From positions 3,348,001-3,412,000 of the forward strand of contig NZ_CP027712.1 in the NCBI RefSeq assembly GCF_003945765.1: a stretch of 64,000 bases of DNA. Reading direction: 5' to 3'. A program made the translations under genes and the position numbers. This DNA is from Pseudomonas chlororaphis subsp. chlororaphis. Lineage in GTDB: Bacteria; Pseudomonadota; Gammaproteobacteria; Pseudomonadales; Pseudomonadaceae. The first letter of the stretch is position 1, and every line of letters starts with the position of its first letter. Shown here piece by piece: positions 1 through 64,000 of this stretch. The notes under the pieces were generated by a model that was not told the origin of the DNA, made no database searches, and worked only from the letters and a program-made list of their open reading frames with translations.

Positions 1-531
1 GCCGCGGCAATCGCTGTTGTAGCGAAAGCCGAAGCCCTGCTTGGCCTCGATCACACGCTCGTCGGCGCGCCAGCCGGCGGCGGCCGAGCAGTCGACGCGC
101 TGGCCGAGAATGTCATTGAGGGTGTCGACGCCCTGGCGGATCTGCTCGATCAGCTGTGCCTGGTTCCAGCGCCCGGCATTGGCCTGCCAGCCGTGGTGAT
201 CCCAGGCGTGCAGGCCGACTTCATGGCCGGCGTCCCGGGCCTGGCGCATCAGGTGCCCAAGGTCGCGGCCAATGGGCTTGCCCGGCCAGGCGGTGCCGGC
301 CAGCAGGATGTCCCAGCCATACAGACTGGCGGCGTTGGAGCGCAGCATCTTCCACAAAAATTGCGGGCGGATCAGGCGCCACAGGTGGCGCCCCATGTTG
401 TCCGGGCCGACGCTGAAGAAGAAGGTGGCCTTGATCCCGGCTTCATCGAGCAGTTCCAGCAACCGCGGCACCCCCTCACGGGTGCCGCGATAGGTGTCGA
501 CATCGATTCGCAGACCTGCCTGCATCAACAT
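1..531 (-). CDS. arnD: ArnD deformylase, N-terminal part (runs off left edge)
   Basis: Removes the formyl group from undecaprenyl-phosphate 4-deoxy-4-formamido-arabinose on the cytoplasmic face of the inner membrane, a step in modifying lipid A for cationic peptide and polymyxin resistance. The visible 177 codons show the polysaccharide-deacetylase pattern: [10 protein letters not shown] near the start (paired metal/catalytic Asp) and [10 protein letters not shown] (HxxxH metal site). The family is about 295-300 residues, so roughly the last 40% lies outside the window. Two ATGs (531 and 525) flank the arnA stop codon. Either start overlaps arnA, as expected for translational coupling in the arn operon. 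Confidence 0.95.
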
Positions 532-2531
532 GCTTCTTCTTTAGAATGCTCCGCGATTTCGAGCATGGCTTCGCGCAGGAAGAAGTCCAGCGTGTTGCCG
601 ATGGTTTCCTTCATCTCGACGGTCGGCTCCCAGTTCAGCAGGCGCTTGGCGTTGGCGATGCTCGGCTTGCGGTGTTCCACGTCCTGGTAACCGGCACCGT
701 AGAAGGACTTGCTCTCGACCTCGCGGAAACCGGCGAACGGCGGGAAGTTGCCACGCAGCGGATGGGCCTCGAACTGACGTAGCAGCTCTTCGCCCAACTG
801 GCGGATGCTGGCTTCGTTGTCCGGGTTGCCGATGTTGATGATCTGGCCGTTGCACGCGTCATTCTCGTTGTCGACGATACGCGCCAGGGCCTCGATGCCG
901 TCGGCGATGTCGGTGAAGCAGCGCTTCTGCTCGCCGCCGTCGAACAGGCGGATCGGCGTGCCTTCCACCAGGTTGAGGATCAGCTGGGTGATGGCCCGGG
1001 AGCTGCCGATGCGCGCCGAATCCAGGCGGTCCAGGCGCGGGCCCATCCAGTTGAACGGACGGAACAGGGTGAAGTTCAGGCCTTTGCTGCCGTAAGCCCA
1101 GATCACCCGGTCCAGCAGTTGCTTGGACACCGAGTAGATCCAGCGTTGCTTGTTGATCGGGCCGACGATCAGGTTGGAGCTGTCTTCGTCGAAGTTCTGG
1201 TCCTGGCACATGCCGTAGACCTCGGAGGTCGACGGGAAGATCACGCGCTTGTTGTATTTGACGCAGTAGCGGACCAGCTTGAGGTTCTCTTCGAAGTCCA
1301 GTTCAAACACACGCAGCGGGTTGCGGGTGTACTCGATCGGGGTGGCGATGGCCACCAGCGGCAGGACCACGTCGCACTTCTTGATGTGGTACTCGATCCA
1401 CTCGGAGTGAATGCTGATGTCGCCTTCGACGAAGTGGAAATGCGGATGGTTGCGCAGGCGCTCGATGGCGTCGCAGCCGATATCCAGGCCGTAGACCTCG
1501 TACTTGTCGTCACGCAGCAGGCGCTCGGACAGGTGATTGCCGATGAAACCATTGACGCCGAGGATCAGCACCCGGGTGCGCCGCGGGGCACGACCGGATT
1601 CGGCGCCGCGCAGCAGCGAGCCATCCACCAGGCCCAGCTCGTTGGCCAGTTGCGGGCCGCTCAGGTACAGGCCGTTGTCGTTGCGCTGGCCGGCGTTGAT
1701 CAGCAGCGAGTCCTGGCCGCAGGCGATGCGCAGCGGGTCGACGCTGATCACCCGCCCCGGGGCCTGGCCTTCGTTGCCCTTGATGACCTCGGCGCTCCAG
1801 ACGATCAGCTTGTGCTCGCCCACGGCGCAGAACGCGCCCGGGTAAGGCTTGGTCACCGCGCGCACCAGGTTGAACAGTTGCTCGGCCGGCTGGCTCCACA
1901 GCAGCTTGCCATCCGCCGCGGTACGGCGACCGAAGTAGCTGGCCCTGGATTCGTCCTGGGCGGTTTCGCTGACCTTGCCTTGCGCCAGGGCGGGCAGGGT
2001 GTCGCGCAGCAGGCTGGCGGCGGCATCGCGCAGCTTGCCGTGCAGGCTCAGCGCGGTATCGCTGCGTTCGATGGCCACCCGCTGCTGGGCAACGATCGCC
2101 CCGGCATCCGGGCGCTTGACCATGCGGTGCAGGGTCACGCCGGTTTCGCTCTCGCCGTTGACCAGCACCCAGTTGGCCGGCGCGCGGCCCCGGTAGCTCG
2201 GCAGCAGCGAACCGTGCAGGTTGAAGGCGCCCTTGCTGGCGGTGGCCAACAGCGCTTCGCTCAGCAGGTTGCGATAGTAGAAGGAGAAGATGTAGTCGGG
2301 GTTGAGTTTGGCGATGCGCTCGACCCACAGCGGGTGGTTGGCGTCTTCCGGGGCATGCACCGGGATGCCTTTTAGCGAGCACAGTTGGGCCACGGAGCCG
2401 TAGAAGGTGTTTTCCTTCGGATCGTCGGCATGGGTGAAGACCGCGCCGATTTCATAACCCGCGTTGAGCAGGGCTTCGATGCCCGCGCAGCCGATATCGT
2501 GGTAGGCGAAGACAACAGCTTTATGACTCAT
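525..2531 (-). CDS. arnA: ArnA bifunctional UDP-glucuronate decarboxylase / UDP-Ara4N formyltransferase
   Basis: 668 residues, close to the usual 660. The N-terminal half is a methionyl-tRNA-formyltransferase-like domain (about 1-300) with [15 protein letters not shown], which carries the formyltransferase HxSLLPxxxG motif. The C-terminal half (about 315-660) is an SDR-type decarboxylase with the nucleotide loop [14 protein letters not shown] and catalytic YSVSK (YxxxK). It oxidatively decarboxylates UDP-glucuronate to the 4-keto pentose and formylates the amine produced by ArnB. The start codon overlaps the arnC stop (ATGA) and the end overlaps arnD, so it sits inside one operon. Confidence 0.97.
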
Positions 2532-3547
2532 GGCGAAACCTGATCGGAGAGAGTGGAAGTTAGACCGTCGACGGTGACAGCGGGAGCAGGGGCGGCAGGC
2601 TGGCTGCGCAGAACTTTTTCAATGAAGAAGCGTGGACGGGCACGCACATCGCTGTACATGCGACCCAGGTACTCGCCCAACAGGCCCATGCCGATGAACT
2701 GGCCACCGGTGAACACGAACAGGATGGCGAACAGCACGAACATACCGTCGCCGGCCCATTCGGCGCCGAACACCAGGCGCAGGAAGATCAGCAGCAGGGC
2801 GAACAGCACGCCGAGGCCGGCCATGCTGAAACCGATGATGCTCAGCAGGCGCAGCGGCGTGGTGGTCATGCAGGTGATCAGGTCGAACATCAGGTTGATC
2901 AGGCGCATCGGGCTGTACTTGGAGTCGCCGTGTTCACGCTCGGCGTGGTTCACCAGCACCTCGGTGGTGTGGCGGGCGAAGCTGTTGGCCAGGATCGGGA
3001 TGAAGGTGCTGCGTTCGCGGCAGGCGAGCATGGCGTCGACCACGCTGCGGCGGTAGGCGCGCAGCATGCAGCCGTAGTCGTTCATGGCCACGCCAGTGGA
3101 GCGTTGCACGGCGAGGTTGATCAGCTTCGACGGCCAGCGGCGCCAGGCGGAGTCCTGGCGATTGTTGCGCACCGTGCCGACCACGTCGTAGCCCAGCTCG
3201 GCCTGGGCCACCAGGCGCGGGATTTCTTCCGGAGGGTTCTGCAGGTCGGCGTCCAGGGTGATGATCACGTCGCCACGGCACTGCTCGAAACCGGCCATGA
3301 TCGCCGCGTGCTGGCCGTAGTTGCGGTTGAGGATCACCGCCACCACCGGGCTGCCTTCGCGGCCGGCCGCTTCCTCGAGGATCTGTGCCGATTCGTCGCG
3401 GCTGCCATCGTCCACCAGGACGATCTCGAAATCGTGCTTGAGCTGGCGGCACGCCGCTTCAGTGCGCCGCAGCAGTTCGGGCAGGCTTTCTTCTTCGTTG
3501 TAGACCGGAATGACGATCGACACGAACTGGATTGGATAAGGTTTCAA
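2528..3547 (-). CDS. arnC: ArnC undecaprenyl-phosphate 4-deoxy-4-formamido-L-arabinose transferase
   Basis: Family 2 glycosyltransferase that loads formylated Ara4N onto undecaprenyl phosphate at the inner membrane. [16 protein letters not shown] and [15 protein letters not shown] carry the nucleotide-sugar and DxD-type sites. Two membrane segments lie near the C-terminus ([20 protein letters not shown] and [18 protein letters not shown]). I chose a TTG start at 3547, four bases after the arnB stop, because the protein then begins [18 protein letters not shown] like its relatives, at 339 residues. A longer ATG start at 3595 would add 16 unconserved residues lying inside arnB. Confidence 0.93.
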
Positions 3548-3551
3548 GGTT

Positions 3552-4691
3552 TCAGTCCAGACAGGTTTTGATGGCGCCGACGACCCGCTCGACATCGTCG
3601 AGGGTCATGTCGGGGAACAGCGGAATCGAGCACAGGCGTGCCGAGTTCCATTCGGTGTTGGGCAAATGCACATCCGGGAAGCGCTGGCGGTAATAGCTGT
3701 GCAGGTGAGTGGCGACGAAGTGGATGCCGCTGCCGATATTTTGCTCCTGCAAGGCCTTCATGAAGCCGTCGCGATCGATGCCGCAACGCTCGGCGTCGAT
3801 GCGCAGGATGAACAGGTGCCAGGCATGTTGCTGCGGATACTGCGGCAGGTGCAGCGGTTGCACCGGCAGGTCGCGCAGCTGCTCCAGGTAGGCCTTGGCC
3901 AGGATTTCACGCTGGCGATTGATTGCGTCCAGGCGCTGCAACTGCACCAGGGCGATGGCGGCATTGATATCCGCCAGGTTGTATTTGAAGCCAGGCTCGA
4001 TCACCTCGGCCTGGGGCTTGCGCCCGTGGGTCAGGCGGTCATAGGCGTCGACGCCCAGGCCATGGAACTTGAGCATGCGCACCCGGTTGGCCAGGGCCTC
4101 GTTGTCGCTGACGAATATCGCGCCTTCGGCGCAGGTCATGTTCTTGATCGCATGGAAGGAAAAGATCGCCGTGCCCCGGGCGCCGACGGGCCGACCGCGA
4201 TAGGCGGTGCCGGCAGCGTGGGCGGCATCCTCGATCACCGCGATGCCGTGTTTGTCGGCCAGGGCGTAGAGCGGGTCGAGGTCGAAGGCGGCACCGGCGT
4301 AATGCACCGGGATGATCGCTTTGGTCCGTGGTGTGATCGCCGCTTCAATCGTGGCGGCATCGGTCATCAGGGTGTGCGGATCGACATCGACGAAGACCGG
4401 CGTCGCCCCCAGCAGGCAGATCATGTTGGCCGTGGAAACCCAGGTCTGCGACGGCGTGATCACCTCATCGCCGGGGCCGATGCCCAGCGCCAGCAGGGTA
4501 ATGTGCATGCCGCCGGTGGCCGATGACAACGCCACCGCGTGCTGGCAGCCGACCCGCGCGGCGAATTGCTGCTCGAGCTCCTGGTTTTTCGGTCCGGTGG
4601 TGATCCAGCCAGAGCGTAGAACCTGCTCGACCGCAGCGATCTCTTCATCGCCAATACTCGGACGCGAGAAAGGAAGGAAAGCCTGGTTCAT
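3552..4691 (-). CDS. arnB: ArnB UDP-4-amino-4-deoxy-L-arabinose aminotransferase
   Basis: PLP-dependent DegT/DnrJ/EryC1-family aminotransferase that uses glutamate to convert the UDP 4-keto pentose into UDP-L-Ara4N. It shows [31 protein letters not shown] split across the PLP phosphate site, [11 protein letters not shown] (the Asp that pairs with the pyridine nitrogen) and [14 protein letters not shown], where Lys is the Schiff-base residue. The length of 379 matches the family. I used the ATG at 4691, preceded by GAGGTC, because the upstream 19 codons are not family-like. This is the first gene of the arnBCAD... operon. Confidence 0.96.
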
Positions 4692-5470
4692 TGAGACCTC
4701 GGGAAAAAGGATTTCAGCAATCGAAAGAAGAAAAAGCGCCTGTGCCACAGCTGGGACTATTCAAAAAAGGCGTTTTTGGTTCGGTCATTGAAGTACGTCC
4801 ATAAGTGAGGTCGGTGTGGTCGTCCATGCCTGATTGCAGTAAAGACCATGCGGGGTAAAAGTAAAGCCATATCAGTGTGTTAGCTTTTGTTTCGATTAGA
4901 TGACCGGGCTGATTTCCTGCGTCTATGAATGGATTCAGGTTAAGCGGAAAAATGTGAAACGAACATGAAAAAAAGGCCAACGGAGCGTTTATCTTTCACC
5001 TAGACAGCCAGTGTTCAGACTTCGCCACTAGTTGATCGGGAAAACCCCTGTTACAGCATCCCCAAGGTGTTCTTTTTCGCGGATAACATGGATGAAAGTC
5101 GTTTGGCCGAGAGAGTTTTCTGCCTTTGCAGATGCCGCTGTTTTTCAAGCACCACCTGAACCAAGGAGCATCCGTTTGCACGCCACCGATCCGTGGACGC
5201 TCTATCTTGCTGCCTTGACACCTTCGGGGCGCTCGACCATCGGCGACCGATACGACCTTTGATAGGACCATGGCGTTCCCGTCGTATACTCCGTCGGGCT
5301 TGTAGCGGCGCTCGATCGTTTGCCTGAAGTCAAACCATGTGGAAAAAACCGGCGCTATTGTCGGCGGAATCCGGGAGAGGGAAGACGCTGGCAATAACAC
5401 TGCTCTCATTCACCGCTGAATAACCACCGGCCATTCAATAACGAATAGAAGCCAACAAGAGGCTCGTTGT
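4692..5470. other. 779-bp intergenic region, no gene recognised
   Basis: Divergent promoter region between arnB (minus) and the solute-binding protein gene (plus). It is visibly more AT-rich than its flanks. I found no convincing PmrA or PhoP direct repeat. On the plus strand TATACT at 5285-5290 could be a -10 element, with TTGATA at 5259-5264 as a distant -35, but the 20-nt spacer is long. The open frame at 4996-5409 (minus) has no ribosome site and no familiar sequence, so I do not call it. Confidence 0.5.
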
Positions 5471-6253
5471 GTGATTGACAGAACACCCGCCAAAGGCGTT
5501 TTTCTTTTCAGCCTGTTGTTACTGCCGCTATTCCTGGGAACGGTTCCTGTGCTCGAGGCGCACGAAGCCCTCGATTTTCTGATCCCGGACGCGCCGCCCC
5601 TGACCATGGTCAATCAGGGCGATCGTCACGGCATAGTCGGCGACATTGTTCTGCGGGCGCTGAAAAGCGGTGGATATGCCAGCGAACCCAGAACCCTGCC
5701 GTGGGCACGGGCGCAGAAACACGCCATCGAAAACGACAACATCCTGATCGCGCCGCTCAGCCGCACGCCCGAGCGGGAAGATCGCTACACCTGGATTGCC
5801 CCGATCATGCCGATGGATCGGGCGTTTTTCAGCCTCGAACATAAAGTGACGAGCTTCGAAGAAGCCCGGCAGCGTTTCAAGGCCATCGCCGTGGGGCTGG
5901 GCAGTGCCCAGGAAGAAATCCTGCGCAGCAAAGGCTTCGCCCCGGAGCAGATCTATGCGATCAAGATCGGCGAGAACCCCGCGCAATTGCTGTTGAAGGG
6001 CAGGGTGGACGCCTGGTTCAACGGGGTTCAGGAAAGCCGGTATATCTGGAAACGCGTCTCCAGCCGGCCGCTGTTGATGAGCCCACCCATGGTGAGTCAT
6101 GAGCTGTACCTCGCCTGTTCCAAAGTGTGCGACGCCGAGGTCGTGACCCATGTTGCGAAGGCCATAGAGGCCATGCGTCGCGATGGTTATATCGAGAAAG
6201 TCAAAGACCGCTATCTAAATAACGACCCTTTAGCAAAACCAGGCAGTTTGTAG
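5471..6253 (+). CDS. Periplasmic solute-binding protein, family 3-like
   Basis: 260 residues with an N-terminal signal peptide (hydrophobic run FLFSLLLLPLFLG, cleavage near VLEAHEA). The mature part follows the family 3 binding-protein pattern: an early substrate-lobe stretch (LTMVNQGDRHGIVGDIVLRAL), RAFFSLEHKV in the middle and VDAWFNGVQESRYIW in the hinge-lobe region. It ends in MRRDGYIEKVKDRYL, which is typical of amino-acid binding proteins. The start is GTG at 5471 with AAGAGG upstream. No permease or ATPase lies beside it, so it may be an orphan receptor-type binding protein or serve a transporter elsewhere. Its ligand cannot be read from sequence. Confidence 0.85.
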   Translation: MIDRTPAKGVFLFSLLLLPLFLGTVPVLEAHEALDFLIPDAPPLTMVNQGDRHGIVGDIVLRALKSGGYASEPRTLPWARAQKHAIENDNILIAPLSRTPEREDRYTWIAPIMPMDRAFFSLEHKVTSFEEARQRFKAIAVGLGSAQEEILRSKGFAPEQIYAIKIGENPAQLLLKGRVDAWFNGVQESRYIWKRVSSRPLLMSPPMVSHELYLACSKVCDAEVVTHVAKAIEAMRRDGYIEKVKDRYLNNDPLAKPGSL

Positions 6254-6318
6254 TTGAGTAGCTTCAGCTTTTACCACTCTTGGTAATAAGCAATGTTTGC
6301 GTGGCGACCAAGGCAAGT

Positions 6319-7404
6319 TTATTCCGACAGCGCATTTTCATTGAGTCGAATGACCTCGTTGAGGCTTCTAAGGGTGTTGTTGAAGTTGTCCTTGGCATGG
6401 TTGAGCTTCTTGAATTGCTCCGCCAGCTCCCTGGTTTTTTGCTGCAATGCTTCTTCGCGTTTATCCAGTTCGCCCTGACGCGCTTCTTGTTGCGCCCGCA
6501 CCGTGCTGTCGGATTGCCGATCCTCATCAAGTTGCCGTTGCAGTTGCTGTAACTGCTCTTCCTTCTGTTCGAGCGCGCGCTCTTTCTCCTGCAGTTGGGA
6601 CTCTCTGGAGTCCAGGGTCTGCTGTTGCACCTGGCTTTGCAGTTTCTGTTGCTTGAGTCGATTGGCGATGCTGGAAAACTCCATCAGGCTCGCCTCGACA
6701 TCCTGCAGGAAGTGCTCGGGGTCGGTGCCCGGGAAAGGCCAGGCTTCATCCTGGGGTTCGGCCGAGGGTTGCTGTTCGTCCGGTATTGGCAGGGGGCCGG
6801 CATCGGAGTAGCGGATTTCGGCAGCGGGCGCGTCTGGCTGGGGGCTTTGCGTTGCGCAGCCGCCCGTAGTTGTGGTGGATTCGTGGTGTTCTTGCTCGGC
6901 ACGGTCATCCCCCTGTTCGTCGAGCTGCGCCAGGGCGGCGTCCAGTTGCTGGTCATCGATGGCTGTGGGCAAATGCTCGGCCGCCGGGCCGAATTGAGCC
7001 GAATTCTGAAAGCCCAGCAGCTTGGCGATCCACTCTTTCTTGGTGCTCAACAGGCGATGGTCCGCCGCGGCGGCGGGGGGTAACTGTTGTTTGTTCAGGT
7101 CCAGCAGATGGTAGGGCACATCGTTTTCACGGTGTTCGCCGGTGGCTGCCTCGCGCAGGATCTGGCTGAACACGCGAATCGCCAGTTGCCCGTCCTCGTC
7201 CGAGTCCAGGGCGCCCAGGCAGTAATTGCCCCCTTCGTTGAATAACAAGGCGATATAGACGCGCAGATTATCGTCATCAAGGCTTTCGTTCAGGCTATAG
7301 GCGAGAAAGTTTCGACCTGCTTCTGGAACAGAAAAACTGCAGAGCAAAGCAGCTGTCAGCATTTGCTGCTCTTTGTTTTCAATGAAGATGGTGCGTAAGA
7401 GCAT
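6319..7404 (-). CDS. Hypothetical protein with long C-terminal coiled coil
   Basis: 361 residues that I do not recognise. The first 100 residues look globular (LLCSFSVPEAGRNFLAYSLNE, then YIALLFNEGGNYCLGALDSDEDGQLAIRVFSQIL). Residues 100-230 are low-complexity and acidic, rich in Gln, Pro and Ala. From about 235 to the end is a charged coiled coil with many Gln/Glu/Lys heptads (RLKQQKLQSQVQQQTLDSRE and similar) and a short uncharged tail. There is no signal peptide or membrane segment. It stands alone, convergent with the binding-protein gene, and its ribosome site is weak. It could be a scaffold or adaptor protein, but nothing in the sequence shows a partner. Confidence 0.75.
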   Translation of the reverse strand: MLLRTIFIENKEQQMLTAALLCSFSVPEAGRNFLAYSLNESLDDDNLRVYIALLFNEGGNYCLGALDSDEDGQLAIRVFSQILREAATGEHRENDVPYHLLDLNKQQLPPAAAADHRLLSTKKEWIAKLLGFQNSAQFGPAAEHLPTAIDDQQLDAALAQLDEQGDDRAEQEHHESTTTTGGCATQSPQPDAPAAEIRYSDAGPLPIPDEQQPSAEPQDEAWPFPGTDPEHFLQDVEASLMEFSSIANRLKQQKLQSQVQQQTLDSRESQLQEKERALEQKEEQLQQLQRQLDEDRQSDSTVRAQQEARQGELDKREEALQQKTRELAEQFKKLNHAKDNFNNTLRSLNEVIRLNENALSE

Positions 7405-7698
7405 ATGTCACCCAGTAAACTCAAGTAAAAAACATGAGCACTAGGATACTAGGAAATAATGTCGACTGGCGTTAAGAGCAATACTCCGACTGCATAGGAT
7501 AAATCTTATAATTCTATTGAATAGTCTTATTCATATGGATTTATACCCTCATTAAAAATATCAGCGTGTATTGTATTGCGCCCATTCCGGCACAACACAG
7601 CTGTTGATCCTGTTGCAACTATCCAATCTCAACCCCCTGCTGAATATGAATGGCTTTTAGCTGTTCACCTCAGACTTCTCTTGCTGAACCTGGAAGCC
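7405..7698. other. AT-rich divergent promoter region
   Basis: Separates the coiled-coil gene (minus) from the ABC operon (plus). The stretch 7440-7570 is markedly AT-rich compared with the flanks and carries several TATAAT-like hexamers (for example around 7505-7512). I cannot choose a single promoter, and I see no strong inverted repeat. Confidence 0.45.
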
Positions 7699-8622
7699 AT
7701 GATCGAAATATCCAAACTAACCAAGTCTTTTTCCGGGCAGGTCGCGGTCGACGATCTGTCCTGTCATATCGGCCCGGGAGAAGTTCTGGGGATTCTTGGG
7801 CCAAACGGTGCAGGCAAATCCACCACGATGAAAATGCTCACCGGCTTTCTGGCGCCGACTTCCGGCACCGCGAGCATCCTGGGGTTCGACATCCGCACCC
7901 AGACCCGTCATGCCCAGCAGCAGATGGGCTACTTGCCGGAAGGCGCACCCAGCTACAGCGACATGGCGGTACAGGGCTTTCTGGAGTTCATTGCCAGTGT
8001 TCGCGGCTATCGCGGTGCGCAGAAGCGTGAACGGGTGGACCGGGTGATCGACCTGCTGGAGCTCGGCGACGTCCGCCGGCAGACCATCGAGACCCTGTCC
8101 AAGGGCTTCACCCGCCGGGTCGGCCTGGGCCAGGCGATCCTCCACGATCCGCGGGTGCTGATTCTCGACGAACCCACCGACGGCCTCGACCCGAACCAGA
8201 AGCAACTGGTTCGCCAACTGATCCAGGACTTGGGCCAGGACAAGATAGTAATCATCTCGACCCACATCCTCGAAGAGGTGTCGGCCGTCTGCAACCGTGC
8301 CCTGATCATCAGCAATGGCCGCTTGCTGGCCGACAGCACGCCGTACGAGCTGGAGCGCAGTTCGCGCTATCGCCAGGCGGTGACCTTGCAGGCCGACGAG
8401 CCGCTGGACCTGCTGGCCCTGGTGGTATTGCCGGGTGTGGCGGGCGTCGAGGAGAACCCGGCCGAGGGCAGCCTGACGCTGCTGGCGCGGCCCGGCGAGG
8501 TGATTTTCCCTCAGGTCAACGCGCTGGTGACCGCGCGTGGCTGGAAGATGAAGCGCCTGGAACTGGAGCAGGGCCGTCTTGACGAGGTCTTCCAGACCCT
8601 GACCCGGGGAGAGTCGGCATGA
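7699..8622 (+). CDS. ABC transporter ATP-binding protein (Gld/Nod-type)
   Basis: 307-residue ATPase. Walker A is GPNGAGKST, the signature is LSKGFTRRVGLGQ, a slightly unusual LSKGF variant of LSGGQ, and Walker B is VLILDEPTDGLD followed by the H-loop STHILEEV. The ATG at 7699 (GGAAG upstream) is preferred because conserved sequence begins at MIEISKLTKSF. An upstream open frame back to 7576 is not family-like. It overlaps the permease gene by four bases. With the next two genes it forms the same trio as gliding-motility GldA-GldF-GldG proteins, found widely in non-gliding bacteria as an exporter of unknown cargo. Confidence 0.93.
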   Translation: MIEISKLTKSFSGQVAVDDLSCHIGPGEVLGILGPNGAGKSTTMKMLTGFLAPTSGTASILGFDIRTQTRHAQQQMGYLPEGAPSYSDMAVQGFLEFIASVRGYRGAQKRERVDRVIDLLELGDVRRQTIETLSKGFTRRVGLGQAILHDPRVLILDEPTDGLDPNQKQLVRQLIQDLGQDKIVIISTHILEEVSAVCNRALIISNGRLLADSTPYELERSSRYRQAVTLQADEPLDLLALVVLPGVAGVEENPAEGSLTLLARPGEVIFPQVNALVTARGWKMKRLELEQGRLDEVFQTLTRGESA

Positions 8623-9353
8623 GACAGTTACCGGTGATTTTCAAACGTGAGCTGGGCAGTTATTTCGCCACGCCGCTGGCCTTCGTGTTCATCGAGATCT
8701 TCCTGGTGCTCTCGGGCGTCTTCACCTTCTACCTGGGCAGTTTCTACGAGCGCAACCAGGCGGACCTGGCGCCGTTCTTCGACGTCCATCCCTGGCTCTA
8801 TCTGTTCCTGCTGCCGGCCCTGGCCATGCGCCTGTGGTCGGAGGAGCGCAAGTCCGGCAGCATCGAACTGCTGATGACCCTGCCGGTGAGCTGTTTCGAA
8901 GCGGTGGTCGGCAAGTTCCTCGCCGCTTGGGTGGTCGCCGGCATCACCCTGCTGTTGACCCTGCCCATGGTGCTCACCGTGAATTACCTGGGGAACCCGG
9001 ACAACGGCGTGATACTGACCGGCTATCTGGGCAGTTGGTTGCTCGCCGGCACCTACCTGGCGATCGGTTCCTGCATGTCGGCCATGGCCAAGAGCCAGGT
9101 GATCGCCCTGATCCTCGCCTTCATGGTGTGTTTCCTGTTCGTTGCCTGCGGTTTCTCCCTGGTGCTGGATGCACTCAACCCGTGGGCACCGCAATGGCTG
9201 TTGGACTTGCTGGCCTCGCTGAGCCTGCTGACGCATTTCGGCGCGATCAGCAAAGGGCTGATCGATCTGCGCGATCCGCTGTATTTCCTCAGCGTGATCG
9301 TCGCCTGGCTGATGGCCACGGTGGTGACGGTCAACCTGAAGAAAGCCGAGTGA
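8619..9353 (+). CDS. ABC-2 type permease (GldF-like)
   Basis: 244 residues with six hydrophobic segments typical of ABC-2 permeases. The first is a long re-entrant helix, LAFVFIEIFLVLSGVFTFYL, and EERKSGSIELLMTLPVS is the signature cytoplasmic coupling segment of the family. The start codon ATGA overlaps the ATPase stop, so the two are translated together. It acts as the membrane channel for the ATPase at 7699-8622. The substrate is unknown. Confidence 0.92.
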   Translation: MRQLPVIFKRELGSYFATPLAFVFIEIFLVLSGVFTFYLGSFYERNQADLAPFFDVHPWLYLFLLPALAMRLWSEERKSGSIELLMTLPVSCFEAVVGKFLAAWVVAGITLLLTLPMVLTVNYLGNPDNGVILTGYLGSWLLAGTYLAIGSCMSAMAKSQVIALILAFMVCFLFVACGFSLVLDALNPWAPQWLLDLLASLSLLTHFGAISKGLIDLRDPLYFLSVIVAWLMATVVTVNLKKAE

Positions 9354-9363
9354 GGACGATTCG

Positions 9364-11250
9364 ATGAAACGCATGCTGTATTCCACTTCCGGTCTGTTGC
9401 TGATTGCCTTGCTGTTCCTGGCCTTCAACCTGGCGACAGGGCTGCTGCTCACCGGTGTCCGGCTCGACCTGACCCAGAACAAGCTCTACTCCATCAGCGC
9501 CGGCACCCGGCAGATTCTCGCGGAGCTGAAACAACCGCTCGACCTGTATTTCTACTTTTCCGACAGCGGTTCGAAGGAACTGGTGCCAATGCGCGGCTAT
9601 GCCCAGCGGGTCCAGGAACTGCTCAAAGTCTACGAGCGCGAGGCCGACGGCAAGATCCGCCTGCACGTCATCGACCCACTGCCGTTTTCCGCGGAAGAGG
9701 ACAAGGCCGCTGAGTTCGGCCTGCAGGCCGTGCCGCTGGGGCAGGGCGGGGCGCCCGTGTATTTCGGCCTGGCCGGTACCAATGAGCAGAACAACGCCCA
9801 GGCGATCGAGTTTTTCGCGCCGGACCAGGAAGAGTTCCTCGAGTACGACATCAGCCGCTTGCTGCAGACCCTGGCCAACCCCAAGCGCCCGACCCTGGGC
9901 CTTTTGAGCAGCCTGCCGGCCAACGGTGGCTTCGATATCCGCACGCAGAGCAAAACCGAGCCGTGGATGCTGCTCCAGGAACTGCGTCGGGAGTTCGATC
10001 TGCAACAGCTCAAGCCCGATACCCAGGACATCCCGAAAGATGTCGACATCTTGATGTTGCTGCACCCGAAAAAACTCTCGCAGCCGACCCTGTACGCCAT
10101 CGACCAGTTCGTGTTGCGCGGCGGCAAGCTGCTGGCCTTCGTCGACCCCTACAGCGAACAGGACTCCGGCGAGGAGTACTTCGGCATCCAGAGCAAGGAC
10201 AAGTCCTCCAATCTCGAACCGTTGTTCAAGGCCTGGGGCATCCATATGCAGCCGGGCAAGGTCCTGGGGGACAACCTCTATGCCTTGCTGGAGACTTCCG
10301 AGGAGGACGGGCGTCCGCTGCCGCGGCCATTCACCCTGGGTGTGCCGCAGGCTGCCTTGAGCCAGCAGGACCCGAGTACCGCCGGGCTGGAGTTCATTGC
10401 CCTGACCACCGCCGGTATCCTCGAACCGGTGGCCGGCGCCAGCACGCGCTTTACCCCGCTGATGTACAGCTCCGACTCGGCCAAGGCCTTCGAGGCGGAC
10501 CGTTTCGACAAGCCAGCCGACCGCAAACAGATGCTGCGCGACCAGGAACAGCCCAGCCAGCGTTATGTGATCGCCGCCCGGGTGCAAGGCCCGGTACGCA
10601 CAGCCTTTGCCGACGGCATCGAGGGTCGCAAGGACGGCCTCAAGGAGGCGCAGCAGGTCAACCTGGTGGTGGTGGCCGATACGGACCTGTTGAGCGACCG
10701 GATGTGGCTGGAAATGCAGGACGTCAACGGGCGTCCGGCAGCACGGCCATGGGCCGACAACGCCTCCTTCGTGCTCAATACCCTGGACAACCTCGCCGGT
10801 TCGGACGCCCTGAACAGCCTGCGCTCGCGCGGCCCCTACAGTCGTCCGTTCGTGGTGGTGGAGCAATTGCGCCGCCAGGCCGAAGCCAGCTTCCGCGCCA
10901 AGCGCTTCGCCCTCGAGGAGAGTCTCGAGGAAACCGAAGGCAAGCTGCAGCAGTTGCAGGGTTCGCCGGACAAGGGCGAGACCCTCAGCGCCGAACAGCA
11001 GGCGACGGTGCGCCAGTTCATGCAGGAGAAAACCCGCATTCGCAAGGAACTGCGCGAGGTGCAATACCAGCTGAACGCCGATATCGATGAACTTGGAAGG
11101 ACCTTGAAGATGCTCAATATCGCCGCGGTTCCGCTGCTGTTGAGCCTTGGCATGCTGCTGGTCTGGGTCGTGCGCTACCTGCGCCGGAGCAAGGACGTGT
11201 CGCGCAAGCCTGCGCCGCTCGGCAAGGTAGCCGGCTCACGGCGAGCGTAA
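9364..11250 (+). CDS. GldG-family ABC auxiliary protein
   Basis: 628 residues: a single N-terminal membrane helix (about 8-28), a large extracytoplasmic region similar to GldG / ABC-transporter auxiliary domains (KLYSISAGTRQILAELKQPLDLYFYFS is a typical opening), a charged coiled coil at about 500-580 (RRQAEASFRAKRFALEESLE), and a C-terminal membrane helix (VPLLLSLGMLLVWVVRYL) followed by a basic tail. It starts 10 bases after the permease. It probably holds a periplasmic domain beside the exporter. In gliding bacteria the homologue is needed for motility, but Pseudomonas does not glide that way, so the role here is open. Confidence 0.9.
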   Translation: MKRMLYSTSGLLLIALLFLAFNLATGLLLTGVRLDLTQNKLYSISAGTRQILAELKQPLDLYFYFSDSGSKELVPMRGYAQRVQELLKVYEREADGKIRLHVIDPLPFSAEEDKAAEFGLQAVPLGQGGAPVYFGLAGTNEQNNAQAIEFFAPDQEEFLEYDISRLLQTLANPKRPTLGLLSSLPANGGFDIRTQSKTEPWMLLQELRREFDLQQLKPDTQDIPKDVDILMLLHPKKLSQPTLYAIDQFVLRGGKLLAFVDPYSEQDSGEEYFGIQSKDKSSNLEPLFKAWGIHMQPGKVLGDNLYALLETSEEDGRPLPRPFTLGVPQAALSQQDPSTAGLEFIALTTAGILEPVAGASTRFTPLMYSSDSAKAFEADRFDKPADRKQMLRDQEQPSQRYVIAARVQGPVRTAFADGIEGRKDGLKEAQQVNLVVVADTDLLSDRMWLEMQDVNGRPAARPWADNASFVLNTLDNLAGSDALNSLRSRGPYSRPFVVVEQLRRQAEASFRAKRFALEESLEETEGKLQQLQGSPDKGETLSAEQQATVRQFMQEKTRIRKELREVQYQLNADIDELGRTLKMLNIAAVPLLLSLGMLLVWVVRYLRRSKDVSRKPAPLGKVAGSRRA

Positions 11251-11258
11251 GTGACCAG

Positions 11259-11292
11259 GGCCCGACCTGCCATTCATGCGCCAGGTCGGGCC
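11259..11292 (+). terminator. Strong stem-loop after the ABC operon
   Basis: GGCCCGACCTG (11259-11269) pairs perfectly with CAGGTCGGGCC (11282-11292) across a 12-nt loop, nine bases after the GldG-like stop codon. No T-run follows, so it may be an attenuating or mRNA-stabilising hairpin rather than a classical intrinsic terminator. Confidence 0.6.
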
Positions 11293-11349
11293 AGCGCCAG
11301 GGCGAGGCGCTGCTACGCTGGGAGCAACTCCCTGACCTGTGACCCCGAC

Positions 11350-11874
11350 ATGACTGACCAACTCCCGCCCACGCCTGCTTGCAGCGCGCGACAACTGCTG
11401 ACCGCCCTCGACCTGGAGCCGCACACGGAAGGCGGTTACTACCGCCGGACCTTCCAGACGGACCAGCGGCCGCTGCTCGCCAGTGCGGGCGGGCAGCGGT
11501 ACTTGATGACCTCCATCTATTACCTGCTGACCGGGGATTCGCCCATCGGTCACTTTCATCTGAACCAGTCCGACATCCTGCATTACTTCCACCTCGGCGA
11601 TGCCCTCGAATACTGCCTGGTGTTCCCGGATGGCCGCCTGGAAACCCGAGTGATGGGCAGCGATGTGCTGGCCGGCCAGTGCTTGCAGCTTCACGTTCCC
11701 GGCGGTGTATGGAAGGCCTCGCGGCTGCTGCCCGGCGCGGCGGGTTACGGCCTGATCAGCGAGGCGGTGTGCCCAGGGTTCGACTACGCGGACATGCAGC
11801 TGGGTTGCAAGCGCCAGCTCAGCGAACGCTTCCCGCGGCACGCCAAATTGTTCGAGCAGCTCTGCCAGCCCTGA
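11350..11874 (+). CDS. DUF985 cupin protein
   Basis: 174 residues with the DUF985 (cupin_5) pattern: LEPHTEGGYYRRTFQ near the N-terminus, SIYYLLTGDSPIGHFH (cupin strands with a metal-type His), DILHYFHLGDALEY, and a C-terminal AVCPGFDYADMQLG. Cytoplasmic, with no signal peptide. The ATG at 11350 was chosen because the family begins near SARQLLTAL; the longer frame from 11251 crosses the stem-loop. The biochemical role of the family is not settled, though some members are linked to sugar or nucleotide-sugar isomerisation. No obvious functional partner is adjacent. Confidence 0.88.
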   Translation: MTDQLPPTPACSARQLLTALDLEPHTEGGYYRRTFQTDQRPLLASAGGQRYLMTSIYYLLTGDSPIGHFHLNQSDILHYFHLGDALEYCLVFPDGRLETRVMGSDVLAGQCLQLHVPGGVWKASRLLPGAAGYGLISEAVCPGFDYADMQLGCKRQLSERFPRHAKLFEQLCQP

Positions 11875-12025
11875 AGAAAACCGTCACGCCGATTGCTCAT
11901 TGCGATCAGTCAAGTGTCACTTGCGATCATTGTTGCGCGCGGCGCCCGGCGCTTATGGTAGCTCGGTCAATCGCCGTCGAACGACAGCTCCCCGGTCCAC
12001 CCCTTGCAAGCGACAGGAGAACACC

Positions 12026-12460
12026 ATGTCCGATCTGAAACTGCATCCCCAGGCTGCTGCCTCTCTGCAGCGCTGGCACGCCATGCTGGCCCAGGGTGAC
12101 CTGGGCGCCTTGCCTGACCTGCTGGATTCGAAAGTGGTATTCCGTTCGCCCATGGCCCATACACCTTATCCGGGTGCGCCGGTGGTCTCGACCATCCTCA
12201 ATACCGTGTTCAAGGTGTTCAGCGACTTCGCCTATCACCGTCAACTGGTCACCGCCGATGGCCTGAGCGTGGTGCTGGAGTTCAGCGCGCGGGTTGGCGA
12301 GCGGCAGATCAAGGGCATCGACCTGATCCGCTTCGACGAAGCCGGCAAGATCGTCGAGTTCGAGGTGATGGTCCGTCCCATGAGCGGCCTGCAGGCCCTC
12401 GGCGACGAAATGGCGCGCCGCCTGGCGCCCTATCTGGCGGCGAGCAAGGCGTCTGGCTGA
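12026..12460 (+). CDS. NTF2/SnoaL-like fold protein
   Basis: 144 residues with the short alpha+beta NTF2-like pattern: LQRWHAMLAQGDLGALPDLL (helix then loop), VVFRSPMAHTPYPG, and strand-rich VLEFSARVGERQIKGIDLIRFDEAGKIVEFEVMVRP. The ATG at 12026 has ACAGGAGAAC directly upstream; the open frame from 11900 before it is not coding-like. Such proteins often act as small hydrolases, isomerases or ligand-binding subunits, and this one cannot be assigned. It stands alone between the cupin and ppk2 genes. Confidence 0.85.
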   Translation: MSDLKLHPQAAASLQRWHAMLAQGDLGALPDLLDSKVVFRSPMAHTPYPGAPVVSTILNTVFKVFSDFAYHRQLVTADGLSVVLEFSARVGERQIKGIDLIRFDEAGKIVEFEVMVRPMSGLQALGDEMARRLAPYLAASKASG

Positions 12461-12548
12461 GCCGCCAGCAAGAGCAGGGCGGCCCTGTGGAGGCCGGATC
12501 CTCGACTAGACTCACGCGATCGATGAAAGCGAGCATGAGGTTCCGGTC

Positions 12549-13370
12549 ATGGCAAAAAACAAAAAGGGCGCCGCCAAGGGCGCTCCCGCAGAACCTGCGA
12601 AACTGAGCAAAAAAGACTACGAGGACCAGTTGCGCCGCTTGCATGTGGAGCTGGTCAAGCTGCAGGAGTGGGTGCGCGAAAAAGGCATCAAGATCTGCAT
12701 CGTCTTCGAGGGGCGCGACGGCGCCGGCAAGGGCGGGACCATCAAGGCCCTGACCGAGCGCCTGAGCCCGCGGGTGTTCCGGGTGGTGGCGCTGCCGGCA
12801 CCGACCGACCGCGAAAAAAGCCAGATGTACCTGCAGCGCTACCTGCCGCACCTGCCGGCGGCGGGCGAAGTGGTGATCTTCGACCGCAGCTGGTACAACC
12901 GCGCGGGCGTCGAGCGGGTGATGGGGTTCTGCAGCGAAGAGCAGGCGGTCGCCTTCCTCAAGGCGGTGCCGCTGGTGGAGCGGGCGATCGTCGACTCGGG
13001 CGTGATCCTGCTCAAGTACTGGCTGGAAGTCAGCCCGGAAGAACAGACCCGCCGCCTCGAAGCGCGGATCAAGGACGGGCGCAAAATCTGGAAGCTGACG
13101 CCCATGGACGTCAAGTCATACAGCCGCTGGTATGACTATTCCCGTGCCCGCGACGCGATGTTCAAGGCCACCGACACCGAACATGGGCCCTGGCTGGTGG
13201 CCGACTCCAACGACAAGCGCCGCGCGCGTCTCAATATCATCAGCGACCTGCTCAGCCGCATTCCCTACAAGGAGGTATCGCGGGAGAAAGTGGTGTTGCC
13301 CAAACGCCAGAAGCCGGGCGGCTATCGGGAATCGGACCATCCGTTGCGACGGGTTCCGCAGAAGTTCTGA
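12549..13370 (+). CDS. ppk2: Polyphosphate kinase 2
   Basis: 273 residues, a class-I-length PPK2 that transfers phosphate between polyphosphate and nucleoside diphosphates, usually making GTP or ATP from poly-P. The P-loop FEGRDGAGKGGTIKAL lies at about residues 53-68, and the lid/Walker B region IFDRSWYNRAGVERVMGF follows. WKLTPMDVKSYSRWYDYSRARD is the strongly conserved poly-P binding segment. The N-terminus is a short Lys/Ala-rich extension. It is followed 42 bases later by the SulP gene in the same orientation. Confidence 0.95.
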   Translation: MAKNKKGAAKGAPAEPAKLSKKDYEDQLRRLHVELVKLQEWVREKGIKICIVFEGRDGAGKGGTIKALTERLSPRVFRVVALPAPTDREKSQMYLQRYLPHLPAAGEVVIFDRSWYNRAGVERVMGFCSEEQAVAFLKAVPLVERAIVDSGVILLKYWLEVSPEEQTRRLEARIKDGRKIWKLTPMDVKSYSRWYDYSRARDAMFKATDTEHGPWLVADSNDKRRARLNIISDLLSRIPYKEVSREKVVLPKRQKPGGYRESDHPLRRVPQKF

Positions 13371-13412
13371 GCGCCAGGCATAAGCCCATCTACCCGCCAA
13401 GGCCAGTGTCCG

Positions 13413-15197
13413 ATGAACCATTCGGGGTCTTCTCCGCCCGTCCCGGAACCTGGCCGGATTGCCCGCCGGGACGCCGGCGACGAACAGCATCGCTGGAGCC
13501 GCTGGCTGCCGGGGCTGCGCATGCTGCGCGGATACCGCGTGGCCTGGTTGCGTCACGATTTCGTGGCCGGGCTGGTGCTGACCACGGTGCTGGTGCCTGT
13601 CGGCATCGCCTACGCGGTGGCGTCGGGGCTGCCCGGCATCTATGGCCTCTACGCGACCATCGTGCCGTTGCTCGCCTATGCGCTGTTCGGCCCCAGCCGG
13701 ATCCTGGTACTGGGGCCGGATTCCTCGCTGGCCGCGGTGATCCTCGCCGTGGTCCTGCCACTGTCCGGCGGCGACCCGCAGCGCGCGGTCGCCCTGGCGG
13801 GGATGATGGCGATCGTGGCCGGGGTGGTGTGCATCCTGGCCGGCATCGCGCGCCTGGGGTTTGTCACCGAGCTGCTTTCCAAGCCGATCCGCTACGGCTA
13901 CATGAACGGCATCGCGCTGACGGTCTTGATCAGCCAGTTGCCGAAGTTCTTCGGTTTTTCGGTCGAGGCCAACGGGCCGCTGAGCAACCTGTGGGCCATT
14001 GCCACAGCAGTGCTGGAAGGCAGGACCAACTGGACCGCCTTCATGGTCGGCGCGGCGACCCTGGCGGTGATCCTGTTGTTCAAGAACAGTAAGCGGGTGC
14101 CGGGCATTCTGATCGCCGTCACCGCGGCGACGGTCGCTGTCGCTGTGCTGGACCTTGCGGCAACCGCCGGCGTGTCGGTCCTGGGTTCTCTGCCACAAGG
14201 CCTGCCGGCGTTCGCCATCCCCTGGATCAGCCGCGCCGATATCGGCCCGGTGCTGATCGGCGGCTGCGCGGTGGCCTTGGTTTCGTTCGCTGATACCAGC
14301 GTGCTGTCCCGTGTCTACGCGGCGCGGACCCGCACCTATGTCGACCCGAACCAGGAGATGGTCGGGCTTGGCGTGGCCAACCTGGCGGCCGGATTTTTCC
14401 AGGGTTTTGCCATCAGCAGCAGCTCGTCGCGCACCCCCGTGGCCGAGGCCGCCGGCGCCAGGACCCAGGTGAGCGGAGTCATAGGCGCCCTGGCCGTAGC
14501 CTTGCTGCTGATGCTGGCCCCGAACCTGCTGGAAGATCTGCCCACCAGCGCCCTGGCCGCGGTGGTGATCGCATCGGCCATCGGCCTGATCGAAGTCAGC
14601 GACCTGCGGCGGATTTATCGCATCCAGCAATGGGAGTGCTGGCTGTCCATCGTCTGCACCGTTGGCGTGGCCGTGCTGGGCGCGATCGAGGGCATCGGCC
14701 TGGCCATCGTGATCGCCGTCATCGAGTTCCTGTGGGATGGCTGGCGCCCTTACTCGGCGGTCCTGGGCCGGGCGGAAGGGGTCAAGGGTTATCACGACAT
14801 CACGCGCTATCCCGATGCGCGCCTGATCCCCGGCGTGGTGCTGTTTCGTTGGGACGCCCCGTTGTTCTTCGCCAATGCCGAGCTGTTCCATGACCGGGTG
14901 CTGGACGCCGTGGCGGCCTCGCCAACGCCGGTGCGCTGGCTGGTGGTGGCGGCGGAACCGGTCACCAGCGTCGACGTGACGTCCGCCGACATGCTGGCGG
15001 AACTGGACGACACCCTGCACCAGGCCGGCATCAAGCTGTGCGTGGCCCAGATGAAAGACCCGGTCAAGGACAAGCTGAAGCGGTTCGGGCTGTTCGCACG
15101 CTTCGGCGAAGCGGCGTTCTTCCCGACCATCGGCGATGCCGTCGACAGCTACCTCGCGCAGCATCCGCTGGAGGGGGAAGGGCGCGAGGATCGCTGA
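13413..15197 (+). CDS. SulP-family anion transporter with STAS domain
   Basis: 594 residues. The transporter core (about 40-430) opens with WLRHDFVAGLVLTTVLVPVGIAYA, the sulfate-transporter signature, and has 10-12 hydrophobic segments including AGFFQGFAISSSSSRTPVAE, the conserved substrate-binding half-helix. A cytoplasmic STAS domain fills the C-terminus (about 450-580, VRWLVVAAEPVTSVDVTSADML). It is an inner membrane transporter or exchanger of sulfate, bicarbonate or other anions; the substrate cannot be read from sequence. Close spacing suggests co-transcription with ppk2. Confidence 0.93.
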   Translation: MNHSGSSPPVPEPGRIARRDAGDEQHRWSRWLPGLRMLRGYRVAWLRHDFVAGLVLTTVLVPVGIAYAVASGLPGIYGLYATIVPLLAYALFGPSRILVLGPDSSLAAVILAVVLPLSGGDPQRAVALAGMMAIVAGVVCILAGIARLGFVTELLSKPIRYGYMNGIALTVLISQLPKFFGFSVEANGPLSNLWAIATAVLEGRTNWTAFMVGAATLAVILLFKNSKRVPGILIAVTAATVAVAVLDLAATAGVSVLGSLPQGLPAFAIPWISRADIGPVLIGGCAVALVSFADTSVLSRVYAARTRTYVDPNQEMVGLGVANLAAGFFQGFAISSSSSRTPVAEAAGARTQVSGVIGALAVALLLMLAPNLLEDLPTSALAAVVIASAIGLIEVSDLRRIYRIQQWECWLSIVCTVGVAVLGAIEGIGLAIVIAVIEFLWDGWRPYSAVLGRAEGVKGYHDITRYPDARLIPGVVLFRWDAPLFFANAELFHDRVLDAVAASPTPVRWLVVAAEPVTSVDVTSADMLAELDDTLHQAGIKLCVAQMKDPVKDKLKRFGLFARFGEAAFFPTIGDAVDSYLAQHPLEGEGREDR

Positions 15198-15278
15198 GCG
15201 GCAGTGGCGCGACTCAGTGGCAAAGTCGCGGGTGATCAGGTCCCGATCTTGACCGGGGCCTCGCCTTCCTGGGGGGAC

Positions 15279-15938
15279 TCAGGCGAACCGCATCGACAGT
15301 TCCACGTCGCCGCCGAAGGGCACGGACAGGTAGCCACTGGCGGGCGAACGGACCCGGGCCAGGTAGTCCGGGCAGTAGTCCGTGTTGTCGGCGACGATCA
15401 GCGCGCCCGGCCGCAGGCGGCTTTCGACCAGGGCCAGGATATCGGCATACAGCGCCTTGGCGCCGTCGAGCAGCAGCAGGTCGATGGACTCGGGGAGGTC
15501 GACCGCCAGGGTCTTCAGGGCATCGCCCTCGCGGATTTCCACCAGGTCGGCCAGGCCGCCTTCGAGCAGGTGCTGGCGCGCCCGTTGCACCTTGGACGCC
15601 TCGAACTCACTGCCGATCAGGCGGCCGCCGCCGTTGTCGCGGATGGCCGCCGCCAGGTGCAGGGTCGAGATGCCGAACGAGGTGCCGAACTCGACGATGT
15701 GCCGGGCCCGGGTGCTGCGCGCCAGCATGTACAGCAGTTCGCCGGTCTCGCGGGAAACGGGCAGCCAGAGGTCTTTCAGGCGGCCATAGAAATCCAGGTA
15801 TTCGGTCTTGCTGTGCATCAGGCGCTCGCGTTCCTCGCGGGAGATTCCGGCGACGGCCGGGCTGGTCGCCGTGTCGGCCTGCTCGAACAGGCGATCGAGC
15901 AGGGGCGCGAGTGGGGGGGTGGTCAATGTGCTGGTCAT
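15279..15938 (-). CDS. Class I SAM-dependent O-methyltransferase
   Basis: 219 residues. The SAM motif I region is HIVEFGTSFGISTLHLAAAI (an EFGTSxG variant) and the acidic post-I site is IGSEFEASKVQRARQHL. DLLLLDGAKALY follows as motif II/metal-Asp, as in the catechol/caffeoyl O-methyltransferase family 3, and NTDYCPDYLARVR is near the C-terminus. Likely a metal-dependent small-molecule O-methyltransferase. It is divergent from a TetR-type gene across a palindrome, so it is the probable target of that repressor, and the natural substrate may also be the inducing ligand. Confidence 0.88.
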   Translation of the reverse strand: MTSTLTTPPLAPLLDRLFEQADTATSPAVAGISREERERLMHSKTEYLDFYGRLKDLWLPVSRETGELLYMLARSTRARHIVEFGTSFGISTLHLAAAIRDNGGGRLIGSEFEASKVQRARQHLLEGGLADLVEIREGDALKTLAVDLPESIDLLLLDGAKALYADILALVESRLRPGALIVADNTDYCPDYLARVRSPASGYLSVPFGGDVELSMRFA

Positions 15939-15982
15939 GGGGGCATCCCGTCCGAAGTTGACGCCTTGCGGCGCGTGGCTAA

Positions 15983-16004
15983 AATGCGATCAATTCGTCG
16001 CATT
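15983..16004. promoter_or_regulatory. Palindromic operator between the O-methyltransferase and TetR genes
   Basis: AATGCGA-N8-TCGCATT, seven perfect bases in each arm, sits midway between the divergent start codons (15938 and 16068). The spacing and position fit a TetR-dimer operator controlling both genes. Confidence 0.7.
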
Positions 16005-16067
16005 CAGAGGATATGAGCAAGTGACCCCCTGCGCTATTCGCATTGGCTGCGGCCCTGTCGGGCCATT

Positions 16068-16706
16068 ATGAGCAACCGCCGGACCCCGCAGGTTTCCTCG
16101 CGCAAAGCGCCTAAACAGGCACGCTCGACGGAGCTGGTCGCGGCGATCCTGGAAGCCGCTACTCAGGTTTTGGCCAAGGAGGGCGCGCAGCGTTTCACCA
16201 CCGCGCGGGTGGCCGAGAAGGCCGGCGTCAGCATCGGTTCGCTGTATCAATATTTCCCGAACAAGGCGGCGATCCTGTTCCGCCTGCAAAGCGATGAGTG
16301 GCAACAGACCACACAGATGCTGCGCAGCATCCTCGAAGAGGGTGGCAAAGCCCCGCTGGAGCGGCTGCGGGTGCTGGTCCGGGTGTTTATCCAGTCCGAG
16401 TGCGAGGAAGCCAGGATGCGCGTGGCACTCAACGACGCCGCGCCGCTGTACCGCGACGCCCCCGAAGCGCAGGCCGTGAAGGCGCAAGGGGAGCGGATCT
16501 TCCAGGCTTTCATGGAGGAGGCGCTGCCCGAGGCGCCGCAGGCCACCCGCGCCCTGGCCGCCGACTTGATCACCACCACCCTCAGCAGCGTGGGTAAGGA
16601 CTTTTCAGAAAGCCCGCGTACCGCCGCAGAGATCCAGACCTACGCCGACGCAATGGCAGACATGTTCTGTGCCTACCTTACGCAACTGGCGCGCCGCGCT
16701 GACTGA
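16068..16706 (+). CDS. TetR-family transcriptional regulator
   Basis: 212 residues. The N-terminal helix-turn-helix (about 20-70) reads ILEAATQVLAKEGAQRFTTA then VAEKAGVSIGSLYQYFPNKA, the canonical TetR recognition helix ending. The remaining 140 residues are an all-helical ligand-binding and dimerisation domain with no recognisable ligand signature. Divergent from the O-methyltransferase gene, with the AATGCGA/TCGCATT palindrome between them, so it is probably a local repressor and autoregulator. Confidence 0.93.
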   Translation: MSNRRTPQVSSRKAPKQARSTELVAAILEAATQVLAKEGAQRFTTARVAEKAGVSIGSLYQYFPNKAAILFRLQSDEWQQTTQMLRSILEEGGKAPLERLRVLVRVFIQSECEEARMRVALNDAAPLYRDAPEAQAVKAQGERIFQAFMEEALPEAPQATRALAADLITTTLSSVGKDFSESPRTAAEIQTYADAMADMFCAYLTQLARRAD

Positions 16707-16746
16707 CCGGCCTGGCGCGCGCGGGCAAGCATCCTGAAAAAGGGCT

Positions 16747-17679
16747 TTATTCGGTCATCAGCACCTCTGGCGAAACCACCCATACGCTACAAGGCACCTT
16801 GTACAGCAGTTGCTCCACCGTGCTGCCGATCAGGCGCCCCAAGCCACCGCGATGACCGACCCTGCCCATGACAATCACATCGATGTCATAGGCGTCTGCG
16901 TAGCTGGTCAGGACCTTGGCCGGATTGCCCATGATCATGTGCTGACGTTCCGGCGCAATGCCGTTGCGTTCAGCCAGTTCGTTGAAGGCGTCGCCTTGGG
17001 CATCGAACAGAGTCTTGGCCTTGCTTGTCGAGAAAAATGTCGAACTCTGGTCGAAGTTGAATTCGTCCGCGCCGATGGAGGACAGGTCATGGGCATAGAT
17101 CACGTCGAGCTCGGCGTTACAGGCGCTGGCCAGTTTCGAGGCCTCGTGCAGTATCCGGTCGTTGAAGTCCTTGTACTGACCCTCGCGGTGGAACGGGTCG
17201 ACCGCTGCGACGATCCTGCGTGGCAATGCGTGCTGTACATGGCTGACAAAGTGCAGGGGCACGGGGCATTCGCGCAGCAAGTGGATATCCAGGGGAGTGA
17301 ACATTACCCGCGACAGCAGCGATTCGTGTTGCAGTGCCTTGATCAGCAAGGCCATGGGCTGCTCCTTGAGGTGGATCAGGATTTCCTGCAAGGGCCTTTC
17401 GACCCAGACGACTTCAGTGGTGACGGTCAGCCCCAGTTTGCGCAGCGGCCGGGCCTGTTCTTCGAGCCACTGGTGATGGCGCTCGACGTACCCCAGGCGC
17501 ATCTGCTCCAGGGCCTGTTCGTTGACCAGGCTGGCCGTGGCCAGGCCTTCCAGGTAGTCGAAGGCGACGATGTGCAGGGCTGCGTCTTCGGCCTTGGCCA
17601 GCGCGGCGGCACGATCGAAGGCGGGGCTGTTCTCCATCAGCGGCGAGGCGACCAGCATGAAACGTGATTGCTCGGACAT
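16747..17679 (-). CDS. Tandem-domain universal stress protein (Usp 1 of 5)
   Basis: 310 residues, two UspA domains in series (UspE-like), the first opening SRFMLVASPLMENSPAFDRA. The C-terminal domain ends MGRVGHRGGLGRLIGSTVEQ, which keeps the full G-2X-G-9X-G(S/T) ATP-binding motif. Of the five paralogues in this window only this copy has the second glycine. The ATG at 17679 was chosen for its GGGAGAG ribosome site; the longer frame to 17784 is not family-like. A perfect ANR-type box lies 170 bp upstream and is shared with the divergent alcohol dehydrogenase. Confidence 0.92.
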   Translation of the reverse strand: MSEQSRFMLVASPLMENSPAFDRAAALAKAEDAALHIVAFDYLEGLATASLVNEQALEQMRLGYVERHHQWLEEQARPLRKLGLTVTTEVVWVERPLQEILIHLKEQPMALLIKALQHESLLSRVMFTPLDIHLLRECPVPLHFVSHVQHALPRRIVAAVDPFHREGQYKDFNDRILHEASKLASACNAELDVIYAHDLSSIGADEFNFDQSSTFFSTSKAKTLFDAQGDAFNELAERNGIAPERQHMIMGNPAKVLTSYADAYDIDVIVMGRVGHRGGLGRLIGSTVEQLLYKVPCSVWVVSPEVLMTE

Positions 17680-17848
17680 GACGACTCTCCCAGGGGTAAT
17701 AGCAAGTGACGGCAACGCGTCTTCGGCCGTGAAGCCCTCTGCGATCCTGCCTGCAGCCGGCGGTGCGCGCTTGATCTGTATCAACCTGTCCGGCAGTGGA
17801 GCGGGCCAGCTGACGTGTGGTCAGTCGCGAGGGGCCATTGATGAATTA

Positions 17849-17862
17849 TTGATCATGATCAA
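17849..17862. promoter_or_regulatory. Perfect ANR/FNR box
   Basis: TTGATCATGATCAA, an exact TTGAT-N4-ATCAA palindrome, 75 bp before the alcohol dehydrogenase ATG at 17937 and 170 bp before the divergent Usp start. Confidence 0.88.
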
Positions 17863-17936
17863 GCCCAGGCCCTTGCTCCTGGCGCAGCCTGAAAGCCTTG
17901 CCGGGCTCAGCGCGGGCTCAAGGTTGGAGGATCGTC

Positions 17937-19010
17937 ATGGCTACCATGAAAGCGGCAATTTTCGTTGAAAAGAACCGGATCGTGCTCGATGAAAAGCCGA
18001 TCCCCGAAGTGGGGCCGCTGGATGCCCTGGTGCGTATCACCACGACGACGATCTGCGGCACCGATGTGCACATCCTGCGGGGCGAGTACCCGGTGGCCAA
18101 GGGCCTGACCATCGGTCATGAACCGGTGGGTATCATCGAGCGGCTGGGCTCGCAGGTGCGCGGTTTTGTCGAGGGACAGCGGGTGATTGCCGGGGCCATC
18201 ACGCCCAGCGGGCAAAGTTATGCCTGCTTGTGCGGTTGCGCTTCCCAGGACGGCCCGGACACCCGCCATGGCTTTCGCGCCATCGGCGGCTGGAAGTTCG
18301 GCAACAGCATCGATGGCTGCCAGGCCGAGTACGTGCTGGTGCCGGATGCCCTGGCCAATCTGTGCCCGATCCCCGACGGCCTCAGCGACGAACAGGTGCT
18401 GATGTGCCCCGATATCATGTCCACCGGGTTTTCCGGGGCAGAGCGTGGTGAGGTCAGTATCGGCGATACCGTCGCGGTATTCGCCCTGGGGCCGATCGGC
18501 CTCTGCGCGGTAGCCGGCGCGCGGCTCAAGGGTGCCAGCCAGATCATCGGCGTGGATGCCGTGGCCGAGCGCATGACGGTCGCCAAACGCCTGGGAGCCA
18601 CCCACGTGGTCAACTTCAAGGACGGTAACGTGGTCGAGCAGATCATGGCGCTGACCGATGGCCGTGGCGTCGACGTGGCCATCGAAGCGCTGGGCACCCA
18701 GGGCACCTTCGAGTCCGCCTTGCGCGTCTTGCGGCCAGGCGGGCGGTTGTCCAGCCTCGGTGTCTATTCCAGCGACCTGCACATTCCCCTCGACGCCTTC
18801 GCCGCCGGGCTGGGCGACTACAGCATCGTCAGCACCCTGTGCCCTGGCGGCAAAGAACGCATGCGCCGCTTGATGGCGGTGGTGCAAAGCGGCGGGGTCG
18901 ATCTGTCGCCCCTGGTGACCCACCGTTTCAAACTCGACGATATCGAAGCCGCCTATGAGTTGTTCGCTCACCAGCGGGACGGGGTCATGAAGGTGGCGAT
19001 TACCCCGTGA
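17937..19010 (+). CDS. Zinc-dependent alcohol dehydrogenase (CbADH-like)
   Basis: 357-residue medium-chain dehydrogenase. Catalytic zinc ligands sit in TTICGTDVHILRG and IGHEPVGIIE. The structural-zinc cysteine cluster is not in its usual CxxCxxC form, as in the Clostridium beijerinckii NADP-dependent secondary alcohol dehydrogenase group, which also shares GWKFGNSIDGCQAEYV and STLCPGGKERMRRL. The Rossmann loop is VFALGPIGLCAVAGARL. Probably reduces ketones or aldehydes, or oxidises secondary alcohols, under low oxygen. The start has GGAGG upstream. It leads a plus-strand group with the next two genes and has a perfect ANR-type box 75 bp upstream. Confidence 0.92.
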   Translation: MATMKAAIFVEKNRIVLDEKPIPEVGPLDALVRITTTTICGTDVHILRGEYPVAKGLTIGHEPVGIIERLGSQVRGFVEGQRVIAGAITPSGQSYACLCGCASQDGPDTRHGFRAIGGWKFGNSIDGCQAEYVLVPDALANLCPIPDGLSDEQVLMCPDIMSTGFSGAERGEVSIGDTVAVFALGPIGLCAVAGARLKGASQIIGVDAVAERMTVAKRLGATHVVNFKDGNVVEQIMALTDGRGVDVAIEALGTQGTFESALRVLRPGGRLSSLGVYSSDLHIPLDAFAAGLGDYSIVSTLCPGGKERMRRLMAVVQSGGVDLSPLVTHRFKLDDIEAAYELFAHQRDGVMKVAITP

Positions 19011-19051
19011 TGCCCGGCCGGGCGACGCGGGTGCTTGAGCGGAGGCGATCG

Positions 19052-19294
19052 ATGATCATCGACATCACAGCGAAACCGACAGGCCATGGCTGGCTCGTGC
19101 ACATGGATGCCCTGACAGTGGGCTTCAGCAGCCTGGAAGCCGCGACGGCTTTCGTCGGTCAACTCCGGGCGCGCATCGATGCGCCGCATCCCTGGCCGAC
19201 CAGCCCTGGCCAGACGGAGGCCCCCCCTCGGACAGTCGGCGACCGATCCGCTCCGGCTACCAGGAAGGGGGCTTGCCCTGGCCTGCTGAAGTGA
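19052..19294 (+). CDS. Small hypothetical protein
   Basis: 80 residues from an ATG with a good GCGGAGG site; the open frame from 19007 overlapping the dehydrogenase is less likely. The first 45 residues (MIIDITAKPTGHGWLVHMDA) look like a small beta-alpha domain, and the remainder is Pro/Arg-rich and probably disordered. It sits 41 bp after the dehydrogenase and 43 bp before the MgtC-like gene, so it is likely co-transcribed. I do not recognise the family. Coding status rests on position and ribosome site. Confidence 0.6.
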   Translation: MIIDITAKPTGHGWLVHMDALTVGFSSLEAATAFVGQLRARIDAPHPWPTSPGQTEAPPRTVGDRSAPATRKGACPGLLK

Positions 19295-19337
19295 CCCTCG
19301 TGGCCAGGGCGGCAAGGTTCGTCCGCAGGGAGGCTCT

Positions 19338-20576
19338 ATGAGCGCGACCCTTGGCCTGGAAGGCGCGGCGGCTGCGCTGGGAATCGGCTTGCTCATCGGT
19401 CTGGAGCGCGAGCGGCACAAGGGGCGAGGAGACAGCCGTGCCTGTGCGGGGTTGCGCACGTTCGCCATTACCGCGCTGCTGGGGTATGTGGCGATGCAGG
19501 TCGGTGGTGCCCTGTTGCTGGGGATCATGGCTATCTGCCTGGCCTTGCTGATCACCGTGGCGTATTGGCGAAGCCTGGGCAGCGACCCGGGCGTGACCAG
19601 CGAAGTGGCGTTGCTTACAGTGCTGGCGCTGGGGGCTATGTGCGGTACGGCGCCGGAATTGGCGATTGCCATTGGCGTGGTCATGGCGGGGCTGCTGACG
19701 TATCGACAAAAGTTGCATCACTTCGCCCGCAGTCAATTGAGCGAAGCGGAAATGCGCGACGGGCTGGTACTGCTGATCGCCGCGCTGGTTGTGCTGCCGC
19801 TGGCACCGGATCGTTACATCGGGCCTTATGCCGCCATCAATTTGCGCACCATCTGCACCCTGACTGTGTTGCTGATGGCCGTGGGTGCGGTAGGGCATAT
19901 CGCCGTTCGCACCCTGGGCACTCGTTACGGTTATGCGATCAGTGCCATTGCTTCGGGGTTCGCCTCCAGCACGGTGACCATCGCCGCCATGGGGCATATC
20001 GCTGCCAGAGAGCCGGACAACATCAAGGCCCTGGGCGCGGCGGCGTTGTTCTCCAACCTGGCCACCCTGACCCAGGTGGGCCTGATCCTGGGCGCGGTCG
20101 ATACCGGTCTGCTGCACCCTATGTGGGGGCCGCTGTTCGCCGGCGCTGCCGCCACGGCATTGTATGGCCTGTGCCTGATGTTCCCCACGCCGGCCCAGGG
20201 CGCCCACCAGCCGATCAAGGTCGGCGGCGCGTTCAACCTCAAGCTGGCCTTGCTCGTCACGCTGGCCATGACGGGTATCACCTTCCTGTCGTCGGTGATG
20301 CTGAGTCACTTTGGCGAAGTCGGGGTGATGGTGACCGCGACCCTTAGCGGTTTTGCCGACGCCCATTCCTCGACAGCGTCGATAGCCTCCCTGGCCAAAT
20401 CTGGCCAGTTGCCGTTCCAGGCCATCGCCGCGCCCGTGCTGATCGCGGTCAGCAGCAATTCCCTGAGCAAATGCCTGGTGGCCTGGGTCAGTGGCGGGCG
20501 CCGCTTCGCCGCCTATGTCATTCCCGGCCAGGTATTGCTGACGCTGGCGATGTGGGCCGGCATCTGGCTGTACTGA
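19338..20576 (+). CDS. MgtC/SapB and DUF4010 membrane protein
   Basis: 412 residues, nearly all membrane helices. The N-terminal MgtC/SapB half (about 1-140) contains GIGLLIGLERERHKG, with the conserved ERE, then RTFAITALLGYVAMQ. The C-terminal DUF4010 half (about 180-412) contains SGFASSTVTIAAMG, GFADAHSSTASIASL and SNSLSKCLVAW. The family is found in many bacteria. Its transport or regulatory function is unsettled, and MgtC itself inhibits the F-ATPase and supports survival at low magnesium. It is a likely member of the ANR-controlled dehydrogenase transcript. It ends 106 bp before the next Usp. Confidence 0.88.
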   Translation: MSATLGLEGAAAALGIGLLIGLERERHKGRGDSRACAGLRTFAITALLGYVAMQVGGALLLGIMAICLALLITVAYWRSLGSDPGVTSEVALLTVLALGAMCGTAPELAIAIGVVMAGLLTYRQKLHHFARSQLSEAEMRDGLVLLIAALVVLPLAPDRYIGPYAAINLRTICTLTVLLMAVGAVGHIAVRTLGTRYGYAISAIASGFASSTVTIAAMGHIAAREPDNIKALGAAALFSNLATLTQVGLILGAVDTGLLHPMWGPLFAGAAATALYGLCLMFPTPAQGAHQPIKVGGAFNLKLALLVTLAMTGITFLSSVMLSHFGEVGVMVTATLSGFADAHSSTASIASLAKSGQLPFQAIAAPVLIAVSSNSLSKCLVAWVSGGRRFAAYVIPGQVLLTLAMWAGIWLY

Positions 20577-20595
20577 AACCTGTCGCTTCGGGTAG

Positions 20596-20609
20596 CTGAC
20601 AAAGATCAA
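20596..20609. promoter_or_regulatory. Degenerate ANR-like box
   Basis: CTGAC-AAAG-ATCAA: the downstream half is exact and the upstream half has two mismatches. It lies 74 bp before the Usp ATG at 20683, the same spacing as the perfect boxes elsewhere in the island. Confidence 0.5.
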
Positions 20610-20682
20610 GTCACCCGGCCCGGGAACGCTCAATCTGCAATTCCATTCCGTGTTCTGAGATGGCCGCGTGCCGAGGTGCCTT

Positions 20683-21600
20683 ATGTCGCAGACCCAGCGT
20701 TTACTGCTAATTGCCCCTCCCGCCATGAACCGCACACCGGCATTCGACCGCGCTGCGGCGCTGGCCCGGGCGATGCAGTTACCCTTGCATATCGTGGCGT
20801 TCGATTATTTGCAGGCGCTGGCGGTGGCCGGCCTGTTCGCGCCCGAACAGATCGCCCAGGCCCGGGACGGGTATCTGCAAAGCCATCGGCAGTGGCTTGA
20901 CGAGCAGGCTCGCTCGATGAGCGAACAGGGGATCGAGGTCACCCGCGAAGTGGTCTGGGTGCAGCATCCGTTCGAAGAAATCCTGCACTTCGTCAATGAG
21001 ATGCCCCTGGCCCTGATCGTCAAGGATGCCGAAGAAGAGCCTGCCTTGAAGCGCGTGTTTTTCACTCCCCTGGATTGGCAGTTGCTACGGGACTGTCCGG
21101 TACCGGTGCACCTGGTGACCAATGCCCTCAACCCACGGCCACGCAACGTACTGGCCATCGTCGATGTTCTGCGCAGCGATGAGCAGGACAGGGTGTTCAA
21201 CGACCAGATTATCGACGCCGCGGTAAAGCTGGCCGGGCAATGTGCCGCGGCACTCGAGCTGGTGCATGTGTATGACTGGGCCGCGGTGTATGCCCAGGAC
21301 ATGGGGGTTGGCGTGCTGCCGCTGAGCGTCGGGATCTACCAAGTGTTGGGCGAGGCGCAATTCGAGGCATTCGCAGCGCTGGCCGAACGCCATGGCGTGC
21401 CTCCAGAGCGTCGCCATTTCATCGAGGGTACGCCGCTGTCGTGTATCTGTGACTTTGCGACTGCCCACCGGACTGACGTCATTGTCATGGGAACCGTGCA
21501 GCACAAGGGACTGAAAAAACTCTTGGGCAGCACCGCCGAGCAGCTTTTGCACCGGGCTCCGTGCAGCGTACTGGCGATAAAACCGGACAAGACGCTTTGA
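20683..21600 (+). CDS. Tandem-domain universal stress protein (Usp 2 of 5)
   Basis: 305 residues, opening QTQRLLLIAPPAMNRTPAFD, a leader shared with the other copies. Two UspA domains; the second ends MGTVQHKGLKKLLGSTAEQL, in which the second glycine of the ATP-binding motif is replaced and one residue is missing, so nucleotide binding may be altered. The segment HRQWLDEQARSMSEQGIEVT in domain one is closely matched in the paralogues. The ATG at 20683 has CGAGGTG upstream. Convergent with the GNAT gene, with a stem-loop between them. Confidence 0.93.
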   Translation: MSQTQRLLLIAPPAMNRTPAFDRAAALARAMQLPLHIVAFDYLQALAVAGLFAPEQIAQARDGYLQSHRQWLDEQARSMSEQGIEVTREVVWVQHPFEEILHFVNEMPLALIVKDAEEEPALKRVFFTPLDWQLLRDCPVPVHLVTNALNPRPRNVLAIVDVLRSDEQDRVFNDQIIDAAVKLAGQCAAALELVHVYDWAAVYAQDMGVGVLPLSVGIYQVLGEAQFEAFAALAERHGVPPERRHFIEGTPLSCICDFATAHRTDVIVMGTVQHKGLKKLLGSTAEQLLHRAPCSVLAIKPDKTL

Positions 21601-21615
21601 TTGAGGATTGAATCG

Positions 21616-21648
21616 CCCGTGGCGGCCCGCTGGCCGGTACGCCACGGG
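21616..21648. terminator. Stem-loop between convergent Usp and GNAT genes
   Basis: CCCGTGGCG (21616-21624) pairs perfectly with CGCCACGGG (21640-21648). It stands just after the Usp stop and just before the GNAT stop on the other strand, so it could end transcription from both sides. No clear T-run. Confidence 0.5.
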
Positions 21649-21656
21649 GCGCTGGT

Positions 21657-22220
21657 TTACAGGTGGAGGCGATGGATGACCTGGCGGCTGTCGTCGGGAT
21701 CGTGACTCCGTTCGAAACCCAGGGCCTTGGCCAGGTCGCGCATGGGCGCATTGCTGGCGGCGTCGATCGAATACATCTGGCGAAAGCCATTCTTGCGGGC
21801 AGCCTCGATCAGATGCTCCATCAATAAGGTTCCCAGGCCCAGGTGCGTCCATTCGTCGGCGACGGTTACCGCGCATTCGCATTCGTGCTCGCCCGTGGCG
21901 GCGTAGCGGCTGATACCGATCTCGATCAGTTGTCCGTTCTCATGAGCCAGCGCGACGTAGGCCATGTGCTGCTTGCCATCGGTGTACATCAACTGATCGA
22001 GCAGGGCGCCACTGGGGTCATTGATCTGGGCGAGGAAACGCATGTGCCTGGATTCGGGAGACAGACGCCTGATAAAGGCGTACTCCCGCTCGCGGTCCTT
22101 TTCCGCCAGTGGCCGGATCAGCACATGATGGCCGTCCTTCAGCGTTTCGATCCAGTGTTCTCCGGGGACCGCGGCGTAGACGGCGGCGGCCCGTTCGTTG
22201 TGGTTTTTGACAGTGAGCAT
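21657..22220 (-). CDS. GNAT-family N-acetyltransferase
   Basis: 187 residues. GNAT motif A is AVTVADEWTHLGLGTLLMEHLIEAARKNG (split: the acetyl-CoA pyrophosphate loop is WTHLGLGT), and REYAFIRRLSPESRHMRF is the N-terminal conserved part seen in the acetyltransferase domain of bacterial protein acetylases. The preferred ATG is 22220, preceded by GGAGAACCCC; an in-frame ATG at 22235 is possible. It is a single-domain enzyme, unlike Pat fusions with CoA-ligase domains, so it may acetylate proteins or a small amine. It has its own ANR-like box 87 bp upstream. Confidence 0.88.
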   Translation of the reverse strand: MLTVKNHNERAAAVYAAVPGEHWIETLKDGHHVLIRPLAEKDREREYAFIRRLSPESRHMRFLAQINDPSGALLDQLMYTDGKQHMAYVALAHENGQLIEIGISRYAATGEHECECAVTVADEWTHLGLGTLLMEHLIEAARKNGFRQMYSIDAASNAPMRDLAKALGFERSHDPDDSRQVIHRLHL

Positions 22221-22306
22221 GATGGGGTTCTCCATACGGCCGAAAGGGGCCGCGCGGCAGGGCACACGCGGTTCGCTTCGTTTTACCCCGCTGATGACAG
22301 GCGGAT

Positions 22307-22320
22307 CTGATCTGGATCAG
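22307..22320. promoter_or_regulatory. Near-perfect ANR-like box (GNAT side)
   Basis: CTGATCTGGATCAG, a perfect palindrome with one change per half-site from TTGAT/ATCAA. It lies 87 bp from the GNAT start at 22220. Confidence 0.65.
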
Positions 22321-22354
22321 ACACCGGCGACAGGCGTCGCTCATCGAGTGGGAT

Positions 22355-22368
22355 CTGATGTAAATCAA
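22355..22368. promoter_or_regulatory. ANR box (Usp side)
   Basis: CTGATGTAAATCAA, one mismatch from consensus, 75 bp before the Usp ATG at 22443. This divergent region therefore holds two separate boxes, one suitably spaced for each gene. Confidence 0.75.
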
Positions 22369-22442
22369 GCCGCTTGCCGGCGCACAAGGCGCACTCTTGG
22401 CCTATGCCGGCCGGTTCGACCGGTGCCTGAGCGAGGTGTGTG

Positions 22443-23339
22443 ATGGGGCATTACCAACGTTTGCTGCTGATCGCCGATCCAACCCTGCATCAGTCGCCAG
22501 CCTCGCTGCGGGCTGTCGCGCTGGCCAAGGCCAGCGGGGCGGCGCTGCATGTACGCGGCTTCGCCGAGCCGGCGCCGGTGGTGCATCTGTGGGAAGAGAG
22601 AATCGACGAGGCGGGCTATCAGCGTTATCTGCGTCGCCATCGCCGATGGGTGGCCGAAGAAACCCAGCGGCTCGGCGACCTGGGGCTGGAGGCGACGGTC
22701 GACGTGTTGTTCACCACCCATCCGCTGCTGGACATCCTGAAGACGGTCGAAGAGCTCGGTCCGGACCTGCTGATCAAGGATGTCAGCCTGGAACCGCTGC
22801 TCAAGCGAGTATTCATCACGCCCCTGGATTGCCATCTGTTGCGTGAGTGCCCGATCCCCGTGCATCTGGTCAATCAGGCCCGTTACGGGTTGCCGCACCG
22901 GGTCGTGGCGGCGGTGGACCCATTCGATCCACCGACCCAGATCAGCGGCCTGAACGACACCATCATCCAGACGGCCAACGTCCTGGCCTTGCAATGCGAT
23001 GCGCCACTGCACCTGCTGTACGCCTATGACTTGTCGCCTGCCTTCAATGGCGATGCACCGCTGGTCAGCGGTGGCTGGGGCATGGACGTCGTCGAAGAGC
23101 TGCGTGAGTCCTTGCACCTGGCGTTCGTCACCCTGGCGGAGCGTTATGCCATCGCGCCGGAACGCCGGCACTTTGTCCCGGGCCCGCCAGTGCCCGCGAT
23201 CGGCGACTTCGTCGAGCAGTACCTGGCCGATGTGGTGGTGATGGGGACTGTGCATCGGGTGGGAATCGACCGCTTGATCGGCAGCACGACCGAACGGGCG
23301 CTGTACTCGGTGCCGGGCAGTATTCTGGCGGTCAGGTGA
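22443..23339 (+). CDS. Tandem-domain universal stress protein (Usp 3 of 5)
   Basis: 298 residues with the same two-domain plan (opening GHYQRLLLIADPTLHQSPAS). The C-terminal motif reads MGTVHRVGIDRLIGSTTERA, again without the second ATP-motif glycine. HLLYAYDLSPAFNGDAPL sits in the same place as HVYDWAAVYAQD in Usp 2, a paralogue-specific insert before the second domain. The start ATG at 22443 follows GCGAGGTGTG, and a GTG directly before it is possible. It ends 12 bp from the stop of the convergent alcohol dehydrogenase. Confidence 0.93.
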   Translation: MGHYQRLLLIADPTLHQSPASLRAVALAKASGAALHVRGFAEPAPVVHLWEERIDEAGYQRYLRRHRRWVAEETQRLGDLGLEATVDVLFTTHPLLDILKTVEELGPDLLIKDVSLEPLLKRVFITPLDCHLLRECPIPVHLVNQARYGLPHRVVAAVDPFDPPTQISGLNDTIIQTANVLALQCDAPLHLLYAYDLSPAFNGDAPLVSGGWGMDVVEELRESLHLAFVTLAERYAIAPERRHFVPGPPVPAIGDFVEQYLADVVVMGTVHRVGIDRLIGSTTERALYSVPGSILAVR

Positions 23340-23351
23340 ACGGCTCGGGCG

Positions 23352-24335
23352 TCACGGAGTGAGTACGATTGCCCCGTTGAACTGACCGGCCCGCAGGCGC
23401 TCCAGGGCCTGATTGGCATCCTCCAGGGCGAAACAGGTGACGTCGCAGTGGACGGGGGTGTGCTGCAATTCTGCGAAAAACGCTCTGCCGTCTTCACGGG
23501 TCAGGTTGGCCACCGAGCGCACGCTGCGTTCGCCCCAGAGCAGTCGGTAAGGGAATGCCGGGATGTCGCTCATGTGGATGCCGGCGCAAATCACGCAGCC
23601 GCCCTTGACCGTGACGGCCAGCGCCGCCGGCACCAGCGAGCCGACGGGGGCGAAGATCAGGCTGGCATCGAGCGGGTGCGGCGGTGCTTGATCCGAGGGA
23701 CCGGCCCAACGGGCCCCCAGCGACCGGGCATAGTCCTGGCCCGCGCGGTCATCGGGCCGGGTGAAGGCATACACCTGCTGCCCCCGGCCCAGCGCGACCT
23801 GGATGGCCAGGTGCGCTGCCGCTCCGAAACCGTAGAGGCCCAGGTGGCGCACATTCCCGGCCATCCGCAGCGCCCGAAAGCCGATCAGCCCGGCACACAG
23901 CAACGGCGCGGCCTGGGTGGCCGAGAGCGCTTCGGGAATCGGCAGGCAGAAACGGGCGTCGGCGACCGTGTAGTCGGCGTAGCCGCCGTCCAGGTGACAG
24001 CCGGTAAATTGTGCCTGGTCGCACAGATTTTCCCGGCCGGTGCGGCAGAACGCGCATTCGCCGCATGTCCAGCCGAGCCATGGAACGCCCACCCGCTGGC
24101 CGATCCAGTCGGGCGCGACGTCGGCGCCCACCGCGGTCACCTGGCCAACGATTTCGTGGCCGGGCACTCGTGGCAGCAGCGCCTGGGGCAACTCGCCATC
24201 GACCAGATGCAGGTCGGTGCGGCAGACGCCGCAGGCCAGGACTTTGATCAGCAGTTGCCGGGGGCCGGGTGTCGGGACCGGGCGTTGTTCCTCTCGCAGC
24301 GGCTCGCCGGGGGTATGCAGGACCATGGCGCGCAT
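23352..24335 (-). CDS. Zinc-dependent alcohol dehydrogenase (AdhA-like)
   Basis: 327 residues. Catalytic zinc is bound by CGVCRTDLHLVDG and VPGHEIVGQV, and structural zinc by CGECAFCRTGRENLCDQ with all four cysteines. The nucleotide-binding loop is LYGFGAAAHLAIQVALG. This group oxidises primary alcohols or reduces aldehydes, often with broad specificity. It starts 23 bp after the FNR-like gene in the same direction, so the regulator and this enzyme are probably one transcript. The ATG at 24335 has GGAGAGTCGTC upstream, the same ribosome-site context as Usp 1. Confidence 0.93.
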   Translation of the reverse strand: MRAMVLHTPGEPLREEQRPVPTPGPRQLLIKVLACGVCRTDLHLVDGELPQALLPRVPGHEIVGQVTAVGADVAPDWIGQRVGVPWLGWTCGECAFCRTGRENLCDQAQFTGCHLDGGYADYTVADARFCLPIPEALSATQAAPLLCAGLIGFRALRMAGNVRHLGLYGFGAAAHLAIQVALGRGQQVYAFTRPDDRAGQDYARSLGARWAGPSDQAPPHPLDASLIFAPVGSLVPAALAVTVKGGCVICAGIHMSDIPAFPYRLLWGERSVRSVANLTREDGRAFFAELQHTPVHCDVTCFALEDANQALERLRAGQFNGAIVLTP

Positions 24336-24358
24336 GACGACTCTCCGGACGTGCAGGG

Positions 24359-25105
24359 TCAGCGCAGGGCCGAGCGGTGGCAACCTGCGACCAATTGCTT
24401 GAGCCCCTCCAGGTTCAGGACCTTGACTTCCCGCCCGGAAATTTCCACCAGCCCCTGGTCCCGCAGGTGCGCGATGCCCCGGCAAATGGTTTCCAGCCTC
24501 AGCCCCAGGTAGGAGCCGATCTCCTCGCGGCGCATCTTCAGGATGAAGTCCCTGGACGAGTAGCCACGCAGGCTCAGGCGTTGCGACAGGTTCAGCAGGA
24601 AGGCCGCCAGGCGTTCGTCGGAGTTCATATTGCCCATCAGCATCAACATGCTGTGATCGCGCACGATCTCTCTACTCAGGAGTTTGTTCAGGCTGTGTTG
24701 CAAGGATGGCAAGTCCTGGGCGAGCTTCTCCAGTTGAGCGAAGTGGATAGGACAGACTTCGCTGTCCTCAAGGGCGAACGCGCTGCAGGCGTGTTCGTCG
24801 GCACTGATGGCATCCAGACCAAGCATCTCACCCGATATCTGAAAGCCGGTGACCTGTTCACGACCGTCGATTGAAACCATGCTGGTCTTGAACGAGCCTA
24901 TGCGGACCGCATACAGCGAGCGCAAGGGATCGCCTGTACGGTAGAGGGCCGCGCCTTTTTTAACCTTGAAGCGTTGCACGATCAGAGTGTCCAGACGCTC
25001 GATCTCCGGCCCGCTCAGGCCAAGCGGCAGGCACAGCTCCAAGACACTGCAGTTGGCGCATGCAGCCTTGAGGTAGTGGTTGGGGGACACTCGGGTGTCG
25101 GGCAT
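24359..25105 (-). CDS. Oxygen-sensing FNR/ANR-type regulator
   Basis: 248 residues. Fe-S ligand cysteines are present at C16, C19 and C25 (CANCSVLELC, C-x2-C-x5-C) and C118 (EDSEVCPI), matching FNR C20/C23/C29/C122. The cNMP-type barrel spans about 40-145. The DNA-binding helix reads LRLETICRGI: E205 and R209 match FNR E209 and R213, but the usual serine is Cys208. This is a second ANR-like protein distinct from canonical Anr; Pseudomonas putida is known to carry three FNR types. The ATG at 25105 has AGAGGG upstream. It lies in the middle of the genes whose boxes it could bind. Confidence 0.93.
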   Translation of the reverse strand: MPDTRVSPNHYLKAACANCSVLELCLPLGLSGPEIERLDTLIVQRFKVKKGAALYRTGDPLRSLYAVRIGSFKTSMVSIDGREQVTGFQISGEMLGLDAISADEHACSAFALEDSEVCPIHFAQLEKLAQDLPSLQHSLNKLLSREIVRDHSMLMLMGNMNSDERLAAFLLNLSQRLSLRGYSSRDFILKMRREEIGSYLGLRLETICRGIAHLRDQGLVEISGREVKVLNLEGLKQLVAGCHRSALR

Positions 25106-25276
25106 GCCAGTAAGCCCTCTATTGGTGGGTGAAGCATAGTTCCTGGGCATGGGCAAGGCGCGCCATTCGGCTGCTTGCCGGGAGGACGCGACGAATGGAA
25201 CCGCCCCGACCGGAGAGGCATTGCCGGACATCGATAGAAATGTTGCGTCATTCAATTTCAATGGTGCCTGCGCAAC

Positions 25277-25290
25277 TTGATGTAAATCAA
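25277..25290. promoter_or_regulatory. Perfect ANR/FNR box
   Basis: TTGATGTAAATCAA inside the longer palindrome-like CTTGATGTAAATCAAG. It is 68 bp before the phosphoketolase ATG and 172 bp from the regulator's own start, so autoregulation is possible. Confidence 0.88.
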
Positions 25291-25357
25291 GTTTTGCGTG
25301 TTCCAGACTCCCAGAATCAACGAATCTCGATCGGTGGGCCCCCAGGCGGAGAACTTC

Positions 25358-27733
25358 ATGAGCGATTTTCTGAGCGCAGAGCAACTGGAAACACTGGATG
25401 CCTACTGGCGGGCCTCCAATTACCTGGCGGTCGGGCAGATCTACCTCAAGGACAACCCGCTGCTGAAGGTGCCGCTGGCCCTGTCCCATATCAAGCCGCG
25501 GTTATTGGGGCACTGGGGCACTACGCCGGGACTCAACCTTGTCTACACGCACCTCAATCGGCTGATCAACCAGTACGATCTGAACATGATCTTTATCGCC
25601 GGCCCCGGTCATGGCGGGCCGGCTGTCGTAGCGCAGACCTACCTGGAAGGCACCTACACCGAGTTCAATCCAGAGGTGGGGCGCAACGCCAGCGGCCTGA
25701 GCCGCCTGTTCCGGCAGTTTTCCTGGCCATACGGGATCTCCAGCCATGTCTCGGCGCAGATTCCAGGGTCGATCCATGAAGGCGGAGAGTTGGGCTACAG
25801 CCTGGCCCATGCCTACGGCGCCGCCTTCGATAATCCGGAGCTGATCGTGGCCTGTGTCATTGGCGACGGGGAAGCAGAAACGGCAACGCTGGCAGCCAGC
25901 TGGCATTCCAACAAGTTCCTCAACCCGGCGCGCGATGGCGCGGTGTTGCCGATCCTGCACCTCAACGGCTACAAGATCGCCAATCCCACGGTGCTCTCCA
26001 GGATCAGCGAGGACGAGCTGTCGGCCCTGATGTATGGCTATGGCTACGATCCGTATTTCGTCGAAGGCGATGACCCGATGGAGGTGCATCAGGCGCTGGC
26101 CAGAACCCTGGACAGGGTGTTGCTGGAAATTCGCGAGATCCAGCGCGTCGCCCGCCGCAATACCCAGGACCAGGCTCTGGAGCGGCCTCTGTGGCCCATG
26201 CTGGTGTTACGCACCCCCAAGGGCTGGACCGGGCCGAAGTTCGTCGACGGCCATCGGGTCGAAGGCACCTGCCGCGCGCATCAGGTACCCCTGGCCGATT
26301 TCCAGCAACCGCTTCACCTGCGCCAGCTCGAGGAGTGGCTCAACAGCTACCGCCCCGACGAGCTGTTCGATGCCAACGGAGCCTTGCTGCCCGAGCTTGC
26401 CGCACTGGCGCCCAGCGGACACCGGCGCATGAGCGCCAACCCCCATGCCAATGGCGGCTTGTTGTTGCGACCGCTGGATCTGCCAGGGTTCGCCGGCTAT
26501 GCGGTGCAGCTCGCGACGCCGGGCTGCCTGCGGGCAGAGGCCACTCGCGTGCTGGGAAGATTCTTGCGGGACGTGATGAAAAACAGCCTGGTGTCGCGCA
26601 ATTTTCGCTTGTTCGGCCCGGATGAAACGGCCTCGAACCGGCTGGACGCGGTCTATGAGGTCAGTGCCAAGGCCTGGATGGATCCACAAGAGCCTGACGA
26701 CAGCCACCTGGCGGCTGACGGCCGGGTGATGGAAATCCTCAGCGAACAGGTCTGTGAAGGGTGGCTCGAGGGTTATCTGCTGACGGGACGGCATGGTCTG
26801 CTGTCCTGTTACGAGGCCTTCATTCACATCGTCGATTCGATGGTCAATCAGCACGCCAAATGGCTGAAAACCGCCGCCGAGGTGCCATGGCGAAAACCCG
26901 TGGCCTCGCTCAACTATTTGCTGACTTCCCATGTCTGGCGCCAGGACCATAACGGCTTCTCCCACCAGGACCCGGGATTCATCGACCTGCTGGCGAACAA
27001 AAAGGCCGATATAGCGCGAATCTATCTGCCACCCGACGCCAATTGCCTGTTATCGGTAGCCGATCACTGCTTGCGCAGTCGTAACTACATCAACGTCATC
27101 GTGGCCGGCAAGCAACCGGAGTGGCAGTGGCTGGATATCGATGCGGCCATCCGCCATTGCCAGGCCGGGATCGGGCGATGGGGCTGGGCCTGCCGGGATG
27201 ACCAGGACCCCGACGTGGTGATGGCCTGCGCCGGCGATGTGCCGACCCTGGAAACCCTGGCCGCCGTGACCCTGCTGCGCGAGTATGTCCCGGATCTGCG
27301 GGTAAGGGTGGTGAATGTCGTCGACCTGATGGTGCTGCAGCCCTCCTACCAGCACCCCCATGGTTTGCCGGACAGTGCGTTCGAGGAGCTGTTTACCTTC
27401 GACAAACCAGTGATCTTCGCTTTCCACGGCTACCCGGCACTGATCCACAGGTTGCTGTACAAGCGAAACAATCACGAGCGTTTCCACGTGCGCGGCTTCA
27501 AGGAGGAGGGCGCGACCACTACACCCTTCGACATGGCGGTGATCAACAATCTGGATCGTTACCAACTGGCGCTGGACGTGATCGAGCGGGTGCCACGGCT
27601 GCACGATCAGCTACAGCTGGCGCGGTCGCGTTACTGGTCGACCCTGGAAAAGCACAAGCTCTACCTCATCGAACACGGACAGGACATGCCCGAGGTGTTG
27701 AACTGGCAATGGACGCCCGCGGCAGGTACTTGA
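25358..27733 (+). CDS. xfp: Phosphoketolase (xylulose-5-phosphate / fructose-6-phosphate)
   Basis: 791 residues, full family length. Thiamine-diphosphate enzyme that splits xylulose-5-P (and often fructose-6-P) with phosphate to give acetyl-phosphate. It shows [39 protein letters not shown], the ThDP-Mg motif [20 protein letters not shown] and [28 protein letters not shown] in the second domain is typical. Acetyl-phosphate gives ATP through acetate kinase, useful when respiration is limited. No acetate kinase gene is adjacent. The ATG at 25358 has GGCGGAGAAC upstream. Stops of this gene and the opposing ftsH are only three bases apart. Confidence 0.96.
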
Positions 27734-27736
27734 GTG

Positions 27737-29572
27737 TCAGAGCGCGCTCAGCCGCTGCAAAGCCGGGGCCGGCACCAGCGGTCGGAGCGGTGGAAACTCC
27801 TCGGGGGTCAGGGTTTCCTTTTCCAGCAGCAGGCGGGCTCCGGCATCCAGGTCGTTCCTGCGGCTCTGGAGCAGGGCCTTGGCCTTGTCATAGGCTTCAT
27901 CGAGCAAGGCGCGGATACCCAGGTCAACTTCCCGGGCGGTTTGTTCCGAATAGTCTCTCTCGCCACCTCGCGGCAGGTGTTCGCCCAAATAGCTTGCAGG
28001 TTGCCGTTCGAGTACCGACTGGCCGAGTGTCGAGTCCATGCCGAACCGAGTGATCAACTGGCGGGCAATATCGGTGGCGTGCCCCAGGTCGTCGGCGGCG
28101 CCGGTGGATATCTGGCCATAGGCAAGGAACTCGGCGGCGCGCCCGGCCATCAGCACGACAATCCGATCCTTGAGCATCTGACAACTGATCAGGAAGTGAT
28201 CCTCGGTCGGCCGCTGCAAGGTATAGCCCAGAGAGCCGGCGGCGCGGGGGATGATCGAAACCTTGTGGACCGGGTCCATGGCAGGCAGGCTACTGGCGGC
28301 CAGAGCATGGCCCATCTCGTGATAAGCCACCACCTTGCGTTCGTCGGGGTGCAACAGACTGCTCTTGCGCTCAACCCCTGCGATAAGGCGTTCCACCGCC
28401 GAGGTGAAATCGTCGAGATGGACCGACTCGGCGCCGCGGCGGGTGGCCACGATGGCGGCTTCGTTGACCAGGTTGGCCAGGTCGGCACCCGTGAAACCGG
28501 TGGTGATGTCGGCGATACGCTGGCAATCGAGGTCCGCTGCCGCGGCAATTTTTTTCAGGTGGACCTTGAGAATCGCCTCTCGGCCTTTGCGATCGGGACG
28601 ATCGATCAGCAACTGCCGGTCGAACCGGCCCGCCCGTAACAGTGCCGGGTCGAGAATCTCGGGACGATTGGTCGCGGCCAGCAGGACGACGCCTTCGCGA
28701 GGGTCGAATCCGTCCAGCTCGGCCAGTAGCTGGTTGAGCGTCTGTTCTTTTTCGTCATTGCCACCGAACGCGCCGATACCCCGCATCTTGCCCAGGGCAT
28801 CGAGCTCATCGATGAAAATAATGCAGGGTGCGGCCTGCCTGGCCTGCTCGAACAGATCACGCACTCGGGCGGCACCGACGCCAACGAACATTTCGACGAA
28901 TTCGGAGCCCGAGATCGAGAAAAACGGTACCCCGGCTTCCCCGGCGATGGCCTTGGCCACCAGGGTCTTGCCTGTACCCGGCGGGCCGACCAGCAACGTC
29001 CCCTTGGGAATATGCGCCCCAAGGCGTGCGTACCTGGCCTTGTCCTTGAGGAACGAGACGATCTCCACCAGTTCGGCCCTGGCTTCATCGATGCCCGCGA
29101 CATCGGCGAAGGTCACCCCGGTATCGCGCTCCACGAACACTTTGGCCCGGGACTTGCCGATGCTCATCAATCCACCCAGGCCCTGTTTTTCCGCCAGCCC
29201 GCGAAACAGGAAATGCCAGACCGCCATGATGAGGACAAAAGGTAGCAACCATCCCAGCAGGTTACTCATCAGGGTGTTTTCATTGATTCCTCTGAATCCG
29301 ACCGCCGATCGGGCAAGATCCGCCGCCAGCGCCGGCTCGACCCGCACCGTCGAGAACCGGTCGTGCCCATCGATGGGGGGCTGCAGTTTGCCGCTGATCC
29401 GATCCTTCTCAATCCGCAAATCGCTGACCTTCTGCGCGTTCAGCAGTTGCAGGAACTGGCTGTAAGGAATGTCCTGCACGACATGACGATCGAAAAAGAG
29501 AAACTGGGCGAGGGCGACCATGGCCAACGCGATCACGAAGTAGGACAGGTTCCATTGGTGACTTTTGTTCAT
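27737..29572 (-). CDS. ftsH: FtsH-type ATP-dependent membrane metalloprotease (extra copy)
   Basis: 611 residues. One N-terminal membrane helix (about 7-25), a short periplasmic region with [14 protein letters not shown], then a second helix (about 103-122). The AAA domain has [19 protein letters not shown] (Walker A), [11 protein letters not shown] (Walker B) and [19 protein letters not shown] (second region of homology). Zinc site [11 protein letters not shown] (HExxH). It degrades membrane and regulatory proteins. Housekeeping ftsH is normally elsewhere in Pseudomonas, so this is a stress-island paralogue, as seen in transmissible heat/stress loci. The ATG at 29572 is preferred over a GTG at 29596. 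It follows the BON gene. Confidence 0.95.
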
Positions 29573-29616
29573 GGCCTTGGCTCTCGGAGGGGGCACGGGC
29601 GGGCAGGCCGCCTATC

Positions 29617-29642
29617 CCCCGGGGAGCCGTGGGCGCCCCGGG
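29617..29642 (-). terminator. GC-rich inverted repeat between BON and ftsH
   Basis: CCCGGGG (29618-29624) can pair with CCCCGGG (29636-29642) across an 11-nt loop. No T-run follows on the minus strand, so it may only attenuate or tune expression of ftsH relative to the BON gene. Confidence 0.35.
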
Positions 29643-29650
29643 CGATCGAT

Positions 29651-30298
29651 TCAGGCAATCAGCAAATGATCGTCTACCTTCCTCACCCCCGGCACCGACC
29701 AGGCAGCTCGTTCGGCTATCTGCCGTTCGCGCCACAAATGAACCTTGCCTTCAAGCTTTACCACATCGCCGTCGACCTTGATGTGAATGGCCTTGGCATC
29801 GATTTCCGCATTGCGCTTGAGAGCTTGCTCGATACGCTGCCGGATATCGCCTGCATCCACTCGCGGACGCAGGGTGAGCTGGTTGTCCACGCCCACCACG
29901 CCAGACAATTTACGCACCGCCCGCTCCGCGGTTTCTTTCTGGTACTGCCAATCGACTTCGCCTTCGAGGGTGATCCAGCCGTTCTGTACCATGATCTTGA
30001 TGTCTCCTTCAGGTACGTCTGAACTCCAGTTGAGGATGTTCAAGGCTCGGTTGGCAATGGTGTCGTCCGCCGTGCCGGCGCCTTTTTCCAGCCTGACCTG
30101 GATTTCCTCGGCCAGCGCACGCACCCCCTTGATGGCCTTTACCGCACGTTCGGCACTGATTTTCTGGGCGTAGCTGTTGACGTGGCCAGTGAGCGTGACC
30201 ACACCGTTCTCCACTGTCACACCGATGTTGGCGGCATCGATATCGGGCTGGAACTCCAGCTCCTCCAGAATGAATTTACGCAGATTCAGGTCGCTCAT
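29651..30298 (-). CDS. Triple-BON domain protein
   Basis: 215 residues with three BON repeats: about 3-70 (GVTVENGVVTLTGHVNSYAQ), 78-145 (IKIMVQNGWITLEGEVDWQY) and 150-215 (IHIKVDGDVVKLEGKVHLWR). Each repeat has the conserved V-x-L-x-G-x-V strand pair. There is no signal peptide, unlike OsmY-type periplasmic BON proteins, so it is probably cytoplasmic, as in other triple-BON stress proteins. It is likely co-transcribed with ftsH. A near-consensus ANR box is 86 bp upstream of its ATG. Confidence 0.92.
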   Translation of the reverse strand: MSDLNLRKFILEELEFQPDIDAANIGVTVENGVVTLTGHVNSYAQKISAERAVKAIKGVRALAEEIQVRLEKGAGTADDTIANRALNILNWSSDVPEGDIKIMVQNGWITLEGEVDWQYQKETAERAVRKLSGVVGVDNQLTLRPRVDAGDIRQRIEQALKRNAEIDAKAIHIKVDGDVVKLEGKVHLWRERQIAERAAWSVPGVRKVDDHLLIA

Positions 30299-30383
30299 GA
30301 TGGTGTCCTTTGGCTGATGCGTTGGTTGTACGGGTCACAAACCGGTCTCTCTGGTTTTTTTACGCCTGAGCGACGCTGTGACA

Positions 30384-30397
30384 TTGAGCTAAGTCAA
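30384..30397. promoter_or_regulatory. Near-consensus ANR box (BON-ftsH side)
   Basis: TTGAG-CTAA-GTCAA, one mismatch in each half-site, 86 bp from the BON protein start at 30298. Confidence 0.65.
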
Positions 30398-30441
30398 CAA
30401 GGCTTCGCTGACGCCGTCCGCTGATCGCTAGCCGGTATTAG

Positions 30442-30455
30442 TTGATAAAGATCAG
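30442..30455. promoter_or_regulatory. ANR box (lipoprotein side)
   Basis: TTGATAAAGATCAG, one mismatch, 79 bp before the lipoprotein ATG at 30534. As at 22307/22355, the divergent region carries one box per direction. Confidence 0.75.
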
Positions 30456-30533
30456 AGGTTCAGGTCGATAGCGCCCGATACTCGAAGCACAGCCTGAAGC
30501 TATCCGGTCGTAATCGACTGAAGGGGGGAAACC

Positions 30534-30788
30534 ATGGATAAGCACTTGCCCGTTGTATTGCTGAGCATCGCGCTGGCGACGACGGCCGGTTGCAGTCACC
30601 GACATGCCCAGGAAATCGACGCGCGCCTGGAGTCCGCGGAAAACAACGCCGCGACGGCGAGGCTCAGGGCTGATGAAGCTTATTTGAAAGCGGAACGGGC
30701 AGAGGCAACGGCCGGCCAGGCGCGACGGGTCGCGGATGAGGCGAATGAACGTGCGCGTCGGATGCTTGATAAGGCGACTCGCAAGTAA
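30534..30788 (+). CDS. Small alanine-zipper outer-membrane lipoprotein (OprI/Lpp-like)
   Basis: 84 residues. The signal peptide ends in a lipobox (ATTAGC) with Cys at about residue 20, followed by an alpha-helical coiled coil rich in Ala at zipper positions (ENNAATARLRADEAYLKAER) and ending KATRK, a C-terminal lysine like the one that Lpp/OprI-type proteins use to attach to peptidoglycan. Probably an envelope-stabilising lipoprotein induced with the stress genes. It is followed by Usp 4 after 82 bp and is likely co-transcribed. Confidence 0.88.
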   Translation: MDKHLPVVLLSIALATTAGCSHRHAQEIDARLESAENNAATARLRADEAYLKAERAEATAGQARRVADEANERARRMLDKATRK

Positions 30789-30870
30789 TGAATGATTTTT
30801 GAACGATGCTCCCGGCAGGAAGCCGGGCTGGCAGCTACACGGGTAAAGCGTTTCCAGGACGAGGTGTGTG

Positions 30871-31791
30871 ATGTTGAAAATACAACGTTTACTGCTCATT
30901 GCACCGACGGAGATGATTCGCACCCCCGCATTCGAGCGGGCACAGGCGCTGGCCAACGCAACAGGTGCGATGTTGCACATTGTCGCGTTCGATTACGTCA
31001 ACGCACTGGCGGTGGCCGGCCTGTTCGACCACGACGCGATGGCCCAGGCCCGGGAAGGCTACCTGCAGGTGCACCGTTACTGGCTCGAGCAACAGGCCAG
31101 GCTTGAACGATGCAAAGGAGGGCATGTGACCACTGAAGTGGTCTGGGCCAGGCTGAGCCCGGCCCACGTGCTTGAGTATGTGAACGACTTCCACCCGGAC
31201 CTGGTGATCAAGGATGTGCAACGGGTGCCGGCACTCGACCGGGTCTTCCATCGGCCTCTGGACTGGCTGCTGCTGCGCGACTGCCCCGCCCCCTTGCACC
31301 TGGTCAGCCGCGCGGAAAACCCCAAGCCGCTGAAGATCCTCGCCGCCATCGACCTGTCTCACCTGGAAGCGCTGACCCAAGGGCTCAACGAACGGGTTCT
31401 CGACCTGGCCTCGACGCTGGCAACGTCCTGCGGCGCTACCTTGCACCTGCTCAATGTCAGCAACTGGTCGGTGGTGGGCGACGCGGTGACGAGTGTGCCG
31501 ACCTCGAGCCTGGACGCCAGCTTGCGGGATGCGGTCAACGATGCCCAGCAAGAGGCCTTCGATCTGCTTGCCGAGCGTTATGGCATCGAGGAGGGCCGCC
31601 GACATTTGCTGGCCGGCATTCCCCATCAGGCGATCGAGCATTTTGCCCGCAGGAACGCCTTCGACATGGTTGTGCTGGGCACGGCCTGCCGCCACGGCGT
31701 CGAGATGTTCGTCGGCAGTACCGCCGAGCGCCTGCTGCGCCATGCCCCCTGCAGCCTGATGCTGGTCAAACCACCCGTCGAGGCCGGCTGA
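30871..31791 (+). CDS. Tandem-domain universal stress protein (Usp 4 of 5)
   Basis: 306 residues. It opens KIQRLLLIAPTEMIRTPAFE and shares VAFDYVNALAVAGLFDHDA and HRYWLEQQARLERCKGGHV with its neighbours, so it is closest to Usp 2. The ATP motif is degenerate: LGTACRHGVEMFVGSTAERL has no second glycine. The start ATG at 30871 follows GACGAGGTGTGTG. No ANR-like box sits directly upstream, so it probably relies on the box before the lipoprotein gene. Confidence 0.92.
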   Translation: MLKIQRLLLIAPTEMIRTPAFERAQALANATGAMLHIVAFDYVNALAVAGLFDHDAMAQAREGYLQVHRYWLEQQARLERCKGGHVTTEVVWARLSPAHVLEYVNDFHPDLVIKDVQRVPALDRVFHRPLDWLLLRDCPAPLHLVSRAENPKPLKILAAIDLSHLEALTQGLNERVLDLASTLATSCGATLHLLNVSNWSVVGDAVTSVPTSSLDASLRDAVNDAQQEAFDLLAERYGIEEGRRHLLAGIPHQAIEHFARRNAFDMVVLGTACRHGVEMFVGSTAERLLRHAPCSLMLVKPPVEAG

Positions 31792-31814
31792 AATGACCAC
31801 GGGCACAACCATGC

Positions 31815-31828
31815 TTGATAAAAGTCAA
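31815..31828. promoter_or_regulatory. ANR box upstream of the beta-CASP nuclease and P1B-5 ATPase
   Basis: TTGATAAAAGTCAA, one mismatch, 61 bp before the ATG at 31889. Confidence 0.75.
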
Positions 31829-31888
31829 CGGTCGCCAGGGCGAAAGGAGCGATCAATACCCCTTCCATGAAGGTTCAAGGAGACGAGC

Positions 31889-33277
31889 ATGCGAATGTCA
31901 TTTCTCGGCGCGGCCGGCACGGTCACCGGCAGCAAGTACTTGCTGGAGTATGAAGGCCAGCACGTACTGATCGATTGCGGCCTGTTCCAGGGTTACAAGC
32001 AGTTGCGCCTGCATAACTGGGATCCGTTCCAGCTACCGGTTCGCGACCTGGATGCCATTGTCCTGACCCATGCCCACCTGGATCACAGCGGCTACTTGCC
32101 GGTACTGGCGCGCAACGGCTACCGAGGCCCGGTGTATGCCACGGCCGCCACCTGTGAGCTGGTGAAAATCCTGTTGCGCGACAGTGGCCGCCTGCAGGAG
32201 GAAGAGGCCGAGTTCGCCAATCGCCATGGCTACTCGAAACACACCCCGGCGCTACCGCTCTATACCGAGCAGGATGCGGAACGCGCCCTGAAGCTGCTGC
32301 GGCCGCTGGAGTTGCACCATCGGGTCGATATCGTCCCGGGTATGAGCATCCAGTTGCGCTGCGCCGGGCATATTCTCGGCGCGGCCACGGTGGAAGTCGT
32401 GGCCGGCGGCGTCACGCTGGTGTGCTCCGGGGACCTGGGGCGGCCCAACGACCCTTTGATGTTCGCCCCGGAAACCATCGAGCACGCCGATTATTTGCTG
32501 GTGGAGTCGACCTATGGCGATCGCCGGCACCCCGTCGAGTCGCCGGAAGAGCAACTGGCACAGGTCATCAACCGTACCGCGATGCGCCGCGGCATCACCC
32601 TGGTACCGTCGTTTGCGGTCGGGCGCGCGCAATTGCTGATGTATCACCTGTACCGGCTGCTACAGCGGCGAGCGATCCCAGACCTGCCGATCTACCTCAA
32701 CAGCCCCATGGCCACCGATGTCACGCGCCTGTACCAGCGTTTTCGCAGTGAGCACCGTCTCTCCCAGGAAGAGTGTGAAGGTATGTGCCATGTCGCGCAT
32801 TTCGTGCGCACGACCCAGGAATCGATCAACCTGGATCTGCAACGCACGCCCGCGGTGATCATCGCCGCCAGTGGCATGGCCACCGGTGGCCGGGTGGTTC
32901 ACCACCTCAAGGCGCTGGCCCCCAACCCGATCAATACGTTGCTGGTGCCGGGCTTCCAGGCCGGCGGCACCCGCGGCGCGCAGATAGTCGCGGGCGCCGA
33001 GTCGGTGCGTATCCACGGCAAGGATGTGCCAATCCGCGCCGAAGTAGTGCCGATGGAAACCTTGTCCGCGCACGCCGACGCCGATGAAATCATGCAGTGG
33101 CTGCGCGGGTTCAAGCGGCCACCGAAGCACACCTTTGTGGTGCACGGCGAACCCAACGCCTCGGACGTGCTGCGCCGGCGCATCAGCCAGGAGTTGGGAT
33201 GGTCGGTCTCGGTGCCGGAGTACCGCGACAGCGTCGAGCTCTCGGGGGGCGACCAGCCTGCAAGCTCATCGCTCTGA
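31889..33277 (+). CDS. Metallo-beta-lactamase / beta-CASP RNA-processing protein
   Basis: 462 residues. The metallo-beta-lactamase zinc motif LTHAHLDHSGYLP (HxHxDH) is near residue 60, and the later metal ligands lie around CAGHILGAATVEV and the FSGD-like VCSGDLGRPNDP. The beta-CASP insert and C-terminal motif are PVHGEPNASDVLRRRI-like VVHGEPNAS and PMETLSAHADADEI. Homologues are RNA exonucleases or endonucleases of the RNase J/CPSF-73 type. Cytoplasmic. It shares a transcript with the P1B-5 ATPase 61 bp downstream, a pairing that suggests a stress role rather than general RNA decay. Confidence 0.92.
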   Translation: MRMSFLGAAGTVTGSKYLLEYEGQHVLIDCGLFQGYKQLRLHNWDPFQLPVRDLDAIVLTHAHLDHSGYLPVLARNGYRGPVYATAATCELVKILLRDSGRLQEEEAEFANRHGYSKHTPALPLYTEQDAERALKLLRPLELHHRVDIVPGMSIQLRCAGHILGAATVEVVAGGVTLVCSGDLGRPNDPLMFAPETIEHADYLLVESTYGDRRHPVESPEEQLAQVINRTAMRRGITLVPSFAVGRAQLLMYHLYRLLQRRAIPDLPIYLNSPMATDVTRLYQRFRSEHRLSQEECEGMCHVAHFVRTTQESINLDLQRTPAVIIAASGMATGGRVVHHLKALAPNPINTLLVPGFQAGGTRGAQIVAGAESVRIHGKDVPIRAEVVPMETLSAHADADEIMQWLRGFKRPPKHTFVVHGEPNASDVLRRRISQELGWSVSVPEYRDSVELSGGDQPASSSL

Positions 33278-33338
33278 CAAAGCCCCCGGTGTTGCCACTC
33301 ATCGATCGAGGCATCGTGGTGGAGACGAGAGTGATCCT

Positions 33339-35681
33339 ATGACGGACAACGGTTTTCACAGCGCTGAATGCGAATCGCTTTTTGAGGAACTCTCCTCGAT
33401 GTTCGGCAAGTGGCTGAACCCGGTGCTATTGCTGTTCTGCGTCCTGACGCTCCTGGCCGGTGGCGTTGCACATATGGCGCAGAAGCCTGGCTGGGCATCG
33501 CTAGGCTGGGCCGCAGGCAGCCTGGTGATGGCCCTGGTCCTGCTCGTCGAGATTGCCCGGCGCCTGGCCCGGCGCGAGGCGGGTGTAGACCTGATCGCGC
33601 TGATGTCGATGGTCGCCGCCCTGGCCCTGGAGCAGATGCTGGTGGCGGCGGTGATTGCCTTGATGCTGGCTACCGGACGCACCCTGGAGTTCTTCACCAG
33701 GCAACGCGCCGAGCGCGAGCTTCGCGCGCTCATCGATCGGGCACCACGTTTTGCCTGGCTGCAGGAGCAGGGCGGCTTACGCAGGATCCCGGTCGAACAG
33801 ATCCAACCGCAGCAGACATTGCTGGTGCGCCTGGGGGAGGTGATACCCGTCGATGGTCGCCTGCTGAGTCCCGCGGCCATCCTGGACGAATCGGCGCTCA
33901 GCGGTGAGTCGTTGCCGGTAACCCGTCGTAAAGGTGAGCAACTGCCCAGTGGCGTATCCAATGTCGGTGCACCTTTCCTGTTAACCGCCACGCGAACGGC
34001 AGCGCAAAGCACCTATGCCGGGATAGTGCGGCTGGCGGAGACGGCACGACGCTCGCGCGCACCTTTTGTGCGCCTGGCCGACCGCTATGCGCTGCTGTTC
34101 ATTCCGCTGACCTTGCTGATCGCCACCGTAGCCTGGCAAATGAGTGGCGATCCCTTGCGGGTTCTGGCGGTTCTGGTGGTCGCCACACCATGCCCGTTGA
34201 TCCTGGCGGTGCCGATTTCCATCATGTCAGGCATTTCGAGGGCGGCGCGGCGCGGGATATTGATCAAGGACGGCACGACCCTGGAGGCGTTGGCCGGGAT
34301 CAGGCAGGTATTTCTCGACAAGACCGGCACACTGACCAGCGGCCATGCGCGCCTGCAGTCGATAGAGGTCAACGGGCTGGCCAATCCTCAGCACCTGCTT
34401 GGCCTGGCCGCCTCGCTGGCGCAGGCTTCGACGCACCCGATCTGCCAGGCAATGGTCGAGGCGGCACATCAACGCCATTTATCACTCAGCGTTCCGCGGG
34501 AGGTGGAGGAACATCCTGGCTCGGGGCTTTGTGGCCTGGTCGAAGGCCGGCGCGTGCGTTTCGGCACCTTGTCTTTTGCTCATGAACAAATGCCCGTGAC
34601 TGACTGGACCACGGCCATGCTGCGCCACATGGATTACCTGGCCTGTAGCGGCAGCTTCATCGACGTGGACGGGACGCTGGCTGGCCTGCTGGTGTTCTCG
34701 GATAAGGTGCGCCGAGAAACCCCGCAAACCTTGCGGCGATTGCGCAACCGAGGCATCGAGAAAATCGTCATGCTCACCGGGGACCGCCTGGAAACCGCCG
34801 AGATGATTGCCCTGTCTGCCGGGATAGACGAGCTGCGAGCCGGGTTGACTCCCAAGGATAAAGTGCAGGCTGTCCAGGAGGGCTGCCAGCGCGCCAGCAC
34901 ACTGATGGTCGGCGACGGCATCAACGATGCCCCCTCGCTGGCGGCGGCCAATGTCGGTGTGGCGATGGGCGCCAGCGGTGCCACGGCGTCTGCGCAAGCG
35001 GCGGGTGTCGTATTGCTGGTCGATCGCCTGGACCGTCTGGTCGATGCGCTGGACATCGCTCGCCGGACCTGCCGGATCGCCCGGCAGGGCGTATGGGTCG
35101 GCATGGGCATGTCATTGCTGGCCATGGTCGTGGCTGCGCTCGGTTACCTGCCACCACTTGTCGGCGCCGTTGTGCAGGAGGGCATTGATGTGTTGATCAT
35201 CATCAACGCCCTGCGTGCATTGGGGCCTCTACAGGCAATGGGCCCACGAAAACTAGCCGCAGAACATATCGATCGCCTGCAAGACGAACACCAACAACTG
35301 GCCGCAGTGCTGAGCGATCTGCATCAACTGGCCAGTGACTTTTCGCGGCGCCCCCTTGAGCAGGCACAGGCCGACTTGCTGGAACTGCTTGGAAAGCTGC
35401 AGACATCGCTGGCGCAACATGAGCGAGACGATGAAAACACCCTGTACCCGCTGTTGAATCGAAGCCTGCCGGGCGAGGACCCCCTGTCGACGATGAGCCA
35501 CGCTCACCGGGAGATTTTTCGCCTTATCCATTTGCTGGCACGTATGAGCGCCGATTTCAGCGCCGACCCCGCCACGGCTCCCGCCGAGGCGATTCAGCAT
35601 CAGTTGATTCGCCTGGATACCCTCGTGAGGCTGCATTTCGATCAGGAGGAAGAGCTGTACCGTTATCTTGACTGGCGCTAG
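33339..35681 (+). CDS. P1B-5-type metal ATPase with C-terminal hemerythrin domain
   Basis: 780 residues. Transmembrane metal motif TPCPLILAVPISIMSG (about 283), which is TPCP rather than the CPC of copper pumps, then the phosphorylation loop DKTGTLTSGHA (about 326), a hinge-type GDGINDAPSLAAANVGVAMG, and no N-terminal metal-binding domain. From about residue 640 comes a hemerythrin/HHE domain (LQDEHQQL, QHERDDENTLYPLL, SHAHREIF, HFDQEEELYRYL). This is the P1B-5 layout; the known rhizobial example (Nia) moves nickel and iron. The ATG at 33339 is in frame; the earlier start at 33084 lies inside the upstream gene and is not coding. Confidence 0.93.
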   Translation: MTDNGFHSAECESLFEELSSMFGKWLNPVLLLFCVLTLLAGGVAHMAQKPGWASLGWAAGSLVMALVLLVEIARRLARREAGVDLIALMSMVAALALEQMLVAAVIALMLATGRTLEFFTRQRAERELRALIDRAPRFAWLQEQGGLRRIPVEQIQPQQTLLVRLGEVIPVDGRLLSPAAILDESALSGESLPVTRRKGEQLPSGVSNVGAPFLLTATRTAAQSTYAGIVRLAETARRSRAPFVRLADRYALLFIPLTLLIATVAWQMSGDPLRVLAVLVVATPCPLILAVPISIMSGISRAARRGILIKDGTTLEALAGIRQVFLDKTGTLTSGHARLQSIEVNGLANPQHLLGLAASLAQASTHPICQAMVEAAHQRHLSLSVPREVEEHPGSGLCGLVEGRRVRFGTLSFAHEQMPVTDWTTAMLRHMDYLACSGSFIDVDGTLAGLLVFSDKVRRETPQTLRRLRNRGIEKIVMLTGDRLETAEMIALSAGIDELRAGLTPKDKVQAVQEGCQRASTLMVGDGINDAPSLAAANVGVAMGASGATASAQAAGVVLLVDRLDRLVDALDIARRTCRIARQGVWVGMGMSLLAMVVAALGYLPPLVGAVVQEGIDVLIIINALRALGPLQAMGPRKLAAEHIDRLQDEHQQLAAVLSDLHQLASDFSRRPLEQAQADLLELLGKLQTSLAQHERDDENTLYPLLNRSLPGEDPLSTMSHAHREIFRLIHLLARMSADFSADPATAPAEAIQHQLIRLDTLVRLHFDQEEELYRYLDWR

Positions 35682-35739
35682 CCGTGTGAGGCCGGCCCCA
35701 GCATTTGACGGCACTCGTCATCTGTCATCCGTACATTGG

Positions 35740-36049
35740 CCTTTATGCGTGGCGTTGGGCGCGAAATCGAAATCCAGTGCTGATTCAGAATAAGTGGGGC
35801 AATCCGACGGTCTGCAATGATGACGTGACGATCGCCAAACGCATCCGCAACGTTGTCGCGGGAGCCAGCGCGATCGACCTCAAGCGCGGCCTGGGCCTGG
35901 GGTTGTCGTTGGTCGTGGCGTCGCTCCAGGCCCAGTCGCGGCCGGTGGGCACGCCCAGGGAAAAGGCACAGGTGGCCTCGCTGTCGGCGCATAACGATGC
36001 CGTCATCGGTCAACTGGTGGCTGATGCGCTGCGCGGGTACTTGATATAA
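35740..36049 (+). pseudogene. Decayed groEL-like chaperonin fragment
   Basis: An open frame from 35705 contains VLIQNKWGNPTVCNDDVTIA (GroEL has the start of the apical/equatorial part as xDKSFGAPTITKDGVSVA), then RNVVAGASAIDLKRGL (GroEL VAAGMNPMDLKRGI) and AQVASLSAHNDAVIGQLVAD (GroEL [20 protein letters not shown]), ending at a stop. The roughly 50 residues that should lie between the first two blocks are missing, and the part before KSKS reads in another frame (VALGAKSKS at 35749, two bases out of phase). The order of segments and partial deletion mark it as a remnant, not a small protein. It ends at the ANR box. Confidence 0.8.
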
Positions 36050-36054
36050 ATCAA
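36041..36054. promoter_or_regulatory. Perfect ANR/FNR box
   Basis: TTGATATAAATCAA, an exact match, 126 bp before Usp 5. It overlaps the last codons of the groEL remnant. Confidence 0.85.
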
Positions 36055-36179
36055 CGCCAAGGAAGCATCGACGGAGGACGCTGGATTACAAGCGCTGGTG
36101 CCTGCGCCAGCGAGGATGCCACGGCGGCCGTCGAAAGGGCCACGGCAGGCGTTGAAACCCATCTGCCCGGAGCCAGCTC

Positions 36180-37064
36180 ATGAGCCAGTATCAACGGTTA
36201 TTGCTGATCATCAACCCGGCCCTGCGTCACTCCCAGGTCATGAACCATGCCGCAGCCCTGGCCAAGGCCAGCGGAGCGAGCCTGCATGTCTGTGCCTTGA
36301 TGCCTTCCTGGAAACTCTTGGCATTGCTCGAAGAAGGCGACCGGAAAAAGGCGCGCGCGGATTACCTGCAAGACCATCGCGACTGGCTCAAGGAACAAGC
36401 GAAAAATATGCGTGACAGGGGGCTGGTGGTGACGACAGAGGTGGCCTGGGCCGATGACCTGCAGCAAGACATTCTCGATCACGTCATGGAGATGCAGCCC
36501 GACCTGCTGATCAAACAAGTGCAGCACGAACCGGCACTCAAGCGCGCTTTTTTCACCCCGCTGGATTGGCGTTTGCTGCGCCATTGCCCGATACCGATCT
36601 ATCTGGTTGGCGAAGGTGGCCATGCGATGCCGCGCAAGGTGGCGGCGGCGGTCGATGCTTCGAGTAGCGATCCACAGGGCGACGAGCTCAATGAGCGGAT
36701 CATCAAGCAGGCCTGCGACCTTGCCATGCAGTGCGACGCCGAGCTGCACCTGCTGTATGCCTGCGATATTTCAGCCGCCTATCTGGCCGACATGGGCGGG
36801 CTGACACTTGCCGACCTCACTAGAGAGCAGCGCAGGGACATGGAAAAGTCGTTCCTCAAACTGGCCGGTCGGTATGGCGTGTCCTCTGACCGCCGGCATT
36901 TCATCCAGGGACACCCCGTTCCGGTGCTGAGCGAGTTCGCCCATCAGCAACAGGTGGATGTGATCGTGATGGGCCGAGTCCAGTCCCGGGGCCTGGATAA
37001 ACTGCTGGGCAGCACGACCGAACATATCCTCTATCAGGTGCCTTGCAGCGTCTTGGCGATATAG
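36180..37064 (+). CDS. Tandem-domain universal stress protein (Usp 5 of 5)
   Basis: 294 residues opening QYQRLLLIINPALRHSQVMN. It resembles Usp 3 most (LHVCALMPS and LLYACDISAAYLADMGGL). The C-terminal motif is MGRVQSRGLDKLLGSTTEHI, again lacking the second ATP-motif glycine. A perfect ANR box is 126 bp upstream. Followed 59 bp later by the phosphoribosyltransferase gene, so the three plus-strand genes probably form one transcript. Confidence 0.93.
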   Translation: MSQYQRLLLIINPALRHSQVMNHAAALAKASGASLHVCALMPSWKLLALLEEGDRKKARADYLQDHRDWLKEQAKNMRDRGLVVTTEVAWADDLQQDILDHVMEMQPDLLIKQVQHEPALKRAFFTPLDWRLLRHCPIPIYLVGEGGHAMPRKVAAAVDASSSDPQGDELNERIIKQACDLAMQCDAELHLLYACDISAAYLADMGGLTLADLTREQRRDMEKSFLKLAGRYGVSSDRRHFIQGHPVPVLSEFAHQQQVDVIVMGRVQSRGLDKLLGSTTEHILYQVPCSVLAI

Positions 37065-37123
37065 GGAAGACAGCATCCCCACGTTACGCGGCGAGTGCCG
37101 TCATCGCCTGAGGAAGTTTTCCG

Positions 37124-37831
37124 ATGTCCAAGAGTCCTTCATTGCAAACCATCTTGCGCGATCGGGCAGATGCCGGTCGACGCCTGGTGGAGCCGTTGCT
37201 CGAATATGCCCATCGACCCGATGTCATTGTCCTCGCCTTGCCCCGTGGTGGTGTTCCGGTTGCCTATGAGGTGGCCAAGGCCCTGGACATTCGCCTGGAC
37301 CTGATGCTGGTCCGCAAGCTGGGCGTACCCTCGCGCGAGGAGTTCGCCATGGGCGCCATAGCCAGCGGCGGCATTCAAATCCTCAATGAAGACGCCCTGC
37401 GCGCCCATCCGGTCGATCAAGCCAGTTTCAATGCCGTGGTAGCGCGGGAAACGCAGGAGTTGTTGCGTCGTGAACAGGTTTACCGGGAGGGCCGTCCACC
37501 GTTGCGACTCAAGGATCAGGTGGTGATTCTGATCGACGACGGCCTGGCCACAGGCGCCTCGATGAAGGCGGCGATTCACGCGGTGCGTGCGCAAGCACCG
37601 GCGCGCATTGTCATTGCGGTGCCGGTTGCGCCGCTTGAGACAGTGGAGGCGCTGCGCAGCGAAGTGGATGAGCTGATCTGCCCGCTCACCCCCGAGTGGA
37701 TGATGTCGATCGGCTACTGGTACCTGGATTTTTCCCAGACGCCGGATACCGAGGTCATCGATCTGTTGCAGCGCGCCTGGCAACGGGAATCGGTTCCCGG
37801 CCCCTCGGCCCAGGAGTCTCGCGATGTTTGA
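37124..37831 (+). CDS. Phosphoribosyltransferase-family protein
   Basis: 235 residues. The PRPP motif VVILIDDGLATGASMKAA (about 130-147) is intact, and LALPRGGVPVAYEVAKAL and VRKLGVPSREEFAMGAI are the characteristic upstream segments of this stress-associated group. The base or acceptor is unknown. It overlaps the next gene by eight bases, so the two are translated together. In mycobacteria related PRT domains are fused to a dienelactone hydrolase or to an erythromycin-esterase-like domain, exactly the two gene types found next to it here. Confidence 0.9.
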   Translation: MSKSPSLQTILRDRADAGRRLVEPLLEYAHRPDVIVLALPRGGVPVAYEVAKALDIRLDLMLVRKLGVPSREEFAMGAIASGGIQILNEDALRAHPVDQASFNAVVARETQELLRREQVYREGRPPLRLKDQVVILIDDGLATGASMKAAIHAVRAQAPARIVIAVPVAPLETVEALRSEVDELICPLTPEWMMSIGYWYLDFSQTPDTEVIDLLQRAWQRESVPGPSAQESRDV

Positions 37832-38483
37832 ACCTCGATCTCGACAGCTGGACCTGGAGGGCATTGAACTATCAGCCGATTTGCGCCTGCCTCCGGGCGC
37901 TAGGGCGCTGGTGGTCTTCGCTCATGGCAGTGGCAGCGGCCGTTCAAGCCCACGCAATCGGTACGTTGCCGAGTCGCTGGCCAGGCACGGGCTGGGGTCG
38001 CTGCTGTCCGACCTGCTCACGGAGACCGAGCAACACCTGGATAACCGGACCCGGGAGCTGCGTTTCGACATCGCATTGCTTGCCAGGCGACTGACTGAGG
38101 TGATCGACTGGATCGGTCGGGACCTGGAGTTGCAATCACTGCGGATCGGCCTGTTCGGCGCAAGTACCGGTGCGGCCGCGGCGCTGCTGGCCGCAGCCGC
38201 ACGGCCGGATGTGGTGCACGCCGTGGTCAGTCGGGGAGGGCGAACCGATCTGGCGGGGCCTGTGCTGTCTCGAGTGAAGGCACCGACCCTGCAGATCGTT
38301 GGTGCACAGGATCCAGTGGTGTTCGGCCTGAATTGCCAAAGCAGTCGTGCCCTGCAGTGTGAGCAGCGCCTGGAAGTCGTGGCCGGCGCCACGCATCTGT
38401 TTGAAGAGCCCGGTGCCCTCGAGGAAGTCGCCAGGCTTGCTGGCGACTGGTTTGAGACGTATCTGCACGGCCCCGCTCCATAG
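37824..38483 (+). CDS. Alpha/beta hydrolase (dienelactone hydrolase-like)
   Basis: 219 residues. ALVVFAHGSGSGRSSPRNRY is the oxyanion-hole strand, IGLFGASTGAAAALL carries the nucleophile elbow GASTG (Ser), and PTLQIVGAQDPVVFGLN and VVAGATHLFEEPG supply the acid and the His. There is no signal peptide. Its start overlaps the phosphoribosyltransferase stop. The catalytic triad appears complete, so it is probably an active hydrolase of unknown substrate, working with the PRT. Confidence 0.9.
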   Translation: MFEPRSRQLDLEGIELSADLRLPPGARALVVFAHGSGSGRSSPRNRYVAESLARHGLGSLLSDLLTETEQHLDNRTRELRFDIALLARRLTEVIDWIGRDLELQSLRIGLFGASTGAAAALLAAAARPDVVHAVVSRGGRTDLAGPVLSRVKAPTLQIVGAQDPVVFGLNCQSSRALQCEQRLEVVAGATHLFEEPGALEEVARLAGDWFETYLHGPAP

Positions 38484-38503
38484 CTGGCATTCGTTGACCG
38501 GTC

Positions 38504-39871
38504 TCATACACCGAACGGAAAGGTTTCGTCTTCCGGTTCCAGCTCCTGGCTTTTCGGCAGCGGCAGCGCTTTTACCGGTTTCGTTTGCTCGATCCAGATC
38601 ATGGCGTCGAACTGTTCGGCCAGCACCGCTTCGAAGTAGTGACTGCCACGCTCGCTCTCGGGGCGATAAATCACACCGATGGCTCGCTCCAGCAAGGGTT
38701 TGGAAAGAGCGCGACGAAGTTCCTTGCGCTGTGGATCACGCCAGTCGGTCAATGACGCTGCAACGCCGGCCTTGAGGAACTGATACTCCCAGCTGTCCGG
38801 GCGCGACGGCCGGATGTCCTTGATCAACAGGTCACCATCCCAGTCGTCGGCCGCAGCCACCTGGCCACGATCGGTGCCCATGCCGATCAGAACGACCTCT
38901 CGCCCGAAGGCACTGCGGCACAGTTGACCGATATTGAACTGCCCCTTCCAGCCCATTTCCGTGGCCGCCGCATTGCCGATATGGGAATTGTGTGCCCAGA
39001 CCACGGCTTTGGCTTGCGGGCCTCGGTGTTCAAGCAGCGCGCGCAACGTGTCGAACATATGTCGGTCGCGCAGGTTCCAGGAGGCTGTCGAGCCTCGATA
39101 AATCGCGCGGTAGTATTGTTCCGCCGCCAGCACCACCCGGGCGTTTTGCGTCGCATCGAAGAACGCCTCGTCGTCCTTGATGAGCCCGGCCAGTTGCTCG
39201 GTCAGCAGGGTATTGAGCTGTTCGACCACTGGCTGCTCACAAGGCATCAGCCCCCCGCGCTCGACGAAGTGACCGTACAGCGCCGGGTCATCCTGCCAGG
39301 GCGTCAAGCAGCCATAGCGCCGGCGAGCTTCACGGGCCAACTGCGGGTCGACCCGGTCCAGATAGCTCAGGACTTCATGAATGGAGTTGCGCAAACTGTA
39401 AACGTCCAGGCCACGGAATTCGACGCGGCGCTGCGGGGCATGCTGGTGGTTGAATTGGTGCAGCCAGTGGGCGAACCCCTTCACTTCGGTGTTGCGCCAC
39501 ATCCAGGTCGGGAATCGGCTGAAGATATGGCGCTTCCAGGCCGAGTGTGCCAACCCGCGCACGTAACGATCGACATGGCTCGCGTCCGGCCAGTCTGCTT
39601 CAACGGCAACGATGTTGAACCCGTGCTGCTCGATCAGCCTTCGGGTGATCGCTGCCCGGGCTTGGTAGAAGTCGCTGGTGCCATGACTGGCCTCACCGAT
39701 CATCACCACGCGCGCATCCGCGTAGCGGTCGAACATTTCACCGAAAGCGGACGAATCCAGCTCCGGCAGGGGCTCGGCGTATTGGCGCAAGAGAGGGGTA
39801 ATGGCTGCCTGATCAATGTGCGCAGGCAAGCCGTACAGACTATCGAGCATGTCTTGGGAAGGGGTGTTCAT
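38504..39871 (-). CDS. Erythromycin-esterase homologue
   Basis: 455 residues from the ATG at 39871, which has GGGA nine bases upstream. An ATG at 39886 is also in frame. Family features: VVMIGEASHGTSDFYQARAAITRR, FNIVAVEADWPDASHVDRYV and KAVVWAHNSHIGNAA. These carry the conserved Glu-His pairs of the EreA/EreB superfamily, although true macrolide esterases are more divergent, and stress-island members have unknown substrates. It is convergent with the PRT-hydrolase operon and separated by 20 bp from its end. Downstream of hsp20, from which it is divided by an intrinsic terminator. Confidence 0.92.
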   Translation of the reverse strand: MNTPSQDMLDSLYGLPAHIDQAAITPLLRQYAEPLPELDSSAFGEMFDRYADARVVMIGEASHGTSDFYQARAAITRRLIEQHGFNIVAVEADWPDASHVDRYVRGLAHSAWKRHIFSRFPTWMWRNTEVKGFAHWLHQFNHQHAPQRRVEFRGLDVYSLRNSIHEVLSYLDRVDPQLAREARRRYGCLTPWQDDPALYGHFVERGGLMPCEQPVVEQLNTLLTEQLAGLIKDDEAFFDATQNARVVLAAEQYYRAIYRGSTASWNLRDRHMFDTLRALLEHRGPQAKAVVWAHNSHIGNAAATEMGWKGQFNIGQLCRSAFGREVVLIGMGTDRGQVAAADDWDGDLLIKDIRPSRPDSWEYQFLKAGVAASLTDWRDPQRKELRRALSKPLLERAIGVIYRPESERGSHYFEAVLAEQFDAMIWIEQTKPVKALPLPKSQELEPEDETFPFGV

Positions 39872-39914
39872 AGCGGTCATTCCCATCAGGATGGATTACC
39901 CGAGGCGTTGACAG

Positions 39915-39948
39915 CAAAAAGCCCCTTGCCGGTTTCCCGGCAATGGGC
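39915..39948 (-). terminator. Intrinsic terminator of hsp20
   Basis: On the minus strand, TTGCCGG-GAAA-CCGGCAA flanked by CCC/GGG pairing is followed by CTTTTT (the A-run 39916-39920 on the plus strand). It ends the hsp20 transcript before the esterase gene. Confidence 0.85.
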
Positions 39949-39962
39949 AGGCTGGCCCGGCT

Positions 39963-40505
39963 TCAATCGGCCTTGATCGGCACGACTTTCTCCGCCTTCA
40001 TGGCTTCGGGCTTTTTCGGCAGCGAAATGCTCAGCACGCCTTTGCTGAAGCTGGCTTCGATCTTCTCGGCATCGACCCCCTTGGGCAGGTTGAACATCCG
40101 CTCGAAGGAGCCGTAGTGACGCTCGCTGAGGTGATAGCCTTTTCTTTTCTCTTCCTTGTCCTCTTTCTTTTCACCCTTGATGATCAGGCAACCGTTGGAC
40201 AGCTTGATCTCGATGTTCTTCTGATCCATGCCCGGCAGCTCGGCGGAAATCTCGAAGCTCTTGTCTTTCTCGGTAATGTCCACGGCAGGCAGGCTATGGC
40301 CGATCAATTCCCGCCGCCAGAGCGGATCGACATCGAACAGTCCGCGACTGAAGGGCGACAGGCTGGAGCCGCGATTGAAATCTTCGAACAGGTGATCGAC
40401 TTGTTGCCGCAGTTTTTCCAGGGGCCGCCACAGGTCTGTCGTCAGCGATGGCTGACGGGCCTTGTCTTCAGTCGTTACTGGCATTTTTTTCACGGAATTG
40501 CTCAT
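39963..40505 (-). CDS. hsp20: Hsp20 small heat-shock protein
   Basis: 180 residues. An N-terminal arm with LRQQVDHLFEDFNRG, then an alpha-crystallin domain (about 70-165): LPAVDITEKDKSFEISAELPGM at its start, LIIKGEKKEDKEEKRKGYHL, ERHYGSFERMFNLPKGVDAE and FSKGVLSISLPK (the G-V-L motif). A short C-terminal tail lacks an obvious IxI motif. It is a cytoplasmic holdase that prevents aggregation. The ATG has AAGAGGAGTAG upstream. An ANR-like box lies 78 bp upstream. I saw no ROSE-type hairpin in the 5' region. Confidence 0.95.
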   Translation of the reverse strand: MSNSVKKMPVTTEDKARQPSLTTDLWRPLEKLRQQVDHLFEDFNRGSSLSPFSRGLFDVDPLWRRELIGHSLPAVDITEKDKSFEISAELPGMDQKNIEIKLSNGCLIIKGEKKEDKEEKRKGYHLSERHYGSFERMFNLPKGVDAEKIEASFSKGVLSISLPKKPEAMKAEKVVPIKAD

Positions 40506-40582
40506 TTTTCACTACTCCTCTTGGGTAAAGGACAGGCTGTGAAGACTGAGTCTTAATGTCTGCGTGAATGACCGGTTCGTGT

Positions 40583-40596
40583 TTGATTTAGGTCAG
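40583..40596. promoter_or_regulatory. ANR-like box between hsp20 and the HDO-ligase operon
   Basis: TTGATTTAGGTCAG: the first half is exact and the second has two changes (GTCAG against ATCAA). It is 78 bp from the hsp20 start and 117 bp from the start of the plus-strand operon. Confidence 0.6.
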
Positions 40597-40712
40597 AAGC
40601 CGGAAAGTATTTGTCGCCCCAGCCGTCCTGCCGGATTGTTTCGCCACCTTCAGATTCCGTTAAGAAACGCCACCGATACTCCTCCCGAACTTACCCAGGG
40701 AGGCATCCATCC

Positions 40713-41393
40713 ATGCCTGATCACGACTGGCACATCGCTCTGCCTTTGCACTTCGGCCAAATCGAAGCGCCGCCGATGTGTCTTGCCAGGGCCTTGCCGG
40801 ACGAGCCTCAGCGTCCGCTTTTCGAAGCCTTTATCCAGCGCCGTTTTCGCAAGGCCCACGGTGCCGACATCCGTCATTTCATGCCACAGCTGTTTGGCAT
40901 GAGCAACAACGCATCGGGCGAGCTCTGTGCAGTGGCCGGCGTGCGCCTGGCAGGTCATGAGCAGCTGTTCCTGGAGCGCTATCTGGACGACCCGATCGAG
41001 CCATTGATCAGTGCAGCCGCCGATCGTGCCGTGGACCGGGCGGGCATCGTCGAAGTCGGCAACCTGGCCGCCAGCGACACGGGCAGTGCACGGCTGAGCA
41101 TCATCGCCATGACCTATTTGCTGGCCATGGGGGACCTGGAATGGGTGGCGTTCACCGGCAACATCGGCCTGGTGAACAGCTTTCATCGCCTGGGCCTGAA
41201 ACCCGTGACCCTCTGTGCCGCCGACCCACAGCGGCTGGGTGATGAACGGCACAGCTGGGGCAGCTATTACGAGAGCAAGCCTTGGGTACACGTCGGCAAC
41301 ATTCGCGCCGGCTTCATTCATCTGCGCAACATCGGGATGTTCGATCGCCTCGGGTTGCCGTCGTCTTTTGCGCAGGCCAGCCATGTCGCATGA
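40713..41393 (+). CDS. Thermostable-hemolysin-family protein
   Basis: 226 residues of the family named for a Vibrio thermostable hemolysin. Conserved features include FEAFIQRRFRKAHGADIRHF, GVRLAGHEQLFLERYLDDPI, VDRAGIVEVGNLAASDTGSA and EWVAFTGNIGLVNSFHRLGL. The alternation of strands and helices recalls a GNAT-type acyltransferase fold, and I suspect that rather than a toxin, because there is no signal peptide. The ATG at 40713 has a strong AGGGAGG. It overlaps the next gene by 11 bp. First gene of a seven-gene operon. Confidence 0.88.
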   Translation: MPDHDWHIALPLHFGQIEAPPMCLARALPDEPQRPLFEAFIQRRFRKAHGADIRHFMPQLFGMSNNASGELCAVAGVRLAGHEQLFLERYLDDPIEPLISAAADRAVDRAGIVEVGNLAASDTGSARLSIIAMTYLLAMGDLEWVAFTGNIGLVNSFHRLGLKPVTLCAADPQRLGDERHSWGSYYESKPWVHVGNIRAGFIHLRNIGMFDRLGLPSSFAQASHVA

Positions 41394-42864
41394 AAAGGAA
41401 CGCTTCAAGCAGGCGCTACGTGACCATGCCGAGCACCGGCCCAATGCCGTTGCCTTGTGGGGCGATCACCTGAAGCTGGACTACGCCACGCTGTACGCAC
41501 AAGTGATGCAGCGCCAGCAGCGTTTGCGCGACGAAGGCGCCAAGGTGGTTGCCCTGGCCCTGGACAACGGCGTCGAAGCCATGCTCTGGGACCTGGCCGT
41601 GTTGTTCGAAGGCTTGACTTGCGTGCTATTGCCGCCGTTCTTCAGCCCGGCCCAACGGGCCCATTGCCTGGAACAGAGCCAGGCTGGGTGGGTGATTGCC
41701 GAGCCGGAGCTGGAAGCCGAGCTGAAAGCGGCCGGATACGTGCAAACCGCAACCTTCTGGCGGCGCGCTTTCAGTGGCCCGGACCGGATGTTGGAAGGCA
41801 CCGCCAAACTGACCTTCACCTCGGGCACCACCGGCACCCCAAAAGGCGTGTGCCTGAGCGCCGAGAGCATGCTGCGGGTCGCTCGCGAGCTGGATCGGGC
41901 CAGCAAACCGGCAGATCCGCAGCACCACCTTGCGCTTTTGCCGCTGGCGATCCTGTTGGAAAACCTCGGCTGCTATGCCGCCTTGCACGCCGGCGCGACC
42001 TTGAGCCTGCCCAGCCAGAAAACCCTGGGCATCCAGGGCGCCAGTGGCGTCGATGTACCGCGCCTGCTCGGTTGCCTGGCCAACCGCGCGCCGCAGAGCC
42101 TGATCCTGGTGCCGCAGCTGTTGCAGATGCTGGTCGGCGCCGCCGAGCACAAAGCCTTCAATCCCGCCGCGCTGCGTTTCGCCGCGGTGGGTGGGGCACG
42201 GGTTTGTGGTGCGCTGTTGCAGCGTGCGCAACGCCTCGGCCTGCCGGTCTATGAAGGCTATGGCCTGTCCGAATGCGCATCGGTGGTCTGCCTTAACCGC
42301 CCGGAGGCGAACCGCCCCGGCAGTGTCGGCCAGCCATTGCCCCATGTGCAGGTCCGCCTGGCCGAAGACGGCGAAGTGCTGATCAAGGGGTCGACCTTGC
42401 TCGGGTACCTGGGCGAAACGCCGCACGCCGATGAATGGTGGCCCAGCGGCGATCTCGGCGAGTTCGATCCCGATGGCTTTCTTTACCTCAAGGGGCGCAA
42501 GAAGCATCAGTTCGTCACCAGTTTTGGCCGCAACGTGAACCCGGAATGGGTCGAGGCCGAGTTGACCCAACGCCGCCATATCGCCCAGGCCTTCGTCTAC
42601 GGCGAAGCCATGCCGCGCAATCATGCTCTGCTCTGGCCCCATCGCCCGGATTGTACCGACGACGAGCTGGCCGCCGCCGTGGCCGAGGCCAACGAGGCCT
42701 TGCCTGATTATGCCCAGGTCCATCACTGGTCCCGGCTGGATCAACCCTTCACCTTTGCCAATGGCCTGCTGACCGCCAATGGCCGACCGCGCCGCGACGC
42801 CATTGTCGAGCGTTACCGGGCGCAACTGACTGAACCCGTACTTTCCGAGGAATCCGCACCATGA
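41383..42864 (+). CDS. AMP-forming acyl-acid ligase
   Basis: 493 residues of the adenylate-forming family. P-loop LTFTSGTTGTPKGVCLSAES (about 145), YEGYGLSECASVV (substrate/AMP motif), and GDLGEFDPDGFLYLKGRKKH with the hinge Arg/Lys region. The last motif normally ends in a catalytic Lys (PxTxxGKxxR), but here the segment NGLLTANGRPRRDAIVERY has no Lys, so adenylation might proceed differently, or the protein may depend on a partner. It should activate a carboxylic acid for transfer to CoA, a carrier or directly to an amine. The start overlaps the preceding gene and the stop overlaps the next ATG. Confidence 0.92.
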   Translation: MSHEKERFKQALRDHAEHRPNAVALWGDHLKLDYATLYAQVMQRQQRLRDEGAKVVALALDNGVEAMLWDLAVLFEGLTCVLLPPFFSPAQRAHCLEQSQAGWVIAEPELEAELKAAGYVQTATFWRRAFSGPDRMLEGTAKLTFTSGTTGTPKGVCLSAESMLRVARELDRASKPADPQHHLALLPLAILLENLGCYAALHAGATLSLPSQKTLGIQGASGVDVPRLLGCLANRAPQSLILVPQLLQMLVGAAEHKAFNPAALRFAAVGGARVCGALLQRAQRLGLPVYEGYGLSECASVVCLNRPEANRPGSVGQPLPHVQVRLAEDGEVLIKGSTLLGYLGETPHADEWWPSGDLGEFDPDGFLYLKGRKKHQFVTSFGRNVNPEWVEAELTQRRHIAQAFVYGEAMPRNHALLWPHRPDCTDDELAAAVAEANEALPDYAQVHHWSRLDQPFTFANGLLTANGRPRRDAIVERYRAQLTEPVLSEESAP

Positions 42865-43535
42865 GTTTTTTTGACCGGCTGCAAGAAGCTACCCAGCAGG
42901 AACGCAACGAGCTGTTCAACCTGCCGATCATTCTCGATGCCCTGCAGGGCCGGGTCAGCCTGGAAAGCTACCGGGCCTTCCTGGCGCAAGCCTATTACCA
43001 CGTGCGTCACACCGTGCCCTTGATGATGGCCTGCGGCGCGCGCCTGCCGCTGCGCCTGGAGTGGTTGCGCAAAGCGGTGTGCGAGTACATCGAGGATGAG
43101 TATGGCCATGAGCAATGGGTGCTCGATGACATTGAAGCCTGCGGCGGCGACAGGGATGAGGTGCGCAACGGTCGTCCCTCGTTGCCAATCGAGTTGATGG
43201 TCAGTTTTCTCTACGATCTGATCGCCCGGGACAATCCGGTGGGGCTGTTCGGCATGGTCAATGTGCTCGAGGGCACCAGCATTGCCCTGGCCACCCATGC
43301 CGCTGGCAGCATTCGCCAACGCCTGGGCTTGCCGGAAAGCGCTTTCAGCTACCTCAGCTCCCATGGTTCGCTGGATATCGAGCATATGCAGACCTACCGC
43401 CGGCTGATGAATACCCTCGACGATCCGGCCGACCAGGCTGCGGTCGTCCATGCCTCCAGGGTGGTGTACAGGCTTTACACCGACATGTTCCGCGGCTTGC
43501 CCCGCGGCGGGGAGAACCTGCATGCGCCTGTCTGA
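42861..43535 (+). CDS. Heme-oxygenase-like diiron protein (HDO/TenA-PqqC fold)
   Basis: 224 residues. Candidate iron ligands: H47/H50 in QAYYHVRHTV, E75-E80 and H83 in CEYIEDEYGHEQW, Glu in VLEGTSIAL (about 148) and the H-x3-D-x2-H run SHGSLDIEHMQTY. This residue set matches the heme-oxygenase-like diiron oxygenases that perform unusual C-C, C-H or N oxidation (UndA, SznF, BesC types), not the TenA thiaminase, which has a catalytic Cys in a different place. The overlap ATGA with the ligand gene and the later overlap with the SDR suggest the enzymes act together. Confidence 0.88.
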   Translation: MSFFDRLQEATQQERNELFNLPIILDALQGRVSLESYRAFLAQAYYHVRHTVPLMMACGARLPLRLEWLRKAVCEYIEDEYGHEQWVLDDIEACGGDRDEVRNGRPSLPIELMVSFLYDLIARDNPVGLFGMVNVLEGTSIALATHAAGSIRQRLGLPESAFSYLSSHGSLDIEHMQTYRRLMNTLDDPADQAAVVHASRVVYRLYTDMFRGLPRGGENLHAPV

Positions 43536-44331
43536 CGCTCGCGTAGTGCTGACCGGGGCCAGCGGCGGCATTGGCCTGGCCATCGCCAGCGACCTGTGCG
43601 CCAGTGGCGCCAAGGTCCTGGCAGTGGCGCGTCGACGCGAGCCCCTGGAGCCTTTGCTCGCCCGCTATCCCAGCCAGCTGTGCTGGGTGGCGGCGGACCT
43701 GACCTTCCTCGCCGACCGGCGCAAAGTGCTGACCGCTGCACAGGCCATGGGCGGCATCAACCTGCTGATCAATGCCGCCGGGGTCAATCACTTCACCATG
43801 CTCGACCAGCTCGATGACAGCGACGTCAATGCGATGCTGGCGGTGAACATCGGCGCTCCGGTCTGTTTGACCAAGACCTTGCTGCCACTGCTCAAGCAAG
43901 CCGAGAGCGCTATGGTGGTGAACGTCGGCTCGACCTACGGTTCCATCGGCTACCCCGGTTACGCCGTCTATTGCGCCACCAAGTTTGCCTTGCGCGGGTT
44001 TTCCGAAGCCCTGCGCCGGGAACTGGCGGACACCCGGGTCGGAGTTCTGTATGTCGCGCCACGGGCCACCCATACGAGCATGAATAGCCCCGCAGCCCGG
44101 GCCTTGAATGACGCGCTCAAGTCCAATGTCGACGATCCGCAGACCGTCGCCGCGGCGGTGATCCATGCCATCGCCGGTGACCGCCGTGACCTGTACCTGG
44201 GCTGGCCGGAGCGCTTTTTCATGCGCCTCAACAGCCTGCTGCCCAATCTGGTGGATCGGGGCCTGCGCAAGCAGTTGCCGCTGATCCGTCGCCTGAGCCA
44301 CAAGCCCGATAACGAGCATCTCAAACCATGA
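43522..44331 (+). CDS. Short-chain dehydrogenase/reductase
   Basis: 269 residues. Nucleotide site VVLTGASGGIGLAIASDL (TGxxxGIG), NAAGVNHF, catalytic Ser in NVGSTYGSIGYPGYAVYCATK and the YxxxK pair at YCATK. The C-terminus is longer and more basic than in typical fatty-acid SDRs (RLNSLLPNLVDRGLRKQLPL). It probably reduces or oxidises a carbonyl in the product of the ligase/HDO pair. The ATG at 43522 (GGGGAG) lies inside the HDO gene's last codons. Fourth gene of the operon. Confidence 0.93.
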   Translation: MRLSDARVVLTGASGGIGLAIASDLCASGAKVLAVARRREPLEPLLARYPSQLCWVAADLTFLADRRKVLTAAQAMGGINLLINAAGVNHFTMLDQLDDSDVNAMLAVNIGAPVCLTKTLLPLLKQAESAMVVNVGSTYGSIGYPGYAVYCATKFALRGFSEALRRELADTRVGVLYVAPRATHTSMNSPAARALNDALKSNVDDPQTVAAAVIHAIAGDRRDLYLGWPERFFMRLNSLLPNLVDRGLRKQLPLIRRLSHKPDNEHLKP

Positions 44332-44972
44332 AAAAACTCATCACATGCCTGCTGCTGGGGGCCTTGAGCCAGAGCGTCTGGGCGCTGGACCCCGCCGACC
44401 AGCAACGCCTGAACGGCATTCAGCAAAGCTGGGCACACATCCAATACGAAATCCCGGAAGGCCAACGCACCGCCGCGTTCGAACAACTGGCCAGCCAGAC
44501 TTCTGCGTTCACCCGGGAGCGTCAATCGCTGGCCGAAGCCTGGATCTGGTCCGGCATCGTCACCAGCAGTTGGGCCGGCGCCCAGGGTGGCCTCGGCGCG
44601 CTGAGCAAGGCCAAGGCGGCGAAAGGCTATCTGGAGCAGGCCATGGCCCTGGACCCCAAGGCTCTGCAAGGCTCGGCCTACACGAGTCTTGCCGCACTGT
44701 ACGACCGGGTGCCGGGCTGGCCCATCGGTTTCGGCGACGCGGAAAAAGCCGAGCAGTTGCTCAAGCAGGCCTTGCAGGTGAACCCCGATGGCATCGACAG
44801 TCTGTACTTCTGGGGTGATCATCTCTACCGTCAAAAACGCTACGGCGAAGCCCGCGACGCACTGCAAAAAGCCCTGCGGGCAGCCCCGAGACCCGGCCGG
44901 GAAACCGCCGACGCCGGGCGTCGCAAGGAGATCGAGGCACTGCTGGTGGACGTGAACAAGAAACTCAACTGA
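44328..44972 (+). CDS. Periplasmic TPR-type protein
   Basis: 214 residues. A signal peptide (KKLITCLLLGALSQSVWA) is followed by tetratricopeptide-like helix pairs (LASQTSAFTRERQSLAEAWI, KAKAAKGYLEQAMALDPKAL, AEQLLKQALQVNPDGIDSLY, YGEARDALQKALRAAPRPGR). It resembles the TatT-type periplasmic component of TRAP transporters but no TRAP genes are nearby. It could anchor or export the pathway product, or serve as an envelope sensor for the adjacent two-component system. The overlap with the SDR stop (ATGA) keeps it in the operon. Confidence 0.85.
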   Translation: MKKLITCLLLGALSQSVWALDPADQQRLNGIQQSWAHIQYEIPEGQRTAAFEQLASQTSAFTRERQSLAEAWIWSGIVTSSWAGAQGGLGALSKAKAAKGYLEQAMALDPKALQGSAYTSLAALYDRVPGWPIGFGDAEKAEQLLKQALQVNPDGIDSLYFWGDHLYRQKRYGEARDALQKALRAAPRPGRETADAGRRKEIEALLVDVNKKLN

Positions 44973-44983
44973 CAGGAGTCCGT

Positions 44984-45646
44984 GTGCGCTTATTACTGAT
45001 TGAGGATGACGTGGCCCTCGGCGAGGGTATCCAGCATGCCCTGGAACGCGAGGGCTACACCGTCGACTGGCTGCAGGACGGCGGCAGCGCCTTGCATTCG
45101 CTGCTCAGCGAAACCTTTGATCTGGCGGTGCTCGACCTCGGCCTGCCGCGCATGGACGGCCTGGATGTGCTGCGACGCCTGCGTGACAGTGGCTCCAACC
45201 TCCCGGTGCTGATCCTCACCGCCCGGGATGCCACGGAAGACCGCATCGCCGGGCTCGACGCCGGGGCCGACGATTACCTGATCAAGCCCTTCGACCTGGC
45301 CGAACTCAAGGCGCGCCTGCGCGCCTTGCTGCGGCGCAGCGCCGGCCGCGCCCAGATGCTGATCGAGCATGCAGGCATCAGCCTGAACCCCGGTACCCAG
45401 CAGGTCAGCTACCAGGGCGAACCGGTGGCCCTGACCCCCAAGGAATACCAACTGCTCCACGAATTGTTGTCGCCGCCTGGCCGCGTGATCACCCGCGATC
45501 ACCTGATGCAGTTGCTCTACGGCTGGAGCGAGGAAGCGGAAAGCAACACCCTGGAAGTACATATCCACCACCTGCGCAAGAAGTTCTCCAGCCACCTCAT
45601 CCGCACCGTCCGCGGCGTCGGTTACCTGGTGGAAGGCCGCCCATGA
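44984..45646 (+). CDS. OmpR/PhoB-family response regulator
   Basis: 220 residues. The receiver domain has LLIEDDVALGEGI, the phosphoacceptor Asp in LAVLDLGLPRMDG and LIKPFDLAELKARL (the conserved Lys). A winged-helix effector domain follows (VALTPKEYQLLHELLSPPGR, NTLEVHIHHLRKKF, LIRTVRGVGYLVEG). The start is a GTG, 12 bp after the TPR stop, with AGGAG six bases upstream. Cognate kinase is the next gene, overlapping by four bases. It probably controls this same operon or the metal operon downstream. Confidence 0.95.
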   Translation: MRLLLIEDDVALGEGIQHALEREGYTVDWLQDGGSALHSLLSETFDLAVLDLGLPRMDGLDVLRRLRDSGSNLPVLILTARDATEDRIAGLDAGADDYLIKPFDLAELKARLRALLRRSAGRAQMLIEHAGISLNPGTQQVSYQGEPVALTPKEYQLLHELLSPPGRVITRDHLMQLLYGWSEEAESNTLEVHIHHLRKKFSSHLIRTVRGVGYLVEGRP

Positions 45647-47010
45647 CCTCTATCAGGCGTCGTACCCTGACGTTGATCCTCGGGCTGCTGTTCCTTGGCC
45701 TGTTGATCATGACCGTACTCAACCTTCACGACAGCAATCATGAAATAGACGAGGTCTACGACGCCCAGCTGGCTCAGAATGCTCGCCTGCTGCAAGGGAT
45801 CATGCGCATGCCGATGGCCAGCAAGGAGCACGCCGAGCTGTATCAGGCGTTCAACCAGGCGCTGGGCCAGGCCGTCCCCCAAGTCGATGGCCACCCCTAT
45901 GAAAGCAAGATCGCGTTCCAGGTCTGGAACGCCCAGGGCGAGCTGTTGGTTCACACCTTGAGCGCGCCGGTCTTTTCAGCGGCGTCGGCCGCGCCCGGCT
46001 TCAGCGACGTGACCGATCCGAATAGCCGTAAATGGCGGGCATTCACCCTTGATGACACGCAGTACGGCCTGAAGATATGGGTCGGCGAGCGGGACGATGT
46101 ACGCGCCGACCTGGTTGACCGGATTGTTCGTCACACCGTCGTCCCTAATCTGCTTGGCAGCCTGATGCTCGCTGCGGTGATCTGGCTGGCAATCGGCTGG
46201 GGCTTGAAACCACTGGTGGATATGGCGGCGACGCTGCGTGCGAGGCATCCCGGCTCTCTCGAACCGTTGCAGTTGATGCCGTTGCCCACTGAACTCGAGC
46301 CCATGCAGGCGGCCCTCAACCGGGTGCTGGCACAGATTCAGGAAGTCATGGGCCGTGAACGGCGTTTTATCGCTGACGCCGCCCATGAAATGCGCACCCC
46401 ACTGGCGGTGCTCAGGGTGCATGCGCAGAACCTGATGGAGGAGGGGAGCGAGCAGGATCGCCGTGAATCGCTCGAGCATTTGATTGCCGGCGTGGACCGA
46501 ACCACTCGGCTGGTCAACCAGTTGCTGACGATGGCGCGTATTGAGCCGCAAACGGACACCCATGCAGCACCCTGCATCGATCTGGCGGCGACGGTTCGTG
46601 AAAGCCTGGTCCAGCTGACGCCCTGGTTGTTGAACCAGGGGCTCGAGCTGGCTTTCGATGTCGACGAAGGCATCGGCCGTGTCAGAGTCAACGCGGCGGC
46701 CATCGACATCGCCTTGAACAACCTGGTGACCAATGCAGCAAACTTTTCGCCGCCCCACGGACTGATCACGGTGCGGCTGGCCAAGAAACAGGAACACTAC
46801 GAACTGTCCGTCGAGGACCAGGGGCCGGGAATCGATGAGACTGAACGCGAGCGACTCTTCGAGCGTTTCTATAGTCGCGGAAATGCTCAGGGAGCAGGGT
46901 TGGGGCTGACTATCGTGCAGGCCATTGCAGCGCGCCTGGGCGGGCAGATCAGATTGGAGAATCGCCACCCTGGCGGGCTGCGGGCGACGTTGGAGATTCG
47001 TCGCTTTTAA
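45643..47010 (+). CDS. Sensor histidine kinase
   Basis: 455 residues. Two membrane helices (about 8-27 and 165-185) flank a periplasmic sensor region of about 135 residues. A HAMP-like linker is followed by FIADAAHEMRTPLAVLRVHA (H-box, the phosphorylated His), the N-box NLVTNAANFSPPHG and G-boxes VEDQGPGID and GAGLGLTIVQAIA. It belongs to the QseC/CreC-like group. The stimulus is not readable from sequence. It is encoded at the end of the operon that holds the ligase, HDO and SDR. Confidence 0.95.
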   Translation: MTSIRRRTLTLILGLLFLGLLIMTVLNLHDSNHEIDEVYDAQLAQNARLLQGIMRMPMASKEHAELYQAFNQALGQAVPQVDGHPYESKIAFQVWNAQGELLVHTLSAPVFSAASAAPGFSDVTDPNSRKWRAFTLDDTQYGLKIWVGERDDVRADLVDRIVRHTVVPNLLGSLMLAAVIWLAIGWGLKPLVDMAATLRARHPGSLEPLQLMPLPTELEPMQAALNRVLAQIQEVMGRERRFIADAAHEMRTPLAVLRVHAQNLMEEGSEQDRRESLEHLIAGVDRTTRLVNQLLTMARIEPQTDTHAAPCIDLAATVRESLVQLTPWLLNQGLELAFDVDEGIGRVRVNAAAIDIALNNLVTNAANFSPPHGLITVRLAKKQEHYELSVEDQGPGIDETERERLFERFYSRGNAQGAGLGLTIVQAIAARLGGQIRLENRHPGGLRATLEIRRF

Positions 47011-47081
47011 TGCAGCCAGGGCCCACAACGCCAACCGAAGCTCGATGAGCTGCGTTGCATTGCGCAGGTACGACGAATCCG

Positions 47082-47396
47082 TCATGCAGGACGGTCGGGG
47101 TACTTCCTGTTGCTATCGGGTAGGCCCGCATGTTCCTGGTCATTGCCAGCGCCGCTGGGGTGATGGCCACAGCAACTGCCATGTTCACCACTTTCACCAT
47201 GCTCACGTCCGCCATGCCCATGCCCACGGTGCATGAAAAAATGCATCAGTGGACAGGCCAGTAGTAACAGGAATGGCAGATACGGAAGGACGTGAGCCCT
47301 GTGCTCGGTGAACAGGAAATAACCAGCGATGGCGAGGAAGCCTAAAAAGTACCCGTAGGTACCTCTTGCGCGATGCTGGGGAAAGTTATGACTCAT
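47082..47396 (-). CDS. DUF2933-type small membrane protein
   Basis: 104 residues. Two closely spaced membrane segments (GYFLGFLAIAGYFLF and VLPYLPFLLLLACPLMHFFM) followed by a His/Gly-rich tail (HRGHGHGGREHGESG, then SCCGHHPSG). This His- and Cys-rich tail is a probable metal-binding region. Proteins of this family usually lie next to copper or heavy-metal ATPases, as here. Last gene of the minus-strand metal operon. Confidence 0.8.
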   Translation of the reverse strand: MSHNFPQHRARGTYGYFLGFLAIAGYFLFTEHRAHVLPYLPFLLLLACPLMHFFMHRGHGHGGREHGESGEHGSCCGHHPSGAGNDQEHAGLPDSNRKYPDRPA

Positions 47397-47439
47397 GATG
47401 GCACTCCTTGAAAGGAAGAGGGGCGGCTATAAGGCAAGA

Positions 47440-47649
47440 TCACTTTCTTTTCAGCTGCCGACGAGCCTCGGCCATATCCTTGTCAAATTGACGGATACCG
47501 CGAAAAAGTTGCACCCCGACCAAGACCGGGCACAGCAGGAATAACCCGGCCAGGACAAACGATTTGCCAGTCAGCCCCAACAGGTAAACCACTGTTGCAA
47601 TACCCACAACACTCACCAGGAGGCAGATTATAAAAACCTCGCGCTTCAT
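47440..47649 (-). CDS. Small two-helix membrane protein
   Basis: 69 residues: two membrane helices ([20 protein letters not shown] and [19 protein letters not shown]) and a basic C-terminal tail ([14 protein letters not shown]). It overlaps the ATPase stop codon by four bases, so it is translationally coupled to it. The family is unknown to me, but such small proteins are often accessory subunits of copper P-type ATPases. It is conserved in position next to the DUF2933-type gene only in this copy that I can see. Confidence 0.75.
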
Positions 47650-49829
47650 GATCTGGCCTCCTGACTCAAGCCAATACGGGCACGTTTGAGCAGCGCGGAG
47701 TTGGCAATCACCGACAACGAGCTGAGTGCCATGGCGGCGGCAGCGATGATGGGGTTGAGCAGGCCAAAGGCCGCGATTGGAATGCCGACACTGTTGTAGA
47801 TGAACGCCCAGAACAGGTTCTGTTTAATCTTGACCATGGTCGCGCGCGACAGCTTGATCGCCGTGACCACGTCACGTACATCGTTCTTGAGCAAGATGAT
47901 GCCGCCGGTTTCCTTGGCGACATCCGAACCCGAGCCGATGGCAATGCCGATGTCGGCGGTGGCCAGGGCCGGCGCATCGTTGACACCATCGCCAACCATG
48001 GCCACGACCTGCCCATCGCTTTGCAATTGACGGATCACCGCAGCCTTGTCATCCGGCAGGACCTCGGCGATCACCCGCTCGATGCCGGCCTGCCGCGCGA
48101 CCGCTTCGGCGGTACGGTGATTATCGCCACTCAACAACACGACCTTGATGCCGCTTGCCTGCAATGCCGCAACGGCCTCAGCCGCTTCGGGCTTAATGGT
48201 ATCGGCCACGGCAATCACCCCGAGCAAGCGCTCATCGGCACCGACCAGCATAGAGGTCTTGCCATCGGCTTCCAGGCGGATGAGGTGTTCCTCGGCAGCT
48301 TCGGTCGAAATGCCTTGGCGGGCGAATAACCGCCGGTTGCCCAGCCATATGTGTTGACTGTCGACACGGCCTTCGATGCCGTGGCCGGCGATTCCCTGGA
48401 TACCGGTAGCTTTCGGCAAGCGGATGCCATGATGCGCAGCGGCGCGTACTATCGCCGCGCCAAGCGGATGTTCTGAACCGGACTCCACGGCGGCAGCGAG
48501 TATCAAGACCTCGCTTTCCAACACGGTGTCTAGCGAGATCACATCGGTTACGTTTGGTTCGCCTCGGGTAATGGTGCCGGTTTTGTCGAATACCACCGTA
48601 CTCAGTTTTTCTGCCCGCTCCAGTACTTCGCCGCCGCGAATAAGGATGCCGTTATCAGCCCCCTTACCAACACCGACCATTAACGCGGCGGGTGTCGCCA
48701 CACCGAGTGCGCAGGGACAGGAAATGATCAGAACCGCGATAAAGGCCAATAGCCCCTGCGGGAAATTCCCCGCAAGAGACCAGCCGACCAGCGCCAACAG
48801 CGCGACGGCCACCACTGCAGGCACAAAGTAGCCAGTGACCTGGTCGGCTAACCGCTGGATCTGTGCAGTGCTGCTCTGTGCCTCCTCGACCATCTTGATG
48901 ATCTGTGCCAGTGCAGTATCGGCACCGATTCTGCTCGCCTTGAACGTGAACACGCCACTGCCATTGAGCGTACCTCCGATCACCGAACTGCCCGGGTGTT
49001 TGTCGACCGGCATCGACTCACCAGTCAGCATGGACTCATCTACCGGTGACCGACCTTCACTGACATCACCGTCGGTGGGAATTTTTTCGCCAGGTTTGAC
49101 TACCAGGAACTCGCCGGCCATGACGCTCTCAGCAGGCAGGTCGACTTCTTGCCCGTCACGAATCACATGCGCGATCGCCGGTTTGAGATCGAGCAAGCGC
49201 CGTACCGCGGCAGAGGATTTCTTCTTGATGATCTCCTCCATGTACCTGCCCAGCAGCACGAAGGCGATGATGACCGCCGACACCTCGAAATAGACGTCGC
49301 GCTCGGCCACCTTGACTGGCAGGACGTCCGGGAAGAACAACACCGCGACGCTGTAGAAATAGGCGACTGAGGTACCGAGGGCAATCAGGAAATCCATGTT
49401 GATGTTACGGGTGCGAACGGCGTTCCACGCCCCCTTGTAGAAACTCCAGCCACCGATGAACTGTACCGGTGTGACCAGCAGGAATAACCAGATGCCCCAT
49501 GTGAACCAGGGGAGCGCCGGGATCGGCACCCACGTCAGCAGCGTGGCGCCCGCAGCCAGTGCAATGAAGGCGCCTGCACGCAGCAGCGCCAAGGCCAGAA
49601 CGCCGGTCAGGGCGATAGTGACCCGGGTTTTCATCGCCTTCAGTTCACGCTCTGGCGACTCGAAGGTGCGCAGGCAGGTATCGCTGCAAAAGTAATAGCG
49701 GCGCCCGCCACGTTCTTGTGACAAGGCTGTGCTCTTGTCCACCATCATTCCGCAGATCGGATCCTTCGCCATGGTTCCTGATGCAAGCGGCTGCCGATGG
49801 TGGCTGTGCTGCATGTGTGACTGGTTCAT
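47646..49829 (-). CDS. Copper-type P1B-1 ATPase with YHS-like N-terminus
   Basis: 727 residues. A His-rich N-terminus ([13 protein letters not shown]) and a YHS-like metal domain ([10 protein letters not shown] to [12 protein letters not shown]) replace the usual CxxC HMA repeats. [19 protein letters not shown] is the transport CPC motif, [18 protein letters not shown] the phosphorylation loop, and [11 protein letters not shown] the HP motif. The TM segment ending [19 protein letters not shown] matches the Cu(I) M-x-SS pattern. It exports Cu(I), or possibly Ag(I), from the cytoplasm. The ATG at 49829 (AGGAGG) is preferred over an upstream 31-codon extension. Confidence 0.93.
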
Positions 49830-49854
49830 CGCGGCCTCCTGCTCGAAGCGGCTA

Positions 49855-50124
49855 TCAGGGCCTGCCATGGAGTTTGTTTGACAGCCACGCGAACAAGGTG
49901 CCGACCACCGCGCCCCATACACTCAAGACCAGCAGCGGCCCGACGAACGTCGCCAAGTTGTAGTCTTGTGGCGCCTGAAGGCGAGCAAAGTCGAGGCCAT
50001 GGAACAAGGCACTGAGAAAAGCGACACCCTGCGCCGGCCACAGCACATAGAGCAGCGCACAGATGGTGTAGGAAATGGCCATGGTCAGGGCCAGGGAAAT
50101 GCCGGTTTTCCAGGGAGCGTTCAT
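49855..50124 (-). CDS. DUF5676-type small membrane protein
   Basis: 89 residues with three membrane segments ([33 protein letters not shown], and [25 protein letters not shown]). Such proteins recur beside copper ATPases and NnrU/methyltransferase-like membrane proteins. The ATG at 50124 has AGGAG upstream and overlaps the stop of the methyltransferase gene. The function is unknown; it may stabilise or regulate the ATPase. Confidence 0.8.
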
Positions 50125-50807
50125 GGCTGTTCTCCTGGGCCTGGAGGGGCACCAGTAGGGGGAGGGGGGCTGTGAGCGGCTGACCACGGCAGGAATGCCG
50201 GCGTCTGCTGCGAGTAACTGCGATAGGTATCACCGAAATGCGCAAGCATCTCCTGTTCTTCTCGCTTCGCCAGCCTGGCGTAGACCACCAGGAGGATTGG
50301 AAACATCACCAGAGTGATCAAGGTAGGCCACTGCAACAGAAAACCGAACATGATCAGCACGAAGCCGACGTACTGTGGGTGACGGATCCGTGCATAGGGC
50401 CCGTCGAGGGCCAGTTGCCCAGTACTTTGGGCCTTGTAGAGCACACGCCAGGCGGCCGCCAATAACCAGAAGCCGCCGGCGATCAGCAAGTTGCTGAGAA
50501 TGTGGAATGGCCCCCAGTGCGGATTGACCTTCCAGCCCATGACCATTTCGAGCAAATGCCCGGCGTCGTGCGAAAGGAAGTCGATGCCAGGGAAGTGGCG
50601 TGTAAGCCAGGGCATCAGCAGGTAGATCGTCAGCGGAAACCCGTACATTTCGCTAAACAGCGCCACCAGGAACGCCGAGAACATGCCAAATGAGCGCCAA
50701 TCGCGGTTCGTCCTGGGCCGGGTGAAGCTGAAGGCGAACAAGATAAACACTAATGAATTGATAATGACCAGCGACCAGAGGCCGTAGGCCGGTTCGGCAT
50801 GATCCAT
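50121..50807 (-). CDS. Isoprenylcysteine methyltransferase-family membrane protein
   Basis: 228 residues with about five membrane helices. [20 protein letters not shown] is the ICMT/PEMT SAM-binding signature, with [20 protein letters not shown] as the conserved C-terminal part and [20 protein letters not shown] the preceding helix. It likely methylates a membrane-linked substrate, though in metal operons this family has no proven role. The ATG at 50807 has AGGAGCGCC upstream. A Pro-rich tail follows the catalytic part. Confidence 0.88.
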
Positions 50808-50961
50808 GGTTGGCGCTCCTCACTTGCCGGGTGTGTTTGCCGTTCATGCCTTTATGATGATCGCCGTGGCGTGGGGCATGAACAGCTGCACAAGTGGGCG
50901 GTCGGTGTCGGCTCGGCCAGTGACTTCGCCTTGCCGGATTCTTTGGCGACACACCTCAGGT

Positions 50962-51369
50962 TCATTTCTTCATTGGCATGTCCATCATCGACGACTGCTG
51001 CTCCATCATCTGCATCATCATGTCCATCATGCCTTTGCCTGTGCCGTCCTTGGCTGCGGACATCCCCATACACCCCATGGAGCCCTGCTCCTTGCTCATC
51101 ATGGCCATGCCGTTCTTCAGCGCTTTCATGCCTTCTTGCAGGGCGGCCTGGCGCTCGGCGGGCGTTTTGGCCGCCGCGGCCTTGTCATGGGCAGCCTGCA
51201 TTTTCTCCATCTGCTCGGTCATGGCTTCAGTCATGGCCGTCGGCGTCGGTGCAGTGCTCTCGATTGCGCCGCCTGGCGCATCGGCCGGGTGATGCGCATC
51301 CTCGGCAGAGGCCATGAGTGCCCCGCCAGCCAAGACGGCAGCTAGAACGAATGTTGAATGCTTGTGCAT
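50962..51369 (-). CDS. Met-rich periplasmic protein
   Basis: 135 residues. A signal peptide (STFVLAAVLAGGALMASA) precedes a charged helical region and a very Met-rich C-terminus (GMMDMMMQMMEQQSSMMDMP) with His and Cys nearby (HHPADAP and MGCMGMSA). The composition fits periplasmic Cu(I) binding, as in copper-resistance proteins. The ATG at 51369 has AGGAG; the longer frame to 51459 is unlikely. Not a known named family that I can assign. Confidence 0.82.
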   Translation of the reverse strand: MHKHSTFVLAAVLAGGALMASAEDAHHPADAPGGAIESTAPTPTAMTEAMTEQMEKMQAAHDKAAAAKTPAERQAALQEGMKALKNGMAMMSKEQGSMGCMGMSAAKDGTGKGMMDMMMQMMEQQSSMMDMPMKK

Positions 51370-51477
51370 GATGAACTCCTGAACTCGTGAGGGAATAAGC
51401 AGCAATGACAGAGACGCGAAAAGCGGCGCAGCAGAACGGAGCGACCCGTGCTCTGCCACTTTTGAATCAGGGAGGGG

Positions 51478-51873
51478 TTAATCGTTGAAACGGACGAAAG
51501 CCAGGCGGGCCGGTTCTTTCGGCGGGGCGGGGCGCTTCAGTGCAAGGGTGGCAAAGGAGGATTCTTTCGCCGGATCGAGCATCATTATGACTGCCGCAGT
51601 TAACAGCAAGAGGGCGGCCCACTGGAGGGCGTCCAATGCTGGATGCTGCAATGCAGGTTTTATCGCCGTGACAGTGTCCTCACAGCTTTGCAGGCAACCA
51701 CTGGCGTGGAGGGCATGGTCATCCGCCACCCACTGCTCGGCATTATGTGGCGCGGCCAGATCGTGATTTGCCTGCACCAGGCAGCCCTGGATGGCCATCA
51801 CGCCCATGGCTGACACCCACACCACGAGGGTGAGGTGCAACAGGCGTTGGCGATGACGGCGGAACCAGGACAT
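51478..51873 (-). CDS. Hypothetical membrane protein heading the copper operon
   Basis: 131 residues. An N-terminal membrane anchor or signal (LLHLTLVVWVSAMGVMAIQG) followed by a region with three Cys and several His (CLVQANHDLAAPHNAEQW and HASGCLQSCEDT), then a second membrane helix (ALQWAALLLLTAAVIMMLDP) and a basic tail. The Cys/His spacing suggests a metal site facing the periplasm, possibly DUF2946-like. It is the first gene of the minus-strand operon; the box at 51939 is 66 bp upstream. Confidence 0.72.
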   Translation of the reverse strand: MSWFRRHRQRLLHLTLVVWVSAMGVMAIQGCLVQANHDLAAPHNAEQWVADDHALHASGCLQSCEDTVTAIKPALQHPALDALQWAALLLLTAAVIMMLDPAKESSFATLALKRPAPPKEPARLAFVRFND

Positions 51874-51938
51874 GAAGTACAACCTCGACTTATGACGTCG
51901 TATCGGTTTTCAGTCTAGCCAGCACGGCAGTGGAGAAT

Positions 51939-51952
51939 TTGATCAAAATCAA
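51939..51952. promoter_or_regulatory. Perfect ANR/FNR box upstream of the copper operon
   Basis: TTGATCAAAATCAA, an exact match, 66 bp before the start at 51873. It ties the copper operon to the same spacing rule as the stress island. Confidence 0.85.
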
Positions 51953-51987
51953 ATTTCGGCGATTGACCGCCGAAGCGGCTGTATCGA

Positions 51988-53010
51988 TCAGGCCACGGGC
52001 GCCTCTTGCTCGCGGGCTTGCTTGGCATTCGAAATGTCGACGGTGTGGGGCAGGGAGACGCCGTTCTTGGCGGCGAGGATCTCGGCCATGACGCTCACGG
52101 CGATCTCGGCGGGGGTCTTGCTGCCGATGTAGATACCAATGGGGCCATGCAGGCGCTGGAGCGAGGCTTCGGTTTCGCCGAAGTGTTCGATCAGGCGTTC
52201 GCGGCGTAGCTGGCTGTTGCGCCGCGAACCAATGGCGCCGATGTAGAAGGCCGGGCTGTTCAGGGCCTCGAGCAGGGCCAGGTCGTCGAGCTTGGGGTCA
52301 TGGCTGACGGCGACGATGCAGGTGCGCAGGTCCGGGGCGAATTCGCGGACGATGTCGTCCGGCATGCCGACCAACTGCTCCACGCCCGCCACGCTCCAGC
52401 CGCCGATGTATTCGGGGCGGGGGTCGCAGACCGCGACCTGGAAGCCGTTGAACAGCGCCATGGTCGCCAGGTATTCGGCCAGCGCGCCGGCCCCGATCAG
52501 CAGCAGGCGGTAGCCGGGGCCCAAGGTGTTGACCATCTGCCGGCCATCGAAGATGAACTGCTCCGGGGTAGCGCTGATGGTCAGGGACACCTGGCCGCTG
52601 CCCAGGTCCAGGCTGCGGCGCACCAGCTTGCCGGTGTTGAGTTGGGCCAGCAGCCGTTCGAGGGCATCCCTCGAGGGGGTGAATTCGAGGATCAGCTCCA
52701 GCGTGCCGCCACAGGGCAGGCCGAAGCGGTGCGCTTCGTCGGCGCTGATGCCGTAGCGCACCACCTGCGGCGGCCCGTCCGGGAGGCCATTGCCGCCATA
52801 GGCGTTGGTGTAGCGGTGGATCAGGTCGTCCTCGATGCAACCTCCCGACACGCTGCCGACCACCCGACCATCGCCGCGCAGGGCCATCATCGAGCCCACG
52901 GGGCGGGGCGAGGAGCCCCAGGTGCGGGCCACGGTGGCGAGCAGTACGCGGTGGCCGGCCTGGAGCCAGTCATGGGCGGTGCTCAGGACCAGTAGATCGA
53001 TGCTTTCCAT
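51988..53010 (-). CDS. xdhC: XdhC-family molybdoenzyme maturation protein
   Basis: 340 residues. The N-terminal XdhC/CoxI domain has HRVLLATVARTWGSSPRPVGS and VGSVSGGCIEDDLI, and the C-terminal Rossmann domain has LLLIGAGALAEYLATMALFN, CIVAVSHDPKLDDLALLEAL and YIGAIGSRRNSQLRR. XdhC binds the molybdenum cofactor and promotes its sulfuration before insertion into xanthine-dehydrogenase-family enzymes. It is the last gene after the cytochrome c. Having it in the operon supports the prediction that IorB-like subunit needs a matured cofactor. Confidence 0.93.
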   Translation of the reverse strand: MESIDLLVLSTAHDWLQAGHRVLLATVARTWGSSPRPVGSMMALRGDGRVVGSVSGGCIEDDLIHRYTNAYGGNGLPDGPPQVVRYGISADEAHRFGLPCGGTLELILEFTPSRDALERLLAQLNTGKLVRRSLDLGSGQVSLTISATPEQFIFDGRQMVNTLGPGYRLLLIGAGALAEYLATMALFNGFQVAVCDPRPEYIGGWSVAGVEQLVGMPDDIVREFAPDLRTCIVAVSHDPKLDDLALLEALNSPAFYIGAIGSRRNSQLRRERLIEHFGETEASLQRLHGPIGIYIGSKTPAEIAVSVMAEILAAKNGVSLPHTVDISNAKQAREQEAPVA

Positions 53011-53091
53011 GGGGACCTCGGTTGTTCATGGGAGGGGCTGCTGGCAGATCCGCTCCTGGCCAGGGGGATCGCCAGCACCTCGCTCCTTTTT

Positions 53092-54444
53092 TCAGCGCAT
53101 GTGCAGGATGATCGGGCTGCTGCTGGCCGGGTCGGTATGCTCGCGCAGCTTGCCGACCGCTTGTGCGTCGACCGCGCCGCCCGAATTGCCCCAGGTGCCG
53201 CGCACGAAGCTCAGGACCTCGGCGATTTCCCGGTCCGACAATTGCTCGCGAAAGGCCGGCATGCGGTAGGCATCCGGCACGCCGGCGGCGACGATCCGCT
53301 GCGAGCCGTTGAGGGTGATGTTGATCGCCGACGCGTTTTCCTTGGCCAGTGCCGAAGTGGCGCCCGCCAAAGGCGGCATCCACTCGGCCTGGCCCTGGCC
53401 GTCCAGGCCGTGGCAGGAGGCGCAGCGGGTCACGTAGGTATGGGCTCCGGGGCTGTCCAGGCGGGCGGCGGCGGACACGGCCTGGTACTGCCAGGGCGCG
53501 CCGTCGCGCTGCGGATCGCCGGGCAGCGACTTGAGGTAGCGGGCGATCGCGGCCAGGTCCTCGTCGGTCATGAACTGGGTGGAGTTATTGAACGCCTCGG
53601 TCATCGAGCCGTAGACCACCGCGTGCTGGTTACGCCCGGTCTTGAGGAACTGCACGATCTGCGGCTCGCTCCAGCGGCCCAGGCCAGTGTTGGAGTCCTG
53701 GCGCAGGCTCGGCGCGTACCAGCCGTCGAGCAGGGCGCCGGCGAGGAACGGCGCGCCGGACTCGTCCAGGGCCTGCTCGTTGAACGCCAGGCCGCGCGGG
53801 GTGTGGCAGCTGCCGCAGTGGCCCGGCCCCTGGACGATGTAGGCGCCGCGGTTCCACAACGCATCCTGCGCAGGCTTGGCCGCGTAGGGCGTGCTCGGGG
53901 CGAACAGGCCGTTCCACAGCGCGATGGGCCAGCGCATGTTCAGCGGCCAGGGGATAGCGCTGGGGACGTTGGGCTGGCTGACCGGTTGCACGCCTTTCAT
54001 GAAGAACGCGTACAGCGCGCGCATGTCATCGTCGCTGAGCTTGACGTAGGACGGGTAGGGCATCGCCGGGTAGAGCCGCCGACCTCCCGGGGCGACGCCA
54101 TGGCGCACGGCGCGGTCGAAGTCGGCCAGGCTGTAGGCACCGATGCCGGTGTCCCGGTCGGGGGTGACGTTGGTGGCGTGGATGGCGCCCAGCGGCGTGG
54201 CCATTTCCAGGCCGCCGGCGAAGGGCGCCTTGCCCGGCAGGCTGTGGCAGGCCACACAATCGCTGACCCGGGCGACGTACTCGCCGCGGCTCACCAAGGC
54301 GGGGTCGAAGTGGGTCGCCGCGGCCTGTTCCTGCTCGAAGGGCGAGGCGGGCTCGCGGGTGACATACCAGGCCAGCAGGCCTGCCGCGACCAGGCACGGC
54401 AAGGCCAGCCAGCCTGCGGTTCTTGCGAATCGGCGGTTATTCAT
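53092..54444 (-). CDS. Tri-haem cytochrome c, alcohol-dehydrogenase-subunit type
   Basis: 450 residues: a signal/membrane anchor (LALPCLVAAGLLAWYVTREP) and three haem c sites, CVACHS (about 60), CGSCHT (about 210) and CASCHG (about 345). A Met axial ligand is likely in MPYPSYVKL and YRMPAFREQL regions. It passes electrons from the periplasmic molybdenum enzyme to the respiratory chain. The same pattern is seen with nicotinate and aldehyde hydroxylases. Gene order: iorA, iorB, cytochrome, xdhC. Confidence 0.93.
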   Translation of the reverse strand: MNNRRFARTAGWLALPCLVAAGLLAWYVTREPASPFEQEQAAATHFDPALVSRGEYVARVSDCVACHSLPGKAPFAGGLEMATPLGAIHATNVTPDRDTGIGAYSLADFDRAVRHGVAPGGRRLYPAMPYPSYVKLSDDDMRALYAFFMKGVQPVSQPNVPSAIPWPLNMRWPIALWNGLFAPSTPYAAKPAQDALWNRGAYIVQGPGHCGSCHTPRGLAFNEQALDESGAPFLAGALLDGWYAPSLRQDSNTGLGRWSEPQIVQFLKTGRNQHAVVYGSMTEAFNNSTQFMTDEDLAAIARYLKSLPGDPQRDGAPWQYQAVSAAARLDSPGAHTYVTRCASCHGLDGQGQAEWMPPLAGATSALAKENASAINITLNGSQRIVAAGVPDAYRMPAFREQLSDREIAEVLSFVRGTWGNSGGAVDAQAVGKLREHTDPASSSPIILHMR

Positions 54445-54460
54445 GGGCAGTCCTTGTCGG

Positions 54461-56710
54461 TCAGCTGAAGGTGTATCGGCTCAATGGCAGGCTACGGATG
54501 CGCTGGCCGGTCAGCCGCGCCACCGCGTTGGCCACCGCCGGCGCCACCGCGGGCAGCGGTGGCTCGCCGATGCCACCCATTTTTTCGCCACTCTCGACAA
54601 TCCGTACATGCACCCGCGCCATGCGTGAAGGCGGCAGGATCGGGTACAGGTCGTAGTTGCGCGCCCGGGGCTTGCCGTCCACGTACACCGCTTCTTCCAC
54701 CAACGTCTGGGACAACCCCAGGGCCACGGCACCATTGACCTGGGCCTCGACGATCGCCGGGTTGACGATGCTGCCCGGGTCGATGGCCTGCCAGATGTCG
54801 TGGACCTTGACCTGGCCATTTTCGATCGACACTTCGGCGATCGCCGCCGTGTGCGAGCCGAACGGCGAGGCCATGGCTACGCCGCGGGCGCGGCGAGTGC
54901 CGTCCTCAGCAGTGAACGGGCCGCGCTTCCAGCCGCCGGACAGTTCGCCCACCGCCTGCAGCAAGGTGGTCAGGCGCGGGTTGTCGCGCAGCAGGTGCTG
55001 GCGTAGCTCGTACGGGTCGCGGCCGCCTTTGTCCGCCAGTTCGTCGAGGAAGGCTTCGTAGAAGAAGTCGTTGAGCGAATTGCCCACCGAACGCCAGTAG
55101 CCGAGCATGGCTGGTCCCTTGACGTAGATCTGCGCGATGCGCTTGTTGGCAATGGCGTAGGACTTGCCCGACAAACCTTCGAGGGCGGTGGGGTCGAGTT
55201 TCTCGCCCTGTTTGCCGGCGATGGCCTCGGTGGGGCCTTCGGTGGCGCTCACCGCTTCGATCGCCACCGGCAGCCCTTGGGCATCCAACGCGGCCTGGAA
55301 CTTGACCACGGCGACCGGACGCAGCACGTCACGCAGGAACTCTTCCTCGCGGCTCCAGATCAGCTTGACCGGGCGGCCCACGGCCTTGGCCAGGGCGATG
55401 GCCTGCGGGTAGGGACTGGCCGAGTCATAGAGGAAATGCCGGCCGAAAAAGCCGCCCAGCAGCGGCGAGTGCAGGGTGATTTGCGCAGGGGCAAGACCGG
55501 TGCGCCTGGCGATGTCGTCACGGAACATGTCCGGCGCCTGGTTGGGCAGCCAGACCTCCAGCGAGCCATCGGGGTTGTAGCGCGCCAGGGCCGAAGGCGG
55601 TTCCAGCTGGGCGTGGTTGAGGTACTGGTTGTGGTAGGTGGCCTCGACCCGGGTCTTGGCACTGGCCAGGGCGGCGGCCACGTCGCCTTCGTTTTCGTCG
55701 TCGCGGGCCGGGCCTTGCTGGGCGGCGAGAAAATCGCGGAACGCATCGCTGGAAAAATCAGCGGGCATTGGCCGCACTTTCGAATCGGCGGACGCTTCCT
55801 GCCAGTCGACCTGGATGGCTTCCACCGCGCGCTTGGCGTGCCACCAGCGTTCGGCGACCACCGCCACCGCGCCGGGCAGCGGGTGAACGGAGTGCACACC
55901 TTTCATGGCCTTGACCTGGGCCTCGTTGCGCAGGCTGCCCACGGTCATGCCCAGGCGCGGCGCATGCTGCACGGCGGCGTGGAGCATGCCGTCGACCTTC
56001 AGGTCGATGCTGTACAGCGCCTTGCCGGTGGATTTCTCGTAGGCATCGACGCGCCGTACCGGCTTGCCGATCCAGCGGAACTGGCTCGGGTCGCGCAGGG
56101 TGATGCTGGCCGGGTCGGGCACCGGCATGTCCAGGGCGCGACCGGCCAATTCACCGTAGCCCAGCGAACGACCGGAAGCGGCATGCAGCACCCGGCCAGG
56201 CTCGGTGGACAGCTCGGCCAGCGGTACGCCCAGTTGCTCGGCACCGGCCTGCAGCAGCATGGCCCGCGCCAGGGCGCCCAGGCGGCGCATGGTCGGGTAG
56301 CTCATGCGCACCGACATGCTGCCGCCGGTGATGCGCATGCCGTTTTCCATGACCACGTAGGCTTCGCCGGGCGGCGCGGCCTCGACCACGAAGGTGGCGG
56401 GGTCGGCGTCCAGCTCTTCACCGACGATCTGCGCCATGGCGGTGTGGGTGCCTTGTCCGCCTTCCATGAAGGGGCTGAGCAGGCGCACGCTGCCATCCGG
56501 GCGAATCTCCAGAAACGCCGGCACCTGGGTCCCGCGTTCCGCGGTGTTCGCCGTGGCGGCCAGGACCCTGGCCGAACCCAGTGGCAGGCCGAAACCGAGC
56601 ACCAGCGCGCCCACGGCGGCACCGGTCAGAAAGCGCCGGCGGGACAGGTTGACCGGTTCGTCCAGCGGCAGATCCAGGAGGTCTTCAGCGAAATCGATGG
56701 GTTTGTTCAT
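54461..56710 (-). CDS. Molybdopterin-binding hydroxylase subunit (IorB-like)
   Basis: 749 residues. A twin-arginine motif near the start (SRRRFLTGAAVGALVLGFG) predicts Tat export. Two xanthine-dehydrogenase-type domains follow, with SLNDFFYEAFLDELADKGGR and GGIGEPPLPAVAPAVANAV as the catalytic-Glu (GxGEP) region, and MEGGQGTHTAMAQIVGEELD as a cofactor stretch. Members are isoquinoline or aldehyde oxidoreductases in the periplasm. Start overlaps the small-subunit stop (ATGA). The substrate is likely an aldehyde or N-heterocycle and cannot be told. Confidence 0.93.
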   Translation of the reverse strand: MNKPIDFAEDLLDLPLDEPVNLSRRRFLTGAAVGALVLGFGLPLGSARVLAATANTAERGTQVPAFLEIRPDGSVRLLSPFMEGGQGTHTAMAQIVGEELDADPATFVVEAAPPGEAYVVMENGMRITGGSMSVRMSYPTMRRLGALARAMLLQAGAEQLGVPLAELSTEPGRVLHAASGRSLGYGELAGRALDMPVPDPASITLRDPSQFRWIGKPVRRVDAYEKSTGKALYSIDLKVDGMLHAAVQHAPRLGMTVGSLRNEAQVKAMKGVHSVHPLPGAVAVVAERWWHAKRAVEAIQVDWQEASADSKVRPMPADFSSDAFRDFLAAQQGPARDDENEGDVAAALASAKTRVEATYHNQYLNHAQLEPPSALARYNPDGSLEVWLPNQAPDMFRDDIARRTGLAPAQITLHSPLLGGFFGRHFLYDSASPYPQAIALAKAVGRPVKLIWSREEEFLRDVLRPVAVVKFQAALDAQGLPVAIEAVSATEGPTEAIAGKQGEKLDPTALEGLSGKSYAIANKRIAQIYVKGPAMLGYWRSVGNSLNDFFYEAFLDELADKGGRDPYELRQHLLRDNPRLTTLLQAVGELSGGWKRGPFTAEDGTRRARGVAMASPFGSHTAAIAEVSIENGQVKVHDIWQAIDPGSIVNPAIVEAQVNGAVALGLSQTLVEEAVYVDGKPRARNYDLYPILPPSRMARVHVRIVESGEKMGGIGEPPLPAVAPAVANAVARLTGQRIRSLPLSRYTFS

Positions 56711-57174
56711 CAGGCGCTTTCCTTCTTGGCAGGCTGGGCCAGGTCATGCACGGCGGCATGGATGGCGTTGTAGGTGCCGCAGCGGCACAGGTTGACCATG
56801 GCCGCCTCGATCTGCGCATCGCTGGGCGCGGGGCTGTGCTTGAGCAGCGCGGTGGCCGCCATGACCTGCCCGGACTGGCAGTAGCCGCACTGGGCCACCT
56901 GGTGCTCGACCCAGGCGGCGACCACGCGCTTGCCGACTGCGTCCGCCTCGATCGCCTCGATGGTGGTGACCTCGCGGCCGACCACACCCGCCACCGGGGT
57001 GACGCAGGCGCGCACCACATTGCCGTCCACCAGCACCGAACAAGCGCCGCACTGGGCCAGGCCGCAGCCGTACTTGGTGCCGGTCAGGCCCAGGTCATCG
57101 CGGATCACCCACAGCAACGGCGTGTCGGCGTCGGCATCGACCTGATAGGTCTTCTGGTTGATTCGTAGTTCCAT
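56710..57174 (-). CDS. (2Fe-2S) small subunit of molybdenum hydroxylase (IorA-like)
   Basis: 154 residues. The plant-type 2Fe-2S cluster is GCGLAQCGACSVLVDG (CxxxxCxxC), and the C-terminal cluster is CGYCQSGQVM then CRCGTYNAIHAAV. PLLWVIRDDLGLTGTKYG is the typical opening. It transfers electrons from the molybdenum centre to the cytochrome. Starts at ATG 57174; the stop overlaps the large-subunit start. Confidence 0.95.
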   Translation of the reverse strand: MELRINQKTYQVDADADTPLLWVIRDDLGLTGTKYGCGLAQCGACSVLVDGNVVRACVTPVAGVVGREVTTIEAIEADAVGKRVVAAWVEHQVAQCGYCQSGQVMAATALLKHSPAPSDAQIEAAMVNLCRCGTYNAIHAAVHDLAQPAKKESA

Positions 57175-57246
57175 GGCTCACCTGCTGATCATCGGTTGGT
57201 GTGTCTTTGTTTTTTCTTCAGGAGGCGCCACGAGGCGCGTCCTTGC

Positions 57247-57411
57247 TCAAGAAACGCGGGTAAAGGGGCGGATACGCCAATCCGCTGCCCCGTGCGCCGG
57301 GCTGGCCGCGAGCACGTCGGAGTGGGCCGGAAGGTCCAGCGAGAGAAAATGCGAGGAGGTGTCGAGAGTGTGTGCCAGGGGCGATGCCTGGCCGGCGCGG
57401 GCTTGGGTCAT
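57247..57411 (-). CDS. Candidate 54-codon small protein upstream of the molybdenum hydroxylase
   Basis: An ATG at 57411 with AGGAGCC eight bases upstream opens a 54-codon frame that stops 72 bp before iorA. Its codons are Pseudomonas-like (GCC, CTG, GAC, CGC). The protein begins TQARAGQASPLAHTL, contains SHFLSLDLPAHSDV and ends FTRVS. It has no recognisable domain. It could be a leader peptide, a small accessory protein or noise. Confidence 0.4.
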   Translation of the reverse strand: MTQARAGQASPLAHTLDTSSHFLSLDLPAHSDVLAASPAHGAADWRIRPFTRVS

Positions 57412-57676
57412 GGCGGCTGGCTCCTAGTGATCGGACTCTAGCCCAGGAGCCAAGGGTTTCCTATCCGATACCCGGCAAGCTCAGAGGATCAGGCAAGTAT
57501 TCCAGAGGAATGCGCAATAACGAGGGCTGGTAGGCGTCGAGCAACGGCAACGAGACCTGACAGCAAGGCGGGGTTTATGGGTTGGCTACGGCTTGGGGGA
57601 GGGCTTGGAAGGAGAGCGTCGCGATGAACCATCGGGCCGCGCAACCTGCGCGCGACCCGACGGATTTGATCCTTGC
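57412..57676. other. Region upstream of the molybdenum operon
   Basis: 265 bp with no supported gene. Between the candidate leader ORF and the cystatin-like gene (which ends at 57677) I see no tRNA, no ANR-like box and no strong stem-loop. Confidence 0.45.
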
Positions 57677-57946
57677 TTAGATCCGGTGGATCTGGGTGAT
57701 GTGCGGCTTGCCTTTAATAGGCGCGTAGATTTCCACTACGGCCTGCCAGCTGTCCGACGAGCCAGGCACCGTTGCTTTCGACAGATAGCGATAGTTCGTG
57801 CCGTTGACGACTTGGGTCGAAACTTTTTCAGGGGTGTAGTGCACACCCACGAACCCGGCCAGGGCCTCTTTGAATACTTCCCGATCCTTTGGAGTCAGTT
57901 CGTGGTAAGGAGTCCATCCGCCAACAAAGTTCTCTTGAGCCGACAT
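57677..57946 (-). CDS. Cystatin-like protein
   Basis: 89 residues. It contains the cystatin inhibitory loop signature QxVxG (STQVVNGTNYRYL) followed by WQAVVEIYAPIKGKPHITQI, an edge strand as in cystatins, and an N-terminal GGWTPYHELT stretch with the conserved Gly pair. There is no signal peptide, so it would be cytoplasmic unless exported by another route. Bacterial cystatin-like genes are rare and could inhibit papain-type cysteine proteases. The ATG at 57946 has GGAG upstream; an in-frame ATG at 57961 is less well placed. Confidence 0.7.
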   Translation of the reverse strand: MSAQENFVGGWTPYHELTPKDREVFKEALAGFVGVHYTPEKVSTQVVNGTNYRYLSKATVPGSSDSWQAVVEIYAPIKGKPHITQIHRI

Positions 57947-57961
57947 ACGATATATCTCCAT

Positions 57962-58502
57962 ATATAAGTTCCTACTCGTCTGGCTTTTCGGAGTCCGCCC
58001 CGTCTATTGAATGGTTTCCGGAATCCATTGTGCCGAGTGGGTTTCCCAAACGCCTGCTCATCGTGAAACAGGGTATCGGGGAGAACACCGGCACGTACTG
58101 CACAAGTCGCGCACTGCAGGCCATCAAGTGGCGGGCGCGAACCGCTGGTCATGGAGGATGAGGTGGTCGCCGGCTTCAGATCCTTGTGCCTGATGGAAAC
58201 AGCCTTCGATGAATGATGACTGCCAGACCTCCGTGTCTTGTCTGCAGCAGCTGTGCTTATAGGGCATGCCGCTGGATGGCCTTAAGCTATCAGGCGGCAG
58301 TGAAAAGTATGTCCGCATTTGGCTGTGTGAGATGTAAGGCGTTGGCTATTGGCTACGAGCGGCCAGAGCCCTTGAACCTGCTATCAATATTGAGGTTTAT
58401 CGAAGGGCACAGCGCCGTCATCGAAATATCGGTTCACCGAACGCGAATGTTTGGCTGAGAAGAAAGCCGAATGAAGACGCTTTAAGGGGTTAGCCTGTAG
58501 CC
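57962..58502. other. 541-bp region without recognisable gene
   Basis: Open frames in this stretch (for example 57895-58152 on the minus strand and 58213-58458 on the plus strand) have no good ribosome site, no familiar motif and uneven codon use. I consider it noncoding or decayed. Confidence 0.4.
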
Positions 58503-59306
58503 TTGAACGATTGCAACCTGCGAGTTTCTGTTTTGGCTAGAAGTGTAGATAGGCGCGACTATGAAAATGTAGACCGCCCCATCGTGGTCATGGCGAAGGA
58601 CTATCCGGCCGCATATGCCGTGGCGCCGCATGCCCATTCCTGCGGGCAGCTCATCTACGCGGTTTCCGGCGTCATGGAGATCCGGACGGGCACGGGCCTG
58701 TGGCTGGTGCCGCCGCAACGCGCCTTGTGGATGCCCGCGGGAATCTCCCATGCCATGCAGACCCGAGGCAGCCCGGTGGCATTGCGCACAGCCTATGTTC
58801 GCCAGGATCGCTATCCCACTGATGCCCCCCTGCACCCCGGCGCGGTACGGGTTTCGAACCTGCTGCGCGAACTCATCCTGCGTGCGGCGACGATTGCCCT
58901 TGATTATCCAGAGGACAGCCGGGATGGCCGCATCCTGAGCCTGATCCTCGAAGAGATTGCCTGGTCGCCGGAACAAGGGCTGCATTTGCCCACGGGCCGC
59001 GACAAGCGCTTGGTGGCCACCTGCGAAGCGATCCTGGCCAACCCACAGGATAATCGCACGCTGAACGACTGGGCTGGCCAGCATGGCGCGACAGCGCGCA
59101 CGCTGTCGCGGCTGTTCACAGCCGAACTCGGGGTGCCGTTTCAAGTGTGGCGACAGCAGGCCCGGGTGATGGCGGCGCTGCCGCGCTTGGCCGCGGGCGA
59201 ACCCGTGACGACTGTGGCGCTGGAAATGGGCTATGACACGCCGGGCGCGTTCTCGGCCATGTTCAAGCGGCTGCTTGGAGCATCGCCCAGCCGCTACTTT
59301 GCGTAG
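58503..59306 (+). CDS. AraC-family transcriptional regulator
   Basis: 267 residues. An N-terminal cupin-like ligand domain (APHAHSCGQLIYAVSGVMEI and PPQRALWMPAGISHAM) and a C-terminal AraC double helix-turn-helix (TLNDWAGQHGATARTLSRLF and VTTVALEMGYDTPGAFSAMF). The start is a TTG at 58503, supported by AAGGGG upstream, though an ATG at 58590 would remove 29 residues. The gene is followed after 132 bp by an EamA transporter gene that it may control, since this pairing of AraC and DMT exporter is common. Confidence 0.88.
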   Translation: MNDCNLRVSVLARSVDRRDYENVDRPIVVMAKDYPAAYAVAPHAHSCGQLIYAVSGVMEIRTGTGLWLVPPQRALWMPAGISHAMQTRGSPVALRTAYVRQDRYPTDAPLHPGAVRVSNLLRELILRAATIALDYPEDSRDGRILSLILEEIAWSPEQGLHLPTGRDKRLVATCEAILANPQDNRTLNDWAGQHGATARTLSRLFTAELGVPFQVWRQQARVMAALPRLAAGEPVTTVALEMGYDTPGAFSAMFKRLLGASPSRYFA

Positions 59307-59438
59307 TTGACCGGGCGTGCGCTTGTCCTGTTTGACGTAGAGGTTGTCTTTCTGCGCGAAGCGTGACGAGAGGCGGGGCAACACACTATCAAGTGATTCG
59401 GCGACCTACTGTCCGCCGCCACGATTGATAGGGCCTCC

Positions 59439-60377
59439 ATGGACTCGCATGTCGCACAACGGCGCTTTCTCCTGCTGATCCTCAGCTCCACCTTTCTGCA
59501 AGGCTCGTCCTTCGTCGCCAGCAAGATTGTCCTGAGTGAATTGCCGCCGCTGTGGCTGGCTGCACTGCGGTTTTTCGTGGCGGCTCTCTCGCTGCTGCCC
59601 TGGTTGTGGCTGCGCCACCGTGCCCGGGTCGCTGCCGGCACTGCGGTTCCGGTCAAGGCCATGCCCTGGCTGCGACTGACCATCATCGGCCTGTTGCAGA
59701 CGACCGGTGTCATGGCGTTCCTGACCATGGGTCTGACGCAGACCAGCGCATCCAAGGCGGCAATCCTGATGGCCAGCAATCCGCTGGTGGTGGCGCTGCT
59801 AGCCGGCATCCTGCTCAAGGAGCGGGTACGCCCCCTGGCCTGGCTGGGCCTGCTGCTGGCCTTCGCCGGGGTGGTGGTCTGCATCGGTGTGCAGTCGGTG
59901 ATGACCGGCGCAGTCGGCCCCGCGGAAGCGCTGGTCATGGCGGGCTCGACCTGCTGGGCTCTCGCCACGCTGGCCAGCAAGCGCTTTCGCTTGGCCGTCG
60001 ATACCTGGACGCTGGCGTTCTGGCAAATGCTCATTGGGGCGGTCGCGCTCGCGTTGCTGGCCGCCTGGCGTGGCGAGTCGTTCAGCCTGCCGGCCCAAAC
60101 GATGGTTGCGTTCCTGTGGCTGGCCATTCCCGCTTCGACGGGGGCCATGGGATTGTGGTTCGCGGCCCTGCATACGGGCGGCGCCGTGCGCACCAGCGGC
60201 TTCCTGTTTCTGTGCCCTTTCTTTGCCGCGCTGATCACCTTCGCCATCAGCGGCGACATGCTTTCCACCCACGAAATGCTGGGTGGCGTGATGATCGCCG
60301 TAGGCATTGTCTTGCTGTCCCGGACACCGGCCGCGCGGCCGGCCAGCCATTCCTCGCCCCGGGAAACCTCTTCATGA
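59439..60377 (+). CDS. EamA-family drug/metabolite transporter
   Basis: 312 residues with ten predicted membrane helices in two EamA repeats. The first starts LLILSSTFLQGSSFVASKIV and contains PLWLAALRFFVAALSLLPW; the second contains LVMAGSTCWALATLASKRFR and ASTGAMGLWFAALHTGGAVR. It is likely an exporter of metabolites or amino acids. Possibly regulated by the AraC gene upstream. Confidence 0.9.
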   Translation: MDSHVAQRRFLLLILSSTFLQGSSFVASKIVLSELPPLWLAALRFFVAALSLLPWLWLRHRARVAAGTAVPVKAMPWLRLTIIGLLQTTGVMAFLTMGLTQTSASKAAILMASNPLVVALLAGILLKERVRPLAWLGLLLAFAGVVVCIGVQSVMTGAVGPAEALVMAGSTCWALATLASKRFRLAVDTWTLAFWQMLIGAVALALLAAWRGESFSLPAQTMVAFLWLAIPASTGAMGLWFAALHTGGAVRTSGFLFLCPFFAALITFAISGDMLSTHEMLGGVMIAVGIVLLSRTPAARPASHSSPRETSS

Positions 60378-60448
60378 CCCCCACAAATCCGCGCTGCTGG
60401 TGAAGGGGAGGAGGGCATGGCTGCTTTTAGCCAACCTGTGGGGCAACT

Positions 60449-61375
60449 TTAGCCTCGCGCATCAAAGCGTTTCGCCCATTGCTGCTCGCGGGCATGACTC
60501 ACCAGCAGGTCTACGAAGACCCGCGTCTTGGCCGGCAGCAGTTTCTGCCCCGCGAAGTACAGCGAGATGGGCCCCGCGTCGACATACCAGCCCGGCAGTA
60601 CCCGTTCAAGGGCGCCACTTTGCAGATGCTCAAGCACATCGGGAATCGCCAGTAGCGCGACGCCCAGTCCCATGAGCGCGCTCTGGCAAAGTGCTTGTGG
60701 GTCGTTGACCAGCAACCGTGGGCGCAACTCCAGTGCCGCACGCTGTTCCTTGGGGCCTTGCAGTGTCCAGCCGCGGACCTTGCCGCTTTGTAGCGAGCGC
60801 ATGGCCAGATGTTCAAGGTTATTCAACTGCTCGGGACGACGTACAGGAGGGTGCCTGGACAGACAGTCCGGCGATGCCACGAGCACCAAATGCGCCGGTG
60901 ACAGATCCCGGGCGATCACCCCGGGCGAAAGCTCGATGCCGCCGCCGATGGCGACGTCAAATCCATCGGCGATCAGCTCCACCTGGCGATTGTCGAAGTG
61001 CCACTCGGGAACCACCGCCGGATATCGCTTCATGAACTGCGGCATCAACGGCAGCAGGTAGTCGCGGCCAAAAGCGGGCGCCGCGGAAATACGCAGCACT
61101 CCAGCCGGTTCTCCGGCATTGCTGGTTACGTCGGCAATCGCCGCCTGGACAGTCTCCAGCCCACCCTCGACGTTAGCCAGAAAACGCTCCCCAGCCTCGG
61201 TCAAGGCCAGTCGGCGAGTGCTGCGTTGAAACAGGCGTACCCCCAGGTTGGCTTCCAGTTGGGCGACATTCCTGCTCACCGCGGCCGGCGTGATACCCAG
61301 GCGCCGCGCGGCGGCAGAGAAACTGCCTGCCTCCGCGCTGCGAACGAAAGATTGCAGATTGGCCAGGGTTTCCAT
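60449..61375 (-). CDS. LysR-family transcriptional regulator
   Basis: 308 residues. The N-terminal winged HTH is LQSFVRSAEAGSFSAAARRL, LGITPAAVSRNVAQLEANLG, RLFQRSTRRLALTEAG. The effector domain follows (VLRISAAPAFGRDYLLPLMP, LIADGFDVAIGGGI). The ATG at 61375 was chosen over an upstream 14-codon extension. Divergent from an SDR gene with a symmetric AGTGA-N6-TCACT element between them, which suggests it controls that SDR and the following reductase. Confidence 0.93.
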   Translation of the reverse strand: METLANLQSFVRSAEAGSFSAAARRLGITPAAVSRNVAQLEANLGVRLFQRSTRRLALTEAGERFLANVEGGLETVQAAIADVTSNAGEPAGVLRISAAPAFGRDYLLPLMPQFMKRYPAVVPEWHFDNRQVELIADGFDVAIGGGIELSPGVIARDLSPAHLVLVASPDCLSRHPPVRRPEQLNNLEHLAMRSLQSGKVRGWTLQGPKEQRAALELRPRLLVNDPQALCQSALMGLGVALLAIPDVLEHLQSGALERVLPGWYVDAGPISLYFAGQKLLPAKTRVFVDLLVSHAREQQWAKRFDARG

Positions 61376-61402
61376 GATCGATACCTTCAAGCAAACGTTG
61401 AA

Positions 61403-61418
61403 AGTGATTCTAGTCACT
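61403..61418. promoter_or_regulatory. Symmetric element in the LysR-SDR divergent region
   Basis: AGTGA-N6-TCACT, a perfect short palindrome located 28 bp from the LysR start. It is a candidate LysR-type binding site, though it does not follow the T-N11-A rule exactly. Confidence 0.45.
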
Positions 61419-61485
61419 CCCTACTACTTGATGGAAAAAGAAAAGCGTTTCATAGCCTCACCAACCACCACTCGAGGCTCACATC

Positions 61486-62238
61486 ATGAACGCTGTCACC
61501 CTTCCTCTCTCTGGCAAGATCGCCATCGTCACCGGCGGCTCGCGCAGTATCGGAGCGGCCATTGCCCAACGCCTGGCCGCGGACGGCGCCGCTGTCGCCA
61601 TTACCTACAACGCCTCGCCTGATCGTGCCGCGGCCCTGGTCGAGGCGATCACCGCTGCCGGCGGTCGAGCTATTTCGCTGGCGGCCGACGCTGGAGATCC
61701 CGAGGCTGTACGCGCCGCGGTCCAGCAGGTCGCCACGTTATTCGGCAAGGTCGATATCCTGGTCAACAACGCCGGCATCAGTGTGCTCGGTGCTCCGGAA
61801 GACATCGCTTTCGAGGACTTCCAGCGCATCCTCGCGGTAAATGTCACCGGTGTTTTCGTGGCCACCCAGGAGGCGCTCAAGCACATGGGGCAGGGGGGGC
61901 GAATCATTCATATCGGCAGCTCCATGGTGCAATACGCGGCTTTCGCCACCGCCTCCGCCTATACCCTGACCAAGGGCGCCGTGGCGGGCTTCAGCCGCGG
62001 CCTGGTGCGAGACCTGGGGCCCCGCGGCATCACCGTGAATACCGTCCACCCCGGGCCGACCGACAGCGACATGAACCCCGCCGAGGGGCCGGTGGCGGAC
62101 TTCGTGCGTCCCAATATCGCCGTGGGACGCTACGGGGAAGGCCGGGACATCGCCAGCGCAGTGGCCTATCTGGCCAGCCCCGAAGCCGGTTTCGTCACCG
62201 GTGCCGAATTGATAATTGACGGCGGCTTCACCGCCTGA
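61486..62238 (+). CDS. Short-chain dehydrogenase/reductase
   Basis: 250 residues. Nucleotide loop IVTGGSRSIGAAIAQ (the second-last Gly of TGxxxGIG is Ser), NNAGIS, catalytic region IGSSMVQYAAFATASAYTLTK (Ser plus YxxxK), and a C-terminal substrate loop VHPGPTDSDMNPAEGPVADF. It belongs to the FabG-like 3-ketoacyl reductase or glucose-dehydrogenase-type group. Expressed with the next gene, whose ATG lies 11 bp after this gene's stop. Confidence 0.93.
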   Translation: MNAVTLPLSGKIAIVTGGSRSIGAAIAQRLAADGAAVAITYNASPDRAAALVEAITAAGGRAISLAADAGDPEAVRAAVQQVATLFGKVDILVNNAGISVLGAPEDIAFEDFQRILAVNVTGVFVATQEALKHMGQGGRIIHIGSSMVQYAAFATASAYTLTKGAVAGFSRGLVRDLGPRGITVNTVHPGPTDSDMNPAEGPVADFVRPNIAVGRYGEGRDIASAVAYLASPEAGFVTGAELIIDGGFTA

Positions 62239-62248
62239 GGAGACAGAC

Positions 62249-62848
62249 ATGAGCATGAGTATCAGCATCATTGGAGCAGGCGCCCTAGGCAGCGCGATCG
62301 CCAGGTTACTGACGAAGGCCGGCCTGGACGTGAGCATCGCCAACAGCCGTGGCCCTGACAGCCTCACGTCGCTGATCGCCGAACTGGGGCCCAAGGCTCA
62401 AGCCGTTACCGCCGAGCAAGCGGCTAGCGCAGACCTGGTGTTCCTGGCGGTGAACTGGTCGAAGATTCCATCGGCACTGGCCGGGCTGGGACCCTGGGAA
62501 GGAAGGATTGTGGTGGATACCAACAACCCGATTGAAGCGCCGCTGTTCAAGCCCTTTGACCTGGGAGGCCAACCTTCCACCCAGGTCGTGGCGCAAATGC
62601 TGCCCGGTGCCCGCGTGGTCAAGGCCTTCAACCATCTATCGCCGAATCTGCTGGCCAACCCGAACGCCGAAGGGGGCAAGCGCGTGTTGTTTGTCTCTGG
62701 AGAGCATGCGCACGCCAAGCAGCAGGTCAGCGAGCTGATCCAGCAACTGGGGTTCCATGGCATCGATTTGGGTGACCTGCAACAAGGGCAACTCGCGCAA
62801 TTTCCAGGAGGGCCTTTACCGGCGCTCAATCTGGTCAAACATGACTGA
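62249..62848 (+). CDS. NADP-binding reductase (F420-dependent reductase-like)
   Basis: 199 residues. An N-terminal Rossmann loop (ISIIGAGALGSAIARLLTK) then VDTNNPIEAPLFKPF and VVAQMLPGARVVKAFNHLSP, the pattern of the NADP oxidoreductase coenzyme F420-dependent family; in pseudomonads these use NADP(H) instead. Probably a small-molecule reductase paired with the SDR. The ATG at 62249 has GAGGAGAC upstream. Confidence 0.88.
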   Translation: MSMSISIIGAGALGSAIARLLTKAGLDVSIANSRGPDSLTSLIAELGPKAQAVTAEQAASADLVFLAVNWSKIPSALAGLGPWEGRIVVDTNNPIEAPLFKPFDLGGQPSTQVVAQMLPGARVVKAFNHLSPNLLANPNAEGGKRVLFVSGEHAHAKQQVSELIQQLGFHGIDLGDLQQGQLAQFPGGPLPALNLVKHD

Positions 62849-62853
62849 CGACG

Positions 62854-62873
62854 AGGCCGGTGAATACCGGCTT
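62854..62873 (+). terminator. Possible terminator after the reductase
   Basis: GCCGGT-GAAT-ACCGGC hairpin extended by an A-T and a G-T pair, followed by TTCGCTTTA. A weak T-rich tail makes this a moderate call. Confidence 0.45.
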
Positions 62874-62953
62874 CGCTTTATGAGGACGGTATTGAGAGCA
62901 GGTTCGGCCGGAGTTTTTCCAGTTGCCCTGGAAAGGCGTTCGGAACGATGGTT

Positions 62954-62981
62954 TTGTGACTAGATATCTTATCGGTCACAA
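62954..62981. promoter_or_regulatory. 28-bp operator upstream of tetR
   Basis: TTGTGAC and GTCACAA arms with 14 bases between, 37 bp before the TetR start. It matches the overall 28-bp spacing and the outer GTGAC/GTCAC core of the site at 63744-63771. Confidence 0.75.
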
Positions 62982-63017
62982 GTTGTCAGTCCGCTACAGG
63001 GTGAGTAAGCTGTTCCC

Positions 63018-63638
63018 ATGAATCAGCCATCGATATCTCCGCCCAGCGCCCGTGGCCCAGCCGATCACGACATTCGAAACCAGATTGTCGCGGCGGCCAA
63101 CGAGCACTTCAGTCAGTACGGCTATGGCAAAACCACGGTCTCCGACCTGGCTAAAGCCATTGGTTTTTCCAAAGCCTATATCTACAAGTTTTTTGATTCC
63201 AAGCAGGCGATCGGTGAAGCCATCTGCACAAATTGCCTGGCAGAAATCGTTGCGGCTGTTGAACAGGCCATCAATGGAGAGACCCTTTCGGCAACGGAGC
63301 GCTTTCGGCGCCTGGTCAAAACGGTGATCGCCACAGGTGTGAACCTGTTCTTCAACGATCGGAAACTCTATGACATCGCAGCGTTTTCTGTGTCGGAGCG
63401 CTGGTCCAGTTCGCAAGTTTATGAAGCACAGATCAAGCAATTCATTTTGCAGATTGTGCGTGAAGGGCGAGAGGTCGGTGAGTTTGAACGCAAGACTCCC
63501 CTGGACGAGACAGTAGACGCGATACATCTTGCTCTGCGGCCATTCGTCAATCCTCTACTGCTGCAGTACAACCTCGATTTTGTCGAAGAGGCGCCCACGC
63601 TCACCTCCAATCTCATCTTGCGCAGCCTCATGCCTTGA
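63018..63638 (+). CDS. TetR-family transcriptional regulator
   Basis: 206 residues. TetR DNA-binding domain (about 18-65): IVAAANEHFSQYGYGKTTVS then LAKAIGFSKAYIYKFFDSKQ. A helical ligand domain follows, with FFNDRKLYDIAAFSVSERWS and GREVGEFERKTPLDETVDAI. Sites of the same size and core lie before this gene and before the fadL-type gene, so it probably regulates itself and the porin, perhaps in response to a fatty acid or lipid-like compound. Confidence 0.93.
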   Translation: MNQPSISPPSARGPADHDIRNQIVAAANEHFSQYGYGKTTVSDLAKAIGFSKAYIYKFFDSKQAIGEAICTNCLAEIVAAVEQAINGETLSATERFRRLVKTVIATGVNLFFNDRKLYDIAAFSVSERWSSSQVYEAQIKQFILQIVREGREVGEFERKTPLDETVDAIHLALRPFVNPLLLQYNLDFVEEAPTLTSNLILRSLMP

Positions 63639-63703
63639 TCTTCGGCTAACGCTCGAACGCCTGCTGCTCTGGGCGAGGTATTGCCCAAGCGGCTTTTCAC
63701 TTT

Positions 63704-63740
63704 GCCCTTCCTCCAACCGTCGAAGGGCATTTATTTATCT
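63704..63740 (+). terminator. Intrinsic terminator of the tetR gene
   Basis: GCCCTTC (63704-63710) pairs with GAAGGGC (63722-63728), followed by ATTTATTTATCT. It separates tetR from the fadL-type gene, whose own operator starts four bases later. Confidence 0.8.
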
Positions 63741-63743
63741 GTT

Positions 63744-63771
63744 ATGTGACTATTGACTGAAATAGTCACAT
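63744..63771. promoter_or_regulatory. 28-bp palindromic operator before the fadL-type gene
   Basis: ATGTGACTAT-N8-ATAGTCACAT, ten perfect bases in each arm, 63 bp before the fadL-type ATG at 63834. It shares the core and size of the site at 62954-62981. Confidence 0.85.
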
Positions 63772-63833
63772 GGATAAGTATGCGTCCGTTGCTTCTGCTG
63801 TTTTATCCCGGTGATAACCCTAGAGTTCTAATA

Positions 63834-64000
63834 ATGAAAAAAATATTGCTCATGAGCCCACTTGGGCTCGCTGTTGCGCTCGCGTCTTCTTATGTGTCTG
63901 CGAGCGGCTTCGCTCTCAATGAACAGAGCATCAGCGGGATGGGCTCTGGATTTGCCGGTCGTTCCTCCTCCGCTGAAGATGCGAGTACGGTGTTCGGTAA
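63834..64000 (+). CDS. fadL: FadL-family outer-membrane protein, start only (runs off right edge)
   Basis: The first 55 codons give a signal peptide (LLMSPLGLAVALASSYVSA) and the FadL-family N-terminal sequence of the mature protein (SGFALNEQSISGMGSGFAG, then RSSSAEDASTVFGN). FadL proteins are 14-strand barrels that carry long-chain fatty acids or hydrophobic compounds across the outer membrane. The rest lies beyond the window. The upstream 28-bp palindrome suggests control by the adjacent TetR protein. Confidence 0.92.
   Translation, partial: MKKILLMSPLGLAVALASSYVSASGFALNEQSISGMGSGFAGRSSSAEDASTVFG

Follow-up and report, generated by a model that had tools for sequence, protein, structure and literature searches.

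The window analysed is a 64,000-nucleotide stretch of the Pseudomonas chlororaphis subsp. chlororaphis genome (contig NZ_CP027712.1, positions 3,348,001 to 3,412,000). Within it, a region at 16.7-40.5 kb, here called the island, was annotated with Pfam. Five universal stress protein genes were identified: Usp1, a double-domain protein (16747..17679, −), Usp2 (20683..21600, +), Usp3 (22443..23339, +), Usp4, preceded in the window by a lipoprotein gene (30871..31791, +), and Usp5, which is UspE-like when set against UspE structures (36180..37064, +). Their longest frames are 16747-17784 (−), 20668-21600 (+), 22440-23339 (+), 30868-31791 (+) and 36180-37064 (+); several genes of the island have a likely start downstream of the longest-ORF start, that of Usp1 being 17679. 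A previous sequence-only reading had described five tandem Usp genes, of which the number stands and the tandem array does not, the genes encoding double-domain proteins and being scattered over 20 kb.

The other Pfam assignments were a zinc alcohol dehydrogenase, ADH1 (17937..19010, +), a second zinc-binding alcohol dehydrogenase, ADH2 (adh_fam_2, NCBIfam TIGR02822; 23352..24335, −, ATG at 24335), an MgtC/DUF4010 membrane protein (19338..20576, +), a GNAT acetyltransferase (21657..22265, −), a phosphoketolase (XFP; 25358..27733, +, ATG start), an FtsH-family protease (NCBIfam TIGR01241; 27737..29596, −), a triple-BON protein (29651..30298, −), an OprI-like alanine-zipper lipoprotein of 84 aa (PF11839, E 9.2e-11; 30534..30788, +), a beta-CASP/RMMBL nuclease of the metallo-beta-lactamase fold (31889..33277, +), a P1B-type ATPase (33339..35681, +), a phosphoribosyltransferase (PRT; 37124..37831, +), a dienelactone-hydrolase-like alpha/beta hydrolase (37824..38483, +), an erythromycin-esterase family protein (EryE; 38504..39886, −) and the small heat shock protein Hsp20 (39963..40505, −). 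An FNR-type [4Fe-4S] regulator is encoded at 24359..25105 (−). The gene list given before is thus largely borne out; the GNAT, nuclease, MgtC/DUF4010 and lipoprotein genes, a small ORF of 80 aa (19052..19294, +) and a decayed groEL paralogue remnant (pseudogene; 35705..36049, +) had been overlooked. The small ORF belongs to no family; by eye it is similar to a cluster present in 10 of the 66 loci fetched, and its relative L034:18520-18789 had no Pfam match. EryE was also considered as a macrolide-inactivating Ere esterase and rejected, the best score being 45.8 bits against NCBIfam EreA/EreB/EreD cut-offs of 750-800. Flanking genes outside the island encode a TetR protein (16068-16706) and a histidine kinase (45643-47010).

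FNR boxes were sought as TTGATN4ATCAA with up to one mismatch, unless perfect sites are stated. The boxes noted earlier were borne out: ten sites were found in the window against a shuffle mean of 0.94, and none of 100 shuffles reached 10. Perfect boxes are also concentrated here, with 5 of the 20 sites in the 6.81-Mb genome falling within 16747-40505 (expected 0.07), although the one at 35193, inside the ATPase coding sequence, is probably due to chance. The box TTGATCTGTATCAA (17771..17784) has its centre 98.5 nt before the likely Usp1 start, TTGATCATGATCAA (17849..17862) at -81.5 from ADH1, CTGACAAAGATCAA (20596..20609) at -80.5 from Usp2 and CTGATGTAAATCAA (22355..22368) at -81.5 from Usp3. 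Between fnr and the phosphoketolase gene lies TTGATGTAAATCAA (25277..25290), at -74.5 from the phosphoketolase ATG and -178.5 from fnr. Further boxes are TTGAGCTAAGTCAA (30384..30397; -92.5 from BON), TTGATAAAGATCAG (30442..30455; -85.5 from the lipoprotein), TTGATAAAAGTCAA (31815..31828; -67.5 from beta-CASP), TTGATATAAATCAA (36041..36054; -132.5 from Usp5) and TTGATTTAGGTCAG (40583..40596; -84.5 from Hsp20). The GNAT gene has a degenerate palindrome at 22307, centred at -48.5, and no box lies immediately 5' of the P1B ATPase gene, which comes after beta-CASP. Most transcription units have a box, centred mostly 65-100 nt before the start codon, a spacing that would fit activation from about -41.5 at a promoter with a leader of ~40 nt.

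Box retention was counted across 60 related loci, in the region -260..+60 of orthologues (up to one mismatch). Most island genes keep their box despite changes of gene order, most consistently Usp1 (37/37), ADH1 (16/16), beta-CASP (20/20), XFP (23/24) and BON (10/11), followed by Usp3 (31/36), Usp5 (21/27), GNAT (31/41), fnr (41/54), the lipoprotein (10/14), Usp4 (29/43) and Usp2 (28/43). Support was poor for Hsp20 (6/13), PRT (2/6), FtsH (5/17) and MgtC/DUF4010 (5/27), and no box with up to one mismatch was present in orthologues of ADH2 (0/7), EryE (0/4) or the hydrolase (0/2); these seven genes would require read-through from adjoining genes. In the same orthologue regions, seven flanking control genes had a box in 0 of 51 cases, and the reversed pattern gave two matches across all genes. 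Gene order was reshuffled: across the 60 loci the 20 island genes formed 80 different adjacencies, against six among the seven control genes, seen in 7-8 loci only. The 60 loci are not independent because they were selected for similarity to the local FNR and are mutually related, and physical linkage alone could explain the co-occurrence of the genes. L017 shows fnr only, L060 shows fnr and ADH1 only, and fnr is in pieces in L064 and L066.

The local FNR contains C16-x2-C19-x5-C25 and C118, the four FNR cysteines, scores 229.2 bits against the NCBIfam Fnr subfamily (cut-off 228) and has an FNR regulator as its best solved relative (E 2.3e-52). Its recognition helix departs from E-x-x-S-R, reading E205-T-I-C208-R209 with cysteine replacing serine. 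This cysteine is invariant in the 55 aligned rows with letters at that position, and all four cluster cysteines are present in 54 of 61 rows; apart from L055, in which the third cysteine is serine, the other rows are incomplete or broken copies. PP_3287 and PP_3233, the second and third FNR of P. putida KT2440, are likewise [4Fe-4S] FNR proteins, and PP_3287 has cysteine for Ser212, as in the window protein (PMC4505428). Compared with the published description of these proteins, the window protein differs in having serine, not arginine, after the second cysteine and asparagine before it. The local FNR is assigned to the PP_3287-type second-tier FNRs. In the same report, PP_3287 acts on the consensus box despite its cysteine, both paralogues respond to O2 on that box with less O2 sensitivity than ANR, and their NO response is also weaker; P. 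putida without PP_3233 or PP_3287 is described as impaired in the presence of air, not when O2 is limiting (PMC4505428). The local FNR is probably a less oxygen-sensitive paralogue.

A less likely alternative is that Anr alone runs the island and the local FNR adds little or has other targets. ADH1 orthologues (at least 81% identity) have a box with up to one mismatch in 9 of 9 genomes with a local-type FNR and in 11 of 11 without one, eight of the latter having only one FNR-type protein at E ≤ 1e-40. Because ADH1 keeps its box in all genomes without a close local FNR, Anr is probably able to serve, and the claim that the island has its own Fe-S regulator holds for the presence of an FNR-type gene with four cysteines; as the island's dedicated regulator the local FNR is a candidate only. 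The best relatives of Usp5 keep a box in 8 of the 11 genomes without a local-type FNR and lack one in 9 of 19 genomes having it. At a consensus promoter with a single chromosomal FNR, PP_3233 is reported to give 128 and PP_3287 184 Miller units, whereas ANR gives 8550 (PMC4505428). Against Anr acting alone, the cluster cysteines and helix cysteine of the local FNR are conserved as described above, and the protein travels together with the gene set: in a hand tally of 149 Pseudomonas genomes, beta-CASP (E ≤ 1e-100) was present in 20 of the 29 that have a local-type FNR (E ≤ 1e-70) and in 3 of the 120 that do not. We prefer a division of labour, in which Anr, encoded elsewhere in the genome, would most likely be the main activator and the local FNR would most likely act on these boxes as a second tier.

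In a further, unlikely reading, the island would be a self-contained regulon that shuffles: its promoter-plus-gene cassettes, most having their own FNR box, would have been rearranged about a dedicated FNR of the second tier, in which the invariant Cys208 occupies a base-reading helix position. There, the Cys208 thiol could be an additional redox switch where the protein meets DNA, the cluster reading oxygen and the thiol reading oxidants, with fnr driven via a separate conserved element, CCRTTCGTCG; C183 of FixK2 offers a comparison for such a switch (PMC9104804).

Usp, Hsp20, BON, ADH and other stress genes are clustered in one locus by Pfam, FNR boxes lie upstream of many of its units and an FNR/FixK-type regulator gene lies within it. 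Since the stress genes are marked by FNR boxes, they probably form a low-oxygen package, as had been proposed, and we assign the island with good confidence to the lxa/FixK2 type of low-oxygen survival islands. The type is already described in Burkholderia and nitrogen-fixing bacteria, and so the Pseudomonas island is a fresh example and no new invention. Like the island, lxa contains Usps, Hsp20, BON and an FNR-type regulator, with an FNR-box-like motif reported at many induced genes (PMC6127331, PMC4505428). The lxa locus of J2315 (BCAM0275-BCAM0323) was compared by its published description, and lxa-like loci of other Burkholderiales by sequence. The Burkholderiales carry part of the list only: tblastn found 4-7 island families in three Burkholderiales loci, two in C. 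metallidurans and 1-2 in Acidovorax. Several of the same families have boxes in P. phytofirmans, B. pyrrocinia, B. stagnalis, S. meliloti pSymA and Bosea, and BON, beta-CASP, ADH, FtsH, ATPase-hemerythrin and FNR are common to the Burkholderiales and/or S. meliloti loci. Identity to the window was 54-55% for beta-CASP and 44-47% for FNR (P. phytofirmans, B. pyrrocinia, B. stagnalis), 37-39% for BON (P. phytofirmans, B. stagnalis), and 48% for ATPase-hemerythrin and 47% for FtsH (B. stagnalis); the B. pyrrocinia beta-CASP gene has a box at -72.5. Unlike the Pseudomonas local FNR, with its cysteine, the FNRs of these loci have serine in the recognition helix (ETVSR), and their gene overlap with the window is partial. 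The pSymA region has 12 boxes versus one match to the reversed pattern, and its proteins are 75% (ADH1), 55% (BON), 44% (ATPase-hemerythrin) and 37% (beta-CASP) identical to those of the window, but its FNR-like match is only 27% identical. FixK proteins are not known to carry the Fe-S cluster of FNR. The FixK2 regulon of Bradyrhizobium, as published, likewise includes phosphoketolase, MBL hydrolase, Hsp20, GroEL and Usp genes with TTGAT-N4-ATCAA-like boxes (PMC9104804). Low oxygen is reported to induce lxa, and anoxic persistence to depend on it (PMC6127331, PMC9104464); B. cenocepacia H111 is described as having no lxa, yet survives anoxia (PMC9104464), so islands of this type are not generally required.

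The sequence-only reading had instead seen convergence on the Mycobacterium DosR regulon, with independent assembly of the copy, which is very unlikely. The Usp, Hsp20 and PRT/EryE families are common to both, belonging in M. tuberculosis to the Rv2028-Rv2031 operon (PMC4410610), and the comparison of lxa with DosR is already published (PMC6127331). As with the Rv2030c-type PRT and EryE beside Hsp20, the window PRT, hydrolase, EryE and Hsp20 genes are adjacent (37124-40505), but PRT and EryE are separate genes with no fusion. The island regulator is FNR-type and no DosR/DevR with DosS/DosT was found, in agreement with the earlier statement that the regulators are unrelated. PfkB, nitroreductase and Tgs1, which are members of the DosR regulon, were absent among the window proteins scanned. 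The ATPase class also differs: the window protein has the heavy-metal (P1B) signature and a C-terminal hemerythrin domain with HxE (Pfam, NCBIfam), and because of these it is no counterpart of CtpF, a P2-type ATPase, to which it had been likened. It shares TPCP and HxE motifs with the pSymA and B. stagnalis proteins. Its C-terminal hemerythrin domain with HxE, TPCP and 44% identity to the pSymA ATPase resemble Nia, the P1B-5-ATPase of S. meliloti (PMC9388753); the pSymA gene would be Nia, judged by domains and replicon, and the window protein is a predicted P1B-5/Nia-like metal ATPase.

Nearer gene lists exist in the Burkholderiales and S. meliloti, and convergence is made doubtful by the two halves of a fused Rhodococcus plasmid protein, which are 51% and 46% identical to the window PRT and EryE. 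The PRT/EryE module also occurs on alphaproteobacterial plasmids, near Hsp20 in Bosea and as a single EryE-hydrolase-PRT run on Novosphingobium pLA3. Because of the Rhodococcus homology and the pLA3 run, part of the DosR likeness may reflect common ancestry of one cassette or its transfer. Overall, the earlier gene observation was confirmed in part and its interpretation supported in part. That the island is a loose neighbourhood of unrelated stress genes with boxes by chance is extremely improbable: some genes are without a conserved box and one perfect box is within coding sequence, but the shuffle test, the genome density and the 0/51 control contradict it.

In a low-oxygen survival island, falling oxygen would let FNR-type proteins keep their [4Fe-4S] cluster, dimerise, bind the boxes and switch the units on. 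Phosphoketolase and the ADHs would provide fermentative ATP and redox balance, and the Usps, Hsp20, FtsH, BON and the lipoprotein would serve protein and envelope upkeep and so, presumably, survival; further outputs would be the P1B-5 metal ATPase and the PRT/hydrolase/EryE cassette. The targets and inducing conditions of the extra pseudomonad FNRs are named as open questions (PMC4505428), and the island is a plausible target set for them. Related hypoxia cassettes appear across alpha-, beta- and gammaproteobacteria in the same FNR-box language. The comparisons suggest that common gene cassettes account for part of the resemblance to the tuberculosis dormancy regulon, and results on either system may therefore inform the other. 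GroEL-like open frames in L018, L059 and G103 are longer than the groEL remnant of the window.

Ten sites matching TTGATN4ATCAA with at most one mismatch are present in the window, against a mean of 0.94 in shuffled sequences. Across the genome, which is a single contig of 6.81 Mb, the pattern TTGAYN4RTCAA occurs 43 times, with six sites within the island at 16747-40505 where 0.15 would be expected; the highest box densities of the genome are those of the island and of a region at about 3.98-4.00 Mb (7 sites). Measured from the likely start codon, box centres lie at -67.5 for the beta-CASP gene, -74.5 for phosphoketolase (XFP), -80.5 for Usp2, -81.5 for both ADH1 and Usp3, -84.5 for Hsp20, -85.5 for the lipoprotein gene, -92.5 for BON, -98.5 for Usp1, -132.5 for Usp5 and -178.5 for fnr, the gene of the local FNR-type regulator (24359-25105, minus strand). 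A further box at 35193 was rejected as a promoter element, as it sits within the ATPase reading frame. The island is real and marked by FNR boxes, and is very likely of the known low-oxygen type. The literature searched, seen in part and including few subscription papers, yielded no prior account of such a set of genes in Pseudomonas.

To follow the boxes across genomes, 60 loci were fetched with the local FNR as query, each with flanks of up to 10 kb; 58 were from Pseudomonas, Halopseudomonas or Stutzerimonas. Being related to one another and selected by FNR, the loci are not independent samples. Gene order around fnr varies between them, with 80 distinct adjacencies for 20 island genes versus 6 for seven flanking control genes, the latter visible in only 7-8 loci. 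Stable blocks are Usp4/beta-CASP (18/18), ADH1/Usp1 (16/16) and BON/FtsH (8/8). Locus L017 has fnr alone, L060 has fnr and ADH1 only, and the fetched loci of Burkholderia (L061) and Paraburkholderia (L063) contain no island gene besides fnr. As regards recombination at the boxes as a possible source of this reordering, homology between XFP-type and Usp4-type loci starts only inside fnr, at a median of +33, but comparisons within the Usp4 type give +27, which leaves the test without power.

Box retention was scored for hits with 50% identity or more (a limit waived for the lipoprotein), an alignment start within the first 45 residues and a complete 320-nt window, allowing at most one mismatch; the ATPase was left out because its alignments begin too far in. 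A box was found in front of all orthologues of Usp1 (37/37), ADH1 (16/16) and beta-CASP (20/20), and in front of XFP in 23/24, BON in 10/11, Usp3 in 31/36, Usp5 in 21/27, GNAT in 31/41, fnr in 41/54, the lipoprotein in 10/14, Usp4 in 29/43, Usp2 in 28/43 and Hsp20 in 6/13. Lower counts were obtained for PRT (2/6), FtsH (5/17) and MgtC (5/27), and none for ADH2 (0/7), EryE (0/4) or the hydrolase (0/2). None of the seven control genes had a box (0/51), and the reversed pattern gave 2 hits across all genes. An origin of the boxes by chance was rejected on the shuffles, the genome density and these controls.

The local FNR has cysteines at C16, C19, C25 and C118, and a recognition helix reading E-T-I-C208-R. 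The strain's Anr, a paralogue encoded elsewhere in the genome, is 42% identical and has serine at the recognition-helix position, as does E. coli FNR according to the available text of PMC4505428. All four cysteines are complete in 54 of the 61 rows aligned from L007-L066; in L055 the third cluster cysteine is replaced by serine, and the remaining rows short of four come from broken genes or from contig edges (L050, L060, L064, L066). In L064, L066 and L060, fnr itself is in pieces or cut. The recognition-helix cysteine is present in 55/55 rows with letters at that position, and the same source reports this substitution in P. putida PP_3287, describing PP_3287 and PP_3233 as responding to O2 with a slower reaction than ANR. 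In genome G103 three FNR genes fall within 38 kb and are accompanied by phosphoketolase, Hsp20, PRT, beta-CASP, Usp, ATPase-hemerythrin, BON, FtsH, EryE and hydrolase genes. Two of these FNRs match the published PP_3287 in its Arg and Cys, and one matches PP_3233 in its Ala and Ser (PMC4505428, available text), suggesting that they are orthologues of these regulators and that G103 is P. putida-like. Two local-type FNR genes also lie about 27-31 kb apart on one contig in each of two further genomes (G101:C53 and G139:C1). Upstream of fnr (25106-25255, minus strand), the sequence CCRTTCGTCG precedes a -10-like hexamer, CTATGCTT, by about 50 nt. Both elements are conserved in many of the 57 fnr promoters that were aligned, whether from XFP-type or from Usp4-type loci, and the genome has a single exact copy of the combination; CCRTTCGTCG is a possible operator for some regulator of fnr.

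A local-type FNR (E <= 1e-70) is encoded by 29 of 149 Pseudomonas genomes and a beta-CASP protein (E <= 1e-100) by 23; by a hand tally of the listings, the two occur together in 20 genomes and beta-CASP occurs alone in 3. The box in front of ADH1 (at least 81% identity) was kept, with one mismatch at most, in 11/11 genomes without a local-type FNR and in 9/9 with one, and the ADH1 box therefore requires no local FNR. Eight of those 11 genomes have a single FNR match, G038 has a more distant FNR (48%), and G015 and G089 have a second FNR match at E <= 1e-40 that lies outside the matches listed. Distant ADH1 relatives (66-71%) had a box in 0/5. For the best Usp5 relative per genome, a box was found in 8/11 without versus 10/19 with the local-type FNR; these relatives are 44-100% identical and partly paralogues, and loci were available for 30 of the 47 matches listed. 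The common reader of the boxes is likely to be Anr. DNR-type regulators may be further readers, because the second box cluster (G000:C1:3979272-4002637 in the source genome), its densest with 7 TTGAYN4RTCAA sites in 23.4 kb, encodes a NarX-like kinase, a NorR-like sigma54 activator and a Crp/Fnr protein. It is not called a complete denitrification cluster, since a NosZ search gave no match above the cut-off.

Window proteins were also compared with named replicons, where boxes were counted against the reversed pattern. B. stagnalis encodes relatives of the ATPase-hemerythrin (48% identical), FtsH (47%), beta-CASP (55%), FNR (47%), BON (39%), Hsp20 (34%) and one Usp domain (30%), with 15 boxes in 41 kb versus 0 of the reversed pattern. 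P. phytofirmans pOLGA1 has beta-CASP, FNR, BON, ADH and annotated Usps (13 boxes, 0 reversed), and S. meliloti pSymA has ADH1 (75%), BON (55%), ATPase-hemerythrin (44%), beta-CASP (37%) and a partial Hsp20 (61%), with 12 boxes and 1 reversed. B. pyrrocinia has beta-CASP, two ADHs, FNR and SulP. Its boxes number only 3: one at -72.5 of beta-CASP, the others at -74.5 and -66.5 of two Usps. C. metallidurans CH34 shares FNR and beta-CASP only (3 boxes), Acidovorax T1 has beta-CASP (60%), a phosphoketolase match of 24%, 1 box and no FNR, and on Bosea pB32-1 a box stands at -63.5 from BON in the run Hsp20-Usp-BON. Related families are present in the Bradyrhizobium FixK2 regulon (PMC9104804, available text). 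The lxa locus, the low-oxygen locus of B. cenocepacia J2315, was drawn on through papers citing the original (Sass et al. 2013); in the accessible parts of these sources, lxa was likened to DosR (PMC6127331), and B. cenocepacia H111 is without lxa yet survives anoxia (PMC9104464). L074, the FNR neighbourhood of B. cenocepacia CMCC(B)23006, was rejected as an lxa locus, as no further island gene was found there.

The sequence-only reading had described the likeness to DosR as convergent. Mycobacterial Rv2030c combines PRT with erythromycin-esterase domains and shares an operon with HspX (PMC4410610, in the text available). The same fusion is found on a Rhodococcus plasmid, where its PRT part is 51% and its EryE part 46% identical to the genes of the window, with no FNR box in front. 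A PRT-EryE fusion of Bosea, annotated as two overlapping pieces and with two Hsp20 genes about 2.2 kb away, also has no box in front; in Novosphingobium pLA3, EryE, hydrolase and PRT are consecutive, and a box with one mismatch lies 63.5 nt ahead of EryE. The likeness would be better explained by homologous cassettes under different regulators than by convergence. Named rows among the best 120 of 7999 scored candidates in an EryE protein search were Pseudomonas and near relatives, the closest among the matches listed being 95% identical, from P. chlororaphis. Box support in the window is weak for PRT, hydrolase and EryE, which may be transcribed from the promoters of Usp5 and Hsp20. The island ATPase, taken earlier as a counterpart of CtpF, is assigned by NCBIfam to the heavy-metal P1B class, and a CtpF counterpart was rejected. 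It has TPCP and a hemerythrin-domain HxE motif in common with the proteins of pSymA and B. stagnalis, features described for P1B-5 ATPases (PMC9388753, available text).

All gene families named from sequence alone were borne out by Pfam. The island also contains GNAT, beta-CASP/RMMBL nuclease and MgtC/DUF4010 genes, an OprI-like alanine-zipper lipoprotein gene (30534-30788, plus strand), a small ORF (19052-19294, listed on the plus strand) and a groEL paralogue remnant (35705-36049, plus strand), of which two separated pieces match GroEL; far longer GroEL-like open frames lie at corresponding places in L018, L059 and G103. An ORF at 30438-30980 (minus strand) was rejected as a gene, as it overlaps the lipoprotein gene and has no Pfam family; tblastn matches of 37-56% lie at the same place in some loci. 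The Usp ATP-binding pattern G-x2-G-x8-10-G[ST] is present in Usp1 only. The beta-CASP protein (31889-33277, plus strand) scored 371 bits against the NCBIfam type VII CRISPR Cas14 nuclease model (cut-off 800) and 276 bits against aCPSF1. ADH1 (17937-19010, plus strand) is 88-96% identical in those fetched Pseudomonas loci that show its whole length, and is more conserved than the neighbouring genes. Outside the island, a perfect FNR box (51939-51952) precedes, by about 60 nt, an ORF with no Pfam family (51478-51882, minus strand), near a YHS-domain P-type ATPase gene (47646-49922). None of the window ORFs scanned encodes an Ion_trans_2 potassium-channel-like protein; a cluster of such genes (L056:5983-6408 and relatives) is found in 25 of the 66 loci that were compared, and the P. 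phytofirmans island likewise has an annotated potassium channel gene.
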